Source of the DNA: Pseudobacter ginsenosidimutans
Lineage (GTDB): Bacteria; Bacteroidota; Bacteroidia; Chitinophagales; Chitinophagaceae
Reading direction: 5' to 3'
Assembly: GCF_007970185.1 (NCBI RefSeq)
Contig: NZ_CP042431.1
Location: 7,609,342 to 7,673,341 of the forward strand
DNA length: 64,000 nt
A program made the position numbers and the translations under genes. Positions within the stretch are counted from its first letter, which is position 1. Each line of letters starts with the position of its first letter. This document shows, piece after piece, positions 1 through 64,000 of the stretch. The notes beneath the pieces are model-generated. The model worked only from the letters and a program-made list of their open reading frames with translations, had not been told where the DNA came from and made no database searches.

Positions 1-593
1 GACAGCAACACATCGAGTTTGAAAATATAGCCCAGTAACTTTTTGATCTTTGCATGTTCACGAACTCTGAACAAAGTATCAAAAGCCGTTACAGAAGCAT
101 AAGACAATTTCCCTTTCGATGTTTCTTTCATGGCCGGCTCAAAAGCAGGGTCAGACAGCAACGCCAATACTTCTTGCCGGTCTGCTGCATATTCTTTTAC
201 ATCCGCCACTTCTTTTATATGCAAAAACAACTGTGTGGTTTTGATCAGCTCAATCACAGCCGTTACGCCATTTTGGATTTCCTTTTCCCCGAATACTGCT
301 GTATTGGGGGACCTGTTTTCTGCTTCACCGGCATGGATCAAATATTTCTCGGCCATATCGAACAACACAGCACTGTAGGGAAACGCCAGTTTCGCTTTCG
401 CAAATTGTTCAATGACCGAACTTCGCTGGTTGATCAGTTCCCTGTTACCCAGCGGATGGCGGAACATTTCCTGCAATGCAGCCTCGCCACCACGGGTATG
501 GGTTTGATTATAGATATCATAGATACCTGCCGCATCTTTCTTGCTGAAGATCCGCAGGTCATCGATGGTTTGTTCGTCTGTTTGTAGTTGCAT
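1..593 (-). CDS. MutS-family ATPase, N-terminal part (runs off left edge)
   Basis: The visible 197 residues start at an ATG (593-591), two bases after the stop of the upstream permease gene, so the two are probably cotranslated. Residues about 20-60 (DIYNQTHTRGGEAALQEMF, then HPLGNRELINQR and SSVIEQF) fit the MutS lever/core domain, in which a ThTxxGgxxL segment is followed by a Pl-x5-I-x-R stretch. The mismatch-recognition domain I of true MutS is missing at the N-terminus. This therefore looks like one of the shorter MutS-related proteins of Bacteroidota rather than housekeeping MutS. The ATPase domain would lie outside the window, so function is inferred from the lever domain only. Confidence 0.65.
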   Translation of the reverse strand, partial: MQLQTDEQTIDDLRIFSKKDAAGIYDIYNQTHTRGGEAALQEMFRHPLGNRELINQRSSVIEQFAKAKLAFPYSAVLFDMAEKYLIHAGEAENRSPNTAVFGEKEIQNGVTAVIELIKTTQLFLHIKEVADVKEYAADRQEVLALLSDPAFEPAMKETSKGKLSYASVTAFDTLFRVREHAKIKKLLGYIFKLDVLL

Positions 594-595
594 GA

Positions 596-2916
596 TTATT
601 TTCTTTTACGACGGATCAGGATAATGGAACCCAGCAGCGCCACGGCAGCAGGAAGGATCCATACAAAACTTACTTTCAAAGCGCTGGCCGTATTGGGCGT
701 TATTTTGATGACATTGTCTTTCGGAATAGGTCTTGGTCCGTATACAGGATATTCCTGATGATCGAGCCAGCAATAGATACCACGACCTAAATAGTCTCCT
801 CCCAAATAGCGATTGCTCATAAAGTCTGCATCACCGGCTACAACAATACGTTGCTCTTTATTATTCTGTTTGCGGGACAGGGCTACTACCGGCATAAATG
901 GTCCATTCTTATGATCACCTTCAGCAATATTGATCACAGGTTGCACGGAATCCTTCACCAGCTTTCCTCTTTTCAGCCATACCTGGGGCATAGCTTTTAC
1001 CAATGGCTGGATTGCAAAGCTTCCTGTATCGCTGTACACCACCGGCGTTACACTTTCCATACCAGTATAGAGACTGTCGATAAATTTTGTTCTAAATTGA
1101 ATCAGCTTGTGTTCGTCTGCCAGATATGCTGCCGAATCGGTCAGGAAGGGACCGAGTATATCAGGGGTGTTATGCTTACTCACCTGGATCAGGTTTCCTT
1201 TGTCGAACTGAACGCCTAATGTTGTCATCAGTGGGTTGAGCAGATCTTCTTTGCCGGGTTCACCAAGGATCAGCATATTGCCTCCTCCATTGATGAATTG
1301 TTGAATCTTTTCTTTTTTGATTGCACTCAATTCAGTTTTGGGATCGGCCAGCACCACCATGGCGATATTCTCTTTTTCTGAAAGAATATCCCTGTGGTCC
1401 AGCGAAATGGTATCTACATCGAAACCGTTATTGACGAGGGACGGACGATTCTCTTTTGCTCCTGCTCCAATCGAATATCCTCTTTCTCCAAAAATAAACG
1501 GATCTCTTTCCAGGTTGCCGGAGATGAACAATACTTTAGGCATTTGGAGATTCTGCAAGCGGGACAGCGCGGCTGCCACCTGTGCCTCATCAGGCCACAT
1601 TCCCCCATCCTGAAAGGTTCTCAGGAAAGTGGTTTTCCCCTTGTATTTCACTTGCATCACCAGGCCATAACCTTCCTCTTCCAGGTTGATGATCTTCTTC
1701 ATTTCCTCAGGTGTTCTGAATTTGTTAAGGTCCAGATCCATCGCTTTGGCAACCTCTTTCGCAATATCATGAATGCTTTTCCCGGGGAAGCTTCTGAAAT
1801 AATAACTGTCTGGGCTGAGATCATAATAATATTCAAACTTGAACTCCATATCAGGTTTGAAACGTTGGTATTGTTCCCATAATCCGCTGAGATATTTGTT
1901 ACGGCCTTCAGGAAATCCTGCACCAGCATTTTTTCCCAGCAGGTTGGTATACAGGGTCACTTCAAGCGGTTCTTCAGTCAGTCCCTTTACTATTTTTTGC
2001 ACACGCGGGTGAATGGTATTACTTTTTTCGGCCGTAGCATCGAGGTAGCCCGTGAGCGCGGGCCGGGATGTAACGTACCCCAGCAGAACTGCGCATACAA
2101 CAAGAGCCAGGTATTTACTGAATGTTACATATTTTGGTTTGGATTCCCGGCCTGATTTCAGTTTCAGTAAAGTGAAGCCAATAAACATGGAGATCACGAT
2201 AAAGAAATAGAACAGGTCTTTGGTAGTGATAAGGCCAAATAACATCTTTTCAGTTCTGCCTGAGATCGAAAGGAAATAGGTAAGGTCCCTCACGAAATCG
2301 ATGTCTTGCCATAATGATCCGATACGGCTCAAAATAAAGATGAGGATAAAAGTGCCGATCGCAGAAACGATCTGGTAGGTGGTGAGGCTCGACATGAATA
2401 AGCCGATAGCCGCATACGCACAAATCAGCAGATAAAATCCTAAGGAGGCAGATAAGAGCATTCCAAAATCAACCTGTCTGATATTGAAAGCGCCGGCTAC
2501 CATAAATATTCCCACGATCGATACCAGCAGCAGATTGAAAAGCATCACAGCCAGGTATTTTCCAAAAACGATCTGGCGGGTCTTCACCGGCGAAGAGTAT
2601 AACAATTTGATACTGCCGTTGCTTACTTCCCTGCTAAGTAGCCCCATCGTGATGAGGGGAATGAAGAGGTACAGGTTCATCATCACATTTACAAATATGC
2701 CATCCCTGTCGAGATAGATTATTTTGGTAAATGAAAGGTCAAACCCTTTGAATTTGGGGGATTTCATTCCGAGTTCCTGCATCTTACTCCAGTTATAGAT
2801 CAAACCGGAATAAAAACAGCGCACTGGATCATGAAAACCACTGCGAGGAACCAGGCCACAGGAGAAAAGAATAAGTTCCTGAGTTCAGCCCTTGCTATTT
2901 TGAGAATCGTTTTCAT
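596..2916 (-). CDS. GldF-GldG-like ABC permease/auxiliary fusion, one-base frameshift
   Basis: With one base restored this is a 773-residue membrane protein. The first ~240 residues form an ABC-2 type permease with about six membrane segments (GldF-like). The following ~450 residues are an extracytoplasmic GldG-like (ABC_transp_aux) domain closed by a C-terminal anchor (WILPAAVALLGSIILIRR). The natural start is ATG at 2916 (MKTILKIARAELRNLFF). That frame hits TGA after about 38 codons, and the protein continues in another frame through an A5 run at 2812-2816 (T5 in the sense strand). A sixth T would give QCAVFYSGLIYNW without interruption. The ATPase gene ends 12 bp upstream. Gld-type ABC systems are linked to gliding and export, but the substrate of this fusion type is unknown. 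Confidence 0.8.
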
Positions 2917-2928
2917 CGATGATAAGTG

Positions 2929-3848
2929 TTAAGATTGATTTGAAAGATGTTTAAAGATGTCGTCCAGCAGGTTTTTGTCGAGGTTCACTTCCCTGATCTT
3001 CCATCTATGCTGAACGCCTGCTTCAATGATATTTTCAGTGACCTCCTGGTCTCCTTCGAAATAAATGCGGGCCTGTTTTTCGGTGAGGTATTCTGCGCGT
3101 GAAACACCGGGCACTTTCAGCAGATCGGAAACCGGTGGCGGATTTTCCATTCTTACCAAAACACTTCCGGGCTGAACATAATTATTGAAAGCGTCCATCG
3201 TATCGGAGAATACGATTTGTCCACCTTCGATCATGATCACATCACGGCAGAGCAGATGCACTTCCGATAAGATATGTGAGCTCAGCAGTACAGTATGATC
3301 TTTACCGATCTCTTTGATGAGTTTACGTGCTTCAATGATCTGATTGGGATCGAGCCCATTGGTGGGCTCATCCATCACTACCAGCTTCGGCTTGTGCAAA
3401 ATAGCCTGTGCAATGCCTACACGTTGTTTGTATCCACCGGACAGGTTATTGATGAGGCGTGAGCTGAAATGTGAAATGCCTGTTCGTTCCATCGCTTCTG
3501 CTACGGCAGACCTGATATTGTTCTTGTTCATCAGCCGCAGGTCAGCAGCGTAATGCAGGTATTCGTTCACAGTAAAATCAGGATAGAGCGGAGGCGTTTG
3601 CGGGAGGAAGCCAATATTCATTTTTGCAGCCTCTGCCTCTTTCCGGGTATCCTTTCCATCGATAAAAACATTACCCTGTGTTTGATTGAGTACTCCGCAA
3701 ATAATATTCATGGTGGTTGATTTACCGGCTCCGTTGGAACCCAGCAAACCAATCACCCCGTCTGGTTGATCTCGAGATTGATATCCCTGATGGCCCAGGC
3801 CGTACTGTATTTATGCGAAAGATTTTCAACTTTTAAAATACTGCTCAT
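2929..3848 (-). CDS. ABC transporter ATP-binding protein (GldA-like), one-base frameshift
   Basis: This is the cytoplasmic ATPase partner of the adjacent permease, 306 residues when one base is restored. Motifs are Walker A GSNGAGKST (~37-45), signature LSGGYKQR (~136) and Walker B LVVMDEP (~156) followed by the H-loop LLSSHILSE. The start is ATG 3848 (MSSILKVENLSHKYS). That frame stops at TGA (3755-3753) just past a C4 run at 3756-3759; a fifth C restores INQTGVIGLLGSNGAGK. Without repair only a GTG-started 275-residue product lacking the first beta strands could be made. The C-terminal ~80 residues resemble the accessory tail of GldA/NatA-type ATPases. First gene of the ATPase-permease-MutS-like operon. 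Confidence 0.85.
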
Positions 3849-3998
3849 TGTTGCATATTGAATTGTATGATTAATAGGATCATTATGAAATCAGGTAAAA
3901 GTTTTGGGCAATAGGATCCCTGAAGCACAGGAAAAATTTTTTCAAACTCTGCCTGTACCAGTATTGAGCACCGTTCAATTACTTCTACCCTTTACTCA

Positions 3999-5603
3999 TC
4001 AGGGCATTGGATTGAACGTAACATCCACGATCTTCGGGAACCCGGTTTCTTCCGCTTCCTTTACAGGCAGCTGGTGGCCCAGCGGAAGTTCGTATTGTCT
4101 GAATATGCCACTGTTATCCGGGTTGGCAGGATCGTAAGTACACACCACCAATCTCTTGAACAGTTCATTATAGACGGCTTGTCTGCCAGGCGTTCTGACC
4201 ATGCCTGGTGTATATCGTTGCATTTTGATAAGGCTGATGGTTTCATTGGCGAAAGTGAGAAGGTTGATTGCCTGACCCATTTTGTAATCATAGGCTTTCA
4301 CTTGATTTCCTTTGGTATAGACCAGGTAATTGGTACTGGTGTTGATCTCAATAAAAGGAGAACCGGCCACTTCCTTTGCGTCTGCTGAATTCATTTTCTT
4401 CACAGATTTCAGGATGGCATTGGAAAGGAACTCGATCACATATCCTTCTTCAGTAACCGGGTTATACAGGAAGGCTGTAATGAGATCTTCATCGATCATA
4501 CCTTCCATTTTGGTGTTCATTGCTTTGGGCAGGAAGCCATTTTTAGAAAAAGGAAGATTGAGAGGGAACACTCCATTGACATTTGAATTTCCTTGTGCAT
4601 GGGCTCTTACAAATTCATAGTTCTCCATATCATACAGGAACCTGTTGAATTCGGTAGCTAACCATCCAGGTCCGGTTAAAGTATGAACAGGTGAGGCTTT
4701 GAAGGCTGGCGCACCGGGTTCCAATGGCGGAGAGGTGCTGAACATGTCATGTGCGTATATGCCAAAGTAGCTCATATAAAAAGTGACGAATCTGTAGACT
4801 TTATTGTCTTGTGTTCCCACAAAACTGCTTTCTCCGGAAACATTCAGCACCACAGGAGAAGTTTCAGTGGGCACCATCGTTTGATTGAGATAACCGGTAA
4901 TATCTTCATTAACCATAAAATCCATGCTTCTGAAAAATTTTATTTCCTTATCGGTGGTCAGCCCCATCCATTGATAAGGACTCAAACCCCATGGTATATC
5001 GGCTCCGATATTGTTGAGAGAAACAGGCTTACCGGTAATTGGTAAATGAATACCCAGTTCGGATTCGATATCGATAAATTTTTTATACCCGTTAGCAGTA
5101 TAAGTGAGCACGCTCAATTTTGCTGTTCCGGATTTGTCGCCGAGTAATACCCAACCTTCACGGGTTGCCGTAGTCAGGAACACGCTGGTATTGGCCAGTT
5201 TCGATTTACCGGTTGTTTTTTCGGTAACGGTGAGCAGACAGGGAATACTGGCAGGGTCCTGATTTTCGAAATCCCCGTAAGTCAGGTAAGAGCGGTGACT
5301 GATGGTATCATGTGTATTGAGGTTGGTCCATACGAAATGATAGTCTGCCGTATCGAAACCTGCTGGTTCACCGGGAATACGGATATTGGCTTTGATGGAA
5401 TCTCCGCCTTCGATCCCTTTGATGATTGTAGTAGTTCCGGAAGGTAACTCAAGCACAAATTCTTTTGAGTTACCTGAATCTGCACTAACAAGATCTTTTT
5501 TACAGCCGCTGATGATAAGCAGTATCGAGCATGCCAGCAGCGCTCCGGGCCATAGCTTTCGCGGGCCGGGTTTGAATGCAGAAAAACTATATAAATATTT
5601 CAT
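3999..5603 (-). CDS. PKD-like family lipoprotein of the SusCD locus
   Basis: A 534-residue predicted lipoprotein. It has a signal peptide with lipobox LIISGC (Cys34), then an N-terminal Ig/PKD-like region and a long C-terminal part rich in beta strands. Size, composition and place in the locus match the PKD-like lipoproteins that often follow DUF4843 genes in Bacteroidota Sus loci. ATG 5603 is chosen because it immediately precedes the signal peptide; the reading frame is open for another 54 codons upstream but has no signal-like start there. The gene lies 43 bp after the DUF4843 gene and is last in the operon. It is probably surface-exposed and binds ligand; the ligand is not evident. Confidence 0.7.
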   Translation of the reverse strand: MKYLYSFSAFKPGPRKLWPGALLACSILLIISGCKKDLVSADSGNSKEFVLELPSGTTTIIKGIEGGDSIKANIRIPGEPAGFDTADYHFVWTNLNTHDTISHRSYLTYGDFENQDPASIPCLLTVTEKTTGKSKLANTSVFLTTATREGWVLLGDKSGTAKLSVLTYTANGYKKFIDIESELGIHLPITGKPVSLNNIGADIPWGLSPYQWMGLTTDKEIKFFRSMDFMVNEDITGYLNQTMVPTETSPVVLNVSGESSFVGTQDNKVYRFVTFYMSYFGIYAHDMFSTSPPLEPGAPAFKASPVHTLTGPGWLATEFNRFLYDMENYEFVRAHAQGNSNVNGVFPLNLPFSKNGFLPKAMNTKMEGMIDEDLITAFLYNPVTEEGYVIEFLSNAILKSVKKMNSADAKEVAGSPFIEINTSTNYLVYTKGNQVKAYDYKMGQAINLLTFANETISLIKMQRYTPGMVRTPGRQAVYNELFKRLVVCTYDPANPDNSGIFRQYELPLGHQLPVKEAEETGFPKIVDVTFNPMP

Positions 5604-5646
5604 TGTTGTAGTATTGGTAAACTTGAATTGAAACATAAAAACCATA

Positions 5647-6558
5647 TCATGGGAAACTGATCTCATTACCATTTCCGTCCAGTACAGGATGTCCGGCATT
5701 CTTCTTCTCAATAAGAAGGGTTTTGGAAAGGGAGATGATTTCTGTTTTGATACTGTTATAGGCATCCCTCAACGGCCCTGATGAAATGCCCGTTAAGAGG
5801 ATTTCAGTATCATCAATAAAATTATAGAGGTCGTTAAAACTGAATGGATCGAAATACAGGTGTTTGCCAGCTTGCAGATCGATGAAATTATTCAGCGTGG
5901 TCATATTCGCATTCGATTGCCAATAGGCCGCGCCCTTACGATTGACAGCTTCCTGCATCACGATCATTTTCGCAGCAGAAAAATTACCATAGAAAGTTTC
6001 ATTCCTGTCAAAATAAGCAGGCTGCTGAAGCATGTTCCCGAATTTGTAGGTGATCCTGTACCAGGTATGATTACCAGGTTTGAAAAACTGGTTATTCTTC
6101 AGGGTGAGTGTTAAAGTTTTTGTTGCCGTGTCAGACAATGGTGGTCTGACCAGTTTCAGCTTGAGTTTATGTACCGACTCGTTGGCGCTGATATAGATAG
6201 AATCAAGAGGAGGCAGCACAGCATATTCAACGCCATTCCCTTCCACTTCCAGTAGTACGGGCCGGTTCTTGTCTGACATTCTTCCTTCTGCCCTGATCAA
6301 TAAATTGTGATTGTACACCTCATTTAATTTCAGGGTATCCATTTGATTGAAACTGATGAGGAAGGAAAATTCCTTTTCTGCAACGTATACATTCTGAATA
6401 TTTCTGACGTTTGCATCGAGAATATTGGTATTGACAAAATAGGTGAAATCCTCACCCGAAAATTTTGGCGGCATTTCCTTTTTGCAAGACAAGAGTGAAA
6501 TCATCACTATTGCCAGGCTGAGGAGTTGGAGTGTATTCGATTTATTGTTGGCTTGCAT
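5647..6558 (-). CDS. DUF4843 domain lipoprotein
   Basis: 303 residues with a lipoprotein signal (LLSC, Cys25). The body fits the DUF4843 family: an N-terminal FTYFVN strand, a central FLISFNQMDTL segment, and a KPGNHTWYRITYKFGNML-type region near residue 170. Members are encoded almost only between susD and other lipoprotein genes in Bacteroidota and are thought to be surface accessory proteins. The start follows SusD by 52 bp in the same operon. The biochemical role is unknown. Confidence 0.75.
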   Translation of the reverse strand: MQANNKSNTLQLLSLAIVMISLLSCKKEMPPKFSGEDFTYFVNTNILDANVRNIQNVYVAEKEFSFLISFNQMDTLKLNEVYNHNLLIRAEGRMSDKNRPVLLEVEGNGVEYAVLPPLDSIYISANESVHKLKLKLVRPPLSDTATKTLTLTLKNNQFFKPGNHTWYRITYKFGNMLQQPAYFDRNETFYGNFSAAKMIVMQEAVNRKGAAYWQSNANMTTLNNFIDLQAGKHLYFDPFSFNDLYNFIDDTEILLTGISSGPLRDAYNSIKTEIISLSKTLLIEKKNAGHPVLDGNGNEISFP

Positions 6559-6610
6559 GGATCACATTTTTGATATAACGCATTGAAGTTAGCTGGGGAT
6601 CATCCTGCAC

Positions 6611-8071
6611 TTATTGACGATAATAAGTTTCGTCCTCAGGCAGCGGCACAACATATTTACCGGCATCCATTGTAACGGTGCTGGTACCTGTATACGATGT
6701 GATAGTTCCCAGGTTCAGTCGCTTGAACATAAAATAAGTTTGTCCCTCACCAATAAACTCTCTCTCATACTCTTTGCGGATCTCCAATAACAGATCAGCG
6801 GAGGTACTGGCAGGCTGATAATTCACAGGGGTGAGGCCGCGACTCAATCGCAGACTGTTCAGGTAAAAATAACCTTGCTGAAGATCAGGCGCCGTTTCTG
6901 CGGCAATCAGGTAGAGCTCAGCTTTTTTGATCAGAGGCTGATAATACCTGAAGGTGGCATCTGTGATATTGGCGTTACTATGCTTTACGAAAACCTTGTA
7001 GTTCTTATTGCCTTCCACTCCTGTTTTGAACCAGTATCGTAAACGAAGATCGGTTGATGCAGGATCATACATTGCATCCAGCTTTTCCTGTGTGGGTGTA
7101 TAGATCATTTCATCATGAACGAGGGGACTGAACATACGGCGGTAATAATCATACAGGCTCCTGTTATCGATCCCAAAAAAGGTCTCTTTACTCAGCAAGG
7201 GATCTGAGGCCATTTGCTGTTCAGTTTGCCAGGGGAAGAACGCTTCCTGTTCTGCGATGATCGATTGTGCCGCTGTACCTGCCAGTTCTTTTTTGCCGGC
7301 ATATAAGAGTACTCTTGCCTGTAAGGTCCTTACAGCATAGTAGTTCATCCGGCGATGGCGGTTAGACAGGTAGTCCATTACTTGTCCATCAGCTGGCATT
7401 CCGCTGCGGTCAGCGCCTTTGGTACGGACGGGATCTTTTTCCAGCAGTTTAACAGCTGCATCCAGGTCTTCAAGGATCTTATCGATTGCAGCAGTGGCGG
7501 ATAAAAGCGGTTGTGCTTCAATGGCAGGCTTTGTTATATAAGGAATAGCGGTATTACCCGGAGAGGCGGCATATACAGGACCGAAGATGCGCAGCATATC
7601 AAAATGTAAAAATGCACGGATGGCATAGGCTTCTCCCAACAGGATCTTTTTTTCAACAGGCTCAACCACATTAAAGGAAGGGTTCTCCAGCTTGCTGCAA
7701 AAAACATTAGCGCCAAGAATAGTGCGGTACGACTTGCTCCATACCTGCGAAAACAAAGATCTCACCGCAGTCATGTTATAATCCTTGAACAGATTCTGGT
7801 GTTCGCCGGCGATGGGATAGAAATACTGTGCAAACTGTTCTGTGCCTCCAATAGTAAGGGTTTTGCCATACAGCATGGAATCAGGCAATGATTGATACAG
7901 TCCATTCAATGCAGCTTCCACGCCTTTCTTTGTGGAGAAGGCTTCTTCTTCGAACATATAATCCCTGGGCTGTACATCCAGGAATTTTTTGCAGGAAAAG
8001 AACTGGAAAGACAGCAGGCAGCACACCAGTGTTACCCGGATTGTTCTATTGGTAAGATGTAATTTTTTCAT
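6611..8071 (-). CDS. SusD/RagB-family nutrient-binding lipoprotein
   Basis: 486 residues with lipobox QFFSC (Cys27) followed by KKFLDVQPRDY, the usual mature N-terminus of SusD proteins. The TPR-like helical segments (for example AYAIRAFLHFDMLRIFG near residue 150) and the C-terminal RKEYEREFIGEGQTYFMFKRL motif are diagnostic. SusD proteins form the lid over the SusC pore and capture ligand at the cell surface. The gene starts 9 bp after the SusC stop, so the two are tightly coupled. No glycoside hydrolase, protease or lyase sits in the locus, so substrate class cannot be assigned. Confidence 0.93.
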   Translation of the reverse strand: MKKLHLTNRTIRVTLVCCLLSFQFFSCKKFLDVQPRDYMFEEEAFSTKKGVEAALNGLYQSLPDSMLYGKTLTIGGTEQFAQYFYPIAGEHQNLFKDYNMTAVRSLFSQVWSKSYRTILGANVFCSKLENPSFNVVEPVEKKILLGEAYAIRAFLHFDMLRIFGPVYAASPGNTAIPYITKPAIEAQPLLSATAAIDKILEDLDAAVKLLEKDPVRTKGADRSGMPADGQVMDYLSNRHRRMNYYAVRTLQARVLLYAGKKELAGTAAQSIIAEQEAFFPWQTEQQMASDPLLSKETFFGIDNRSLYDYYRRMFSPLVHDEMIYTPTQEKLDAMYDPASTDLRLRYWFKTGVEGNKNYKVFVKHSNANITDATFRYYQPLIKKAELYLIAAETAPDLQQGYFYLNSLRLSRGLTPVNYQPASTSADLLLEIRKEYEREFIGEGQTYFMFKRLNLGTITSYTGTSTVTMDAGKYVVPLPEDETYYRQ

Positions 8072-8080
8072 TCTCCTGGT

Positions 8081-11000
8081 TTAGAAAGTGATACTGAGGT
8101 TAACCGTCACAGATCGCTGGAAAGGATAATCGATACCCCGTTCCAGTTTGATATTCGACAATTGGAATTGGAAAATATTCGATGTGGTGATACCCATATT
8201 GAGTGATCGCATTCCCAGCTTCTTCCGGATGCGGTCTTTCAGACCTTGCGAATATTGGTCAAGCAGATCATAGTTGAAATTGATCCCTTCCACATACAAT
8301 GTATTTTCTTTTTGCAGGAACCGGGACGACATGCCCAGTGATTGCTGTGTGATACCCAGGAAAGAGGCATCATCACCTGGTTTTTGCCAGCGTACATAAA
8401 GAGCCCTGCGGTCCTGGTTGAATTCCATTTTTTCCGGAGTGATATTTTCCACTTTGTTATACAGCGCACTGTTGAACTTCATTTCCTGCAATACATAACG
8501 GGTGTATACAGAGAGTGTGAACCTGCGGTACCTCAGGCGCATATTGATATTTCCCTGAGATACCGGTCGGCTGCTGCCCACTACCACTTCATTGTTCTTA
8601 TCGAACAGATAAGTATAATTGCCATCCTTATCCAGGAATACTTCCATTCCCATTCCTTGTCCGATACCGAGTGAGCGTACAGCATATAAGTCATCCGGAC
8701 TGGCGCCGTCATAATATCTTTGAGCGTATCCACCTTTGCGGGCAGAATCGTTGAACTTGCTCAGTGCATCACCCAATCCACTGTAAACACTTTTGTAGAA
8801 TAAGGGAGCATTGATGCCGACAGTGAGTGTCCAGTCTTTTTTATTGATCAAACGGGCATCGAATTGAAAATCGAGACCTGTGGTTGTTAGTTTTCCAATA
8901 TTTTTTGGAATACCATCCGTAAGCCCCACAGAAAGTGGCAGCGGCATTGTGATGATCATTGGATCGGTGAAATTCCTGAAACCTGCCAGTGTCAGGGAGA
9001 GCATATTGTTTAAGAATCTTCCTGAAAGGCTATAACTTAAGCTATATGTTTTAGTCCAGTCGAGATTTGGGTTTCCAAAACTCATCAGCTGAATGGATTC
9101 ACCAAAATAAGAAGGCGCATTGTTGAGCTTGTAAGTGCTTTTTGAGCCGAAATTTCCTGCGTTCTCATTTCCCGTGAGACCGAAATTAGCGGAGATATTC
9201 AAATGATCGATCCAGCGTACATCTTGCATAAAGTTTTCTCTGCCCAGGTTCCAGCCTGCTCCCATCGAGTAGAAAGATTGATAAGGATTGTCAGATCCGA
9301 AATTGCTGGCCCCGGATAATTTGTACGAGAGATCGAGGTTGTAACGCATATCGTATGAATAGCTCAAGCTGGCGGTAACGCCTATAGAGTTTTGCCTGGT
9401 AGCTGATCCTTGTGGTCTTCCGTCGATACTATATGAATTGGCCAGATAGAGCAGCGGCTCTGCCGTGGTGGCAAATCCTACAGCGGAAATGGATTGAATA
9501 CTGGTAGCATTTTTTGCAATATCACCCCGCAGGTTCGATGTGAGGATATGCTTACCTCCAATCACTTTGTTATAGGTGAGTGTAAGAAATCCATTATAAT
9601 TCTCCGATGCGGCGTTGCTTTGTTCATAGCTTCCTTTTTGAAGTGCCTCTACATCATTGAATTGGGTATGAAGGGGAGAAAGGAAGAAATCGGTTTGATC
9701 GGATGTTTTTGCATATTGAAATCCACCAGACACCCGCAGAAAAGGAAGCAGGTCCCAATGTAACATCAGGTTATTGGTGATCATATTACTTATGGCAGTG
9801 TTCTTATGCGGCAGAAGTGCATTGTACAACGGATTGTTGAACCTGTAACTCATCTTCGCCATAAAATTGTTCTGAACGAAATGCTCCGTATGTTGATCCT
9901 CCAGGAATCTGGCTGCATAATTGATCCGGTAATAAGGCGGGATACGTACAAAATTGGTGAAAGAGCCATATGGGCTACCTTCCCGTTTGTCGCCTCTTAT
10001 GGTAAGATTATTCGAAACAGTGATCTTCCCTTTACGGTAATTCAGATTGGCATACCCCGAGTTGGTATTATTTTCAGAACCTTTCATTACGCCGGTGTTT
10101 CCGTTCTTTGACAGTCCCAATGTATAATTGAAAAAGCCATCGCCACCTGTTACAGACAAATGATGGTTCAATGTTCCTGCAGTTTGCAGTGGAACTTTCA
10201 TCCAGTTTGAATTGACCCCGTCGAGAATGGCATTTTTTCGATAGGCATGTTTTTGTTTGACAAGTAGCAGGTTGGCCTCGTTCTCAAATACACCGAAGGG
10301 GCCAGGTGCATCTACTCCTACTGAAGCCAGTTCCTGGAATTTGAGCAATTCTTCCGCTGTCATCATATTGTATCCGCTCAAATCCGGCATCGTTACAGTA
10401 CCTGTAGCTGTATACGAAATGGTCAGATCGCCACTTGTAGGGCGGATGGTTTCCACCACTACTACGCCATTGGCAGAACGGGAACCATACAGGGCAGTAG
10501 AAGCAGCATCCTTCAACAGTGTTACACTGGCGATCCGGTTGATATCAAGACTCATGATGGATTGGAGATTGGTCTCAAATCCATCGAGAATGAACAGTGG
10601 TCTGTTGGGGTCATTTTCGTATTGCAATTTCAGTTGCTGGCTGTACTGTCCGGGGGTGGGAGGCGGAGGGGTTCTGCTCCCACGCATTTCTATTTTTGGC
10701 AATTGATTGGGATCGGAGCCGAGATTGTTATTGCGAATGATCTTCAGGGAGGGATCGAGCAGGTTCAGCGCTTCCAGAATATTTTGCCGGCTGGCAGTGC
10801 GAATTTCCTTACCTGAATATTTTTTGGTGACGCCTGTAAAAGTCTCTTTTCTGCGATCGAACATACCAGTGCTTACCACAACTTCATCCAGGTCTTTCAC
10901 TTCCTGTTTCATGTAAAATGTAAAAGCAGTGGCAGATGATTTGATGAAACTACCATTGTTGGTGAAAGCCATTTTACCGATAGGAGCATTCAACAATTGA

Positions 11001-11613
11001 GCACCGGTTAAGGTTAGTGGCAGAAATCCGACTGAGGTGATTACAAGTGTTTCGCCTTCTTTGATACTACTGAGCGTAAACCCGCCATCATTATCAGTAG
11101 AACCTTTGATGTTGGATCCTTTCAGCAGGAAGGTGGCGCTGGTAACAGGAACTCCGGCAGAATCCACCACTTTGAATTGCAGTTTTTGAAACAGCAGCAG
11201 CTCTTCACCGATGACGGGTGAAGGCAGTGCTTTAATTTTTATGACCACCACTTTATCGATCACGGAATACGTGAGGGGCTGGTGGTTGAAAATAATACTC
11301 AATACAGTTTCGATAGTAGCATCGTGAACAGACAGATCTACTTTTTCAGTCTTTTTCAATACATCGCTGCCGTATACGAAATTATACCCCGCCTGCCTGG
11401 TGATTTCCCTGAATACCTTTTCAAGGGGGCATTCTTCACGGATAGTGTGATCTGGGAAAATCCTCCTGCGCTGGCGTGCAGGCTCGCAATGGTTAGTAAA
11501 ATAGCCGTCAATCTCATAACCAGAAATATTTTGGATAATCGCTGTCGTTTGGCTACAGAAAAATTACAGCATGGCACAGGCCTTAAGCCTGTACAAAGCA
11601 ATTTTAAATGCAT
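8081..11613 (-). CDS. SusC/RagA TonB-dependent outer-membrane transporter, one-base frameshift
   Basis: About 1177 residues when repaired. Order of parts: N-terminal leader and signal segment (MRLTAILLTIASLHASA), STN domain, carboxypeptidase-regulatory beta sandwich (~VDSAGVPVTSATFLLKG), TonB plug (DLDEVVVSTG ... EIRTASRQNILEAL), then the barrel ending in SVTVNLSITF. The STN domain marks a transducer able to signal to the FecR/sigma pair upstream. The frame breaks at a G5 run (11425-11429): a sixth base restores KNAPLEKVFREITRQAGYNF. As given, the N-terminal piece stops at 11356 and the remainder lacks a signal peptide. ATG 11613 (MHLKLLC) is preferred because such leaders are common in this family; ATG 11517 is the alternative. 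Confidence 0.9.
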
Positions 11614-11633
11614 AACTTTGATAGGTAGTTTAC

Positions 11634-11660
11634 CTGTTGGGAAAGCAATTGTCCCAACAG
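11634..11660. promoter_or_regulatory. Inverted repeat just upstream of susC
   Basis: Arms CTGTTGGG (11634-11641) and CCCAACAG (11653-11660) are perfectly complementary around an 11-base loop. They end 21 bp before the susC start on the coding strand. This could be a leader hairpin or an operator. It has no T-tract on the minus strand, so it is not a conventional terminator of susC transcription. Confidence 0.4.
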
Positions 11661-11716
11661 TGGTTATCAATAAGCAGTCTTTGCGGTTTGTTTATGAGAT
11701 CAACATTAACTACTTG

Positions 11717-11751
11717 CCGGGTTCCGTTCGCTGCGGGATCCGGTTTTTTTT
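11717..11751 (+). terminator. Terminator-like hairpin on the strand opposite the sus operon
   Basis: A GC-rich stem (CCGG-GTTCC paired with GGGAT-CCGG, with two wobble pairs) is followed on the plus strand by eight T residues (11744-11751). On the minus strand, where fecR-susC are transcribed, the A-tract precedes the hairpin, so it should act only on plus-strand transcripts. No plus-strand gene ends here. It may stop antisense transcription coming from susC towards fecR. Confidence 0.45.
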
Positions 11752-11811
11752 ATATGCCAATCTGCGTGCTGGTTATAGCATCATCATTGAATTATATTTT
11801 AGTTTGAATAA

Positions 11812-12981
11812 TCAGTAGCCTTGCATTACGATCACCTTCTTTCCATCAACTTTAAACCGGACCTTATCAGTGAGCTCCAGGATTTTCAGCACATTGGAAA
11901 GCTGGGTATTCCTGGGGAATGAACCATCGATCTCCTGTGATGCTCCGGACTCGATTTTCACTTCGATATCATACCATCTTGCTACCTGTTTCATGATCGA
12001 TTCAACGGTAGCATTTTTGAATTGGAACAATCCATTCTTCCAGGCGATCACTTCGCTGGTATTTACATTGTTCGTAACTGTGAAGCTGTTGTTCCTGTGC
12101 AGTTGCGACTGCTGGCCGGGGATCAGCACTTTGCCGGCTCCGTTTCTAAGTGATACTTTCACACTACCCTGCAACAGCGTGGTAGCCACGATCGCTTCAT
12201 CGTCATAAGCATTGAAGTTGAAGGAGGTACCCAGTACTTCTATTTCCTGGTTTCCGCCAATTACTTTGAAAGGTCTGGTGGCATCTTTGGCGATCTCGAA
12301 ATAAGCTTCCCCTGTTACTTCTACCCTTCTTTCATCCTCACTGAATGTTGAAGGGAACCTGATGGAAGAAGCGGCATTCAACCAAACCGCTGAACCGTCA
12401 GGCAGGGTTGCCTGCCATTGACCGCCGCGTGGCGTTGCGAGTTGAACCAGTTGGCCGGCGGATGCAATCTTTTCGCCATCGTTGTAAGTGATATTCCCGG
12501 AGATACTGATACCATTCTTGCCGGAATCGAGTTCGATGCGCTGATTGTTATTGATGGTGAGAACAGCACGGTTTGTGCCCGGGGCGATATCATTTTTTGC
12601 AATGGCGATCTCTTCCGGACCAGGTGATTGAATGGTTTTGTTGTTGAAATAGTAAATAAATGTACCCGTGGTAAGAATAAGGATGGCTGCAGCATAGCGG
12701 AGCCATTTTCGTTTGTAGAGCGGGATAGGTTTAATGGTTGTCTGACGGGCGGAATTTTCTTGCTGAACCTTCACGAGGAGATCGGTTTTCAGCCTTTCGA
12801 TTACAGAAGGATAGGTAAAACCAGCACTGTGGCGGGCAGTGAGCTGAATTTCCATCAATTCCTCCAGCACCTGCTGGCTTTCGGGTTGATGCATCAGCTC
12901 CTGTAAGATGCTCCATTCTTCGGGAGTAATGCTGCCGTCCAGGTAACGTTCGATATAGTATGTAAGCCGGTCTGCTGTCAT
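11812..12981 (-). CDS. FecR-family anti-sigma factor
   Basis: 389 residues. The cytoplasmic N-terminus (MTADRLTYYIERYLDGSITP) resembles anti-sigma FecR_N. One membrane helix follows (LRYAAAILILTTGTFIYYF, ~100-120), then a periplasmic FecR domain with the signature LPDGSAVWLNAASSIRFP, VTGEAYFEIAKD and FKVIGGNQEIEVLGTSFNF. The C-terminal DUF4974/STN-like segment is NTQLSNVLKILELTDKVRF. It should hold the adjacent ECF sigma factor inactive until the STN domain of SusC signals ligand binding. ATG 12981 is chosen because upstream codons of the open frame lack family features. The gene follows sigma by 60 bp and precedes susC by about 200 bp. Confidence 0.93.
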   Translation of the reverse strand: MTADRLTYYIERYLDGSITPEEWSILQELMHQPESQQVLEELMEIQLTARHSAGFTYPSVIERLKTDLLVKVQQENSARQTTIKPIPLYKRKWLRYAAAILILTTGTFIYYFNNKTIQSPGPEEIAIAKNDIAPGTNRAVLTINNNQRIELDSGKNGISISGNITYNDGEKIASAGQLVQLATPRGGQWQATLPDGSAVWLNAASSIRFPSTFSEDERRVEVTGEAYFEIAKDATRPFKVIGGNQEIEVLGTSFNFNAYDDEAIVATTLLQGSVKVSLRNGAGKVLIPGQQSQLHRNNSFTVTNNVNTSEVIAWKNGLFQFKNATVESIMKQVARWYDIEVKIESGASQEIDGSFPRNTQLSNVLKILELTDKVRFKVDGKKVIVMQGY

Positions 12982-13041
12982 AGTTATGATTGTATAGTCA
13001 GGTATTTTTAAGGGGAGGTGGGGCCGCGACAAAAATATTTT

Positions 13042-13632
13042 TTAGCGGCTGTGGGAAGCCAGCCAGAAAAGGCTGATTGTAACAATTCCGTATTCCTCTT
13101 TGATATAGGTGCGCAGGAAAACCAGGGCTTCGAGGATATGATCTTTGACGGTGCTTTTGGCGATGTTCAATTGCTGCGCGATCTCTTCGTAGGAAAGACC
13201 TTCATATCGGCTCATTTTGAAGACCTGTTGTCTTCTGGCGGGCAACAATTCAACGCCGCGGGCAATCGCTTCGGAAAGTTGTTTGTATTCAATGCTGGCG
13301 TCAGGGGAATGCAGCCAGCTTTTCAAGTGATCGGCAGGAGGTTCAGTGGCAGCCAGTTTGGATTTGAATGCATTGATAGAGCGATTGCGGGTCATCCGGT
13401 AAACGTAGCCGGCAAAATTGCTGATGGAAGGAAGTTCGGCTCTTTGTTTCCAGATACTGAAGAGGATGTCCTGGGTAATTTCTTCTGCGAGACCAGCATC
13501 TTTGACGTACATCAGACAGTGGCCGTAGATAACTGAGCCGTAATGGTCAATGATTTCGGTGTAAGCTTTTTCATCGCTTTGGGCAAGACGAATCAGCAGT
13601 TCGGGTTCGTTATGGATTTGAGTACGGGGCAA
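13042..13632 (-). CDS. ECF-type RNA polymerase sigma factor
   Basis: 196 residues. Sigma region 2 (ELLIRLAQSDEKAYTEIIDHYGSVIYG ... AEEITQDILFSIWKQR) and region 4 (LLPARRQQVFKMSRYEGLSYEEIAQQLNI AKSTVKDHI, written in two parts) are clear, and there is no accessory domain. It is the partner of the FecR anti-sigma factor downstream and should drive the SusC operon. The only usable start near the family N-terminus is TTG 13632; no ATG or GTG is in frame for at least 20 codons upstream. A sequence error removing an ATG start cannot be excluded. Confidence 0.92.
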   Translation of the reverse strand: MPRTQIHNEPELLIRLAQSDEKAYTEIIDHYGSVIYGHCLMYVKDAGLAEEITQDILFSIWKQRAELPSISNFAGYVYRMTRNRSINAFKSKLAATEPPADHLKSWLHSPDASIEYKQLSEAIARGVELLPARRQQVFKMSRYEGLSYEEIAQQLNIAKSTVKDHILEALVFLRTYIKEEYGIVTISLFWLASHSR

Positions 13633-13711
13633 TTGCTCAAGAACGGTTGACGTGTAAAGGTGCGGAAAAAATGAATATGATGGAATGTGGATGGAGTAAA
13701 GAGGGAAATAG

Positions 13712-14869
13712 TTAGATGTTTTTCCAACTTGTTACATTGTAGTTGCTTCTGTTTTCGTTCTCATTGCCACCGTAAATGAGTGCTTTCTCTACTATTGCAG
13801 GTTGTGCTAATTGCTCAAACCGGTCCATCTCTTTGAACAATGCATTGCTTACAGTTTCCGTAGCCTTTATTTCTGCAATGTCAAATCCATTACTGGTTTT
13901 CCGCAAGAGGTCTACTTCATTACCATTGCTATCCTGCCAGAAAAAATAATCATAATGCAGGTATTGGTGATGATTTTTCTTTTGATATTCTGCAATCACC
14001 ATATTTTCGAATACCTGTCCTTTTGATCTGTTTTCGCTTAGTTCCTCAGGCGTTCTGATTCCGAGCAGATAACTCAATAAGCCTGTATCATAGAAATATA
14101 GTTTCGGGGTTTTGATCTGCCGCTTATTGAAGTTTTGGTGATATGGCTGCAGAAGAAAAATTATGTAGCTGCTTTCGAGTAAAGACAGCCATGCTCTGGC
14201 AATATGGTTGGTAATGTCACATTCATTGGCTAGTGCGCTTACATTTACTAACTGTCCTGCCCTGCCAGCACATAAATTAACAAATGTCCGGAATACTTTT
14301 AAATCCTTAATATTTAGAAGTTCGGTTACATCTTTCTCAATATACGTTTGCAGATAGTTCGAATAAAAAACTACAGGGTCAATTAGCCTGTCAAAGATTG
14401 CAGGATAAAATCCTTTTATAGCAGCATGCAGGTAAGTAGTTTCTAAAAGCTGTGCTGATCTCAATTCATTAAAATCCAAAGGCAGCAGTTTGAACAGCGC
14501 TACTCTACCTGCTAAGGATTGTGTTATGTTTTTCAACAAATGAAAGTTTTGAGATCCGGAAAGGATGAACTGTCCCATCAGACCTGATTCATCTACTCTC
14601 GCCTGTATGTAAGAGAAAAGCGAAGGCACTCTTTGTACTTCATCAAGAATAACAAATTTGTTGTTTTGATTCAGAAAACCAACAGGATCAACAGTTGCAA
14701 ATTCCCTGGTATTAGGATTTTCAAGAGAAACATACCGGTATTCACTGAACAGGTTTTTCAAGAGGGTTGTTTTGCCAGATTGCCGGGGCCCTGTTATTGC
14801 GAGCACCGGAAATTTTGAAATCTGAGCCTTAATAAGGGAGGTTATTTGTCTGTGAATGAAGTTGCTCAT
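13712..14869 (-). CDS. AAA ATPase with C-terminal DUF4143 domain
   Basis: 385 residues. The N-terminal AAA_14 domain has Walker A GPRQSGKTT (~27-35), Walker B FVILDEVQ (~73-80) and sensor FILSGSQNF. The C-terminal DUF4143 domain carries NGNEVDLL and, about 10 residues on, AEIKAT; this D-x-ExK spacing resembles PD-(D/E)XK nuclease folds. The family is widespread, often encoded next to mobile or stress genes, and its cellular role is unsettled. It is transcribed away from a second family member across a 220 bp AT-rich gap (14870-15089). Confidence 0.88.
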   Translation of the reverse strand: MSNFIHRQITSLIKAQISKFPVLAITGPRQSGKTTLLKNLFSEYRYVSLENPNTREFATVDPVGFLNQNNKFVILDEVQRVPSLFSYIQARVDESGLMGQFILSGSQNFHLLKNITQSLAGRVALFKLLPLDFNELRSAQLLETTYLHAAIKGFYPAIFDRLIDPVVFYSNYLQTYIEKDVTELLNIKDLKVFRTFVNLCAGRAGQLVNVSALANECDITNHIARAWLSLLESSYIIFLLQPYHQNFNKRQIKTPKLYFYDTGLLSYLLGIRTPEELSENRSKGQVFENMVIAEYQKKNHHQYLHYDYFFWQDSNGNEVDLLRKTSNGFDIAEIKATETVSNALFKEMDRFEQLAQPAIVEKALIYGGNENENRSNYNVTSWKNI

Positions 14870-15070
14870 AACATGAAATTACAAATTATTCACAAATAGC
14901 ATAGCCAATATTTACAATTTACATAAACAATATTGAACAAATTGCATAAATAAATGGGAAGCAGGCCTTTAATCAGCTGTCGGATTAAACTATATTTAAT
15001 TAATAATCAATACTTAAAGAGATATTTTGTAAATCTAAAGTAGAATTTTAGAATATCAAAAACAGTATTT

Positions 15071-15078
15071 TATATTTG
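15071..15078 (+). promoter_or_regulatory. Candidate Bacteroidota -7 box (TATATTTG)
   Basis: TATATTTG matches the TAnnTTTG -7 consensus of Bacteroidota sigma-ABfr promoters. It lies 12 bp before the start of the plus-strand DUF4143 ATPase, inside the AT-rich divergent gap. No convincing TTTG -33 box was seen. The predicted transcript would have a very short leader. Confidence 0.35.
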
Positions 15079-15089
15079 TAAAAGTTTTT

Positions 15090-16352
15090 ATGACCACTAT
15101 TCCGCGCCAAATTACTTCGGAACTCCAGGCTGCCCTCAAAGTAAGCCCTGTTGTATTCCTGGATGGCCCCAGGCAGTCAGGGAAGAGCACATTAGTACGT
15201 CATATTACTCACCCCCCTGTAGTGGACGCTGAAGAAAGCGCTACCTATATCACGTTCGATAGTCCTACTCAGATGGCGGCAGCCGCCGCAGAGCCGCAAG
15301 CATTTCTTACCAGTAGAAAGGGGAACCTCATCATTGATGAAGTGCAACTGGTACCCGAAATATTCAGGGCTTTGAAAATTGTGGTGGATGAAATCAGGTT
15401 AAAAGATAAGTCGAATGTAAATGGCCGGTTCCTCCTTACAGGGTCTGCTAATATCCTGGCTCTCCCCCAACTATCAGACCCATTGGTAGGGCGAACGTCT
15501 GTTCTTACGCTATATCCCTTTTGCACAGCCGAAGCCATTCAAAGCAAATGCGATGGCTTGACCAGATTACTCTCTATGAACTTTGATGCAATGAGCAGTC
15601 ATGGGTTAAGTTTAATCAAAGCAATCGAACTGGCAACCTTTCCTGAAATTTCTACAAGCAATAGCGGAGAAAGATTCCGCTGGTTCGATGGTTATCTTTC
15701 AACTATACTTCAACGTGATGTGCGTCAATTGGCTGAACTTGACAAAATCGCTTTATTACCTACCCTCCTGCGTGTTCTTGCAACAAGAGCAGGCAACCTT
15801 CTCAACGACGCTGATATCGCAAGAGACATTGGACTCAATGCGGTGACATCTAAAAATTACAGGAATATACTTAAGATGATGTTCCTCAATTTTGATGTCC
15901 AACCCTGGTACAGGAATATCGGAAAACGACTGGTGAAAGCCCCCAAAGGATATCTTACAGACACCATGCTACTCTCACATATGTTGGGCATGGAACTTGA
16001 AGACATGCAATTGAACAGACCTGAATTGTTTGGCCATGTACTTGAAAACTATGTAGCTACCGAACTGGTGAAGCAATTATCATTCGGAAATGTCAGAGGG
16101 CAACTCCATCACTTCCGCACCAGCGATGGTAAGGAAGTTGATTTTGTAATCGAGAAACAGGACGGCTCTATTTTCGCTATTGAAATAAAGAAATCTGAAT
16201 CAGTAAGCATCCATGATTTCAAAGGAATACAGTTGCTGGCCGAATCTGCTCCAAAAGATTTTAAAGGAGGGGTTATTTTGTATTCCGGAAAAGAAGCAGT
16301 TCCGTTTGGGAAGAATTTATGGGCAGTGCCGTTTCAAGTGCTGTGGCAGTAG
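15090..16352 (+). CDS. Second AAA ATPase with DUF4143 domain
   Basis: 420 residues. Same architecture as the divergent neighbour, but a distant paralogue. Walker A is DGPRQSGKST (~26-35), Walker B LIIDEVQLVP (~80), the sensor is RFLLTGSANILALPQL. The C-terminal DUF4143 part contains KEVDFVIEK followed by FAIEIKKSES, again a PD-(D/E)XK-like D ... ExK pattern. It starts at ATG 15090 close to a -7-like box. Two diverged copies back to back suggest an acquired or duplicated module; neither is needed for any recognisable neighbouring pathway. Confidence 0.88.
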   Translation: MTTIPRQITSELQAALKVSPVVFLDGPRQSGKSTLVRHITHPPVVDAEESATYITFDSPTQMAAAAAEPQAFLTSRKGNLIIDEVQLVPEIFRALKIVVDEIRLKDKSNVNGRFLLTGSANILALPQLSDPLVGRTSVLTLYPFCTAEAIQSKCDGLTRLLSMNFDAMSSHGLSLIKAIELATFPEISTSNSGERFRWFDGYLSTILQRDVRQLAELDKIALLPTLLRVLATRAGNLLNDADIARDIGLNAVTSKNYRNILKMMFLNFDVQPWYRNIGKRLVKAPKGYLTDTMLLSHMLGMELEDMQLNRPELFGHVLENYVATELVKQLSFGNVRGQLHHFRTSDGKEVDFVIEKQDGSIFAIEIKKSESVSIHDFKGIQLLAESAPKDFKGGVILYSGKEAVPFGKNLWAVPFQVLWQ

Positions 16353-16418
16353 GATACGCAGCTTACATCACTATTCTGAAAGCTGAAACATCGTTTTATT
16401 GTACAATAAATCTGTCTC

Positions 16419-16916
16419 TTGAATATTATTAAACGCCCCTGGTTTGCTCCTGCGCTAGTACTGTTCTTCGTAACAGTAATTGCAGCGGAAAACTTCATCC
16501 TTCCCTTCACACAGATAACCGAAGTTAAAGAAGCCAATGATTTTGAAATAAGCAGAACCAGCCCTACACGCTCTCATTCAACTCGCTGGCTAATTGCAGC
16601 AAGCGGCCGTCGCTACAATGTTTCAGCGCCTCCGTACAACTATCTTTCCAAAGGTGATTCCTTTATTATTTATCGTTCATTAATATTCAAAAAACCGTTA
16701 AAGATTAGCTGGTGCGAGCCGGATGGTTGCTATATAATGGCAATGGGCACAATGAATGGCAATTACATTTCTTTAATTGCTCTGGGTGCCTTAGCAATCT
16801 GGGCACTGTTGAATTTGTTGGGGATCATAAAGCCTTCACCGGAAAGAAAAGGACATTGGAATACTGTAGCTATTGGAATAAGCGGAGCCCTATTTATTTT
16901 CTATTTGTGGTATTAA
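16419..16916 (+). CDS. Small membrane protein, unrecognised
   Basis: 165 residues. One hydrophobic segment lies near the N-terminus (FAPALVLFFVTVIAA) and two near the C-terminus (YISLIALGALAIWALLNLLGII and GISGALFIFYLWY, separated by a charged loop). Between them is a ~70-residue extracytoplasmic stretch with two Cys (SWCEPDGCY). The only in-frame start is TTG 16419, three codons after a stop. I recognise no family. The hydropathy pattern and lack of a competing frame favour a real gene, but the start is uncertain. Confidence 0.5.
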   Translation: MNIIKRPWFAPALVLFFVTVIAAENFILPFTQITEVKEANDFEISRTSPTRSHSTRWLIAASGRRYNVSAPPYNYLSKGDSFIIYRSLIFKKPLKISWCEPDGCYIMAMGTMNGNYISLIALGALAIWALLNLLGIIKPSPERKGHWNTVAIGISGALFIFYLWY

Positions 16917-16956
16917 ATCAAGATCATAGGCAAACTGAGCCCTCTATTAGTTTCAC

Positions 16957-17138
16957 CTATGCGCAGCGAAAAACGGGAGCTGGAATAGACACCCCCCTGG
17001 GACTCTTGCGGATCGCGGATTTCTTTGGCCCCCTTTTCTCCGGCTAATCACTTTGTCCACTCCTCTTATGGTATAAAAGGAAAGCCCGTTCATCAACGCA
17101 TCCATAGCTGCTTTGGAAGATGCTGGTATTTTTGCCAT
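16957..17138 (-). pseudogene. Remnant of a short Bacteroidota hypothetical protein (frameshifted, truncated)
   Basis: ATG 17138 opens MAKIPASSKAAMDALMNGL, then FYTIRGVDKVISRRKGG. From memory this resembles the start of a hypothetical protein common in Bacteroidota, though I cannot check that. After the C5 run at 17029-17033 the expected reading moves by one frame; adding one base gives PKKSAIRKSPRG and then a stop at 16957. Both the frame break and the abrupt end after ~60 codons argue for a gene fragment. It lies in the accessory-looking stretch after the DUF4143 genes. It could instead be chance coding potential. Confidence 0.35.
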
Positions 17139-17200
17139 AGAATTGGTTTTGCCTGAAATTAATCCATCATCATGTTATTTAATTCTTTAATGCAATGATG

Positions 17201-17222
17201 ATCACTTATCTTATAAAGTGAT
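17201..17222. promoter_or_regulatory. Inverted repeat upstream of the SnoaL-like gene
   Basis: ATCACTT (17201-17207) and AAGTGAT (17216-17222) form a perfect 7-bp inverted repeat, 86 bp upstream of the SnoaL-like start. A further AAGT lies 4 bp on. It might be an operator. No T-tract follows, and no close -7 consensus is seen. Confidence 0.25.
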
Positions 17223-17307
17223 ATCTAAGTAATATACCCCATCCCATAATAGGATCCTACGGCTCCCCAGGCCCATTTTTTGCATCCCATCTCATAAAAC
17301 CTATAAC

Positions 17308-17667
17308 ATGACCACTAAAGAGATCGCCACCAAACTGGCCAATTATTGCCGCGAAGGACAATGGGAACCAGCCCAGAAAGAATTCTACGCCGAAGATGTG
17401 ATCAGCATCGAACCATATGCTACCGATGATTTCGAAAAAGAAACAAGAGGACTGAAAAACATTCTCGCCAAAGGCGAAAAATTCCAAAACATGGTGGAAG
17501 AAATGCACAGCCTTGAAGTAGGCGAACCCATCGTAGCAGAAAACTCCTTCGCATTTGTAATGACGATGGATGTAACGATGAAAGGCAAAGGCAGAATGAA
17601 AATGCCGGAACTCTGTGTATATACTTTGCGCGATGGAAAAGTGATCTCAGAACAATTCTTCATGTGA
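17308..17667 (+). CDS. SnoaL-like / NTF2-fold protein
   Basis: 119 residues, single domain. The pattern IATKLANYCREGQWEPAQKEFYAEDVISIEP, split by turns and followed by four strands (SFAFVMTMDVTMK, MKMPELCVYTLRDGKVISEQFF), is typical of the SnoaL-like/NTF2 superfamily of small barrels. These bind small hydrophobic ligands or act as isomerase-like enzymes; the sequence does not indicate which. It is monocistronic and ends 25 bp from the convergent NHL lipoprotein gene. Confidence 0.75.
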   Translation: MTTKEIATKLANYCREGQWEPAQKEFYAEDVISIEPYATDDFEKETRGLKNILAKGEKFQNMVEEMHSLEVGEPIVAENSFAFVMTMDVTMKGKGRMKMPELCVYTLRDGKVISEQFFM

Positions 17668-17692
17668 TCACTTTTTCATCGCGACAATCAGC

Positions 17693-19459
17693 TTACTGTT
17701 TAAAGAGCTTTCTTATCATTTTATTGCCCTGGTCGGCAACAAGGAACTCGCCGTTTATGCCTAATGCGATCGCTACAGGCAAATTGAATTTCGCCTGAAC
17801 TCCTTCGCCGTCCTTATGACCTGGCAGTACCATGCCTGCAATTACAGTCGCCACACCGGCAGGGCTCAGTGAGTAAACACTGTGGCGCAACTGATCTGCA
17901 ACGTAGATATTACCTGCAGCATCGGATGCGATATCGGAAGGATTCGTAAACGGATCATTGGTGAGCCCGTTCACCAGGGTGGTCACCTTACCTGTATTAT
18001 CGATCTTCCTGATCCTTCTTGCAGTTGGTTCAGCAACGTATATCATGCCGTCAGTTGTTACTTCAATGGCAGCCGGATTATTGAAAGACGCCGCTACCCC
18101 CGTCCCATCTGAAGATCCTGCTGTACCGGATCCTGCAATGGTGGTGACCACTCCGGCGGGTGTGATCTTTCGGATCCTGTGATTACCATAATCAGCTACA
18201 TATACATTCCCATTTGCATCAACGGTAACGCCCTGCGGATTATTGAAAATGGCAGTAGTGCCGTCGCCTGCAAGCGTAGACACATTTCCGTTAGGTTCGA
18301 TCTTCCTGATACGTTTATTGTTCCTGTCCGATACGTAAAGATTATTGTTGCCATCGATCGCCATGGCAGTAGGATCACTGAACATAGCAATATTTCCAGG
18401 TCCATCCTGGAATCCCTGCGAACCTGTTCCGGCCAGAACCGTTACAGCCCCGGTTGAACTGATCTTCTTGATCTGCTGATCGGTTTTGTCTGCTACATAC
18501 AGGAATCCATCATTGCCGATCACTACTGCTGCAGGTGCAGCCAGATCATTTTCAGATGCAATCACAGGAACAGTATACACCCTCCATACCAGGTCATACA
18601 CGAAATCTGTTGAAGAAACGCCTGTTTTTGTTCCAACCGTAACGGCGATCTTTCCTGTTCCGGCAGCAACAGGTACTGTCACGTCCAATTCATCAGGAAC
18701 AGCCTTGGTTACAACCGCATCCTGACCATTGATGGAAACACTGTTCTCACTGAGCATGGAAGAGAAACCGCTTCCCCTGATCTTGATCGTTGCACCGCCT
18801 TTTGCATTGGGCGTAAAAGAGTTTATAACGATCTCAGGTTGCTCCTGTGTTATTTTCAACAACAATGGCGTAACCGCCGGACCAGTGCTTTCAAGTTTGA
18901 TAACAGCCTCGCGGGCGCCTATCCTGTTATTGGGAGCGATGGTGAAAAACAATTTGGTAACACCTGCCTTACCGGTGGAGGCACCTGGCGTGATCCACCA
19001 GGAATCAACCGGCATCACTATTTTCCAGGGTACATTCGAAGTAATAGTTACAGAGTCCTGCTGACCTTCAGGCTTTTCTTCTATTTCTGTTTTATTGATC
19101 AGCATGGAAGGTGCTGCGCCAAGCTGATTGAATACTACACGACTTGATGATAAGCCTTTGGCATTCAGGATAAGCGTAACCGTGAGTTGCTCCGCTTTTG
19201 CATTGGCAGGATAGCTGAACTCAACAGTAGCATTGCCACGACCGCTGGAAGGTTCGATGGTGAGCCAGGAAGGGATACCGCTGAAATCCCAATCCACGTT
19301 GGAGGTAATATCAAGGGATGCCGTACCGGCTTCTGCAGTGGCTTCGATGGAGGGTTTGTCTACCTCCAGCACCGGTACAACTTTTTCGTCTTTATTGCAA
19401 AAAGGGAAAACTAAACAGATTAAGATGAGCAGGCTCCATTGCTGGAATAAGGTTTTCAT
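17693..19459 (-). CDS. BACON-IPT/TIG-NHL repeat lipoprotein
   Basis: 588 residues. Lipobox VFPFC (Cys21) is followed by two BACON-type Ig domains (~30-120 and ~120-210; signatures NVDWDFSGIPSWLTIEPSSG and NVPWKIVMPVDSWWITPG). Then comes an IPT/TIG domain (INSFTPNAKGGATIKIRGSGF, ~212-290) and at least five NHL repeats of the form PxGVxVDxxGNVYVADxxNxRIRKIxP up to the C-terminus, a beta-propeller. It is likely surface-anchored and binds carbohydrate or protein. Nothing in the neighbourhood names a partner. Confidence 0.85.
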   Translation of the reverse strand: MKTLFQQWSLLILICLVFPFCNKDEKVVPVLEVDKPSIEATAEAGTASLDITSNVDWDFSGIPSWLTIEPSSGRGNATVEFSYPANAKAEQLTVTLILNAKGLSSSRVVFNQLGAAPSMLINKTEIEEKPEGQQDSVTITSNVPWKIVMPVDSWWITPGASTGKAGVTKLFFTIAPNNRIGAREAVIKLESTGPAVTPLLLKITQEQPEIVINSFTPNAKGGATIKIRGSGFSSMLSENSVSINGQDAVVTKAVPDELDVTVPVAAGTGKIAVTVGTKTGVSSTDFVYDLVWRVYTVPVIASENDLAAPAAVVIGNDGFLYVADKTDQQIKKISSTGAVTVLAGTGSQGFQDGPGNIAMFSDPTAMAIDGNNNLYVSDRNNKRIRKIEPNGNVSTLAGDGTTAIFNNPQGVTVDANGNVYVADYGNHRIRKITPAGVVTTIAGSGTAGSSDGTGVAASFNNPAAIEVTTDGMIYVAEPTARRIRKIDNTGKVTTLVNGLTNDPFTNPSDIASDAAGNIYVADQLRHSVYSLSPAGVATVIAGMVLPGHKDGEGVQAKFNLPVAIALGINGEFLVADQGNKMIRKLFKQ

Positions 19460-19608
19460 ATTGATGAATTTCGATCATGAACCAAATCGCATTAATAACG
19501 CATGTCGTTCAGCCATGTATATGCGAACGGTTAAAAAATGAAATTTATTGGGCTGGAAGGAAATAAAATGGCTCTGTAATTTACAAAAAGCAGGCACATA
19601 AGCAAATC

Positions 19609-19635
19609 CCGGGATAATTTATTGTATTGTCCCGG
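19609..19635 (-). terminator. Hairpin downstream of cmk, possible weak terminator
   Basis: CCGGGATAAT and ATTGTCCCGG form a 10-bp stem with one wobble pair and a 7-base loop, 26 bp past the cmk stop on the minus strand. The T-tract on that side is poor, so intrinsic termination is uncertain. Confidence 0.35.
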
Positions 19636-19660
19636 ATGCACATACGCTTTTTATCATGTA

Positions 19661-20338
19661 TTACAATCTTTCTTTCACCCATCCGAGGGCGATATCCAGT
19701 TGCTGTCTGATGGTAAGATGGGAATTGTCCAGTACCAGGGCGTCTTCTGCCTGTCTTAACGGGCTTACTTCCCTGTGGGAGTCTATATAATCGCGCATTT
19801 CAAGATTGGCTCTCACCTCTTCAATGGTCACATTGGGATTCTTTTCATAGAGCTCTTTGAAACGGCGCTGAACGCGGATGGCGTTGTCGGCGGTCATGAA
19901 AATTTTAAGCTCGGCATCGGGGAAAACAACGGTCCCAATATCGCGGCCATCCATCACGATCCCTTTCTTTCTTCCCATCTCCTGCTGTTGTTTAACGGCA
20001 TATTCACGCACTTCACGGATGGCTGCTACTTCGCTTACTTTTTCCGCTACTACCAGGTCGCGGATCACATATTCTACGTTCTCGTCGTTGAGGAAAATTT
20101 CACTCTGGCCATTCTTGTGATTGGCGTGGAATTGAAGTTTGATATGCCCCAATGCTTCGTGTACCGCTTCGGGGTTTGTCCAGTCAACATGATTGCGGAG
20201 AAAGTAAAGAGTGATGGATCGATACATGGCGCCACTGTCGATATACACATATCCCAGTTCTCTCGCCAATTGTTTTGCAAGGGTGCTTTTGCCACAGCTG
20301 CTCCAGCCGTCAATGGTGATGATGATCTTCTTGTCCAT
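19661..20338 (-). CDS. cmk: (d)CMP kinase
   Basis: 225 residues, the usual length. It phosphorylates CMP/dCMP to the diphosphate in pyrimidine nucleotide metabolism. The P-loop is DGWSSCGKSTLAKQLA (~9-24), with the CMP-binding segment YIDSGAMYRSIT and the lid region VMDGRDIGTVVFPDAELKIFMTA. ATG 20338 places the P-loop at the standard distance from the N-terminus. The same frame stays open for another 170 codons upstream, see the separate entry. Confidence 0.95.
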   Translation of the reverse strand: MDKKIIITIDGWSSCGKSTLAKQLARELGYVYIDSGAMYRSITLYFLRNHVDWTNPEAVHEALGHIKLQFHANHKNGQSEIFLNDENVEYVIRDLVVAEKVSEVAAIREVREYAVKQQQEMGRKKGIVMDGRDIGTVVFPDAELKIFMTADNAIRVQRRFKELYEKNPNVTIEEVRANLEMRDYIDSHREVSPLRQAEDALVLDNSHLTIRQQLDIALGWVKERL

Positions 20339-20848
20339 GTTGCACTGCAAAAATGCAGAAAAAGCGGGAATCCGCAATGAATTGGTCAAGCCGAATGAAA
20401 GCAGTTTCAATGGGTCAATTTTCAGGCTTGATGGGAGTGCTATTGCCCCAGATATCAGCAGGGCATCGGGTGATGACGCAACAGGAAGAGAATGGCGCTT
20501 CTGTTCATTTTCCAATTCGAAAATGCGGGTGTAAAACTTTTGTACCCATTTCAATTTTTCTATTTCACTTTCCTTGCCATTCATATTCTTCTTGTACAAC
20601 ACCAGCACAAAATGGGCATCAAAGATAGCGGGCAGATCCTGCAGGTTACCAGGAAGGCAGAAAACAAGAAAGCGGTCCAGCAAACTGGCCCGCCTTCTCA
20701 ATAATGTAGTGGGCGACGACAAAGTGGACTCACTACTGTAAGTCACCTGGTTTTCGGTAAGCATTGGATTTTTAGTAGTGTCCATGCCCATGATCAGGGG
20801 GGTGGCATCGCGAAAAATAACCGGGGCCTCATCAAGGAAACAAAACAC
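20339..20848 (-). other. Open frame upstream of and in frame with cmk; coding status unclear
   Basis: About 170 codons run from a GTG at 20848 directly into the cmk start with no stop. The predicted product has a charged stretch (EIEKLKWVQKFYTRIFELENEQKRH) of plausible protein composition but matches no family I recognise. (d)CMP kinases do not normally carry such an extension. In other Bacteroidota porQ often precedes cmk, but nothing PorQ-like is seen here. It may be an uncharacterised small gene whose stop was lost, an N-terminal extension, or chance. Confidence 0.25.
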
Positions 20849-20917
20849 AAGGACTTATGATTGTTAAACGGGCGTTCTTTTCAAATAGTGTGTCTTAAGC
20901 TGATTTTAATCCCCGCG

Positions 20918-20949
20918 AAAAAAGAAGGCCCCGCCTTTCGACGGAGCCT
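20918..20949 (-). terminator. Rho-independent terminator of clpC
   Basis: On the minus strand, AGGCTCCG and CGGGGCCT pair with one mismatch around a short loop and are followed by TTCTTTTTT. The hairpin lies about 35 bp beyond the clpC stop. Confidence 0.8.
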
Positions 20950-20983
20950 AAGTGTTTCCTTGTAGTGAAAAACTATATTGAGC

Positions 20984-23509
20984 TTATGCTTCTGATTTCG
21001 ATTTGCTGGGTTCCTGGATATTGAACGTGATCTTACTGTTCTCTTTATCCAGGTCAGCGATCATGATATCACCCTGCTTGATATGCATGTTCAGGATCTC
21101 TTCCGCGAGAGGATCTTCCAGGTATTTCTGGATGGCCCTGTGCAGCGGACGGGCGCCGAATTGAACATCGTAACCTTTCTCGGCGATGAAGTTCTTCGCT
21201 TCTTCTGTGAGCTCCAGCGTAAATCCAAGGGATTGCAAACGCTTGGTAACACCCTTCATCAGGATATCGATGATCTTGAAGATATTCTCTTTGGTGAGAG
21301 AGTTGAAGATGATCACATCATCGATACGGTTGAGGAACTCGGGAGAGAAAGTACGTTTCAGCGCTTTCTCGATCACGGCCTTGTTGTTCTCATCGGAAGA
21401 TTGTGTGCGGGCTGCAGTTGCAAATCCTACACCTTCTCCGAAGTCTTTCAACTGGCGTACACCGATGTTGGATGTCATGATAATGGTAGTGTTCTTGAAG
21501 TCCACTTTTCTACCGAGTCCATCAGTAAGCTGACCATCATCCAGCACCTGCAACAGGATATTGTAAATATCGGGGTGTGCTTTTTCGATCTCATCCAGCA
21601 GGATCACGGAGTAAGGTTTGCGGCGCACTCTTTCGGTGAGCTGACCACCTTCTTCGTATCCAACATATCCGGGAGGCGCGCCGATCAGGCGGCTCACAGT
21701 GAATTTCTCCATGTATTCACTCATATCGATACGCACCAGCGCATCTTCAGAGTCGAACATATAACGGGCGAGTGAACGTGCAAGCTCCGTTTTACCCACA
21801 CCGGTAGGTCCGAGGAAGATGAAGGTACCGATCGGTTTCTTCGGATCTTTCAGGCCCACACGGTTACGCTGGATGGCTTTTACCACTTTCTCGATGGCTT
21901 CGTCCTGACCAACTACCATTCCTTTCATGTCCTCAGACATGCGGCGGAGTTTTTCGCTTTCAGCCTGTACCATCCGCTTAACGGGGATACCGGTCATCAT
22001 GCTCACCACTTCGGCAATGGCTTCATCGTCTATGGGATAACGTTTGTGTTTGCTTTCTTCCTCCCAGCCTGCTTTCGCTTTTTCCAGTTCTTCCTGGAGG
22101 CGTTTTTCAGTATCGCGGAGAGAAGCAGCTTCTTCAAACTTCTGGCTCTTTACAACTTTATTCTTTTCCACTTTTACATCTTCGATCTTCTTCTCGAGAT
22201 CAAGGATCTCTTTGGGCACATTGATGTTCTTGAGGTGAACGCGGGCTCCTACTTCATCCATCACGTCAATCGCCTTGTCTGGCAGGAGACGGTCTGTAAT
22301 GTAGCGGTCGCTCAGTTTCACACAAGCCTCGATGGCGTCGTCACTGTAAGTAACGTTGTGGTAGTCTTCGTATTTGGACTTGATATTGTTGAGGATCTGG
22401 ATGGTTTCATCAACGGAAGGCGGTTCAACCATTACTTTCTGGAAGCGGCGGTCGAGTGCGCCATCTTTTTCGATATACATCCTGTATTCGTCCAGTGTGG
22501 AAGCGCCGATGCATTGGAGCTCACCTCTGGCGAGTGCGGGTTTGAAGATATTGGAAGCATCCAGAGAACCGGAAGCGCCGCCGGCGCCCACGATGGTGTG
22601 GATCTCATCGATGAAGAGGATCACGTCGCGGTTCTTTTCGAGCTCGTTCATGATCGCTTTCATTCTTTCTTCAAACTGACCACGGTATTTGGTACCTGCC
22701 ACCAGGGCGGCGAGGTCAAGAGAGATCACACGTTTGTCGAACAGAACGCGTGAAACTTTTCTTTGCACGATACGTAACGCCAATCCTTCCACGATAGCGG
22801 TTTTACCAACGCCTGGTTCGCCGATGAGGATGGGGTTATTCTTTTTACGGCGTGAGAGGATCTGAGATACACGTTCGATCTCAGCTTCACGTCCTACAAT
22901 GGGATCGAGTGATCCGTTCTCTGCAAGTCTTGTGATGTCACGGCCGAAATTATCGAGCACGGGCGTTTTGCTTTTTGCATTGCCTGATGCGCGTGATTTC
23001 TGCTGCGAGTATTTTTTCTCTTCATCAAAATCATCCTCACCTTCATCAGCATACTCGCTTCGTACGTCATTGCTCTTCACCACGCCTAATTCATTTCTGA
23101 AAAGATCGTAATCCACGTCGAATTGATTTAAAATTTGAGTAGCTATGTTTTCTTTGTTCTTGAGAATCGAGAGCATCAAGTGTTCGGTTTCCACCGTAGG
23201 GCTCTTGAGCGCTTTAGCCTCGAGCACGGTTACACGAATTACCTTTTCCGCCTGTTTGGTTAGGGGTAAACTATTTATGTTGGCAATATTCTTTCCGGTT
23301 TTGTCCTTCACCGCCATCTCCACTTCCTTTCTGAGCTCATAAAGGTCTACATTGAAGCTCTTCAGAATGCGGACAGCAGTGTTCTCTCCTTCCCGGATCA
23401 ACCCCAGCAACAAATGTTCGGTACCGATAAAATCGTTCCCCAGCCTTAAAGCCTCCTCCCTGCTAAACGAAATGATCTCTTTCACCTGGGCTGAAAAATT
23501 GTTGTCCAT
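20984..23509 (-). CDS. clpC: ATP-dependent Clp protease ATP-binding subunit ClpC
   Basis: 841 residues. Order: double Clp_N repeat (~4-150, [20 protein letters not shown]), a charged acidic linker, AAA+ module 1 (Walker [10 protein letters not shown], Walker [11 protein letters not shown]), a UVR motif in the middle ([18 protein letters not shown]), AAA+ module 2 ([24 protein letters not shown]) and the ClpB_D2-small domain. It unfolds substrates for ClpP. ATG 23509 ([13 protein letters not shown]) is chosen as the family start; the 27 upstream in-frame codons overlap the promoter region. It is monocistronic, with its own terminator, and divergent from the STAS gene across 95 bp. Confidence 0.96.
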
Positions 23510-23604
23510 TTTTATAATTTGTTGTGTTATACAATAATAACGAATATTTTTGACTTCTGTTCTAGCCGTCTTATTAACGGTTGTTAACAAGTACCAAGTG
23601 TGTT

Positions 23605-23988
23605 ATGAAGGTCAAAATTGATACCAAGCAAAAATTCCATGTCATTTACATCACAGAACCAGTTCTTTCTGGCAATATGACAGCGGAATTAAGTGAAAGT
23701 CTGCTTCCTTTCCTCCAAATTGACGTTAAAAACGTGATCGTTAATTTGAAAGACATTGAAAACCTGGACGAAGCTGCCGCTGAAACATTGTTAAAGCTTC
23801 AACAAACCTTTTACGAGCAACAGGCCAGCTTCGTAATCTGTGAGCTTCAACTGTCTGTAAAGGATCAGCTGGATCAAATGGAACTGCTGGACCTGCTGAA
23901 CATCACCCCCTCCGAAAGTGAGGCATGGGATATAGTTCAGATGGAGGAAATCGAAAGAGAGTTGCTTGGTGGCGATAATGAGTTCTGA
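23605..23988 (+). CDS. STAS-domain protein
   Basis: 127 residues. It resembles STAS/anti-anti-sigma proteins in pattern: strand FHVIYITEPVLSGNMTAEL, conserved VIVNLKDIENLDEAAAETLL, the position where SpoIIAA-type proteins have a phosphorylatable Ser/Thr, then helix LDLLNITPSESEAW. Here the usual DxSxxD/S motif reads ENLDEAA, so the phosphorylatable residue is missing. It is cytoplasmic. ispD follows 35 bp later and may be cotranscribed. Confidence 0.65.
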   Translation: MKVKIDTKQKFHVIYITEPVLSGNMTAELSESLLPFLQIDVKNVIVNLKDIENLDEAAAETLLKLQQTFYEQQASFVICELQLSVKDQLDQMELLDLLNITPSESEAWDIVQMEEIERELLGGDNEF

Positions 23989-24023
23989 CGATTGCCCGCC
24001 GCCACCCATTACAACCAAAACGA

Positions 24024-24704
24024 ATGAAGAAATTTGCCGTGATAGTAGCCGGTGGATCCGGCCTGCGTATGGGTACACAGGTACCCAAACAATTCCTGCC
24101 ATTGCGCGATAAACCTGTGCTCTGGTACACGCTCACCGCCTTCCTGGAAGCATTCGATGATCTCACCATCATCCTGGTTCTCCCGGAATCACATCTCCAG
24201 ACCGGCCATGAAATCCTCCGCTCCACCTTCGACCCCGATCGCATCTGGATGACCACCGGAGGGGAAACACGTTTCCATTCCGTTAAAAATGGACTCGATC
24301 ATATCCACCAGCACTCCATCGTATTCGTGCACGACGGCGTCCGCTGCCTCCTCACGCCAGACCTCATCCGCCGCTGCTTCAATATGGCACAGGAACGAGG
24401 CAATGCCATCCCCGCCGTTACCGCGGTTGATAGTATCCGCATCGAAACATTCAATGGAAATGCTGCCATAGACCGCAACAAAATAAAAATCATACAAACA
24501 CCACAAACATTCTACTCAGACCTCATCAAAGCCGCTTTCGAACAGGAATATGATGAAAGCTTCACCGATGAAGCAAGCGTAGTGGAAAAACTGGGAGTGA
24601 AAATTCACCTGCTGGAAGGCGAACCTACAAATATCAAGATCACGAGACCTCTGGATATTTTGATAGCAGAGAAGATACTTGAGGAACGCGAAATGGGGAT
24701 ATGA
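24024..24704 (+). CDS. ispD: 2-C-methyl-D-erythritol 4-phosphate cytidylyltransferase
   Basis: 226 residues, typical length. It joins CTP and MEP in the non-mevalonate isoprenoid pathway. Signatures are VAGGSGLRMGTQVPKQFLPL (CTP/Mg site, ~8-27), FVHDGVRCLL (~100), AVTAVDS and IIQTPQTF near 160, with KITRPLDI at the C-terminus. The stop codon is followed 41 bp later by a palindromic repeat element whose left arm resembles the end of this gene. Confidence 0.95.
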   Translation: MKKFAVIVAGGSGLRMGTQVPKQFLPLRDKPVLWYTLTAFLEAFDDLTIILVLPESHLQTGHEILRSTFDPDRIWMTTGGETRFHSVKNGLDHIHQHSIVFVHDGVRCLLTPDLIRRCFNMAQERGNAIPAVTAVDSIRIETFNGNAAIDRNKIKIIQTPQTFYSDLIKAAFEQEYDESFTDEASVVEKLGVKIHLLEGEPTNIKITRPLDILIAEKILEEREMGI

Positions 24705-24745
24705 GTTGGGGGCGTGATATTCGCTTTTTTATTAGGCTGGTGTTC

Positions 24746-24891
24746 GCGAAGGGATATGTCAACGCGGCTGAGAAACGAACCAGCGCTTTTTGTTCGTTGA
24801 TGGGCTGTGGGCGGGTTGGATGGGACAGGAGGAATTCTATTGGGGTCTTTCGCTTACGTTTCTTAGGCCGCTTGTGCCATATCCCGTTCGC
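24746..24891 (+). repeat. Palindromic intergenic element, copy C
   Basis: 146 bp. The outer arms are GCGAA-GGGATATG ... CGGC at the left and its near-complement at the right (GCCG ... CATATCCC-GTTCGC). The core is shared with the other four copies: GGCTGAGAAACGAACC then AGCGC, TGATGGGCTGTGGG, GGTTGGATGGG, and TTTCGCTTACGTTTCTTAGGCC. It lies just after ispD in the same orientation. The left arm resembles the ispD 3' end (GCGAA-ATG-GGGATATG). Confidence 0.75.
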
Positions 24892-25504
24892 TCAATCACG
24901 CTGAGAGAGAGATGGTGGTAAAAGTGCAGCAGTTCCTGTGAAATGAAACTGCGGTCCCCGGACTTTGAGAACTTTGATAAATGATATGGACCTGGAATTG
25001 CGTTTTACCAATGTTGCTTTTCAGTGTGCACTTTCCTGAAACAGTTTTTACATTTTTTCTTGATTCAGATTTTCCCTTTGTTGTTTTTAAGATTAAAAGC
25101 CCACTTGATTTCGCATTCCTATTTTTTAGCCCCTGCCTTTTCTGCTCCCACTTTTTCAGTTCTTAATTCCATTAATCCATTATGATTATTTTGGAATTTT
25201 ATTATTCTGTTATTTTGTTATTCTGTTATTCTGTTATCGTTCATTTTTGAGTATTGCATTTTTTACTTTTCCAGGCGTTGATGTTTTGAATTTAGAATAG
25301 CTGTTTCCTTTTCTACTTTCTATTTTCTTCATTGTAATTGTAAAACATCAGGCTCCATTCTTAACCGGGCTTATATCCTCAGCTTCATTTCATCCATCCT
25401 CACAGCACCATTTATCCGGAACACTTCCCCCACCCCTGCTAAATTTCATCAGCCACTCATAACTTTAATACAGCACTGATGCACTCTCAACCTCATGCCG
25501 GCGA
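24892..25504. other. Gene-free stretch between ispD and the FemAB-like gene
   Basis: About 610 bp, AT-rich with many T runs and no plausible gene on either strand. It is flanked by repeat copies C and D. The only structure seen is the 8-bp tandem repeat at 25202-25233. Confidence 0.6.
25202..25233. repeat. 8-bp tandem repeat TTATTCTG, four units
   Basis: TTATTCTG, TTATTTTG, TTATTCTG and TTATTCTG follow without gaps, then a partial unit. It is a possible slippage locus in noncoding DNA. Confidence 0.7.
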
Positions 25505-25638
25505 GGGTTCTGAAAAAACTGGCCTTGCAAACGTAAGCGAAGAAGATCAATGGAATTACCATCGCCCATCCAACCAGCAATAGCCCAACATACAAACCTA
25601 TGCGCCGGTACGTTTCACAGCCAGCGTTTCAGAATCCC
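25505..25638 (-). repeat. Palindromic intergenic element, copy D
   Basis: 134 bp, read on the minus strand. The left arm is GGGATTCTGAAACGCTGGC, and the right arm is its imperfect complement (reverse-complement reading GGGTTCTGAAAAAACTGGC). The core reads GGCTGTGAAACGTACC then GGCGC, TTGGGCTATTGC, GGTTGGATGGGC, CTTCTTCGCTTACGTTTG, CAAGGCC. It sits immediately after the FemAB-like gene in that gene's orientation. Its left arm duplicates the end of the gene (see 25604-25693). Confidence 0.75.
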
Positions 25639-25693
25639 GAGAAGGCACCTGCCGGTACGTTTCACAGCCAGCGTTTCAAAATCCCGAGAAGGC
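25604..25693. repeat. 43-bp direct duplication covering the end of the FemAB-like gene
   Basis: Positions 25604-25646 and 25651-25693 are identical except for one base, separated by 4 bp. The second copy encodes the last residues of the gene (LLGILKRWL and stop). The first copy forms the left arm of palindromic element D. Confidence 0.85.
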
Positions 25694-26600
25694 GAAAGCG
25701 GTTAATGCGGAGAGACGGATAAATTTCCAGACTGGCGCCGAAACTGCTGTAAAAGAAAGCCAGGTTACGGATATCTGAACCTTCAAAGTCCAGCGTAAGC
25801 TCCTCTCCGGCATGCTGATGAATGAAACGATCGATGAGAAAATGAGATGCACCGCTGGTACGGCCATTGGGATGATTGCCCACAAGGATATAACAGGCAC
25901 GATTGTTCGAAAATACGTAGGCACAACTGGCAAGCAGCTGATCATTGACATCAAACACTCCACAGGCAATGGCTTTGCCCTGCTGATGCAATTGATTGAA
26001 GAGCGATTCAAAGTTTTCATAATCGCGGTCGCTGAGATTGGAAATCCCCTGCATCTGGGATTTGGAAAGACTTAGTACCTCGGAAATGGGAATGTCCGTT
26101 GCATAACGATTGTTGAGTTGTTGCGCCTTTTTGATATTGCGCCGGATATTTTCCCGGTAGGCAGATTGAAGTGACTCATAGGGAGCCCTGAGATCCAGGA
26201 CGTAGTTGTTACGAAGGGATATGCTGGTGTTTTTTTGAGGGCCGACATTGGCATGGGCATTGGCCTGGTTGAGCTCGATCTCGATCAGGCGAAACCTTTT
26301 GGGAATGGCAGACAGAAAAGCTTCGATCAGTGAAGGCGTGAGATGTTTCCCGAATACACCCAATTGAGCGGTGAAAGGTGGCTGGTACAGGTAAGCGATC
26401 CCGTATTTACTGTTCCAGGTGAGTGGCATCACCGCTTCGTAATCGCCGAGGACCAGGGCACTCCAGTGCTTGCACATATGGTCCAGGTAAATGCTGTACG
26501 CATAGGGAAGTCCGTTATCAGCCTTTTGGATGACAGCATCCCAGCGCTGAATATCCAGTTCTTGCCGGGTCAGGTATTGTATGGCGGGAAGGGACTGCAT
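25662..26600 (-). CDS. GNAT/FemAB-like acyltransferase
   Basis: 312 residues. It resembles the BioF2-like/FemAB acetyltransferase group: N-terminal WDAVIQKADNGLPYAYSIYLD, central YRENIRRNIKKAQQLN (~150), and a C-terminal GNAT half with GVFDVNDQLLASCAYVF and GRTSGASHFLIDRFI. The substrate is unknown; relatives modify peptidoglycan, polysaccharide or lipid precursors, which would fit the nearby sugar transferase. ATG 26600 is preferred to an in-frame TTG two codons upstream. It follows the M1 peptidase gene by 12 bp. Its 3' end has been duplicated into the adjacent repeat. Confidence 0.75.
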   Translation of the reverse strand: MQSLPAIQYLTRQELDIQRWDAVIQKADNGLPYAYSIYLDHMCKHWSALVLGDYEAVMPLTWNSKYGIAYLYQPPFTAQLGVFGKHLTPSLIEAFLSAIPKRFRLIEIELNQANAHANVGPQKNTSISLRNNYVLDLRAPYESLQSAYRENIRRNIKKAQQLNNRYATDIPISEVLSLSKSQMQGISNLSDRDYENFESLFNQLHQQGKAIACGVFDVNDQLLASCAYVFSNNRACYILVGNHPNGRTSGASHFLIDRFIHQHAGEELTLDFEGSDIRNLAFFYSSFGASLEIYPSLRINRFRLLGILKRWL

Positions 26601-26612
26601 GCTCAACTATAC

Positions 26613-29507
26613 CTAGAACGAATAATAGTTTTTGGTCATCCTGCGCAGATTCAGCCTGTGGATATCGATGCTGAAAGAGATCTTCTTCAGGAACTTGTTT
26701 TCTTCGGGAACCGTTTTGAGATTGTCGCGGAACTCTTTGCTGTATACTACGGGGATATAGATATTGATCAGTTCGCGGTACAGTACCAGCTGTACTCCGC
26801 CCACATAGAGAAATCGACTGGTATAGGCATCTTTCTTCCAGGCTTCGGCATAGGTACCCACGTCCAGGAACAAACGAACAGGTAGTTCAATAGGGAACAT
26901 TTTCGTCGGCAGCGTAGTGTTGAAGTTCATGGATGCAATCCAGTTATCGGATCTTCCCTGAAGGTCCTGGAACAGATCGGTGCGCAGTTTGAGGCCGCCA
27001 TCGCGGATCATGATCTGCTGATTGCCGATGCCCTCCTGTTCATTGCGACCAATGAAATAGTTGCTGTAGGTATAATCTTCGTAACCACGTACAGCCGTAA
27101 GCTTGGGCTGGTACCTGATGGTTCGGAATTCTTTCTCGAGAGTATGACCTCCAATGTATCCGAACTTTGCTGCAAAGGCGCGCACCTGCAAACCACCGCC
27201 GGAACTGTAATTGAGAAAATAATTACCAGTGACGGATGCGCGATAGAAACCATCACCCTGCTGGATCTGTAATTGCGCATCGTAGGGATACAGGGTCCGG
27301 TAATTGGTAACGTTCCAGGTCAGTTGATTGATATAGCTGGTTTTCGTTTCAGCTTTATAGGGATGATAGAGCGAATCCTTGCTGCTCATGGCATAATTGA
27401 AGCCGCGCTCACCGATGATGAAGGTCTTCCATTCGATCCAGTGCTCGATAGGATTGCGGGCCGTTTTGTTACCGAAAGTAATGCGCAGTTGCGGCGTGAA
27501 ACGGTAATAGCCGCCAAACAGTTTATTGTTGTTGCTGTCAACTCCTTCCATCGTGGAAAAACGTGCAGCGCCAACACCGATATCGATCTTCCTGATTTTC
27601 CTGTCGGGCAGAAAGGTATAACCGATCCTTCCCACTCCATTCACCTGCTTACTGCCGAATGCATAGAGCGGTGCAAATACATAACGGAATTTTTGAAAAG
27701 GCGGATTGTAATTATGAATGAGCAGACCTGCCATGAACTTATCATAACTGTTATAACCCAGCGCAGGGAAGAAGTTGATGTAATTCACCTTGTCATTGTC
27801 CTTGAAATTGAACATGAAAGTGGGTTTGAATTTCTTTCTGCCGGAATACGGCGATATGTCCCCCTTGCGGTCCAGCTCATTGAAGAAATTATCCAGGTTG
27901 CGGCCGGATGTCTCTTCCATTATTTTACGAAAGTCCTCAGGCGAAGGATGCCTGAACTGCCATTGTTTGTAATACTCCTGCATGCAGCTATCGAACAGGC
28001 GGGTACCGAGTGTTTTCTGCAGCTCCTGCATCCAGAGACCTGTTTTCATGTAGGCCACTACGGCATAGTTGAGTGGCGTGAAGTCTGCACCTTTGGTGGT
28101 AATGGGCTGGTCCAGCTTGTCCTTTGTAACAACAGACACGAAGAGGCGGGGATCATCTTCCGGAATGCGGCGTGTCATCCAGTTTCCACCGGAATCATTA
28201 TTGAGTTCACCAAAGCGGATATCGTAATAGGTATTGATGCCTTCGTCCATCCAGGGATTATCCCTTTCATTGGTGCCGATAACGCCGTAGAACCAGTTAT
28301 GTCCAACTTCGTGACCGATAAGTTTTTCCAGGTCCGAAGCAGTGCTCACCGGAGAGATACTTGTAATGGTGGGATACTCCATACCACCACTGAAACCCAT
28401 GGGAGTTTCGGCAACACTTACCACATCATAGGGATATTCACCGATCACTTCAGAACGCCAGCGGACCGCTTCTTTCAGCATAGGCAGTCCTCTTTTCCAT
28501 AATTCACTTTTGGAAGGCAGGCGGAATACATTGGCTGTGACCATGCGGCCGGAAGCCAGCTGTATTGTATCGGAATCGAGGACGAAGTCAGGATTGGCGA
28601 ACCAGGCAAAATCGTGTATGCGGTCCTGTTTGAACTGCAAAGTGCGCGTTGGAACAGGTGCATTGGCCTTCGCAGGAAGATCAGGCGGAGGATCGTTGGT
28701 GATGGTGAGCGCCGCTTTTTTGTTCTTGTTCTTATTGAATGAGGAAGATGCTGGTTTCTTCACCGGTTTCTTCTCCATCAGGAAAGGGTGTTTCTTCTTT
28801 TCCACTTTTTTCGGTGCCGGAGCTGAACCGGCCGGAGGAAGATATGATCCCATCACAAGATTGCCGGTGGCGGCAACTGCATAGTATTCGGGAACAGTGA
28901 TGCGAACATCGTAACTGCCGAACTCACTGTAGAATTCTCCCTGGTCGAGATAAGGCATGGGATGCCAGCCCTGTTTGTCGTACACTGCAGGTTTGGGATA
29001 CCATTGTGCAATCTGGTAGGCATGATCTTTCCAGCCGCTCCTGCTGAAAACGCCGGGCAGCTTCACATGGAATGGCGTGGTGATCAGTGTCTGAGCGCCG
29101 GGCGCCAATGGCTGAGGCAACCACACTTTCACCACATCGATAAATTGCGGATGGTCTTCCGTTCTGATACGGGCATTGTTCACGCGGAAATCAAGCCGGT
29201 TGATATACCCACGTTTTTCCATATCCGAAAAATAGAAATCAGTACGGCCGTTCTCCAGCAACTGATCGGAGAAAGCGGTGCGATCGTTCTTATAGGCATT
29301 GGGCCATACATGGAACCAAATGAAATGAAGTGTATCGGGAGAATGATTGATGTACTGCATTTTGAGCATGCCATCGAGCGTATGTTCCTTATCATTCAGA
29401 CTAACGTCGATGGTATAGTGAACTTCCTGTTGCCAGTAGTTGGATTGCGCGTAGAGTGAGGATTGAAGCAGTAAGCACCAGCCAATGAGTAGTAGAAGTC
29501 TGTGCAC
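26613..29507 (-). CDS. M1-family zinc metallopeptidase, exported
   Basis: 964 residues. A signal peptide (HRLLLLIGWCLLLQSSLYAQ) is followed by the M1 N-terminal beta domain (VHYTIDVSLNDKEHTLDG). The catalytic domain has HEVGHNWFYG and, 18 residues after the second His, the third ligand Glu in WMDEGINTY. The ~400-residue C-terminal half is rich in aromatic beta strands, unlike classic aminopeptidase N, and may sit in the outer membrane or be surface-exposed. A Lys/Pro-rich linker (VEKKKHPFLMEKKPVKKPA) interrupts the N-terminal part. GTG 29507 is chosen because AAGG lies 7 bp before it and the signal peptide starts there. Confidence 0.88.
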   Translation of the reverse strand: MHRLLLLIGWCLLLQSSLYAQSNYWQQEVHYTIDVSLNDKEHTLDGMLKMQYINHSPDTLHFIWFHVWPNAYKNDRTAFSDQLLENGRTDFYFSDMEKRGYINRLDFRVNNARIRTEDHPQFIDVVKVWLPQPLAPGAQTLITTPFHVKLPGVFSRSGWKDHAYQIAQWYPKPAVYDKQGWHPMPYLDQGEFYSEFGSYDVRITVPEYYAVAATGNLVMGSYLPPAGSAPAPKKVEKKKHPFLMEKKPVKKPASSSFNKNKNKKAALTITNDPPPDLPAKANAPVPTRTLQFKQDRIHDFAWFANPDFVLDSDTIQLASGRMVTANVFRLPSKSELWKRGLPMLKEAVRWRSEVIGEYPYDVVSVAETPMGFSGGMEYPTITSISPVSTASDLEKLIGHEVGHNWFYGVIGTNERDNPWMDEGINTYYDIRFGELNNDSGGNWMTRRIPEDDPRLFVSVVTKDKLDQPITTKGADFTPLNYAVVAYMKTGLWMQELQKTLGTRLFDSCMQEYYKQWQFRHPSPEDFRKIMEETSGRNLDNFFNELDRKGDISPYSGRKKFKPTFMFNFKDNDKVNYINFFPALGYNSYDKFMAGLLIHNYNPPFQKFRYVFAPLYAFGSKQVNGVGRIGYTFLPDRKIRKIDIGVGAARFSTMEGVDSNNNKLFGGYYRFTPQLRITFGNKTARNPIEHWIEWKTFIIGERGFNYAMSSKDSLYHPYKAETKTSYINQLTWNVTNYRTLYPYDAQLQIQQGDGFYRASVTGNYFLNYSSGGGLQVRAFAAKFGYIGGHTLEKEFRTIRYQPKLTAVRGYEDYTYSNYFIGRNEQEGIGNQQIMIRDGGLKLRTDLFQDLQGRSDNWIASMNFNTTLPTKMFPIELPVRLFLDVGTYAEAWKKDAYTSRFLYVGGVQLVLYRELINIYIPVVYSKEFRDNLKTVPEENKFLKKISFSIDIHRLNLRRMTKNYYSF

Positions 29508-29558
29508 GAACGTACCTTTTATCAAAAATAAGGGATTACAAAGGAGATACAAAGCAAA

Positions 29559-30992
29559 TCACTTGCCCTTGCCCAGAAAGAGGATGCGCAGGGTATGGAG
29601 CATGATCTTGAGATCGATGGCCAGCGAAACATTTTCGATATATGTCAAATCATATTTCATTCTCACCACCATTTCTTCAACGGAGCTGGCATAACCGAAT
29701 TGTACCATTCCCCAGGAAGTGAGGCCTGGTTTCACTTTCAGCAGGTAATTATAATAAGGCGTTTGTTGCTGGATCTGGCGGATATAATACTCTCTTTCAG
29801 GACGTGGTCCTACCAGGCTCATATCGCCTTTGAGGATATTCCATAATTGTGGCAATTCATCTACACGCCACTTGCGCATGATCCTGCCCCAGGAAGTGAT
29901 CCTTGGATCATTGGTATCGGACAATTGCGGTCCATTGGCTTCTGCATGATGGAACATGCTCCTGAACTTGAAAATATGGAATCTCCTTCCTCTGTACCCT
30001 ACCCGTTCCTGTGAGTAGATAACCGGCCCGGCCGAAGAGAGCTTCACCCTGATGGCTACATAGGCCAGGAAGGGGCTCAGGAAAATGAGTCCGGAAATCG
30101 CCACCACTACATCCACCACGCGTTTGATATTCTGTTGCCATTCCGGCATCAGGTCTGTACGTATATCGGAAAGCAGGGCGCCGGTAATATTGCTGGTGCG
30201 TACACTGCCGGAAAGGATATCGAGCGTATCAGGAACGATCTTCACCTCCACATCTTTTTCGCTCAGCACTTCCACTATATGGTTGATCTGTTGTTTTTCA
30301 TTCTTGTCAACCGCAATTACTACCAGTTTGATGCCGCGCTGATCTATCACCTCACTCATATCCTTATACGAACCGAACTGTGGCAGGTATTCCCGGATAC
30401 CGTTGGGCTCCTGCCCTGCCGCCAGGAATCCCTTGTAGTGGAAGCCTGCATTGGCCAAACCTTCGCGTGTTTCCTTGAAGATCCTGGTGGCAACGGAATT
30501 GCCACCGATGAGGAGAGTATTGAAATGCACATTCCCGCGCATGAGCTGTTGCTTCACACGGGAAAGGATCATCAGGCGGCCGGTCCAGGTAAACAGTATC
30601 TGCACGCCGATATAAGTGGCAAGTGCATTGTAAAAGTAGGTATAGTGATGCTGGGGATCGTTGATCACCAGGGCAAAGAAGATCAGCGTACAACCAATGA
30701 GGGAACTGAGTACAGTCAATGCAAACTCGCTCAACCGTGATTTCCGGTAGAGTGACTGGTACGCTCCCAACATTCCCTGGAATACAACCCATCCAATGGG
30801 AATGATCATCAATCCCAACCAGAACCTGTCGTTCAGAAAGATCTTGTTGTTGACGATGATATGCTCATTGAGGAAATACCTTCTGGCGAAATAAAAAACT
30901 ATCCATCCAAGCACAGCTGCAGTATAGTCACTTAGCAGGTACCAGGCACTGTGAATGGTTTTTTCTGATCCATTAAAAGGTTTAGGCAACAA
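29559..30992 (-). CDS. Undecaprenyl-phosphate sugar phosphotransferase
   Basis: 477 residues. Four or five N-terminal membrane helices are followed by a CoA-binding-like Rossmann domain (~155-270, NTLLIGGNSVATRIF). The C-terminal bacterial sugar transferase domain (~285-477) has KRVVDVVVAISGL, SQERVGYRGRRFHIFKFRSM and RVDELPQLWNILKGDMS LVGPRPE. It should transfer a hexose-1-phosphate to undecaprenyl phosphate to start exopolysaccharide or O-antigen synthesis (WcaJ/WbaP type). The start is TTG 30992 or the adjacent TTG 30989, overlapping the end of the oxidoreductase gene by about 10 bp, so the pair is translationally coupled. No other glycosyltransferase is nearby. Confidence 0.9.
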   Translation of the reverse strand: MLPKPFNGSEKTIHSAWYLLSDYTAAVLGWIVFYFARRYFLNEHIIVNNKIFLNDRFWLGLMIIPIGWVVFQGMLGAYQSLYRKSRLSEFALTVLSSLIGCTLIFFALVINDPQHHYTYFYNALATYIGVQILFTWTGRLMILSRVKQQLMRGNVHFNTLLIGGNSVATRIFKETREGLANAGFHYKGFLAAGQEPNGIREYLPQFGSYKDMSEVIDQRGIKLVVIAVDKNEKQQINHIVEVLSEKDVEVKIVPDTLDILSGSVRTSNITGALLSDIRTDLMPEWQQNIKRVVDVVVAISGLIFLSPFLAYVAIRVKLSSAGPVIYSQERVGYRGRRFHIFKFRSMFHHAEANGPQLSDTNDPRITSWGRIMRKWRVDELPQLWNILKGDMSLVGPRPEREYYIRQIQQQTPYYNYLLKVKPGLTSWGMVQFGYASSVEEMVVRMKYDLTYIENVSLAIDLKIMLHTLRILFLGKGK

Positions 30993-31956
30993 TACTGTTG
31001 TTTTTAATTTTCTGAAGTATTTGATGCGCTACGTCCATTGCTCTGTAACCATCTACTTCAGACACACGTGTAGGTGTATTTTCCGCGATGGCATCGCGGA
31101 AAGCTTCGAGCTCTTTTTTTATCGCATTAACTTCAGGTACTTGTGGGTTGATCACCGCAATGGTGCGTTTCCCGTGTGGTGTATCCAGGTCGAACGAGAA
31201 AGCATCCACATCCAGCGGGCTCTTGAGTTTGATCACTTCGGATTTCTTGTTAAGGAAGTCAACGCCAATATACGCATCTTTTTGGAACAAACGCATTTTA
31301 CGCATCTTCTTCATGGAGATCCTGCTGGAAGTGAGGTTGGCCACACATCCGTTATTGAACTCGATCCTCACGTTGGCTATATCGGGCGTATCCGTCATAA
31401 CGGCCACGCCGCTGGCGGAAATCATTTTCACTTCACTCTTCACGAGATTGAGGATAATATCGATATCGTGGATCATCAGGTCGAGTATCACGCTCACTTC
31501 CGTGCCGCGGGGATTGAATTCCGCCAGACGATGCACTTCGATGAACATGGGCTGCAGGTCGAGGCCGGACAGGGAGAGGAAAGCAGGATTGAACCTTTCA
31601 ACATGACCAACCTGGAACTTGATATTGGATTCTTTCACCAGTTTCACCAGTTCACGCGCTTCATCCATGGTATTGGCCAGGGGTTTCTCCACAAATACAT
31701 GCTTGCCTTTCCGGATGGCTTTTCTGCAGAGGTCGAAATGGTAAGTGGTGGGCGCTACAATGTCTACGGCATCCACGGCATCCATCAGCAATTCGGGATC
31801 CAGGAACCTGGGGAGTTGATATTTTTCCGTTATTTGTTGTGCTGCATCATCTGAAGGGTCAAAAAAGCCTACCAGTTCTACATCCTTCATCTCCTTCCAG
31901 TTATTCAGATGGAACTTACCCAGATGGCCTACACCGAAAACGCCTACCTTTAGCAT
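30982..31956 (-). CDS. Gfo/Idh/MocA-family oxidoreductase
   Basis: 324 residues. The N-terminal Rossmann fold has VGVFGVGHLGKFH (~4-16). The dinucleotide/substrate signature EKPLANTMDEARELV lies near residue 95 and the catalytic-domain motif HDIDIILNL near 170. Family members use NAD(P) to oxidise or reduce sugars and nucleotide sugars. Overlap with the sugar transferase gene suggests a role in making or modifying the first sugar of a surface polysaccharide, but the substrate is inferred only from context. Confidence 0.9.
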   Translation of the reverse strand: MLKVGVFGVGHLGKFHLNNWKEMKDVELVGFFDPSDDAAQQITEKYQLPRFLDPELLMDAVDAVDIVAPTTYHFDLCRKAIRKGKHVFVEKPLANTMDEARELVKLVKESNIKFQVGHVERFNPAFLSLSGLDLQPMFIEVHRLAEFNPRGTEVSVILDLMIHDIDIILNLVKSEVKMISASGVAVMTDTPDIANVRIEFNNGCVANLTSSRISMKKMRKMRLFQKDAYIGVDFLNKKSEVIKLKSPLDVDAFSFDLDTPHGKRTIAVINPQVPEVNAIKKELEAFRDAIAENTPTRVSEVDGYRAMDVAHQILQKIKNNSIVA

Positions 31957-32060
31957 AATAAAAAATTAATTGTCAAAGATAAACGCTGTGGCCGTTTACA
32001 TAACGGTTTTTTATTACCACGCAGTATGCGGATGTGAATAACTCAGCACATGATGCCGGA

Positions 32061-32843
32061 TCAGCGCACCAACTTTGAACGGGAAATATAAGCGGATGTG
32101 GGGTGATAGATAAACAGCACTGTTCCATCTTTGATCTCGTCTATCAGGGGACGGCTGATATCTGTAGGCACTGCCGGACAACCCTGGCTTCTTCCAATAT
32201 AACCCTTGCTGTTGATCCATGAATCCGAAACATAGTCGGCTCCATGCACTACAATGGCCCTGCGGAAAGCAGCATCGTTGATCCCTTTTTCCATTCCCTG
32301 CAATTTCAGGGAATAGCCATTGCTGCCGCGATAGGTTTGACCGGTTACGTAGAAACCCAAACTGCTGGCATTGCTCCTGGGCTTGTTGGAGAATACATTG
32401 GCGGACTCTTTTCCGGAGCGGTTGCCATGGGCCACCAGGCTATGGAAAAGTACCTGATAATTATTGAGGTCGATCACAAACAGGCGTTTTTCGCTGCTTG
32501 GCCTGGAGAAATCTGCTATTGAGAGGATATTATCGCGAATGAGGCCGGTCTTTTTCAGTTTTTCCATTCCATTAAGAGCCATCTGGAAAACCGTACGGCT
32601 CAGCCCCTGCTCTTCGAGATGAAGGCTATCATATACCTCCATTTTGGAAAGAGACCAGGCAATGGCATGATACTCGATACTTCCAATGGGGCTGGGAGCA
32701 AAGAAAATCTTTTTAGACAAAGGGGTTGATGCAATTCCATCTGTTGTAAAAGGTACGAATGACCAATGTAATACAATCAGAACGCCCAACACTGTGGCCC
32801 TAACCAATGTGGCCAGCCTTAACTTCTTCCTTGGTTTTTGCAT
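32061..32843 (-). CDS. Murein L,D-transpeptidase catalytic domain family protein (YkuD_2)
   Basis: 260 residues. An N-terminal hydrophobic segment (LATLVRATVLGVLIVLHW) anchors or exports it. The YkuD_2-type domain contains VIDLNNYQVLFHSLVAHG, SSLGFYVTGQTYRG and the catalytic stretch IVVHGADYVSDSWINS followed by GRSQGCPAVP with the Ser-x-Gly-Cys nucleophile. It probably acts on peptidoglycan in the periplasm. It is separated from the oxidoreductase by about 100 bp and may head the minus-strand envelope operon. Confidence 0.85.
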   Translation of the reverse strand: MQKPRKKLRLATLVRATVLGVLIVLHWSFVPFTTDGIASTPLSKKIFFAPSPIGSIEYHAIAWSLSKMEVYDSLHLEEQGLSRTVFQMALNGMEKLKKTGLIRDNILSIADFSRPSSEKRLFVIDLNNYQVLFHSLVAHGNRSGKESANVFSNKPRSNASSLGFYVTGQTYRGSNGYSLKLQGMEKGINDAAFRRAIVVHGADYVSDSWINSKGYIGRSQGCPAVPTDISRPLIDEIKDGTVLFIYHPTSAYISRSKLVR

Positions 32844-32925
32844 GGACTCATTCCATTTTTTTAGGGTAAAAAATCATGCGTGCTACTTCCGCATATTTTT
32901 CTATCAACGGGATACCTGAAATAAA

Positions 32926-32951
32926 ATTGCCCTGGGAATAAGCAGGGCAAT
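32926..32951 (-). terminator. Rho-independent terminator after the LytTR operon
   Basis: On the minus strand, ATTGCCCTG and CAGGGCAAT pair perfectly around an 8-base loop and are followed by TTTTATTT. The hairpin lies about 150 bp downstream of the LytTR regulator stop (33098) and before the L,D-transpeptidase gene. Confidence 0.75.
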
Positions 32952-33097
32952 CCTGGATTTTTACTAATTGAACCGTGGCAAATGTACGGTATTTTGAAAA
33001 AAATGCAGCCTTGTGGCATTTTAAATGCAGTCCGGATCAGGTTTTTAACATATCAATACAATAATCAATTCGTAGAAAAATGGAAACCTGCCAGTTC

Positions 33098-33808
33098 TTA
33101 TAAATTTTCTCCGATCAAAGTATACAAAATATTACGATAATGTTCACTGCAGGGCAGTTCGGTTTCACCCAGGAACACAGTTTTCCTGCTGACAGTGTCC
33201 AGTTTACGGAGCGATACGATATAGGATCGGTGAATGCGGATAAAGGTAGTTGAAGGCAGACGGCTCTCGAAGTACTTCAGGCTTTGTAAAGTTACGATGG
33301 GCTTTCTGCTACCGGAAAGATGGATACGCGTGTAATCTTTCAGTCCCTCGAGATAGATAATGTCCTCGTAAAAGATCTTCTGGATCTTGTGAGAAGTTTT
33401 GATAAAAATGAAATCTTCATTGCTGGCCACCTGACGGTTGTTCTTGCGGAAGCTGATGTATTCGTAGGCTTTGCTCACTGCGCCAACGAATCTGTCGAAT
33501 GGCACCGGTTTCAACAGGTAATCGATAGCATCCAGTTCAAATCCCTCCACGGCAAATTCATTGTAGGCCGTAACAAAGATCACCGACGGTTTCCTGGGAA
33601 GTGTTTTGAGGAACTGGATCCCTGAAAGATCCGGCATCCTGATATCCAGGAAAATGAGATCGATCTCTTCCTTGTCGAAATACGGTCTTGCTGCCATCGG
33701 GCCCTCACATCTGGCCACCAGCCTGAGATAGGGGATCTTCTGAATAAAGTCTTCCATCAGGTCCAGAGCCCAGGGTTCATCATCGATGATGAGGCAATTA
33801 ATTTTCAT
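33098..33808 (-). CDS. LytTR-family response regulator
   Basis: 236 residues. The receiver domain (~1-120) has acidic pair IIDDEPWAL, phosphoacceptor in LIFLDIRMPD, the Thr of VTAYN, and Lys in LLKPVPFDRF. The LytTR DNA-binding domain (~140-236) has FIFIKTSHKIQKIFYEDIIYLEGLKDY and FIRIHRSYIVSL. ATG 33808 overlaps the histidine kinase stop by 11 bp, so kinase and regulator are translationally coupled. Targets are unknown. Confidence 0.93.
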   Translation of the reverse strand: MKINCLIIDDEPWALDLMEDFIQKIPYLRLVARCEGPMAARPYFDKEEIDLIFLDIRMPDLSGIQFLKTLPRKPSVIFVTAYNEFAVEGFELDAIDYLLKPVPFDRFVGAVSKAYEYISFRKNNRQVASNEDFIFIKTSHKIQKIFYEDIIYLEGLKDYTRIHLSGSRKPIVTLQSLKYFESRLPSTTFIRIHRSYIVSLRKLDTVSRKTVFLGETELPCSEHYRNILYTLIGENL

Positions 33809-35231
33809 GGTCCAACTCGATTTTGAGGTTAACAATGTAGAGGGATTTATTGTCTACCACATCCAGCAGGTACCTGCCGGGATATAAAACATCCAGCCTT
33901 CTTTTTGCATTGATCAGTCCTACCCCTTCATGCCCCGTCTGGCGTGTAGAGGTAATGGCATTGGAAACTGTGAGCAGCAGGTTATTGCCGATCACGTCTA
34001 TATTGATCCTGATCTCGGAAGGAATGGTATAACTCACACCATGTTTAAATGCATTTTCGATATAGGTGATAAGGAGCAATGGCGCGATCAGCAGGTTATC
34101 TGTATTGCCGGTCACATTGTATCTGACTGTAACGTTTTTGGATAATCGAAGTTTTTGAAGATCGATATAATTGCTGATATATTCAAGGTCATTTCTCAGT
34201 GTGATCTTTTCGGTACTTGTATCGTACAGCACATAACGCATGATCTGACTGAACTTCAGGATGGAGTATTCCGTTTGTTCTGATTTGAGATGCGCCTGTG
34301 AATAAATGCTGTTAAGGGTATTGAAAAGGAAATGCGGGTTGATCTGGAGTTTCAGGAAGCTGAGCTCCGCATTCAGTCTTTCCGTTTCCAGGACCTTCTT
34401 TTGTTTTTCACTGATGAGCAATGAATTGGCCAGTTTGATGAATCCACTGATCAGCAGAATGATAATGGCGGAAGTGAGTGTATCCATCAGCAACATGGGC
34501 AAAGCCATCAATGGGATTTCAGATCCAAACAATTTCATCACCGGGATATCTCCTGCAATGGCCAGGGTGCGTCCCATCGGCATGGCAGGAAGCGCGCCCT
34601 GGGAAAAACTCCGTTCAACAAAACGCTCACGGCTTTGCTCACCCGAAGGCACCATACGTGTGGTCAGCACTACCACAGTATCTTTTTCGTGATCTGAAGA
34701 TTTCCTGTATTCGATATTCTCCACAAAACTTCCATCAGGCCCTACCCTTCTGATCATGGTGGTATCCTTGTTCACAGTAACTGACCCAACCATCGGCGCC
34801 AGCTGCATTTTACCAACGGGTGAAAGGCGATGAAAGAAACGATTGGGTCCTGTTCTGATCACCATACCGGCCTGTTTCCGGAATTTGTATTGAATGAAAG
34901 ATTCCACTACCAGTTGCTGCAGGCAGATCACCAGCAAACAACCAAGTATGGTAAGGAAATATTTTCCGTATTGCTTTTTCTGAAAGAATCTTGGAATGAG
35001 AAAGTAATAGTGGAAATAGAATAGAAGAATAAGGAACACCTTGTTGACCACTTCCCTGTACAGGAAAAAAGTATCGAGTATCTCAATTCGGTAGATCAGC
35101 AAAGGCAGGGTGAGGAAGAGTCCCCATCCCAGGATATGCAATGAAATGATAAGCAGACGGTGCACCACCGTTTTAGCAGGCTTGAATCCTAACACGTAGG
35201 CAAAAACATCCAGCGCACTGTCTTTTCTCAT
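33798..35231 (-). CDS. LytS/YpdA-type sensor histidine kinase
   Basis: 477 residues. Four N-terminal membrane helices (~25-120) are followed by an unusually long loop of ~130 residues with Arg/Val-rich composition, a fifth helix (LMDTLTSAIIILLISGFIKL), the His_kinase motif LKLQINPHFLFNTLNSIY (~290-307, His nucleophile), and an HATPase domain ending YIENAFKHGV ... GHEGVGLINAKRRLD. It is the partner of the LytTR regulator encoded immediately downstream. ATG 35231 is chosen at MRKDSALD; the extra upstream in-frame codons are unlike the family. Confidence 0.9.
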   Translation of the reverse strand: MRKDSALDVFAYVLGFKPAKTVVHRLLIISLHILGWGLFLTLPLLIYRIEILDTFFLYREVVNKVFLILLFYFHYYFLIPRFFQKKQYGKYFLTILGCLLVICLQQLVVESFIQYKFRKQAGMVIRTGPNRFFHRLSPVGKMQLAPMVGSVTVNKDTTMIRRVGPDGSFVENIEYRKSSDHEKDTVVVLTTRMVPSGEQSRERFVERSFSQGALPAMPMGRTLAIAGDIPVMKLFGSEIPLMALPMLLMDTLTSAIIILLISGFIKLANSLLISEKQKKVLETERLNAELSFLKLQINPHFLFNTLNSIYSQAHLKSEQTEYSILKFSQIMRYVLYDTSTEKITLRNDLEYISNYIDLQKLRLSKNVTVRYNVTGNTDNLLIAPLLLITYIENAFKHGVSYTIPSEIRINIDVIGNNLLLTVSNAITSTRQTGHEGVGLINAKRRLDVLYPGRYLLDVVDNKSLYIVNLKIELDHEN

Positions 35232-35327
35232 TGTTGAATTGAGCCGCCAAATTAGTGAGGCGCTGCATGCAAAACATTGCAACGCCTCGCTAACCGGCTA
35301 ATTTATCTTAACTATAACAAATGCGGT

Positions 35328-36365
35328 TTAATAGTTGTCGTTATCATCCTGCTCATCAAATGGCTTGAACTCGAACATATTGTCGAAGATCTCGGAGCCG
35401 CTGCGACCGGTGAGGAGAAAGCCTCTGTCTTTCAGCGTGAATCCGACAGCGCCTTCGCGGGCAGTGCCTTCGAAAGATGTTTTCTTTGTCCAGAGGTCAT
35501 TGGTGGCATCATATTCCCAGGTATCGGAGATCAATGATCCGGCGCGGCCTGTAGCCAGGTACACTTTGGTTCCTATAGTGAATGCCACTGCACCGTAACG
35601 GGCGATATTGGCATAATCATCATCATAACTTTCATCGCTAACATTGGTGAGTTTACGGAGATCAGTCCAGGCGCCCTGTCCGCTGTTACCGGTAGGATCG
35701 AACGACTGAAGATCATTCAACGCTTCGCCATTGTTGTTGCCACTGCATACATAGGCTTTGCCATTTATGACGAAAGCCACAGCCTGTGAACGTTTACGTC
35801 CGCGGATACTGGCTTTTTCCGTCCAGGTTTTGCCGGAAGGATTGAATTCCCAGCAATCTGACATTGCGCTCGTATTATAACCGGTAGCGATATAACCTTT
35901 ATCATTAAGCGTAAATGCCACTGCATTGCGACGGGGATCACCGGGGAAAGGATCGAGCTCTGTCCATTTGTCGAGCGCCGGATCATATTCCCAGAAATCG
36001 TTCAGCAATTTATTGGCGGGGCCATTGAATCCGCAGGCCACATATGCTTTGCCACCGGCAGTGAAAGCAACGGCCCCGCGGCGCATTTCGCCGGGGAAGT
36101 CGGCTACAGGCTCCCAGTAGCCGAAGTCGAGGTCAAGCCGGTAAAACTTATTGCTGTACTGTCCGTTCGTTGCAAAAAGCCCTGTTCCCACATATGCTTT
36201 GTTGCCTATCACAAATGAAACCGCTTCACTCCTGGGGTCACCCCTGAAATCTTCGCTGCGCACCCAGTTACCGACCAGGTCGGAATCATCGTCGGAGCTG
36301 TTTTTAGAGCAGGCAGATAGCATGAACAGAGAAGAAAGAATGATCAGGAAAACCGGATGTTTCAT
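35328..36365 (-). CDS. Kelch-repeat lipoprotein
   Basis: 345 residues. Lipobox MLSAC (Cys19) and a Ser/Asp-rich linker precede six kelch-type blades, each with a [R]xxAVxFxxxxKxYxxxG strand pair followed by a W-containing strand (for example FWEYDPALDKWTELD). A closed beta-propeller on the cell surface is likely. The function is not evident. The frame extends 13 codons upstream, but ATG 36365 directly precedes the signal peptide. Confidence 0.85.
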   Translation of the reverse strand: MKHPVFLIILSSLFMLSACSKNSSDDDSDLVGNWVRSEDFRGDPRSEAVSFVIGNKAYVGTGLFATNGQYSNKFYRLDLDFGYWEPVADFPGEMRRGAVAFTAGGKAYVACGFNGPANKLLNDFWEYDPALDKWTELDPFPGDPRRNAVAFTLNDKGYIATGYNTSAMSDCWEFNPSGKTWTEKASIRGRKRSQAVAFVINGKAYVCSGNNNGEALNDLQSFDPTGNSGQGAWTDLRKLTNVSDESYDDDYANIARYGAVAFTIGTKVYLATGRAGSLISDTWEYDATNDLWTKKTSFEGTAREGAVGFTLKDRGFLLTGRSGSEIFDNMFEFKPFDEQDDNDNY

Positions 36366-36844
36366 TTGAGTAAATTTTGCACAAAGTATCTGGGGGTTAC
36401 GCAAACAATATGATAAAATAGATGGAGGGTGGAATGAAATCGACTAAAAGGGTGATTTTGTCTTTATGGGCGGGGGCAAAGAAGGGGTGGGTTTGGACGG
36501 GCTGTGAAACAAACCAACGCTTTTTTTATTTATTGGGCGGTGGTAGGTGGGATGGGCGGTGGAGCTGAGCTGTACTGTGGAGCTTTTGTTTCGAAGGCCC
36601 GCACAAACCCACCCACTTCTTTGCATGGCACACTGAGAAAGCAAAAGATAAAATCCCCTTTTGTGATTTCATTCTTGAGTGGAGAGAGGGGTACGGGTGC
36701 GTCAGCGAGATGAATAGAAATAGACAAGCAATATGAGGGGCGGGTGTGAATTCGGAGATAGAAAATGGAATTCTGCCGATTTTATTGCAGGGCTGATATA
36801 TAATAACAAAATGCACCAAATAGTGGCGGATATATTGCGCACAA
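36366..36844. other. Divergent gene-free region holding repeat copy E
   Basis: 479 bp between the divergent kelch and DUF4270 genes. It contains palindromic element E (36476-36624). The rest carries no plausible gene. Promoters for both flanking genes must lie here, but no clean TAnnTTTG box was identified. Confidence 0.55.
36476..36624 (+). repeat. Palindromic intergenic element, copy E
   Basis: 149 bp. The left arm GCAAAGAAG-GGGTGGGTTTG, then GACGGGC, pairs with the right arm (reverse-complement reading GCAAAGAAGTGGGTGGGTTT, then GTGCGGGCC). The core reads GGCTGTGAAACAAACC then AACGC, TATTGGGCGGTGG, GGTGGGATGGGCGG and GCTTTTGTTTCGAAGGCC. Unlike the other copies it is not directly downstream of a gene. 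Confidence 0.75.
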
Positions 36845-38200
36845 ATGAACAACCCAGGAATGATCACGCATATTTACGCCCCTCGCAATATTTGTTGGCT
36901 CATTGTTTTTTGTTGTATCGGTTTTGTGGCTTGTCAGAAAAAAGAAATACAGTTTGGCACCGGAATGCAGGATAGCTTTACAAGGCTCATTACAGTAGAT
37001 ACTTTTACCCCTTTTCTTTCTACTGTAGTGCTGGACTCATTCCCTACCTCAGGAACCAATGTGCTGTTCGTAGGCAGAACGGAAGACCCGGTAATGGGAC
37101 CTACCATCGCGCAAACCTTCTTCCAGCTTGGATTACCGGCCGCTGCCCAAAATGCGGAAATCCCGGATGATGCGGTATATGATTCACTGGTGCTTGTGCT
37201 GAAACCGAATAATTCCTGGTACGGCGATACTTCAAAACCAATTTCTTTCACCGCCTATGAAATGGCAGAACAGACAGACTATACCTATTCCAGCAGGATC
37301 TGGAATACCAGCAGCTTTGGATGGCTGCCATCAGCTCTTGCTTCGGTGAACCGGTCGCTCAGCCCGGCAAGGGATTCACTGGAGCTGAAGATCAGGAATG
37401 ATAAAGGATCGGAAATGTTCCAGAAGATCCGGGATAAAGATGTCGCCTTCCAGGATGTGGATTCCTGGCTCAGCTATTTCAAGGGCATCACCATCAAAAC
37501 CAATGCAGGCGATAACGGTGCCGTGTATGCGTTTAAAACAGACAGCGCTACTGTTATGCGGATTCACTATCATACCACATGGCCTTATTTCGAAAAACAT
37601 ACTATCGACTTCTACCTCACCCGCAATGAATACCAGTTCAACCAGATCCTCATCAACAGGACCGGCACCCCGCTGGAGAAAAAGAACGACGGACAGGAAG
37701 AATACTTTCCGGATGAAACACATCCTTATGCATTTTCTCAAACAGGCACAGGCGTAATGCTTAAAATAAAATTCCCCAGCCTCCAGGACATCAAAACCCT
37801 CGGCAAGACCATTAAATTATTGCAGGCAGTTCTGGTGCTGAAACCTGTTGAAGGTAGTTTCGAACAGTACACTTTTCCACTTTGTTCCAGCCTCTACATG
37901 GTACAGACCAATGCCACCAATATCATCGGAGACCAGATGACCGATATAACGGGACAGAACCCACTTTCAGCCGTACCTTATATCGATGATGCATACAGAC
38001 TGAACACCAATTACAGTTTTGATATCACACATTATATCTCCTACCTGCTCACAATGAACAACAGCGCGGAAATGGGCATGTTTGCGCTGGAAGAAAGTCC
38101 AGGTTCCGCCACACGCCTCAACCGGGCAGTGATCGGTAACAGGCTGAACCAGCAATACACCTCCCAACTCAAACTCACGCTTTTGACCACTACCGAATAA
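36845..38200 (+). CDS. DUF4270 domain lipoprotein
   Basis: 451 residues. The signal peptide ends in a lipobox (GFVAC, Cys30) followed by QKKEIQFGTGM. The rest agrees with DUF4270: an early VDTFTPFLSTVVLDSFPTSG, NVLFVGRTEDPVMG, PDDAVYDSLVLVLKP and a C-terminal NRAVIGNRLN segment. DUF4270 proteins are Bacteroidota cell-surface lipoproteins of unknown biochemical role. The next gene begins 7 bp after its stop, so the two form an operon. Confidence 0.85.
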   Translation: MNNPGMITHIYAPRNICWLIVFCCIGFVACQKKEIQFGTGMQDSFTRLITVDTFTPFLSTVVLDSFPTSGTNVLFVGRTEDPVMGPTIAQTFFQLGLPAAAQNAEIPDDAVYDSLVLVLKPNNSWYGDTSKPISFTAYEMAEQTDYTYSSRIWNTSSFGWLPSALASVNRSLSPARDSLELKIRNDKGSEMFQKIRDKDVAFQDVDSWLSYFKGITIKTNAGDNGAVYAFKTDSATVMRIHYHTTWPYFEKHTIDFYLTRNEYQFNQILINRTGTPLEKKNDGQEEYFPDETHPYAFSQTGTGVMLKIKFPSLQDIKTLGKTIKLLQAVLVLKPVEGSFEQYTFPLCSSLYMVQTNATNIIGDQMTDITGQNPLSAVPYIDDAYRLNTNYSFDITHYISYLLTMNNSAEMGMFALEESPGSATRLNRAVIGNRLNQQYTSQLKLTLLTTTE

Positions 38201-38207
38201 ACTGATT

Positions 38208-39458
38208 ATGCAATACAGAATTATTGTACTCACTATATTTTCCCTTGCAGTTGTTTCAACACAGGCACAAAGCATCAACTCCCCCTATTCCACTTATGGT
38301 ATCGGGGATATCGAGCACAGGTATTATGATAAAACAGCAGGTATCGCCAATGCAGGCACCGCCCTCATGAGCAATCCTTTCCACCTGCTCAATAAGAACC
38401 CTGCTTCCATGGCCGGACTGGAAAGAAGCGTATTACTGGGCAATGCCACTTTTGTTGGCAAAACAGTGAGCTATGCCGGCAATTCCATTACAAGCGATAA
38501 CAATACAGGCAGGGATATCTTCATTAAGAATTTTTCTGTTGCCATCAAACTGAACAAATTCTGGACTTCAGGTGTCAGTCTCATGCCCTACAGCTATGTG
38601 AATTATTCCTATCGTTCCAAACTCAATATTGAAGGCTCAACGGAAACCTATGATGCATTGTATGAAGGTGATGGCGGCGTTTACAACGTTAGCTGGAACA
38701 ATGCTTTCAATGCAGGTAAACATCTGGCGCTGGGCGTTCGTACATCCCTGCTCACCGGATCCGTGAACCAAACCGAATCATTGCAGACCGCATATGCAGA
38801 GGATCCCATCGAAACAAAAAGAAAAGATTATTACAACAAATTCAGGTTCGAATATGGCGCCATTTACTCCGGGAAACTGGGTAAGAACTGGCAATATGCA
38901 CTGGGTGGCAAGTTCTCCGCCAAAACAGATCTGGACAGGGAAAAAAGTGTAACTATACAACAAGGCAATACTATCATTCGCAACGAGGAAGTGATTGCCA
39001 ATGATCATTTCACATTGCCCATGACCTTTGATCTCGGACTGGCGGTCACCAGTAAAGGCCGCACCACCTTTACCGTGGATTACAGCTACCAGGACTGGGC
39101 GGCTAACCGTGTACGTGGGTCCAACTGGAGCACCATCAATTCCTACAGGATCGCAGGCGGTGTACAGATGTCCAATATAGTGGAACAATGGAATATGAAA
39201 TTCGAGAAAAGTTATATGCAGGTTGGTGGATATTTCAACAGGAGTTATCTGCGCGTGAATAATACACCTATCGATGAAGTGGGCGCCACCATTGGATATG
39301 GCGGTTATCTGAGTGGCAAGATGAGTTATGGACTGGCGCTGGAAGCAGGTCGCAGAGGCACCATCGCCAATAACCTGATCAAAGAAACTTTTGTACAACT
39401 GAGCTTCCGGTTTTCATTCCGGGAATTTTTGTACAGTAAGGGAAGAAAGTATGATTGA
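38208..39458 (+). CDS. Outer-membrane beta-barrel protein
   Basis: 416 residues. The signal peptide is IIVLTIFSLAVVSTQAQ. The mature start SINSPYSTYGIGDI and repeated 10-residue amphipathic strands, with a C-terminal FVQLSFRFSFREF, mark an outer-membrane barrel resembling the FadL/PorV-like proteins of Bacteroidota. It is cotranscribed with the DUF4270 lipoprotein, a pairing that suggests a shared outer-membrane function. The transported or bound molecule is unknown. Confidence 0.75.
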   Translation: MQYRIIVLTIFSLAVVSTQAQSINSPYSTYGIGDIEHRYYDKTAGIANAGTALMSNPFHLLNKNPASMAGLERSVLLGNATFVGKTVSYAGNSITSDNNTGRDIFIKNFSVAIKLNKFWTSGVSLMPYSYVNYSYRSKLNIEGSTETYDALYEGDGGVYNVSWNNAFNAGKHLALGVRTSLLTGSVNQTESLQTAYAEDPIETKRKDYYNKFRFEYGAIYSGKLGKNWQYALGGKFSAKTDLDREKSVTIQQGNTIIRNEEVIANDHFTLPMTFDLGLAVTSKGRTTFTVDYSYQDWAANRVRGSNWSTINSYRIAGGVQMSNIVEQWNMKFEKSYMQVGGYFNRSYLRVNNTPIDEVGATIGYGGYLSGKMSYGLALEAGRRGTIANNLIKETFVQLSFRFSFREFLYSKGRKYD

Positions 39459-39493
39459 TTTGATATAGCAGGATGTTGTCTCCCTGTGAAATC

Positions 39494-39520
39494 AAAAACC
39501 CCGTATTGCTACGGGGTTTT
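39494..39520. terminator. Bidirectional terminator between convergent genes
   Basis: AAAAACCCCGTA and TACGGGGTTTT form a symmetric GC stem with A-tract and T-tract on opposite sides. It can therefore end both the barrel gene (stop 39458, plus strand) and PEP synthase (stop 39542, minus strand). Confidence 0.9.
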
Positions 39521-39541
39521 GTTCATTATTACATGATTCGT

Positions 39542-41977
39542 TTATTGTGCAACCACTGCTTTCGCTTCGATGGCGCTGATGGCTTTGATGGTCTTGATCA
39601 CAGAGTCCGGTGTAACGGAGATACTATCGATCCCCCTTTCCACCAGGAACTGTGCAAAATCAGGGAAGTCTGAAGGTCCCTGTCCGCAGATGCCCACTTT
39701 TACTTTACATTCTTTGGCAGTGTCTATGAGCATGCTGATCATCCTTTTCACAGCATCATTGCGTTCGTCGTAGAGATGTGCTACGAGTGCGGAATCACGG
39801 TCGAGGCCCAGCGTGAGCTGGGTGAGGTCGTTGGAGCCGATGGAGAAGCCATCGATATGCTGCGCAAATTCTCTCGCCATAAGGATATTGGAAGGAAGCT
39901 CTGCCATGAGGTAGATCTCCAGTCCATCCTTACCCTGTACCAGTCCGAATTCCTTCATCGTTTCCTTCACTTTCAGCAGCTCCGATACAGTTCTGCAGAA
40001 AGGTATCATCACTACCACATTGGAGAGGCCCATTTCCTCACGAACGCGCTGGATAGCTTTACATTCCAGTCCGAATGCGGGTTTGTAGCTCTCGGAATAG
40101 TAGCGGGAAGCGCCACGCCATCCGATCATCGGGTTCTCCTCATGCGGTTCGAAATATTTACCGCCGAGCAGATTGAAGTATTCATTGCTCTTGAAGTCGG
40201 AGAAACGAACGATCACTTTATTGGGATAGAAAGCCGAAGCGATCTTGGCGATACCATAAGAAAGTTTCCTGATGAAGAACTCTTCTTCATTGGCGTATCC
40301 TTTGGTGAGTTTTTCGATGGTGCGTGTGAGCTCGGGATCATTCAACTCTTTATGCTGCAACAATGCCAGCGGGTGAACGCCGATATAATTGTTGATGATG
40401 AACTCTTCGCGCGCCAGTCCTACCCCACGGTTGGGGATATGCGAAAAACGGAATGCCAGTGCTGGCGATGCCACGTTCAGCATGAGCGCTGTATCGGTTT
40501 GCGGGAGATCGTCGAGGGAAGTTTCGTTGACTTCATAATCGAGTATTCCGCTATACACGAAACCTTCATCGCCTTCCGCGCAGGAGATGGTGATAGCCTG
40601 ACCTTCCTGGAGGATCTCTGTGGCATTGCCACAACCTACGATGGCCGGAACGCCCATCTCGCGCGCCACGATGGCGGCGTGACAAGTCCTTCCACCCTTA
40701 TTGGTAACGATGGCAGATGCTTTCTTCATGATCGGCTCCCAGTCCGGGTCCGTCATGTCGGTTACCAGTACATCGCCTTCCTTGAATTCATGTCCTTCTT
40801 CCACGCGTTTGTCGAGGGAGAACATGATGCTGACCTTGCCGGCGCCGATCTTATCACCAACGGCAATTCCTTTCACGATGGGTTTGGCGTCTTCAGGCTT
40901 GTTCTTCATCACATACTCTGTGATGGTATTGTGTTGCTTGCGCGAGTGAATGGTTTCCGGGCGGGCCTGCACAATGAAGAGTTCCTGGGAAAGTCCGTCC
41001 AGCGCCCATTCCACGTCCATAGGGCACCAGTAGTTCTTGATCTTGCTGTAGTACTGTTCGATGATGGCCACCCATCCGGCAAGCTTCAGGATGTTCTCAT
41101 CGGAAAGACAAAAACGGTACTGCGCAGAACGTTCTGTTGGGATGATGCGTACGCGCTCATCAGGATCATCTCCATACACCATCTTCTGGTCCTTTACGCC
41201 GAGCTTTTTCTCGATGATGGATTTGTATCCCTTTTCCAGCGTGGGCTTGAACACGATGAATTCATCAGGAGATACGCTGCCCTGCACTACCATTTCACCC
41301 AGTCCGTAAGAACCGTTGATCACGATCACATCTTTGAAACCGCTCTCGGTATCGAGTGAGAAAGCAACGCCGGAACTTCCAAGGTCTGAACGGACCATTT
41401 TCTGTACGCAGACGGAAAGGCCTACGGAGAAGTGATCGTACTTGAAAGTTTCGCGATAGCTGATGGCGCGGTCCGTGAAGAGTGATGCAAAACAGTTACG
41501 AACTGCATCGATGAGCGCGGCTGGTCCGCGTACGTTGAGATAAGTTTCCTGCTGACCTGCAAAGGATGCATCGGGCAGATCTTCAGCGGTGGCGGAAGAA
41601 CGCACGGCCACGTCTGTACCTTGCTGATCATACTTTGCAGAGAGCGTGTAGTATGCTTCGATGATCTGCTGCCCCAGTTCCGGAGGGAATTTGGAGTTAC
41701 GCACCAGGTTCCGGACCTGCAAACCTGCACGGCGAAGCGATTCCACGTTGTTGTAATCGATCTCTTTCACCAGCGCCCGGATGGTTGAGTCGAGATTGTT
41801 GAATTTGATAAACTCATTGTAGGCGTTCACTGTGATGACAAAACCTCCGGGAATGTTTACACCAAGATTGGTGAGGTTTTGTAGCATCTCGCCCAGGGAA
41901 GCATTCTTGCCACCGACCAGGTCGATGTCGTGAATGCCTACCTCATGAAGTAAGAGAATACTGCTGGTTGTTTTCAT
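39542..41977 (-). CDS. ppsA: Phosphoenolpyruvate synthase
   Basis: 811 residues from ATG 41977 (MKTTSSILLLHEVGIHDIDL). It converts pyruvate, ATP and water to PEP, AMP and phosphate in gluconeogenesis. The N-terminal ATP-binding domain has VGGKNASLGEM (~22-32) and AVRSSATAEDLPDASFAGQQ. The swivelling phosphohistidine domain has TNKGGRTCHAAIVAREMG with the catalytic His. The C-terminal PEP/pyruvate TIM barrel has GFSIGSNDLTQLTLGLDRD and CGQGPSDFPDF. Length and motifs fit PEP synthase better than pyruvate phosphate dikinase. It is monocistronic. Confidence 0.93.
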   Translation of the reverse strand: MKTTSSILLLHEVGIHDIDLVGGKNASLGEMLQNLTNLGVNIPGGFVITVNAYNEFIKFNNLDSTIRALVKEIDYNNVESLRRAGLQVRNLVRNSKFPPELGQQIIEAYYTLSAKYDQQGTDVAVRSSATAEDLPDASFAGQQETYLNVRGPAALIDAVRNCFASLFTDRAISYRETFKYDHFSVGLSVCVQKMVRSDLGSSGVAFSLDTESGFKDVIVINGSYGLGEMVVQGSVSPDEFIVFKPTLEKGYKSIIEKKLGVKDQKMVYGDDPDERVRIIPTERSAQYRFCLSDENILKLAGWVAIIEQYYSKIKNYWCPMDVEWALDGLSQELFIVQARPETIHSRKQHNTITEYVMKNKPEDAKPIVKGIAVGDKIGAGKVSIMFSLDKRVEEGHEFKEGDVLVTDMTDPDWEPIMKKASAIVTNKGGRTCHAAIVAREMGVPAIVGCGNATEILQEGQAITISCAEGDEGFVYSGILDYEVNETSLDDLPQTDTALMLNVASPALAFRFSHIPNRGVGLAREEFIINNYIGVHPLALLQHKELNDPELTRTIEKLTKGYANEEEFFIRKLSYGIAKIASAFYPNKVIVRFSDFKSNEYFNLLGGKYFEPHEENPMIGWRGASRYYSESYKPAFGLECKAIQRVREEMGLSNVVVMIPFCRTVSELLKVKETMKEFGLVQGKDGLEIYLMAELPSNILMAREFAQHIDGFSIGSNDLTQLTLGLDRDSALVAHLYDERNDAVKRMISMLIDTAKECKVKVGICGQGPSDFPDFAQFLVERGIDSISVTPDSVIKTIKAISAIEAKAVVAQ

Positions 41978-42524
41978 CTGAAAAAAATGTTGTTGTCTGA
42001 TGACAGGATCTGTTTGGCAATCCAAAAGTAAGGTAACGATCGTTAGTCTTATGGTGGAACTTATCAATATTTTTTTGAATGCGTCCAGAAGACACGTAAC
42101 AACCGGTTGCAAAGTGATCCGGACAAGGCAGAGCGGGATTTTCCGCAAACCGGCCATAGAGAAGAATGAACAGGTTATGTAATCGATATAAATAACCCGG
42201 AATAGATCGCATATTCATTAACGTTACTAAAGGCCTAAAGGGACATATCTATAATTTTATTACATGATTATTTTTTTTGCTGCCTGATAAGTGTTTCCAT
42301 CTATCGTTTTGCAATCCACCATTCAACCCCAATGGGCCTTTCCGGCCATCACCTCCTTCCAAACCCGTAATGCTTCTGCACCCTTCAAACCCTTACCAGA
42401 CATAAGCCGCATCATTCCTGCACTTCCACATCATCCCCATTAATTATACACATCCTGTGATTAAGTTAAATTGGAAAACGCTCCCCCGGATGCTACGTTT
42501 GCAGTCAGCTCTTGTACGCAATTT
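41978..42524. other. Divergent intergenic region between ppsA and the nrd riboswitch
   Basis: About 550 bp with no credible gene. It must hold the ppsA promoter (minus strand) and the nrdBA promoter (plus strand). A near-match to the -7 box, TAAATTGG, occurs about 55 bp before the riboswitch, too weak to call. Confidence 0.5.
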
Positions 42525-42661
42525 GTACCGGTTCCCGGACCTGCTCGCAGCCTCCGGGAGATTTCAGGGGAACCATGTGTGATTCATGGACTGTTGCGCA
42601 ACTGTAAGTTTACCGCCCTCAAAAAGCGGACTACAAACAAGTCAGAATACCTGCCGGTATT
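42525..42661 (+). promoter_or_regulatory. Cobalamin riboswitch upstream of nrdBA
   Basis: The B12 box AAGTCAGAATACCTGCC lies at 42639-42655 and is closed by P1 (TACCGG near 42526 with CCGGTA at 42654-42659). Upstream are the conserved core AGGGGAACC, the hairpin CCATG-TGTGATT-CATGG and GCGCAACTGTAAG, with a perfect P-stem TCCCGGA/TCCGGGA. The 146-base leader between riboswitch and nrdB shows no clear terminator, so control is probably at translation initiation. Binding of adenosylcobalamin should repress the B12-independent ribonucleotide reductase downstream. Confidence 0.92.
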
Positions 42662-42807
42662 GATCTGTGCTGAATCCTTCGCATTAAAGGTAAATGCATA
42701 ACTATGATAGATGCCTGTACTTTATTCCAGGAATGAAGTAGAGGGCATATTATCGCCGTCACTTACCCTCACTGCGATCATTAAAATGTGAATTTAAAAG
42801 CGATAGT

Positions 42808-43782
42808 ATGCAACACGAAAACGAAATTCTTTTACAGGAAAACAAAGATCGCTTTGTGATCCTTCCCATCAACTATCCCAGAGTCTGGGAAATGTACAAG
42901 AAGCATGAAGCCAGTTTCTGGACAGCTGAAGAGATAGACCTGAGTGGCGACCTGAAAGACTGGGCTGCCCTGAACGACGGAGAGCGTCATTTCATCTCCC
43001 ACGTATTGGCATTCTTCGCAGCCAGCGATGGCATCGTGAACGAAAACCTGGCCGTTAACTTCATGTCTGAAGTGCAACTCCCCGAAGCACGCTGCTTCTA
43101 CGGCTTCCAGATCATGATGGAAAATATCCATTCTGAAACTTATGCCCTCCTGATCGATACATATGTAAAAGACCCACAGGAAAAACACCATCTCTTCCAC
43201 GCCATCGATACAGTACCCGCAGTGAAAAAGAAAGCCGAATGGGCGCTCCGCTGGATCGAGAACGGCTCCTTTGCAGAAAGACTGGTCGCATTCGCCGCCG
43301 TTGAAGGCATCTTCTTCTCCGGCTCCTTCTGCTCCATCTTCTGGATGAAAAAACGCGGCCTCATGCCAGGCCTCACTTTCTCCAATGAACTGATCAGTCG
43401 CGATGAAGGCCTCCACTGTGAATTCGCCTGTCTTCTTTACAGCATGCTCAACAACCAGCTTCCCAAAGAACAGGTGTACAAGATCATCGGAGACGCTGTC
43501 CGCATCGAAAAAGAATTCGTCACTGAAGCACTACCCGTTGACCTCATCGGCATGAATGCCCGCCTCATGCAGCAATACATCGAGTTCGTTGCAGATCGCT
43601 GGCTCATGGAACTGGGATGTGAAAAGATGTTCAACGCCACCAACCCATTCGACTTCATGGAAATGATCTCGCTCGAAGGCAAAACCAACTTCTTCGAAAA
43701 ACGCGTGGGTGATTACCAGAAAGCAGGTGTAATGGGAGGCAACAAAGAAAATAATTCCTTCTCCCTGGATGAAGATTTCTAA
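42808..43782 (+). CDS. nrdB: Class Ia ribonucleotide reductase, beta subunit (R2)
   Basis: 324 residues. It holds the di-iron tyrosyl radical used by NrdA. The sequence is strikingly like the eukaryotic R2 type: [18 protein letters not shown]-like block, [19 protein letters not shown] with metal ligands Glu and His and the radical Tyr, [26 protein letters not shown] and C-terminal [11 protein letters not shown]. It comes first in the operon, behind the cobalamin riboswitch. nrdA starts 52 bp after its stop. Confidence 0.97.
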
Positions 43783-43834
43783 GCAATACCTGATAAACTA
43801 ACCATACTTACTACCACCATTAATATCTCAGCAC

Positions 43835-46222
43835 ATGTTTGTAGTTAAAAGAAACGGAAAAAAAGAATCCGTCAAATTCGATAAGATCACGGCACGCGTT
43901 GAAAAACTCTGCTACGGTCTCGACAGACGGTTCGTGAATTCCATCGATGTGGCCAAGAAAGTGATCGAAGGATTATACGATGGCGTTACCACCACTGAAC
44001 TGGACAACCTCGCTGCAGAAACTGCCGCCTCACTCACCGTGAAGCACCCGGACTATGCACTGCTCGCCAGCCGCATCGCCATCAGTAACCTGCACAAGAA
44101 TACTATCAAGAGCTTCTCAGATACCATGAAGCTCCTCTACGAATGCAGGGACGCCAAAGCCGGCAAAGCCGCACCCCTCCTCGCAGACGACGTATGGGAA
44201 GTGATCCAGCAACACCACGAACTGCTGGACTCCACCATCATCTACGACCGCGATTATGCATTCGATTATTTCGGTTTCAAAACACTCGAGAAATCATACC
44301 TCCTCAAAGTGGACGGTAAAGTAGCAGAACGCCCGCAGCATATGTACATGCGCGTTGCCCTCGGTATCCACAAACAGGATATCGATGCCGCTATCAAAAC
44401 CTACCATATGATGAGCGAACGCTGGTTCACACACGCTACGCCCACACTCTTCAATGCAGGTACACCCAAACCACAGATGAGCTCCTGCTTCCTCCTCACC
44501 ATGAAGGACGATAGCATCGATGGTATCTACGACACCCTCAAACAAACAGCCAAGATCTCCCAGAGCGCCGGCGGTATCGGTCTGTCTATTCATGGCATCC
44601 GCGCCACCGGCTCCTATATCGGCGGCACCAACGGCACCAGCAACGGCATCATCCCCATGCTGCGCGTTTACAACGACACTGCCCGCTACGTAGATCAGGG
44701 CGGCGGCAAACGTAAAGGCGCATTCGCCATCTACCTCGAACCATGGCACGCAGACGTATTCGAATTCCTCGACCTCCGCAAGAACCACGGTAAAGAAGAA
44801 CTCCGCGCACGCGACCTCTTCTACGCCCTCTGGATCCCGGACCTCTTCATGAAACGTGTGGAAGAGAACGGCGACTGGAGCCTGTTCTGCCCCCACGAAG
44901 CGCCAGGCCTCCACGAATGCTGGGGAGATGAATTCGAAAAACTGTACAATCAGTATGAACAGGAAAAGCGTATGCGCAAGACCGTTAAAGCGCAGGACCT
45001 CTGGTTTGCAATCCTGGACGCACAGATCGAAACAGGAACGCCTTACCTGCTGTACAAGGATTCCGCCAACCGCAAATCCAACCAGCAGAACCTCGGCACC
45101 ATCAAGAGCTCCAACCTCTGCACAGAGATCCTGGAATACACTTCACCTGATGAAGTAGCAGTTTGTAACCTCGCCTCCCTCGCACTGCCCCGCTTTGTGA
45201 TCGATGGCAAGTTCGACCACAACAAACTCTATGAGATCACCTACGAGGCAACAAAGAACCTCAACAAGATCATCGACTATAACTATTACCCTGTAAAGGA
45301 AGCTGAAACTTCCAACCTCCGCCACAGGCCTATCGGTCTCGGCGTTCAGGGACTGGCCGATGTATTCATCCTGCTCCGCATGCCTTTCGAAAGCGATGAA
45401 GCCAAACAACTGAACAAAGACATCTTCGAAACCATCTACTTCGCCGCCATGACAGCCTCCAAAGACCTGGCAAAAGTAGAAGGCGCATACGAAACCTTTG
45501 CCGGCTCACCCGCTTCCAAAGGGCAGTTCCAGTTCGACATGTGGGGCGTTGAACCAAGTCTCCGCTGGGACTGGTACAGCCTCAAAGCTGAAGTGATGAA
45601 GCATGGCGTTCGCAACTCATTGCTGGTTGCCCCCATGCCCACCGCCTCCACTTCTCAGATCCTCGGCAACAACGAATGCTTTGAACCGTACACTTCCAAC
45701 ATCTACGTTCGTCGCGTATTGAGCGGAGAGTTCGTAGTTGTGAACAAGCACCTCCTGAAAGATCTGATCGAGCTCGGCCTCTGGAACGATGACATGAAGA
45801 ACAGGATCATCGCGCACAACGGGTCCATCCAAAAGATCGATGGCATTCCCGACAATATCAAGGAAATCTACAAAACAGTCTGGGAGATCAAACAACGTAA
45901 CCTGATCGATATGGCTGCCGACCGTGGCGCTTATATCTGCCAGAGCCAATCCCTCAACCTGTTCGTGGATACGCCCACCAATGGCAAACTGACTTCCATG
46001 CACTTCTATGCCTGGAAGCGTGGTCTCAAAACCGGCATGTACTATCTCCGTACAAAAGCCGCCACTCAGGCCGTACAGTTCACTGTTGAAAAACAAGGTG
46101 GAAAGATGGTGGAGCCGCTCACAGACAAACACTCACTGAAGGTGATCGAAGGCGCCAACGACGTGGAAGCACAGGGTCCTACCTGCACCATGGAAGAAGG
46201 CTGCGTAACCTGCAGTGCATAA
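43835..46222 (+). CDS. nrdA: Class Ia ribonucleotide reductase, alpha subunit (R1)
   Basis: 795 residues. An N-terminal ATP-cone ([21 protein letters not shown]) gives overall activity regulation by ATP/dATP. The active site carries the redox Cys in MSSCFLLT, the thiyl-radical site SSNLCTEI and the partner Cys in [11 protein letters not shown]-terminal shuttle cysteines are in EEGCVTCSA. It reduces ribonucleoside diphosphates with NrdB. The stop is followed after ~75 bp by a 15-bp tandem repeat and palindromic element A. Confidence 0.97.
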
Positions 46223-46298
46223 TACCTGGTTATTTATCATCGACCCATACCCGTCATTGGCATCAGCTGGTGGCGGGTTTCCTTTTTACGCCTCAGTT

Positions 46299-46343
46299 GC
46301 AAAAGCTGGGCGTGCAAAAGCTGGTGGTGCAAAAGCTGGTATG
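46299..46343 (+). repeat. 15-bp tandem repeat, three units
   Basis: GCAAAAGCTGG recurs at 46299, 46314 and 46329 with a 15-bp period. The third unit is the left arm of palindromic element A. Reverse-strand copies of the motif occur near 46545 and 46953. Confidence 0.75.
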
Positions 46344-46474
46344 ATCACCGGCTGGAAAACAAACCGGCGCAGGAGAATATTAATTGGGCGGTTGTGCATG
46401 GGAGTTAGCTTTAGTAATGGGCCAGGCTTCTTCGCTTATGTTTTCAAGGCCGGCTTATCATACCAGCGTTTTGC
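46329..46474 (+). repeat. Palindromic intergenic element, copy A
   Basis: 146 bp. The left arm GCAAAAGCTGGTATGAT, then CACCGGC, pairs with the right arm (reverse-complement reading GCAAAACGCTGGTATGAT, then AAGCCGGCC). The core reads GGCTGGAAAACAAACC then GGCGC, AATTGGGCGGTTG, and CTTCTTCGCTTATGTTTTC, AAGGCC. It follows nrdA in the same orientation and forms an inverted pair with copy B. Confidence 0.8.
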
Positions 46475-46814
46475 ACATCACGATGATAAGGCTGGGCCGT
46501 AAATACATTTTGAAATGTACACATGCATCGCCGAACATATCTTTACCAGCTTTTGACTCAAAAGCTGAATAAAAAAGATGCATCCAATAACTGTGCAATA
46601 TAACTGTGCAATGAAACTGCAATTGTGAATATTCCTTGAATTGCGTAGATGACCTCCATTGTGCGGATCCTCTCCACTGTACAGAAGACCAATGCTCAGA
46701 TACACTCAATTGCATCACGCAAGCATAATGGAAAATGACAATGATGCAATGATGCCTTCAATAGTAGTTCGCCTTCAATATAGCTTTACGGCCATGCCCT
46801 GTGCATCGTGCTGC
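46475..46814. other. Gene-free spacer between repeat copies A and B
   Basis: 340 bp with no plausible gene. It holds a short inverted repeat (AGCTTTT at 46548-46554, AAAAGCT at 46561-46567) related to the element arms, and a direct repeat of ACTGTGCAAT at 46591 and 46604. Confidence 0.55.
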
Positions 46815-46963
46815 GCAAAACGCTGGTATGATAAGCCGGCCTTGAAAACATAAGCGATAAAGCCGAACAGCATTACCACAGCCCAATCCAACCAACTCAA
46901 AAGCCCATCAAACATCCTCCCGCGCCGGTTTGTTTTCCAGCCGGTGATCATACCAGCTTTTGC
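46815..46963 (-). repeat. Palindromic intergenic element, copy B
   Basis: 149 bp, inverted relative to A. Its outer ~40 bp at each end are nearly identical to A, while the middle differs (on the minus strand TGATGGGCTTTTGAG, TTGGTTGGATTGGGC, then TTTATCGCTTATG, TTTTCAAGGCC). It lies just after the ABC ATPase gene (stop 47022) and in that gene's orientation. Confidence 0.8.
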
Positions 46964-47021
46964 GCTACAAAGGAATTGAAATCAGCTTTTGTGCACTAAG
47001 GTGTTCAAACGCCGGATACAT

Positions 47022-47957
47022 TTATTTGAGGCTTTCTACCGGGCTCACAGTAACGATATCGCCTTCTTCGATTGTGAGGTTCATCATGCGCGAAGTGAAC
47101 ATGCGCGTATCGGTGTAAACTTCCACATCGTAATAGCTGCCACAGAAAATGATGTTCTGCACAGTGCCCTTTACATCGCTGATATGTTTGCGGGATAATA
47201 CGAGGTCTTCAGGACGAACGATGCGCTGAACGCCATTCTTATCTTCCCACACATTGTATTTGCCGAGGAGGCCGGCAGCGTAATTGTCTACGGGATGACG
47301 GTATACTTCTTTGGGCATACCATGCTGGATGATACGGCCATCGCGCATGAGCAGGATCTCATCAGCCCAGCTCAGTGCATCAACGGGATCGTGGGACACC
47401 ATGATGATGGAGATCTTCAACTGCTCGGCAATGTCTTCGATAATGGCTTTCAGCAGTTGCTTGTGGATCATGTCTGTGTTGGAATAGGGCTCGTCAAGGA
47501 GCAGGAGGCCCGGGGATCCGATCAGCAGGCGTGCAATGGCGATGCGCTGTTGCTCGCCGCCGGAAAGCTGGTCTGTTCTGCGTTTCAGCAGGTGCGTGAT
47601 GCGGCAGATCTGGAATAATTGTTCGGCAGACCGTTGGGTGAGCTTATTGGCATATTCCAGCACCTGCTCCACGCGGAGATAATGAGGCAGTTCAAATTGC
47701 TGTGAGAGATAGGCAATTTTCGGATGACCGGGGATCAACTGGTCATTGGGGCCCGGAACTTTCTTGCCATCGTAGATCACTTCTCCGGCATCCTGTTGCG
47801 CCAGCCCTGCAATGATGCGCAGCAGGGTGGACTTTCCGGAGCCCGTTTCACCGGCAATGGCGATCTGCTGATACCATTGCTGACTGAAACTGACGTCCTT
47901 CAATTCAAAGCCTCTTTCGTTCTTCTTGTGAATGCCGGATACCTGGAGTAATACCAT
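47022..47957 (-). CDS. ABC transporter ATP-binding protein with TOBE-like tail
   Basis: 311 residues. Walker A is GETGSGKST (~36-44), Q-loop AYLSQQFELP, signature LSGGEQQRIA (~140), Walker B LLLLDEPYSN, then MVSHDP. The last ~80 residues (NVWEDKNGVQRIVRPEDLVL ... GDIVTVSP) resemble the TOBE domains of sulfate/iron/molybdate importers. No permease or binding protein is adjacent. It starts 18 bp downstream of the REC-cNMP-Crp regulator gene and is probably cotranscribed with it. Confidence 0.85.
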   Translation of the reverse strand: MVLLQVSGIHKKNERGFELKDVSFSQQWYQQIAIAGETGSGKSTLLRIIAGLAQQDAGEVIYDGKKVPGPNDQLIPGHPKIAYLSQQFELPHYLRVEQVLEYANKLTQRSAEQLFQICRITHLLKRRTDQLSGGEQQRIAIARLLIGSPGLLLLDEPYSNTDMIHKQLLKAIIEDIAEQLKISIIMVSHDPVDALSWADEILLMRDGRIIQHGMPKEVYRHPVDNYAAGLLGKYNVWEDKNGVQRIVRPEDLVLSRKHISDVKGTVQNIIFCGSYYDVEVYTDTRMFTSRMMNLTIEEGDIVTVSPVESLK

Positions 47958-47975
47958 GCGGCAAAAATATAATTT

Positions 47976-49031
47976 TTAGAATAAGAGGTTGCGGAGTTTT
48001 TCAGCTTGCAGGATCCTGATCTTGCCTTCCCGGATCTCGATGAGTTTTTCCGATTTGAAATCGCTCAGCGTACGGATCAGGCTTTCTGTGGCTGTGCCAA
48101 CATACTGGGCAATGTCTTCGCGGGGAATATCGATGGCCTGTTGATCGCCATTGGGATTGAATTTTTGCTGGATATCTACCAGAGCTTTGGCAACCCGCTT
48201 GCGCAGGGAGTCGTAGGCCAGGCGAAGTAGCCGCTCTTCTTTTTCCTTTACATCGCGTGAGATCAGTTTGATGAAGCGGGTGGCAATATTCATGTCGTTG
48301 AATACGGCAGTAACGAAATCTTCTTTGGGGATCATTACTACTTCCGCTTCTTCCAGCACTTCTGCGGTGTCATCATAGCTGGAATTTTCCAGCAGGGCCA
48401 CATGGCCTAGATAATCGCCGGCGCTGTAGAGATTGGTGATATATTCTTTTCCATCTTCATGTATGCGGAAAGTTTTGATTTTTCCACTTTTCAAATGATA
48501 GAGGAATTTGGGGCGCTTGCCTTCGTGGTAAACGATACTTTTTTTGGGGATACGCTCACTGTCGTATTCGTTGGGATCGAGGGTGATGAGGCCGGAACCT
48601 TTCAATTCTTTCAGCAGTTCATTGGCGCCCTGTTCGCCCTGCGCATATTGCGCCTGGATGATATTGAGTTTTTTAAGTCGGATCTCGATGGCCTTCAGCA
48701 ATTCGATATCATCGAAGGGCTTGGTGATATAATCATCGGCGCCCAGTTCCATTCCCTTGCGGAAATCGCCACGCTCGGTTTTGGCAGTGAGGAAGATGAA
48801 AGGGATATGTTCTGTTTCCGGTCTGTTCTTCAGCAGGTGCAATACGCCGTAACCATCCAGTTCCGGCATCATGATATCGCATACGATGAGATCGGGCTTT
48901 TCACGGCCTGCGATCTCCACGCCGCGTTTGCCGTTTTCGGCGGTGTAGGTCTGGTAACCAGCCAGGGTCAGGATCTCGGCCGTGTTCTCACGTATGTCCG
49001 TATTATCATCAATTACCAGTATCGTTTTCAT
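47976..49031 (-). CDS. Response regulator fused to a Crp/Fnr-type regulator
   Basis: 351 residues. An N-terminal receiver (~1-120: VIDDNTDIREN, phosphoacceptor in LIVCDIMMPELDG, FLTAKTERGD, ITKPFDDIEL) is followed by a cyclic-nucleotide-type sensor domain (~150-260: GKRPKFLYHLKSGKIKTF, SAGDYLGHVALLE) and a Crp HTH domain (~275-351: DIAQYVGTATESLIRTLSDF). The recognition helix keeps the Glu and Arg spaced as in CRP/FNR (E-x3-R), consistent with reading TGA half-sites. Only one Cys is present, so there is no FNR-type Fe-S cluster. Control is more likely by phosphorylation. It is divergent from ccoI and is the best candidate for the TGAT-N4-ATCA boxes. Confidence 0.88.
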   Translation of the reverse strand: MKTILVIDDNTDIRENTAEILTLAGYQTYTAENGKRGVEIAGREKPDLIVCDIMMPELDGYGVLHLLKNRPETEHIPFIFLTAKTERGDFRKGMELGADDYITKPFDDIELLKAIEIRLKKLNIIQAQYAQGEQGANELLKELKGSGLITLDPNEYDSERIPKKSIVYHEGKRPKFLYHLKSGKIKTFRIHEDGKEYITNLYSAGDYLGHVALLENSSYDDTAEVLEEAEVVMIPKEDFVTAVFNDMNIATRFIKLISRDVKEKEERLLRLAYDSLRKRVAKALVDIQQKFNPNGDQQAIDIPREDIAQYVGTATESLIRTLSDFKSEKLIEIREGKIRILQAEKLRNLLF

Positions 49032-49056
49032 GGGGCTAAAATTACTACATAACCGC

Positions 49057-49077
49057 TATCATATGCCATATATGATA
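49057..49077. promoter_or_regulatory. Perfect 8-bp inverted repeat in the regulator/ccoI promoter region
   Basis: Arms TATCATAT (49057-49064) and ATATGATA (49070-49077) flank 5 bp and overlap the adjacent TGAT-N4-ATCA box. It may be a second operator or part of a composite site. Confidence 0.45.
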
Positions 49078-49084
49078 AAAATCA
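49073..49084. promoter_or_regulatory. FNR/CRP-type box TGAT-AAAA-ATCA between the regulator gene and ccoI
   Basis: It matches the FNR/CRP core TGAT-N4-ATCA. The centre is 51.5 bp before the start of the ccoI -7-like element (49130). The box can also serve the regulator gene on the minus strand. Confidence 0.65.
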
Positions 49085-49129
49085 GGATTTTGGGTGAGTG
49101 GGGTCAAAGATCAGCTGGCGGTGTGCTGC

Positions 49130-49137
49130 TACTTTAG
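49130..49137 (+). promoter_or_regulatory. Candidate -7 box of ccoI (TACTTTAG)
   Basis: Seven of eight positions match TAnnTTTG. It lies 26 bp before the ccoI ATG, with the same spacing to the FNR-type box as the ccoS promoter. Confidence 0.5.
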
Positions 49138-49155
49138 CAGCGTTAAATCTCAGGC

Positions 49156-51552
49156 ATGGAAACAATAGTAACCGGTTCTCAGATCATTTGTTATCACTGC
49201 GGTGAAACCTGCGCCAATGAAAAGATCATGGCCGATAACAAAGCTTTCTGCTGCGAAGGCTGCAGGATGGTGTTCCGGTTGCTCAACCAGAATGGCCTTT
49301 GTGAATATTATGATCTCAACCAGCAACCCGGCGCCAATCAGCGCATCCAGGCGCGGAAAGATAAATTCGCTTTCCTGGAAGATGAGAAGATCCGGCAGCA
49401 ACTGATCAGTTATGAAGACGAGAAACAAACGCATGTTACATTCTATCTTCCCCAGATCCATTGCAGCAGTTGCCTCTATCTCCTGGAGAACCTGCATAAA
49501 CTCAATGATGGCATCATTTCCGCCCGCGTGAATTTCACCAGGAAGGAAGTGAGCATCGTTTACGACCAGCGCCTTGTGAATCTCCGCGAAACAGCGGAAC
49601 TGCTCAATAATATAGGATACGAACCGTACATCAGCTTGCATGATCTGCAACACCAGCCACCCCGGATAAAAAAAAGAATGATCTATCAACTGGGAGTGGC
49701 TGGATTTTCTTTCGCCAATATCATGCTGCTCAGTTTCCCGGAATACCTGGGGCTGGAAGACGCTGAAAAGGGCCTCCGGCAGGTATTCCGTACTCTCAAT
49801 GTGATCCTGGCATTGCCGGTTTTCTTCTTCAGCGCGCAACCTTTTTTTGCTGCGGCATGGAGCGGCATCAAACATAAATTTCTCAATATCGATGCGCCCA
49901 TCGCGCTGGCAGTACTGGTCACATTCGTCCGAAGCATGTACGAAGTGATCAGCGGAACCGGCGCAGGTTATTTCGACTCCATGAGTGGCATCGTGTTCTT
50001 CATGCTGCTGGGCAGGATCTTGCAGGATAAAACCTATCAGCAACTGAGCTTCGACCGCGATTATACTTCTTATTTTCCCATAGCCGTCACCGTTATCAAA
50101 GAAGGTAAAGAGATACCCACTTCCCTCCCCGATATCAAACCCGGCGATACCCTGCTGATCCATTCACAGGAGCTGATCCCTGCCGATGGCATCCTCACCA
50201 AAGGCAAGGCTGCTGTGGATTACAGCTTTGTCACAGGTGAATCCGTTCCTGTGCAGAAAGAAATGGGTGAGCTCCTGTATGCAGGGGGTAAACAAACGGG
50301 GAATGCTATCGAGCTGCTGGTGATCAAGGAAGTGGCGCAGGGTTATCTCACCAAACTGTGGCTGCGCGATGAATTCAAACAATCACCCCGTGAAAAAGGC
50401 ATTTCATTTGTTCACCTCTTGAGCAGGTGGTTCACTGTGATTGTGCTCACCATCGCAGCACTGGCTGCCATTTACTGGGGTGTTACCGATAGCAGCAAAG
50501 TATGGAATGTGATCACTGCCGTACTGATCGTGGCCTGCCCCTGCGCATTGTTGCTCAGCAACAGTTTCACCAACGGGAATGTATTGAGGATACTCGGCCG
50601 CAACCGCTTTTACCTGCGTGGTGCACAGGCTATAGAAGAAATTGCCAATGCCAATAGTATCGTTTTCGATAAAACAGGAACACTTACAACTACCCGCGAG
50701 CAGGATGTAGAATATGAAGGCCGGCCGCTGACCCTGGCTTTGCAGCAGGCAGTGACCGCCCTCGCTGCACAAAGCATCCATCCGCTGAGCAAAGCCATTG
50801 CTCAATATTTCAATGTCAAAAGCAATATGCGTGTGGAAGGATTCCGGGAAGTGGCAGGCAAAGGCGTGGAAGCTTACGTGAATGCACAGCTGATCACGCT
50901 CGGATCATCCAAACATGTGATCGGAATGCCCGAAAAAGAAGATGCAGGCTCATCCGTATTCCTTGCTGTGGATGGTGAATTCTACGGATTCTTCCGGGTG
51001 AAGAACCGCTACCGCGAATGTGTTCCCCAACTGGTCCAGGAACTAGGCAAGCACCATAAGCTCTCTGTACTCTCCGGCGACAACAGCGCCGAACGCCCTT
51101 ATCTGCAGCATCTGATGGGCGAAGAGGCGCTGTTGCTCTTCCGGCAACAACCGGAAGACAAACTGAATTTCATCCGCCAGCAACAACTCAAAGGTAATAA
51201 CGTGATGATGATCGGCGACGGCCTCAATGATGCCGGCGCTCTCCGCCAGAGCAATGTGGGGATCGCCATCACGGAAGACACCAATAACTTCACACCGGCC
51301 AGCGACGCTATCCTCGAAGCGTCACAACTGCCCAAACTCCCGCTCTTCATCAGGCTTTGCAGGGCCAACAGGAATATCGTGATCGCCAGCTTTGTGCTGA
51401 GCATTTTATACAATATCATCGGTATCTTCTTTGCCGTACAGGGTGTACTCTCTCCATTGATCGCTGCTATCCTCATGCCTGCGAGCAGCCTGAGCATCGT
51501 TACGATCACATTCGGCTGTTCAAACTGGTTAGCAGCCCGCTGGAAGCTCTGA
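49156..51552 (+). CDS. ccoI: Copper-translocating P-type ATPase for cbb3 oxidase assembly
   Basis: 798 residues. The N-terminus has the FixI/CcoI-type cysteine cluster (ICYHCGETC ... FCCEGCRMVF). An HMA-like domain carries IHCSSCLYLLE, followed by eight membrane segments with the CPC motif in VACPCALLLSN. Also present are phosphorylation motif DKTGTLT, TGES in SFVTGESVPV and hinge MIGDGLNDAGAL. It supplies copper to the CuB centre of cbb3 oxidase. It is divergent from the REC-Crp regulator and precedes ccoS by about 100 bp. Confidence 0.93.
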   Translation: METIVTGSQIICYHCGETCANEKIMADNKAFCCEGCRMVFRLLNQNGLCEYYDLNQQPGANQRIQARKDKFAFLEDEKIRQQLISYEDEKQTHVTFYLPQIHCSSCLYLLENLHKLNDGIISARVNFTRKEVSIVYDQRLVNLRETAELLNNIGYEPYISLHDLQHQPPRIKKRMIYQLGVAGFSFANIMLLSFPEYLGLEDAEKGLRQVFRTLNVILALPVFFFSAQPFFAAAWSGIKHKFLNIDAPIALAVLVTFVRSMYEVISGTGAGYFDSMSGIVFFMLLGRILQDKTYQQLSFDRDYTSYFPIAVTVIKEGKEIPTSLPDIKPGDTLLIHSQELIPADGILTKGKAAVDYSFVTGESVPVQKEMGELLYAGGKQTGNAIELLVIKEVAQGYLTKLWLRDEFKQSPREKGISFVHLLSRWFTVIVLTIAALAAIYWGVTDSSKVWNVITAVLIVACPCALLLSNSFTNGNVLRILGRNRFYLRGAQAIEEIANANSIVFDKTGTLTTTREQDVEYEGRPLTLALQQAVTALAAQSIHPLSKAIAQYFNVKSNMRVEGFREVAGKGVEAYVNAQLITLGSSKHVIGMPEKEDAGSSVFLAVDGEFYGFFRVKNRYRECVPQLVQELGKHHKLSVLSGDNSAERPYLQHLMGEEALLLFRQQPEDKLNFIRQQQLKGNNVMMIGDGLNDAGALRQSNVGIAITEDTNNFTPASDAILEASQLPKLPLFIRLCRANRNIVIASFVLSILYNIIGIFFAVQGVLSPLIAAILMPASSLSIVTITFGCSNWLAARWKL

Positions 51553-51566
51553 TCATCCGCCTCACC

Positions 51567-51578
51567 TGATTAAAATCA
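51567..51578. promoter_or_regulatory. FNR/CRP-type box TGAT-TAAA-ATCA upstream of ccoS
   Basis: It matches the TGAT-N4-ATCA core. The centre is 51.5 bp before the -7 box TACTTTTG, identical to the arrangement before ccoI. This corresponds to roughly -62 if the -7 box is centred on -7, the class I activator position. Confidence 0.65.
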
Positions 51579-51623
51579 TTTTGTCATCTAAGTGTAATCA
51601 TTCCCCACGCATCCGCGCACCGG

Positions 51624-51631
51624 TACTTTTG
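51624..51631 (+). promoter_or_regulatory. -7 box of the ccoS-ccoNOQPGH operon (TACTTTTG)
   Basis: It is a perfect match to TAnnTTTG, 25 bp before the ccoS ATG. No clear -33 TTTG is present, as expected for an activator-dependent promoter. Confidence 0.6.
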
Positions 51632-51648
51632 ACCATCAATCCGAAAGT

Positions 51649-51813
51649 ATGAGTGTGATCATAATCTTAATCATCGCCAGCGTAAGCATCGCAGCATTCT
51701 TTCTGGCAGCATTCTGCTGGAGCGTGAAAGACAAACAATACGACGACGAGTTCTCCCCGCCCCTGCGTATGCTCTTCGACGATAAACCTGCAACAGATCC
51801 CGAAAAACAATAA
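51649..51813 (+). CDS. ccoS: cbb3 oxidase assembly protein CcoS
   Basis: 54 residues. A single N-terminal membrane helix (VIIILIIASVSIAAFFLAAF) is followed by CWSVKDKQYDDEFSPPLRML, the hallmark of CcoS/FixS. It helps insert heme and copper into CcoN. It lies between ccoI and ccoNO, and starts the oxidase operon directly behind the FNR-type box and -7 element. Confidence 0.9.
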   Translation: MSVIIILIIASVSIAAFFLAAFCWSVKDKQYDDEFSPPLRMLFDDKPATDPEKQ

Positions 51814-51849
51814 AAGAAAACAGCCTCTCAGATCCTGAAACTAAATGTT

Positions 51850-53976
51850 ATGCAGCCAGAAAAATTCTATTACGACAACAAGATTGTGAAATGGTTCGGT
51901 TATGCTACCCTGCTCTGGGGAGTTGTTGGTATGATCGCAGGCCTCTGGGCAGCCATCCAGATCTATGCACCATCGGCCTCGCTGAACTTAGCTCCCACAA
52001 CATTCGGAAGGCTACGTCCCTTGCATACCAATGCCGTGATCTTCGCCTTCGTGGGCAACTGTATCTTCACCGGCGTTTATTATTCCCTGCAACGGCTCTG
52101 TAAATCCCGTATGTACAGCGATAAGCTCAGCTATATCCATTTCTGGGGATGGCAGGGCATCATTGTTGCAGCTGCACTTACACTGCTTATGGGTTTTACT
52201 ACCGGCAAGGAATATGCGGAACTGGAATGGCCGATCGATATCGCCATCACTCTCGTATGGGTGATCTTCGGTATCAACATGTTCGGCACCATTATCAAGA
52301 GAAGGGAAAAGCACCTCTATGTTGCCATCTGGTTCTACATCGCTACCTGGGTAACCGTTGCGATGCTGCATATCGTCAACTCCATCGAATTACCGGTGAG
52401 CTTCATGAAAAGCTACAGCTGGTATGCAGGCGTACAGGATGCACTGGTACAATGGTGGTACGGTCACAATGCCGTAGCATTTTTCCTTACCACGCCTATC
52501 CTCGGTCTGATGTACTATTTCCTGCCCAAAGCAGCTAACAGACCTGTTTATTCTTACCGTCTTTCCATCATTCACTTCTGGGCACTCATCTTCATCTATA
52601 TCTGGGCCGGCCCTCACCACCTGCTCTATACTGCGCTGCCCGACTGGGCGCAGAGCCTCGGTGTTGTATTCTCCATCATGCTGATAGCGCCATCATGGGG
52701 CGGTATGCTGAATGGATTGTTCACACTCCGCGGCGCCTGGGACAAAGTGCGTGAAGATCCCGTGCTGAAATTCTTTGTGGTTGCCGTAACCTGTTATGGC
52801 ATGGCCACATTCGAAGGACCGATGATGAGCCTGAAGAGCGTGAATGCTATCTCCCACTTTACCGACTGGACCATCGCCCACGTACATATCGGCGGTCTCG
52901 GCTGGAACGGTTTCATGGCCTTTGGTATGCTGTATTACCTGATCCCGAAAATGTACGGAACGCAGATCTACTCGAAAAAACTCGCCAATAACCACTTCTG
53001 GCTCGGCACTATCGGTATCATCGTATATGCCATTCCGTTATATTGGGCAGGTTTTGCACAGGCCCAGATGTGGAAGACCTTCACGGAAGAAGGACAACTG
53101 AAATTCCAGTTCCTCGAAACCGTTACCCATATCATTCCCATGTATGTTACCCGCAGCATCGGCGGCAGCCTCTACCTCATCGGCGCCTTCCTGATGGTGT
53201 ACAACCTGTACAAAACCGTTAAACAGGGGAAATTCATTGCCAACGAAGCAGCAGAAGCCGCTCCTATGGTGAAGGAACATTCACCTGTTCGCGAATACTG
53301 GCACCGCTGGATCGAGAAAAAGCCCATGACCATGCTCGTTATGAGCCTTATCGTAGTAGCTATCGGCGGCGCTCTGGAGATCATTCCCACCTTCCTGGTG
53401 AAATCGAACGTGCCCACCATCAGCAGCGTGAAACCTTACACTCCGCTTGAATTGCAGGGCCGCGATATTTACGTGCGGGAAGGCTGCTACACTTGTCACT
53501 CCCAGATGATCCGTCCCTTCCGCGATGAAGTGGCGCGTTACGGTGAATATTCCAAAGCAGGCGAATTCGTGTACGATCACCCTTTCCAGTGGGGCTCCAA
53601 GAGAACAGGCCCGGACCTCGCACGTGAAGGTGGCAAATATCCCGACAGCTGGCATTACAACCACATGCTGGATCCCCGCATCATGAGCCCCGGCTCCATC
53701 ATGCCCGCATATCCATGGCTGTTGGATGCGCCCATCGATACCGCTTCCACCCCCGCCAAGATCAGGGCCATGCAGAAAATGGGTGTGCCCTATCCCGAAG
53801 GATTCGATAAAGAAGCCAATAAAGACCTGATGACACAGGCTAATTTCATCAAGCTCAGCCTGAAGGCCGATAAGATCGAATCCGCTTCCAACACAGAGAT
53901 CATCGCCCTCATCGCTTACCTGCAAAGGCTGGGTAAAGACATCAAGGCGCAACCAAACACCACCATTCAAAAATAA
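51850..53976 (+). CDS. ccoNO: cbb3-type cytochrome c oxidase, fused CcoN-CcoO
   Basis: 708 residues. CcoN (~1-480) has 12 membrane segments and heme/CuB histidines in RPLHTNAVIFAF, WWYGHNAVAFF, WAGPHHLLYTALPDW and HVHIGGLGWNG. CcoO (~490-708) has one membrane anchor (MLVMSLIVVAIGGALEII) and a c-heme site CYTCHSQMIRPF. In proteobacteria these are separate genes; the fusion is usual in Bacteroidota. It is the terminal oxidase that reduces oxygen at low concentration. Confidence 0.95.
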   Translation: MQPEKFYYDNKIVKWFGYATLLWGVVGMIAGLWAAIQIYAPSASLNLAPTTFGRLRPLHTNAVIFAFVGNCIFTGVYYSLQRLCKSRMYSDKLSYIHFWGWQGIIVAAALTLLMGFTTGKEYAELEWPIDIAITLVWVIFGINMFGTIIKRREKHLYVAIWFYIATWVTVAMLHIVNSIELPVSFMKSYSWYAGVQDALVQWWYGHNAVAFFLTTPILGLMYYFLPKAANRPVYSYRLSIIHFWALIFIYIWAGPHHLLYTALPDWAQSLGVVFSIMLIAPSWGGMLNGLFTLRGAWDKVREDPVLKFFVVAVTCYGMATFEGPMMSLKSVNAISHFTDWTIAHVHIGGLGWNGFMAFGMLYYLIPKMYGTQIYSKKLANNHFWLGTIGIIVYAIPLYWAGFAQAQMWKTFTEEGQLKFQFLETVTHIIPMYVTRSIGGSLYLIGAFLMVYNLYKTVKQGKFIANEAAEAAPMVKEHSPVREYWHRWIEKKPMTMLVMSLIVVAIGGALEIIPTFLVKSNVPTISSVKPYTPLELQGRDIYVREGCYTCHSQMIRPFRDEVARYGEYSKAGEFVYDHPFQWGSKRTGPDLAREGGKYPDSWHYNHMLDPRIMSPGSIMPAYPWLLDAPIDTASTPAKIRAMQKMGVPYPEGFDKEANKDLMTQANFIKLSLKADKIESASNTEIIALIAYLQRLGKDIKAQPNTTIQK

Positions 53977-53982
53977 CAGACC

Positions 53983-54141
53983 ATGAAGTTCATACACTAT
54001 CTCGAAAAGATCACCGGCGTTAGCATCTACCCGCTCACTTCCTTCATCATTTTCGGTTTGTTCTTCCTGGGAGTATTGATCTGGGTAATGAAGACCGATA
54101 AAAAAAGATTGCAGGACATCAGCAGAATTCCGCTGGACTAA
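53983..54141 (+). CDS. ccoQ: cbb3 oxidase subunit CcoQ-like protein
   Basis: 52 residues. One hydrophobic helix (YPLTSFIIFGLFFLGVLIWV) is followed by a basic tail KTDKKRLQDISRIPLD, which fits CcoQ/FixQ. It sits 6 bp after ccoNO and 10 bp before ccoP. CcoQ stabilises the complex in other bacteria. Assignment rests on size, topology and position. Confidence 0.8.
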   Translation: MKFIHYLEKITGVSIYPLTSFIIFGLFFLGVLIWVMKTDKKRLQDISRIPLD

Positions 54142-54151
54142 ACCCAACCTT

Positions 54152-55363
54152 ATGTTCCGATCAAGTGCAATAAATAAAAGAATGACAATGACCAAAAGAC
54201 TGGCCCTGCTCTTGCCCGCGCTGGCAGCCACCCATTTCACATTCGCAAGAGAAGGATACGATCATCCGCCACTTCCCAGCTCTATCGGCGATCCAATGGT
54301 CACTATGCTGGTGATCATCATGGCGATCCTCCTGCTTATCATCATACTGCTGGCGCATGTGTTAACTGGCGCAGCATCCTTTTATTACAAACGTGAGAAA
54401 GAGATCGAAGCGGAAAAGAAAAAGATCAATGTTTCTTCCACCGTACTCACTGTTGCGGTACTATTCTTCTGCATGCCCCTATTTGCACAGGACGCACCGG
54501 CAGATGCTGAAGCAGTAGTGGTACAGGCCAAAAGTTTCGGCCCTCTTTCTGCAACTGCCTATTACCTCGTTACCGGAGTGATTGCAATTGAGTTGCTCGT
54601 GATCGTTGCATTGCTCTGGCAATTGCGCACATTCCTCAGTAGAGTAAAAAAGCAGAACGCAACAGAACATGAAAAAGCAACAAAACCTGCGGCCTGGAAA
54701 ACCATTTGGGCGAAGCTCAACAGCCTTAAACCCATCGAACAGGAAAAAGCCCTGGTAATGGATCACGAATACGATGGCATCCGCGAACTGGACAATCGTC
54801 TCCCACCCTGGTGGCTCTACGGGTTCTACGGCACCATCATCTTTGCAGGCATCTACCTCTGGCGCTATCACGTGTCCGAAACAGCGCCGCTGAGCCAGCA
54901 GGAATTTGCTATCGCGATGGAAAAAGCGGAAGAGCAGAAAGCAGCCTACCTGAAAAAATCTGCCAATAACGTGGACGAGAATACTGTAAAAATGCTCACG
55001 GAATCCAGTGCCCTGGATGCAGGGAAAACAGTGTTCATTCAGAACTGTGCTGCCTGTCATGGTAAAGACGGAGAAGGCACTGTAGGCCCCAATCTCACAG
55101 ATGATTACTGGTTACACGGTGGCAGCATTGCAGATGTTTTCAAATCTGTAAAATATGGCTGGCCTGAAAAAGGAATGAGGAGCTGGAAAGAAGACCTCAG
55201 TCCCGTACAGATCGCGCAGGTAAGCAGTTTCATCAAATCATTGCATGGCAGCAATCCTCCCAATGGAAAAGAAAAACAGGGGGAACTCTACCAGGAATCC
55301 GGCGCGGCCCCATCCGACAGCACTGCCGCAAAAGCAGACAGTTCGGTGGTATCAGCGAAGTAA
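54152..55363 (+). CDS. ccoP: cbb3 oxidase diheme-type subunit CcoP, single heme site
   Basis: 403 residues. Several membrane segments precede PWWLYGFYGTIIFAGIYLWRY, the conserved CcoP membrane motif. A C-terminal cytochrome c domain follows with one heme site, NCAACHGKDGEG, and axial Met candidate in KGMRSW. Classic CcoP has two CxxCH sites; only one is present here. A segment like an internal signal peptide (VSSTVLTVAVLFFCMPLFAQ) suggests an N-terminal extension fused to CcoP. Start ATG 54152 or 54182. Confidence 0.88.
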   Translation: MFRSSAINKRMTMTKRLALLLPALAATHFTFAREGYDHPPLPSSIGDPMVTMLVIIMAILLLIIILLAHVLTGAASFYYKREKEIEAEKKKINVSSTVLTVAVLFFCMPLFAQDAPADAEAVVVQAKSFGPLSATAYYLVTGVIAIELLVIVALLWQLRTFLSRVKKQNATEHEKATKPAAWKTIWAKLNSLKPIEQEKALVMDHEYDGIRELDNRLPPWWLYGFYGTIIFAGIYLWRYHVSETAPLSQQEFAIAMEKAEEQKAAYLKKSANNVDENTVKMLTESSALDAGKTVFIQNCAACHGKDGEGTVGPNLTDDYWLHGGSIADVFKSVKYGWPEKGMRSWKEDLSPVQIAQVSSFIKSLHGSNPPNGKEKQGELYQESGAAPSDSTAAKADSSVVSAK

Positions 55364-55387
55364 TACATAACATCAAAAGTTCAGGCA

Positions 55388-56809
55388 GTGGTGGAAAAAG
55401 AAAATATATCGAAAACAGGAGAAGGGAACAGAGAATCGTTCCGCGACAGGATCGCTACTGTAGACGAATCAGGAAAACGGAAATGGGTATTCGCCCAGAA
55501 ACCGAAAGGAAAGCTCTACAATATCCGTACATACGTAAGCTGGTCTTTTTTTCTGCTTTTCTTTTCCCTCCCCTTCATTGAAGTGAATGGGCAACCGCTT
55601 TTTCTCTTCAATGTGGTGAAAGCAAAATTCATACTTTTCGGTAAAGTGTTCTGGCCGCAGGATTTTTTCATTTTCGGTTTGGGGATGCTCACTTTTATCG
55701 TATTCATCGTGCTGTTCACGGCAGCTTTCGGCCGCCTGTTCTGTGGATGGGTTTGTCCACAGACCATTTTCATGGAAATGTTCTTCCGGAAGATCGAATA
55801 CTTCATAGAAGGCGATGCAGCGCAACAAAAGATGCTGGCAAAAGCTCCCTGGACGGGATCGAAGATCTTCAAGAAGGTTAGCAAGCATATCATTTTTTAC
55901 ATCTGTTCCTTCATCATTGCCAATTTCTTTCTATCCTATATCATCGGTGTAAAAGAACTCTGGAAGATCATCACGGAACCGGTAACCCAGCATATCGGCG
56001 GCTTTTTGTCCCTTGCTGTTTTTTCCGGCGTCTTCTATGCCGTATACGCTTTCTTCCGTGAACAGGTCTGTACTGTGATCTGCCCCTATGGCCGTTTACA
56101 GGGCGTATTGTTGGATAAGAACTCCATGATCGTTGCCTACGATTATCAGCGCGGCGAGCCAAGAGGTAAGTTCAATAAAAAAGTGGAACGAATCCAGGGT
56201 GATTGTATCGATTGTTTCCAGTGCGTGAAGGTTTGTCCAACAGGGATCGATATCCGAAATGGCACGCAGATGGAATGCGTAGGCTGTACCGCCTGCATAG
56301 ACGCCTGCAATGCCATCATGGACAAAATAAACAAACCATTGGGCCTTATCCGCTATGCTTCTGAGCTCGGTATCGAGAAGAAAGAAAAACTTCAGTATAC
56401 CGGCCGAATGAAGCTCTACACCGTGTTGCTGGGTGTGCTGGTGACCGTGCTCGCCTTCCTCCTGGTAACACGGAAAGAGGTGGACACCACCATCATGAGA
56501 ACACCCGGCATGCTCTACCAGGAGCGTGGAACCGACAGCGTTAGTAACCTGTACAATATCAAAGTGGCCAACAAAACCACCAATTCCATTCCGCTGCAGC
56601 TCAAACTGGAAAATGTAAGCGGACAGATCGAGATCATCGGCGGCCATTCCGTTCAGGTGAAGGAACAGGGAGAAGGCACTGGCTCATTCTTCATCGTGCT
56701 GCCACGAAGCATCATCCATGAAAGAAAAACATTACTGAAGATCGGAATCTACAGCAACAACAAAAAGATCGATGTGATCTCCACCAATTTTCTCGGACCG
56801 GTCCAATGA
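55388..56809 (+). CDS. ccoG: cbb3 oxidase accessory iron-sulfur protein CcoG
   Basis: 473 residues. Five membrane segments carry CGWVCPQTIFMEMF and CPYGRLQGVL. Two 4Fe-4S sets follow (CIDCFQCVKVCP and CVGCTACIDAC), with a C-terminal Ig-like domain. CcoG reduces Cu(II) for oxidase maturation. The start is GTG 55388 or the adjacent GTG 55391. Confidence 0.93.
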   Translation: MVEKENISKTGEGNRESFRDRIATVDESGKRKWVFAQKPKGKLYNIRTYVSWSFFLLFFSLPFIEVNGQPLFLFNVVKAKFILFGKVFWPQDFFIFGLGMLTFIVFIVLFTAAFGRLFCGWVCPQTIFMEMFFRKIEYFIEGDAAQQKMLAKAPWTGSKIFKKVSKHIIFYICSFIIANFFLSYIIGVKELWKIITEPVTQHIGGFLSLAVFSGVFYAVYAFFREQVCTVICPYGRLQGVLLDKNSMIVAYDYQRGEPRGKFNKKVERIQGDCIDCFQCVKVCPTGIDIRNGTQMECVGCTACIDACNAIMDKINKPLGLIRYASELGIEKKEKLQYTGRMKLYTVLLGVLVTVLAFLLVTRKEVDTTIMRTPGMLYQERGTDSVSNLYNIKVANKTTNSIPLQLKLENVSGQIEIIGGHSVQVKEQGEGTGSFFIVLPRSIIHERKTLLKIGIYSNNKKIDVISTNFLGPVQ

Positions 56810-56835
56810 GCACATCACCATCAAAATAAGAAATC

Positions 56836-57279
56836 ATGACACTCAATTGGGGACATAAACTCACCATCTTCATTTGCGCCTTTGCCGGTATGATCATCCT
56901 GCTGGTGTACAAAAGCACACAGACCAACTTCGACCTGGTGACCAAAGAATATTACAAGGACGAACTGAAATACCAGGACGTGATCGATGGCACCAAACGC
57001 GCCAACAGTCTTGCTTCCAAAGCAAGTGTTGTCAAATCCGGGGAAACCATCGATATTCAGCTTCCGGAAGAGATGAAAGGACTGGCTATCACCGGTTCCG
57101 CCTGGTTCTACTGTGCCGCCGATGCTAAAAAAGATCTCAAGATCTCTTTGGCCGTGAATGCAACAGGCAAACAGCAGATCAGCAGTCAGCTCTTACTGCC
57201 CGGCAGATATACAGTAAAACTAAACTGGACAGCAGGTGAACAGCAATACTATTCTGAAACTTCCTTAGACATTCAATGA
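56836..57279 (+). CDS. ccoH: FixH/CcoH family protein
   Basis: 147 residues. A short N-terminal membrane helix (KLTIFICAFAGMIILLVY) is followed by the FixH domain with LVTKEYYKDELKYQDVIDG, the family signature. It is required for cbb3 oxidase assembly in other bacteria. It overlaps the next gene by 4 bp. Confidence 0.9.
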   Translation: MTLNWGHKLTIFICAFAGMIILLVYKSTQTNFDLVTKEYYKDELKYQDVIDGTKRANSLASKASVVKSGETIDIQLPEEMKGLAITGSAWFYCAADAKKDLKISLAVNATGKQQISSQLLLPGRYTVKLNWTAGEQQYYSETSLDIQ

Positions 57280-57986
57280 TCATGTGGCCGGTGATCACAG
57301 CAGCAGGATTGCTCGGACTGATGAGCAGCGCACATTGCATTGGCATGTGCGGACCGCTGGCTATGTCATTGCCGGTGTATCATTTATCGAAAACAGGACA
57401 GTTATTGTCGATGCTGCTCTACCATTCGGGCCGCATCATCACCTATTCCGTATTGGGATTGTTGTTCGGCCTTGCAGGCAGAGGGCTTTACCTCGCCGGC
57501 TTCCAGCAATGGTTTTCCATCGCCACCGGCATCATCATGATAGTACTGGCGGTATATTATTTTTTAGGCAGATCGAATGGATACCCGAAATGGGTACAAA
57601 GCTGGTATTTACCGTTACAGTCGTTGATGGGAAAATTATTGAAAAAGACGAATACGATTTCTTTCCTTCTCCTCGGTATGGCGAATGGATTGCTTCCCTG
57701 CGGGATGGTGTATATCGCTATCATCGGCGCCATTGGTCTATCCGGTCCAATACAAAGCGCCGGCTTCATGTTCTTCTTTGGTCTCGGCACTTTCCCGGCC
57801 ATGTTCCTGATGAGCTGGTTCGGGATTCGCATCAGCATCGACGTTAGATTGAAACTGAAACGGGCAGTACCTTTTATCATTGCTGCCATGGGTGTGATCC
57901 TTATCCTTCGCGGCATGAATCTCGGGATACCGTTCATTAGTCCCGTGCTGAGCACTGAGCATTCTCCCGCCGCGGGCTGCCATTAA
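57276..57986 (+). CDS. TauE/SafE-like membrane protein of the cbb3 operon
   Basis: 236 residues, six membrane segments. HCIGMCGPLAMSLP at the N-terminus and LLPCGMVYIAIIGA in the middle carry the Cys pairs typical of the DsbD_2/SafE-like proteins encoded after ccoGH in Bacteroidota. It is probably involved in metal or redox delivery to the oxidase, inferred from position. It ends 8 bp from the convergent PAS kinase gene with no visible terminator. Confidence 0.85.
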   Translation: MIMWPVITAAGLLGLMSSAHCIGMCGPLAMSLPVYHLSKTGQLLSMLLYHSGRIITYSVLGLLFGLAGRGLYLAGFQQWFSIATGIIMIVLAVYYFLGRSNGYPKWVQSWYLPLQSLMGKLLKKTNTISFLLLGMANGLLPCGMVYIAIIGAIGLSGPIQSAGFMFFFGLGTFPAMFLMSWFGIRISIDVRLKLKRAVPFIIAAMGVILILRGMNLGIPFISPVLSTEHSPAAGCH

Positions 57987-57994
57987 CATTACAG

Positions 57995-59557
57995 TTATTG
58001 TTTAGCAGACAGGTCCGGCAATTCCACTGTAACCGTTGTTCCTTCTCCCAATTTACTTTCCAGACTGATCTTTCCCTGGATCAGGTCCACATATCGCTTC
58101 ACGATATGCAGCCCCAGCCCGGTTCCCTGGATATTCACGGCATTGCGGCCGCGGAAGAAACTGGTGAACATATGGTGCTGATCTTCTTCGGCAATACCGA
58201 TGCCCTTGTCCTGCACAGAAAGATGCAACAGATCATTTTCATTGGAAGCGCTTACCTGTATGGGTGAGCCTTCAGGCGAGAATTTTGCGGCATTACCGAT
58301 CAAATTGATGAGAATATTCCTGAGCAGTTTCTTATCGGTTACAATCAGATCATCGCCGGAGCAACTGATATTGATCTCCTGCCCGGGTTTGAGCAGGGTC
58401 TTCATTTCTTCCATTATGTCTTCCAGGAATTCTTTCAGGTCCACCGGTCCGGTAGTAGTAAGCACTTTTCCTTCTTCCAGTTTTCCGAGAGAAAGGAAGT
58501 CTTCCAGGAGGTCATTGAGATGTTTAACGGAGTCGCGTATGCGCTTGAGGTGACGGTCGCGCTTGTCCTGATCATCCGACTGCGTGTATTTGCCGATCAA
58601 TGCGGCTGAGGACAGCACGGTACTGAGAGGGGTACGGAACTCATGTGATGCCATGCTCACAAAACGCGATTTGATCTCATTGAGTTCTTTCTCCTTATCC
58701 AGTGCTTCGCTGAGGTTTTGTTGTGATCTCTCCAGTTCCTGCAGGGCGTCTTTCAGGATCATGGTCCTCTCTTCCACTTTATTCTCAAGATCGGCATTGA
58801 GCGTGCGGATCTCTTCGGTTACATGCTCCAGTTGTTCGCGTTTTTCCATCAGGCGCTGCTCAGATTCCTTACGCTGTGTGATGTCCACAATAAAAGCGAT
58901 CACGAAGAATTCGTTCTTCTGTTTGTAAAAGCTGAGGCTCACTTCAACGGGGAATTCCTCGCCTGTTTTGGTTTTGGCGAAGAGATCACGGCCATGCCCC
59001 ATACTTCGGTTGCCCGGTTTTTTGTAGAAACCTTCACGGTAACCAGAATGCGCATGATGAAAGCGACCCGGGATCAGCATTTCAATGGCCTTCCCCAGCA
59101 GTTCATCCTTATGGTAACCGAACAATTGAAGCGCAGCAGGATTCACCAGCACGATCTCACCCTTTTGATTGGTAAGGATGATGCCTTCCGTTGCATTATC
59201 AAATAACGCTTTCACCTGTTGCTGATCGTTCTCCAGTGAGCCGTAGATCTTTTTGATATAGATCACGGCAATCATGGTGAGTAGTACAATGATGCACTGG
59301 AACAACAACTGCAACAGCAATAACTGTGTGCTGCCTGCTTCACGCGGGTAGAAGCCGGAAAGCAGGATCAGCGCCAGGCTGACGATACCGAACAGTTTGG
59401 TAAGGTTATCGTTCTGCAGGAAGACAGTGAGCAAAGTGGCTGCCACAAAGCCTCCGTAGAGAAAACCGATATCGGGATAAATGAACTGCAATACGGCTGT
59501 GCATACCGTTAGTATGGAACAGAACAGCAGTACATTGAGCGCTTTTTCTTTGAACAT
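57995..59557 (-). CDS. PAS-domain sensor histidine kinase, orphan
   Basis: 520 residues. Five or six N-terminal membrane helices (~1-95) are followed by one PAS domain (~120-235), a coiled coil (~235-290), HisKA with H-box MASHEFRTPLSTVLSS, and HATPase with NLIGNAAKFSPEG, DKGIGI and GTGLGLHIVKRY. The PAS region HHAHSGYREGF ... RSMGHGRDLFAKTKTGEEFPVEV is like FixL-type PAS domains, and its His aligns with the FixL heme ligand. The same motif also occurs in many non-heme PAS domains. No response regulator is adjacent. It lies between the cbb3 operon and ric. Confidence 0.9.
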   Translation of the reverse strand: MFKEKALNVLLFCSILTVCTAVLQFIYPDIGFLYGGFVAATLLTVFLQNDNLTKLFGIVSLALILLSGFYPREAGSTQLLLLQLLFQCIIVLLTMIAVIYIKKIYGSLENDQQQVKALFDNATEGIILTNQKGEIVLVNPAALQLFGYHKDELLGKAIEMLIPGRFHHAHSGYREGFYKKPGNRSMGHGRDLFAKTKTGEEFPVEVSLSFYKQKNEFFVIAFIVDITQRKESEQRLMEKREQLEHVTEEIRTLNADLENKVEERTMILKDALQELERSQQNLSEALDKEKELNEIKSRFVSMASHEFRTPLSTVLSSAALIGKYTQSDDQDKRDRHLKRIRDSVKHLNDLLEDFLSLGKLEEGKVLTTTGPVDLKEFLEDIMEEMKTLLKPGQEINISCSGDDLIVTDKKLLRNILINLIGNAAKFSPEGSPIQVSASNENDLLHLSVQDKGIGIAEEDQHHMFTSFFRGRNAVNIQGTGLGLHIVKRYVDLIQGKISLESKLGEGTTVTVELPDLSAKQ

Positions 59558-59625
59558 CAACACAAATTATATTAAAATTTACAAGTAACACTTACAGCTT
59601 TCCTGAAAAAAGATAGTTCAACACC

Positions 59626-59637
59626 TGATTTTAATCA
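59626..59637. promoter_or_regulatory. FNR/CRP-type box TGAT-TTTA-ATCA upstream of ric
   Basis: It matches the TGAT-N4-ATCA core with symmetric flanks C and G. The centre is about 28 bp before a -7-like TTAATTTG (59660-59667), near -40, a class II-like position. It could also act on the divergent PAS kinase gene. Confidence 0.65.
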
Positions 59638-59674
59638 GTTTTTTTCTTCTCCTGCCGGATTAATTTGCCGCTGT

Positions 59675-60424
59675 ATGACAGAACAGTTCCTGAAGATAGA
59701 TGAGCAAACTCCCGTTACAGAGATCGTGAACGGGGATTACCGTACGGCAGACGTATTGCTCAAATACAATATCGATTTCTGCTGTGGCGGCCGGTGGCCC
59801 CTGCAGGTAGCCTGCGAAGCCAGGGGAGTAAGTACAGACCTGGTGATACAGGACCTGGAGACCGCAACCCGCCGTATCCTGATTTCACCCAACCTGAATT
59901 TCAACAGCTGGCCGATAGATTTCCTTACGGATTACCTGGTGCATGTGCATCATGCTTATATGAAAGAAGCATTGCCATCGATCCATGATCATCTCACCAA
60001 ATTTGTGGCCGGGCACCGGAAGAAATTCCCTTACCTGGATGAGCTGCAGGCGCATTTCATGCAACTGTACAGGAAGATGCCATCGCACCTGCAGCAGGAG
60101 GAAGAAGTGTTGTTCCCCTATATCAAAAGGATCAACCGGGCTTTCAATGGGAAGGAACCTTATGCAGAACTGCTGGTGCGCACATTGCGCAAGCCCATCG
60201 CCGCACGCATGGAAGAGGAGCACCAGCAAACGGAAGAACTGCTCGGCAATTTCCGCAGGCTCACCGGTAATTACAGTACGCCCGAAGATGCTTGTGTAAG
60301 CCATCGTGTGGCCTTCCTGAAATTACAGGAACTGGACCAGGACCTGGTGCAGCACATGCGATTGGAAAATGAAATTTTGTTCCCACGCGCTATCGCGATA
60401 GAAAACACCCTGCTTGGAAAATAG
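59675..60424 (+). CDS. ric: Iron-sulfur cluster repair di-iron protein (RIC/ScdA/YtfE)
   Basis: 249 residues. An N-terminal ScdA_N-like domain carries NIDFCCGGRWPL (~30-41). The hemerythrin-like domain has metal-ligand histidines and glutamates in HVHHAYMKEALPSIHDHL, HLQQEEEVLFPYI, EEEHQQTEELL and HMRLENEILFPRA. It repairs Fe-S clusters after nitric oxide or oxidative damage. Its FNR-type box and position next to cbb3 genes fit a low-oxygen/nitrosative response. Confidence 0.93.
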   Translation: MTEQFLKIDEQTPVTEIVNGDYRTADVLLKYNIDFCCGGRWPLQVACEARGVSTDLVIQDLETATRRILISPNLNFNSWPIDFLTDYLVHVHHAYMKEALPSIHDHLTKFVAGHRKKFPYLDELQAHFMQLYRKMPSHLQQEEEVLFPYIKRINRAFNGKEPYAELLVRTLRKPIAARMEEEHQQTEELLGNFRRLTGNYSTPEDACVSHRVAFLKLQELDQDLVQHMRLENEILFPRAIAIENTLLGK

Positions 60425-60571
60425 CAGGATATGGTTCAGGCACTGAAGGCGGTCACCCTGCAAAACGGGGTGCGCCTCCTCTACCTGAAACGAATGACAA
60501 TTTCCACTATCTTTAAGAAGAGAACCACTACCCCACCCAGTTGCCGCTTTCACGTATAAAACCGAAATATT

Positions 60572-61036
60572 ATGATGGGAAAATTAAGTGCAGCGGATAT
60601 CGAAGAGATCTTAATCAAACAGATAGTTGGCCGGATCGGCTGCCATGCAGATGGACTTACCTATGTAGTGCCTATCAGTTATGCTTATGATGGAGCTTAC
60701 GTATATGGACATACGCATGAAGGCATGAAACTGGCGTTAATGCGAAAGAATCCTTCTGTTTGCTTTGAAGTGGACGAAATGCAGAACATGGCCAACTGGA
60801 AGAGCGTGATCCTCCAGGGAAAATTCGAAGAGCTGGATGATCCGCAATTGCGCAAACATGCGCTGGATATTCTCAATAACCGGGTGCTGCCCGTTATCAG
60901 CAGCGTTACCACTCATCTTTCCCCTTACTGGCCCTTCCCGCCTGACGATTATAAAGAGATCAAAGGCGTGGTGTTCAGGATCGCCGTGATCGAAAAATCC
61001 GGCAGATTTGAGAACGATCAGTCCGGTCGTCCGTAG
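60572..61036 (+). CDS. Pyridoxamine 5'-phosphate oxidase-like FMN-binding protein
   Basis: 154 residues, split-barrel fold. IGCHADGLTYVVPISYAYDG and YVYGHTHEGMKLALMRKNPSVCFEVDEM match the short FMN-binding PNPOx-like group often annotated as pyridoxamine oxidase family or nitroimidazole resistance-like. Enzyme activity is not shown by the sequence. It lies 147 bp after ric with no clear terminator between them, and is followed closely by pncB. Confidence 0.85.
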   Translation: MMGKLSAADIEEILIKQIVGRIGCHADGLTYVVPISYAYDGAYVYGHTHEGMKLALMRKNPSVCFEVDEMQNMANWKSVILQGKFEELDDPQLRKHALDILNNRVLPVISSVTTHLSPYWPFPPDDYKEIKGVVFRIAVIEKSGRFENDQSGRP

Positions 61037-61073
61037 ATTTGAGCGTTCTATTCGTTCCACCAAATCATTCAGC

Positions 61074-62483
61074 ATGCTATCATTCTCTATCAGTGGCAGC
61101 TATACGGATCTCTATGAACTGAGTATCGGGGAAGTGAATTTTCTCGAAAACCGGCATCAGTCGGCCGTTGCCTTCGATTATTTTTTCAGGAAGATACCTG
61201 CCAGAGGCGGTTATGTTGTTTTTGCAGGGCTTACCGACCTGCTGGATATTCTGGAAACGCTTCATTTCACAAAAGAGGATATCGACTGGCTGAGGTGGCA
61301 GAAATTCAATTCAACTTTTATCGATCACCTGGTTGATTTCAGGTTCAGGGGAAGGATCTGGTCTGTACCCGAAGGTGAGATCGTGTTCCCGCATTGTCCT
61401 ATCGTAAGGGTGGAAGGAACCTGGCTGGAGGCGCAGCTGGTGGAGACTCTATTGCTGAACATATTGAATTTCGAATCGCTGATCGCTACCAAGGCTTCGC
61501 GCATGCGGTATGTGGCCGGCGATCGTATCCTCAGTGATTTCGGGCTGCGCCGCGCTCAGGGCCCCGGAGGCATACTGGCCAGTAAAGCTGCTGTGATCGG
61601 CGGCTTCGGAAGTACCAGCAACGTATATGCGGCACAGTTATATGATATTCCCGCTTCGGGTACTATGGCCCATGCATTCGTGACCGGCTACGAATCCGAA
61701 CTGGAAGCCTTCCGCGCATTCGCCAGATCCAGACCGGAAGGATGCGTTTTTCTGGTAGATACCTACAACACATTGCAGAGCGGCATTCCCAATGCCATCA
61801 TCGTGGCAAAGGAAATGGAAAAGCAGGGGCAGAAACTCGTTGCCGTACGGCTGGACAGTGGAGACCTCGCCTATCTTTCCCGCAAAACAAGGGCCATGCT
61901 GGATGAAGCAGGATTACAATATGTGAAGATCGTGGCCAGCAATCAGCTGGATGAGCATGTGATCAAAAGTCTGCTGGAACAACAGGCGCCCATCGATATT
62001 TTCGGTGTAGGCACCAGCCTTGTAACAGGTGCGCCCGATGGTGCACTGGATGGCGTATACAAACTCGCGGAATCTGATGGCAAGCCACGTATGAAGATCT
62101 CCGAGACCCTTCAGAAAGCAACCCTGCCCGGCACCAAACAGGTACTCCGCATGATTGATGACCAGGGACATTTCTTTGGAGCAGACGCCATCGTTTTGCA
62201 GGGTGAAGAACATGTTTCAGTGATCCATCATCCCTTCGAGCCCGGAAAATCCCTGCAGGTGACCGGTTTCAAACAGGAGCCATTATTGAAAGTGGTGATG
62301 GAAAATGGAAAACGCATTGCCCCATCTCCCGGGCTGACAGCCATTGCACAATACTCAAAAGAAAGACTGGCATTGCTGCCAGCCGAGTATAAAAGATTTG
62401 AATATCCTCATATTTACAAAACCAGTATCAGTCAGCAATTGATGGACCTTCGCAATGGCTTGATCGCCTCACATAAAATGTAA
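61074..62483 (+). CDS. pncB: Nicotinate phosphoribosyltransferase
   Basis: 469 residues from ATG 61074 (MLSFSISGSYTDLYELS). Signatures are DYFFRKIPARGGYVVFAGL, TKASRMRYVAGDR, GTMAHAFVTGYESE, VAVRLDSGDLAYLSRK and DIFGVGTSLVTGAPD. It converts nicotinate, PRPP and ATP to nicotinate mononucleotide in NAD salvage. It converges with the histidine kinase gene 4 bp away, leaving no room for a terminator. Confidence 0.95.
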   Translation: MLSFSISGSYTDLYELSIGEVNFLENRHQSAVAFDYFFRKIPARGGYVVFAGLTDLLDILETLHFTKEDIDWLRWQKFNSTFIDHLVDFRFRGRIWSVPEGEIVFPHCPIVRVEGTWLEAQLVETLLLNILNFESLIATKASRMRYVAGDRILSDFGLRRAQGPGGILASKAAVIGGFGSTSNVYAAQLYDIPASGTMAHAFVTGYESELEAFRAFARSRPEGCVFLVDTYNTLQSGIPNAIIVAKEMEKQGQKLVAVRLDSGDLAYLSRKTRAMLDEAGLQYVKIVASNQLDEHVIKSLLEQQAPIDIFGVGTSLVTGAPDGALDGVYKLAESDGKPRMKISETLQKATLPGTKQVLRMIDDQGHFFGADAIVLQGEEHVSVIHHPFEPGKSLQVTGFKQEPLLKVVMENGKRIAPSPGLTAIAQYSKERLALLPAEYKRFEYPHIYKTSISQQLMDLRNGLIASHKM

Positions 62484-62487
62484 TTCG

Positions 62488-63378
62488 CTACAAATTCTCC
62501 AGGATCGGAACAAAGAAGGAAAAGGTTAGTCCACGCGGCTGGTTCTTTTCTATCCGGATATTTTGCTGGTAGATCCTCTCGATACGGATGGCTGTATTCT
62601 TCAGCCCCACGCCATTACCGCAAAGAAGTTTTTCAGGGTCACCTTCAAAGGGAACTGCGTCATCACTAACGCTGATCAACATGTGCGTATCCATCCTGCG
62701 GCATACAATGCTGATCGTTCCTCCTTTCACTGAAGGCCCGATGCCGTGGACAATGGCGTTCTCCACCAGTGGCTGCAGCAACATGGGAGCGATCATTACA
62801 TCCTGGATATTTTCATCCGGGATCCTTACAGAGAGGCGATTGCCGAATCGCTCCTGTTCCAGTTGAAGATAGTTCCGGATAAAACTCAGTTCATCCTTCA
62901 ATGGCACCATTTCTTCTTTTGTGGAACGAAGAGCATAACGGAAAGTGTCTGCCAGGCGCGCTATCAGCTCACGGGTAGCTTCATGCTGGGGCGGCACCGT
63001 TGCACTGATACGGTTGAGGGTATTGAAGAGAAAATGCGGCTCTATCTGCGCTTTGAGCATCTTGATCTCGTTTTCCATGGCTTTCTGGTGCAGTTCCCTT
63101 CGACGGTACGCATGGTGGTGCAGATAATTGCGCCACAATTGAATGCCGCCGAACACCAGCAGGAACATCAATACCGTGAGCGCCAGCAAACCAGCTATGC
63201 TACCGGCATCCTGCTGAAACAGTTCAGTCCTTTTCATCCACCATATCAGTAAAATAAACCAACAGGTGACAGGAATCAGGATAAAAACCACATGGATTAT
63301 ATTCCGAATGGTAGTTTTTTTGTCGTTCAAATGGCCGAAATTCAGTTTCCGGACAGGTATTTGGAGTTGTGCGATCAT
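62488..63378 (-). CDS. LytS/YpdA-type sensor histidine kinase
   Basis: 296 residues, short sensor. Two N-terminal membrane helices (HVVFILIPVTCWFILLIWW and ALTVLMFLLVFGGIQLW) are followed by a coiled coil, the His_kinase motif LKAQIEPHFLFNTLNRIS with phosphoacceptor His, and HATPase MLLQPLVENAIVHGIG. Divergent from the NarL-type regulator at 63502; the two are likely a pair across a 123-bp region carrying two inverted repeats. Confidence 0.9.
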   Translation of the reverse strand: MIAQLQIPVRKLNFGHLNDKKTTIRNIIHVVFILIPVTCWFILLIWWMKRTELFQQDAGSIAGLLALTVLMFLLVFGGIQLWRNYLHHHAYRRRELHQKAMENEIKMLKAQIEPHFLFNTLNRISATVPPQHEATRELIARLADTFRYALRSTKEEMVPLKDELSFIRNYLQLEQERFGNRLSVRIPDENIQDVMIAPMLLQPLVENAIVHGIGPSVKGGTISIVCRRMDTHMLISVSDDAVPFEGDPEKLLCGNGVGLKNTAIRIERIYQQNIRIEKNQPRGLTFSFFVPILENL

Positions 63379-63409
63379 AGCTAAACAAATCGGAACAAAA
63401 CTATTCAGT

Positions 63410-63441
63410 CCGGTAGGTTAATTTTGCAGCACAACTACCGG
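63410..63441. promoter_or_regulatory. Inverted repeat around a -7 box in the kinase/regulator promoter region
   Basis: CCGGTAG (63410-63416) and CTACCGG (63435-63441) are perfect complements. They enclose TAATTTTG (63419-63426), which matches the TAnnTTTG -7 consensus in the plus direction towards the response regulator. Binding there could block the promoter. Confidence 0.5.
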
Positions 63442-63451
63442 AAATTATAAT

Positions 63452-63467
63452 TGAGTAGTACTACTCA
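63452..63467. promoter_or_regulatory. 16-bp perfect palindrome upstream of the response regulator
   Basis: TGAGTAGTACTACTCA is fully self-complementary and lies 35 bp before the regulator start (63502), downstream of the putative -7 box. It is a candidate operator, possibly for the NarL-type regulator itself. Confidence 0.55.
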
Positions 63468-63501
63468 GAATGTTCGCGAGCCGTTATAAAATAAATCTGT
63501 A

Positions 63502-64000
63502 ATGAAGTTTATCACCGTTAAAGCGCTGGACGATCATCCCGCAATATTGAACGGGTTGCGCATGATCCTGTCTGATTTTCCGGACATCCGAATGCAGGGC
63601 ACTTATACTGATGGCAACCAGTTGATGGAAGCCCTGGAACAGGAACAACCTGATATTCTCTTTCTCGATATACAGCTGATCGGCACCGATGGCATCACCA
63701 TCTGCAAACGCGTGCAGGGCAACTGGCCCTCCATCCGCGTGATCGTTTTCACCAACTGCGAAGAGAAACATTATGTACGCAATATGTTGCAGAACGGCGC
63801 GATGGGCTACCTGCTCAAAACGGCTGATGGTAATACCATCCGCACCGCCATCGATACAGTAATGGAGGGAGAACAATACATACACGAAGAACTGAAAGAG
63901 CAACTCTTTCAGCAAATACTCACCAACCGCAAGCCCAGCAGGTATACTCCCGGCCTCACCAAAAGGGAAAAAGAGATACTGCAACTGATTGCGCAGGGGC
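63502..64000 (+). CDS. NarL/FixJ-type response regulator (cut by right edge)
   Basis: 166 residues visible. The receiver has acidic residues in KALDDHPAILNGLRMIL, phosphoacceptor in ILFLDIQLIGTDG, the Thr of VFTN and Lys in YLLKTADG. The LuxR-type HTH begins with LTKREKEILQLIAQG at the edge. Note the second acidic pocket position reads ALDDH. It is probably paired with the divergent LytS-like kinase. Confidence 0.9.
   Translation, partial: MKFITVKALDDHPAILNGLRMILSDFPDIRMQGTYTDGNQLMEALEQEQPDILFLDIQLIGTDGITICKRVQGNWPSIRVIVFTNCEEKHYVRNMLQNGAMGYLLKTADGNTIRTAIDTVMEGEQYIHEELKEQLFQQILTNRKPSRYTPGLTKREKEILQLIAQG

What the first reader, a model, noticed from the sequence alone, without database searches (positions are those of the whole stretch)
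24746..46963. A five-copy family of 134-149 bp palindromic intergenic elements, apparently undescribed
Copies at 24746-24891, 25505-25638, 36476-36624, 46329-46474 and 46815-46963 share ordered blocks: GGCTGnnAAACnnACC then a GCGC-like end, a middle TTGGGC plus GGTTGGATGGG, and TTCGCTTAYGTTT followed by AGGCC. Each copy ends in long inverted repeats. Five copies in 64 kb implies hundreds per genome. I know of no named Bacteroidota element with this layout. A structured 3'-UTR RNA, a MITE/REP-like element moved in trans, or a nucleoid or processing signal are all possible.
Basis: partly seen in the sequence, partly recalled or inferred. Interest (0 to 1): 0.8.

Follow-up and report, generated by a model that had tools for sequence, protein, structure and literature searches.

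The report
Paired DNA-hairpin elements between genes
A bacterial genome carries about a hundred large DNA hairpins, many of them in inward-facing pairs between genes; they stay at the same places in related species while their sequences change, which makes them an apparently undescribed case of DNA shape outlasting DNA sequence.

Summary
The five copies are real; the 7.8-Mb genome holds 113 strong ones at 75 loci. Thirty-eight loci are pairs within 2.5 kb, all facing inward. Each copy is a long hairpin: a conserved G-rich core, and outer arms that differ between loci yet stay self-complementary (92.0% of 2,808 stem cells paired, 67.6% shuffled). In the outer arms G·U and A·C mismatches are equally common, so the arms look maintained as DNA, not RNA. 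Twenty of 20 sampled G004 loci have a counterpart here, one a remnant. In G001, 14 of 23 sampled loci lie in the same gaps but mostly carry another subfamily: orthologous cores match no better (48.9%) than unrelated ones (48.4%), copies within a species 57-58%. No Rfam match, REP tag or adjacent transposase was found. Best reading: an old REPIN-like but far larger non-autonomous DNA hairpin unit, spread by an unidentified single-strand-DNA enzyme, now fixed, its arms repaired by template switching. A 3'-UTR RNA is disfavoured. New variant of a known kind, with unexplained concerted turnover.

The parts
24746..24891 (+). copy c1: 5' arm, GGCTG..AAAC, G-rich core, TTCGCTTACGTTT..AGGCC, 3' arm
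   Evidence: 105.5 bits
24924..24932 (+). tail motif GTGCAGCAG of c1
   Evidence: such a motif lies within 100 nt 3' of 56 of 113 copies, controls 2, 1, 0
25505..25638 (-). copy c2, mate of c1
   Evidence: 108.4 bits
25476..25484 (-). tail motif GTGCATCAG of c2
   Evidence: read on the - strand
24746..25638 (.). pair unit c1/c2: two inward-facing elements in the gap between ORFs 24024-24704 (+) and 25662-26606 (-)
36476..36624 (+). copy c3 (single), between ORFs 35328-36404 (-) and 36845-38200 (+)
   Evidence: 102.2 bits
36697..36705 (+). tail motif GTGCGTCAG of c3; GTGC[AG]TCAG lies within 300 nt 3' of 17 of 113 copies
46329..46474 (+). copy c4
   Evidence: 108.4 bits
46815..46963 (-). copy c5, mate of c4, nearly identical arms
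   Evidence: 124.5 bits; pairs I1, I2
46329..46963 (.). pair unit c4/c5 between convergent ORFs 43835-46222 (+) and 47022-47957 (-); present in G004 and G002, absent from G001, where about 126 bp lie between the aligned gene blocks

Best explanation
This is an old family of non-autonomous DNA elements whose unit is one or, typically, two inward-facing hairpins around a loosely conserved spacer; it works like an outsized REPIN. Shown: hairpin arms stay complementary while their sequence changes, also at one and the same locus; pairs face inward; sites are shared between species; elements suffer far fewer indels than their spacers. Inferred: in an ancestor the units were copied into short intergenic gaps by an enzyme acting on folded single-stranded DNA. 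They are now essentially fixed. Arms are re-perfected when replication switches template inside the hairpin, which changes both sides at once. The G-rich core is held to a consensus by a trans-acting protein, or homogenised between copies, so that the set of one species drifts together.
For: Covariation: 92.0% of 2,808 stem cells paired in 113 copies against 67.6% shuffled and 38-53% slid; 691 against 205 cells changed on both sides (the alignment was fitted to the model). DNA level in the outer arms: G·U about equal to A·C. Same-locus compensation, strict count: 17 two-sided Watson-Crick-keeping changes where 0.57 is expected for independent sites (G000-G004, 34 elements) and 77 where 6.38 is expected (G000-G002, 25 elements); 8 and 42 of them are transversion-type, which a G·U intermediate cannot give. 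One matched insertion in both arms (L163/L096). Template switching as a source of such changes is published (PMC8794818, abstract and opening seen). Pairing: 38 inward, 0 outward, 0 tandem within 2.5 kb. Age: 20 of 20 sampled G004 loci have a G000 counterpart, one a remnant. Constraint: elements 86.9% identical with 1.2 gap columns per 100 aligned, spacers 79.7% with 29.2 (15 pairs). Empty-like gaps: 17 bp in G005 where G000 and G001 have a pair; about 126 bp in G001 at c4/c5.
Against: No mobilising enzyme is linked: a Y1-type gene and a RAYT-like gene are in all six genomes, including two without elements, and no element lies within the fetched 1.5 kb around them; in G000 and G002 the nearest known element is about 2.7 kb from the RAYT-like gene, a weak hint the other way. 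Spacers are mostly unlike between loci, unexpected if whole units were copied recently. 37 of 75 loci hold a single element, and three long 'pairs' (L061, L097, L126) enclose an ORF of 125-200 aa. No target-site duplication was found. No insertion newer than the G000-G004 split was seen, so mobility is inferred. Near-core pairs favour U·G on the + strand (102 and 24 against 0 and 2 A·C at two positions; 10 and 8 against 0 and 0 in G001), which fits an RNA or a fixed sequence there. In 2 of 15 pairs the aligned spacer letters are more identical than the element.
Confidence: 0.5

Rival explanations
1. Host-function site: each hairpin is a chromosomal binding site (topoisomerase, nucleoid or barrier protein) kept by selection at gene edges; cores shift in concert because they co-evolve with the protein.
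For: Fixed positions, fewer indels than spacers, concerted core shift; convergent gaps are 18 of 38 pairs and divergent 2; two-tier quadruplex pattern in the core on + in 72 of 113 and on - in 0.
Against: Two same-genus species give no R1 or R2 match at the thresholds used; pairs also lie in 18 codirectional gaps; no protein identified.
Confidence: 0.25
2. Structured RNA or transcription-linked element: a 3' hairpin acting in termination or mRNA stability.
For: Fold z-scores -3.15, -5.35, -7.82 for three copies; 54 of 76 paired elements face a gene end; U·G-rich near-core pairs on the + strand.
Against: No wobble excess in the outer arms; T-run upstream in 61 of 113, consistent with a terminator already passed; 22 of 76 point away from a gene start; no Rfam match above gathering score.
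Confidence: 0.12
3. Classical MITE derived from an insertion sequence, with independent insertion of species-specific families into the same preferred gaps.
For: Orthologous cores are no more alike than unrelated ones between G000 and G001; distances from the gene ends differ at L090/L191; placement after T-runs suggests target preference.
Against: Outer arms are not conserved in sequence, so there are no shared terminal repeats; divergence of orthologous cores is graded, 79.8%, 68.3%, then 48.9% (different alignments); c1 and its G001 counterpart have similar arms.
Confidence: 0.13

Closest known systems
REPIN / REP doublets with RAYT transposases (PMC3116915, abstract seen)
   Same: High copy, extragenic, palindromic, inverted doublets proposed as the unit; said to persist for millions of years (PMC8049555, start of abstract and passages)
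   Different: Each half is about 130-150 nt, not 20-40 bp; 115-889 bp between mates; no GTAG or CGTC enrichment at the ends; no element within 1.5 kb of the RAYT-like gene
GTAG- and CGTC-tagged REPs and TIRtrons (PMC3733652, abstract and passages seen)
   Same: Palindromic families, some flanking tyrosine transposases
   Different: Tag motifs not enriched; arms differ from locus to locus; no flanked transposase found
ERIC, YPAL and similar 120-170 bp intergenic palindromes (recalled, not tested)
   Same: Size class, intergenic imperfect palindromes
   Different: As recalled, those are conserved in sequence throughout; here the outer arms are free in sequence and only the pairing is kept
Integron attC sites (recalled, not tested)
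   Same: Structure kept while arm sequence varies; folded single strand is the active form
   Different: As recalled, attC ends are conserved and the centre variable; here it is the reverse, and copies are dispersed rather than in an array

Membership tests
REP / REPIN | short palindrome of 20-40 bp | tested here: not met
   model of 133 positions with 15-nt stretches of longer arms on both sides
REP / REPIN | unpaired GTAG or CGTC tag at the stem foot | tested here: not met
   in the 45-nt 5' and 3' flanks of 113 copies GTAG in 17 and 8 against 21.2 and 17.0 expected, CGTC in 6 and 5 against 12.9 and 17.6; foot position itself is fuzzy
REP / REPIN | inverted doublets | tested here: met
   38 of 38 pairs inward-facing; 37 of 75 loci single
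REP / REPIN | linked RAYT gene | tested here: not met
   one RAYT-like gene with a close match in each of six genomes, also in the two without elements; no R1 match better than E 0.69 and no R2 match in 1.5-kb flanks; nearest known element about 2.7 kb in G000 and G002
MITE | conserved terminal inverted repeats | tested here: not met
   outer arm columns not conserved in sequence
MITE | target-site duplication | tested here: inconclusive
   two empty-like sites, too diverged to place the ends
MITE | parent insertion sequence | not tested
   no ISfinder library; of transposases only Y1 types were searched
Rfam RNA families | match at the gathering score | tested here: not met
   only a cobalamin riboswitch in the window; four other element loci gave only sub-gathering matches, one of them over an element: MIR2646, 40.2 bits against 245
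cis-acting structured RNA | wobble-tolerant covariation on one strand | tested here: inconclusive
   outer arms: G·U equal to A·C; near-core pairs: U·G strongly favoured at two positions in each subfamily

The most novel reading that the evidence does not exclude
About a hundred dispersed intergenic DNA hairpins form a genome-wide system in which location and pairing are inherited while the core sequence of the whole set turns over together. That would mean a trans-acting partner reads folded DNA at fixed chromosomal sites and co-evolves with all of them: a structure-coded chromosome landmark rather than a mobile repeat.
Probability: 0.22. Interest if true: 0.85.

Novelty: new variant of a known kind. 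Interest (0 to 1): 0.62.

Why it matters
The family separates three things usually confounded: keeping a place, keeping a shape and keeping a sequence. It gives a natural test of template switching as the source of compensatory changes in bacteria, with many loci and graded relatives. It also warns that covariation alone, which here would pass as strong proof of an RNA, can arise from DNA-level hairpins. If the concerted core turnover reflects a binding partner, it points to an unknown chromosome-organising factor in this group.

Tried and rejected
RAYT-like or Y1 gene as mobiliser: in all six genomes, no element within 1.5 kb; set aside, not excluded.

Coding content of spacers: ORFs of 70 aa or more were listed for the 38 pairs; by eye no protein recurs, but no comparison was run. 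Whole-unit homology of spacers: 53 hits between 75 sequences, the longest 136 nt at 75%. Missing mates of single copies as another subfamily: R2 over L061-L132 and the window (all 75 loci, three of them through the window) gave 110 matches and no new mate. A third subfamily in G003 and G005: no R2 match better than E 0.34 in 400 kb of each; the hairpin scan found 2 and 9 other repeats, and saw only 4 of 12 strong copies in the G000 control stretch, so it is weak.

Counts that I replaced. The first same-locus count (47 and 60 two-sided changes) and its clustering test contain alignment-register artefacts seen; the strict recount is (G004: 1,029 unchanged, 17 two-sided, 49 one-sided and 2 two-change mismatches, 162 other, 17 unaligned, 3 two-sided outside the fold; G002: 568, 77, 49, 15, 267, 4, 38). 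Locus L165/L132 was left out of the G004 set; of the 20 G002 loci, 13 plus L137 were used, L219 and L220 were overlooked, and L217, L218, L225, L226 and L230 had no flank match. An early lenient arm alignment (111 of 113 copies) gave G·U 411 and A·C 214, against my reading; it ran into non-arm sequence and misplaced anchors, so I used the model-based count (whole stem G·U 174, A·C 51, with 126 of the G·U at two near-core positions). In checking, L178/L064, counted as orthologous, proved to lie in different gaps (coordinates); without it the figures are those (14 loci, 22 elements).

Full report
What is there. The window holds five related palindromic elements. The 3' motif occurs 86 times in the own genome at up to 2 mismatches and never in the reversed control. 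A covariance model from 32 copies (R1) finds 113 strong copies and two marginal ones. They fall into 75 loci: 38 pairs, 18 single + and 19 single -. All 38 pairs face inward, with 115 to 889 bp between the model hits; no outward or tandem pair lies within 2.5 kb. Three of the longest pairs (L061, L097, L126) enclose an ORF of 125-200 aa, so they may be neighbours rather than one unit.

Anatomy. Reading 5' to 3': an outer arm free in sequence, GGCTG, a short stem around AAAC, a core of about 80 nt rich in G and T, TTCGCTTAYGTTT, AGGCC, and the complementary outer arm. In 56 of 113 copies GTGC[AG][AGT]CA follows within 100 nt, against 2, 1 and 0 in three controls. The core has a two-tier quadruplex pattern on the + strand in 72 of 113 and on the - strand in none. 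A run of five T lies within 70 nt upstream in 61 of 113 (A: 17), in 43 of 69 where a gene within 150 nt reads towards the element and in 12 of 29 where it reads away.

Pairing is kept, sequence is not. On the 113-copy alignment 92.0% of 2,808 stem cells are standard pairs; the shuffled mean is 67.6% and slid controls give 38-53% (the alignment was fitted to the model). In the first 14 pairs of the outer arm there are 43 G·U and 45 A·C (summed from the per-pair list). Over the whole stem G·U is 174 and A·C 51, because two near-core positions hold 126 U·G. In the G001 alignment G·U is 35 and A·C 28, with 18 of the G·U at two near-core positions. So the outer arms show no wobble preference, while the base of the core does. 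At orthologous loci, with each species folded on its own, two-sided changes that keep a Watson-Crick pair number 17 in 34 elements (G000-G004) and 77 in 25 elements (G000-G002); independent sites would give 0.57 and 6.38. One-sided mismatches number 49 and 49; among all mismatch states G·U is 13 and 14, A·C 11 and 12. This looks like DNA-level correction; template switching is a published mechanism for such changes (PMC8794818, abstract and opening seen).

Place is kept. Nineteen of 20 fetched G004 loci, chosen among the best-scoring, match G000 element loci; the twentieth (L152) matches a G000 remnant that lacks part of the core. Between G000 and G004 the elements are 86.9% identical with 1.2 gap columns per 100 aligned, spacers 79.7% with 29.2, flanks 88.6% with 4.4 (15 pairs); in 2 of the 15 the aligned spacer is more identical than the element.

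Turnover. In G001, 37 of 40 copies aligned score 79-125 bits with R2, and three score 47-54; R2 was built from 28 of these copies. Of 23 distinct G001 loci sampled, 14 lie between the same genes as a G000 element locus (flank coordinates, rechecked). Over 22 orthologous elements the core identity is 48.9%, against 48.4% for 978 unrelated cross-species pairs, 57.0% within G000 and 58.4% within G001. This alignment was made with R2, which may align R1-type cores poorly and so lower the cross-species values. Between G000 and its nearer relatives the orthologous cores are 79.8% (G004, 34 elements) and 68.3% (G002, 12 elements) identical, non-orthologous ones 65-68%. Mates of one pair are slightly more alike, 72.2% (49 pairs). 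At the window locus G001 has one R1-type mate, the counterpart of c1 with a similar arm, and one R2-type mate. This is the pattern of concerted evolution or of co-evolution with a partner; re-insertion into the same gaps is not excluded.

Distribution. R1 matches in 4 of 39 relatives including the own genome (E<=0.001), 5 of 394 genomes of the family including one of another genus (G171, three matches) and 1 of 395 genomes of the phylum, the own one. R2 matches in 5 of 394, one of them weak. G003 and G005, of the same genus, have no match. An exact scan of the 3' motif over the species-genome collection gave 78 stretches, 73 in the two named relatives and five scattered singles that look like chance (records near the own genome may be left out); viral contigs gave none.

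Origin and function. Gaps without a pair are short: 17 bp between stop codons in G005 at the L090 locus and about 126 bp between aligned blocks in G001 at c4/c5. This suggests gain of whole units, though loss in G001 is possible. Flanking genes of the 38 pairs are convergent in 18, codirectional in 18 and divergent in 2 (simple ORF rule). A Y1-type gene and a RAYT-like gene have matches in all six genomes; no element lies in the 1.5 kb around them, though one lies about 2.7 kb from the RAYT-like gene in G000 and G002 (positions). No enzyme or partner can be named.

Literature. Searches for palindromic repeats, RAYT and Bacteroidetes, the genus names, quasipalindromes, REPIN persistence, Chitinophaga with repeats and convergent-gene palindromes listed no title or abstract describing this family; only the open library is covered and the listings were short.

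Noticed in passing
window 42512-42672 +: Cobalamin riboswitch, 53.2 bits, the only Rfam match at gathering score in the window.
   Followed up: no
L152:1620-1710 and many places in G000, e.g. C1:7561219-7561358, 6902122-6902260, 3752068-3752178: A second repeat family: short hairpins (CTTCGCC..GGCGAAG, CTCGCC..GGCGAG), often as two inverted copies 7-25 nt apart, with matches in G001 and G002 too. It looks like an ordinary REP family and may be the true partner of the RAYT-like gene.
   Followed up: partly
L165:2935-3066 (G004) against L132:551-724 (G000): A second G004 element seems to have lost about 70 bp of its core in G000, like the L152 remnant; inferred from the alignment coordinates.
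   Followed up: no
window 25604-25693: The 5' part of c2 is duplicated in tandem (43 nt, 98% identical, starts 47 nt apart) and reaches the end of the neighbouring ORF 25662-26606 (-).
   Followed up: no
window 46299-46339: GCAAAAGCTGG repeated three times just before and into the 5' arm of c4.
   Followed up: no
L171:1435-1863 (match at G000:C1:7347186-7347515 -): A 142-aa Y1 transposase-like ORF lies between an aroB-like and a DAHP-synthase/chorismate-mutase-like gene (names judged from the translations, G000 only); a full-length Y1 match exists in each of six genomes, as if domesticated.
   Followed up: partly
L343:5892-6005 and L351:30-139 (G003): Another palindromic repeat, GGGTGTATC..GATACACCC with AAGGCCTTC, in a species that gave no match to the present family.
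   Followed up: no
L175:739-869 (G171): A clear R1-type element with long complementary arms in a genome of another genus of the family; three matches in all.
   Followed up: partly
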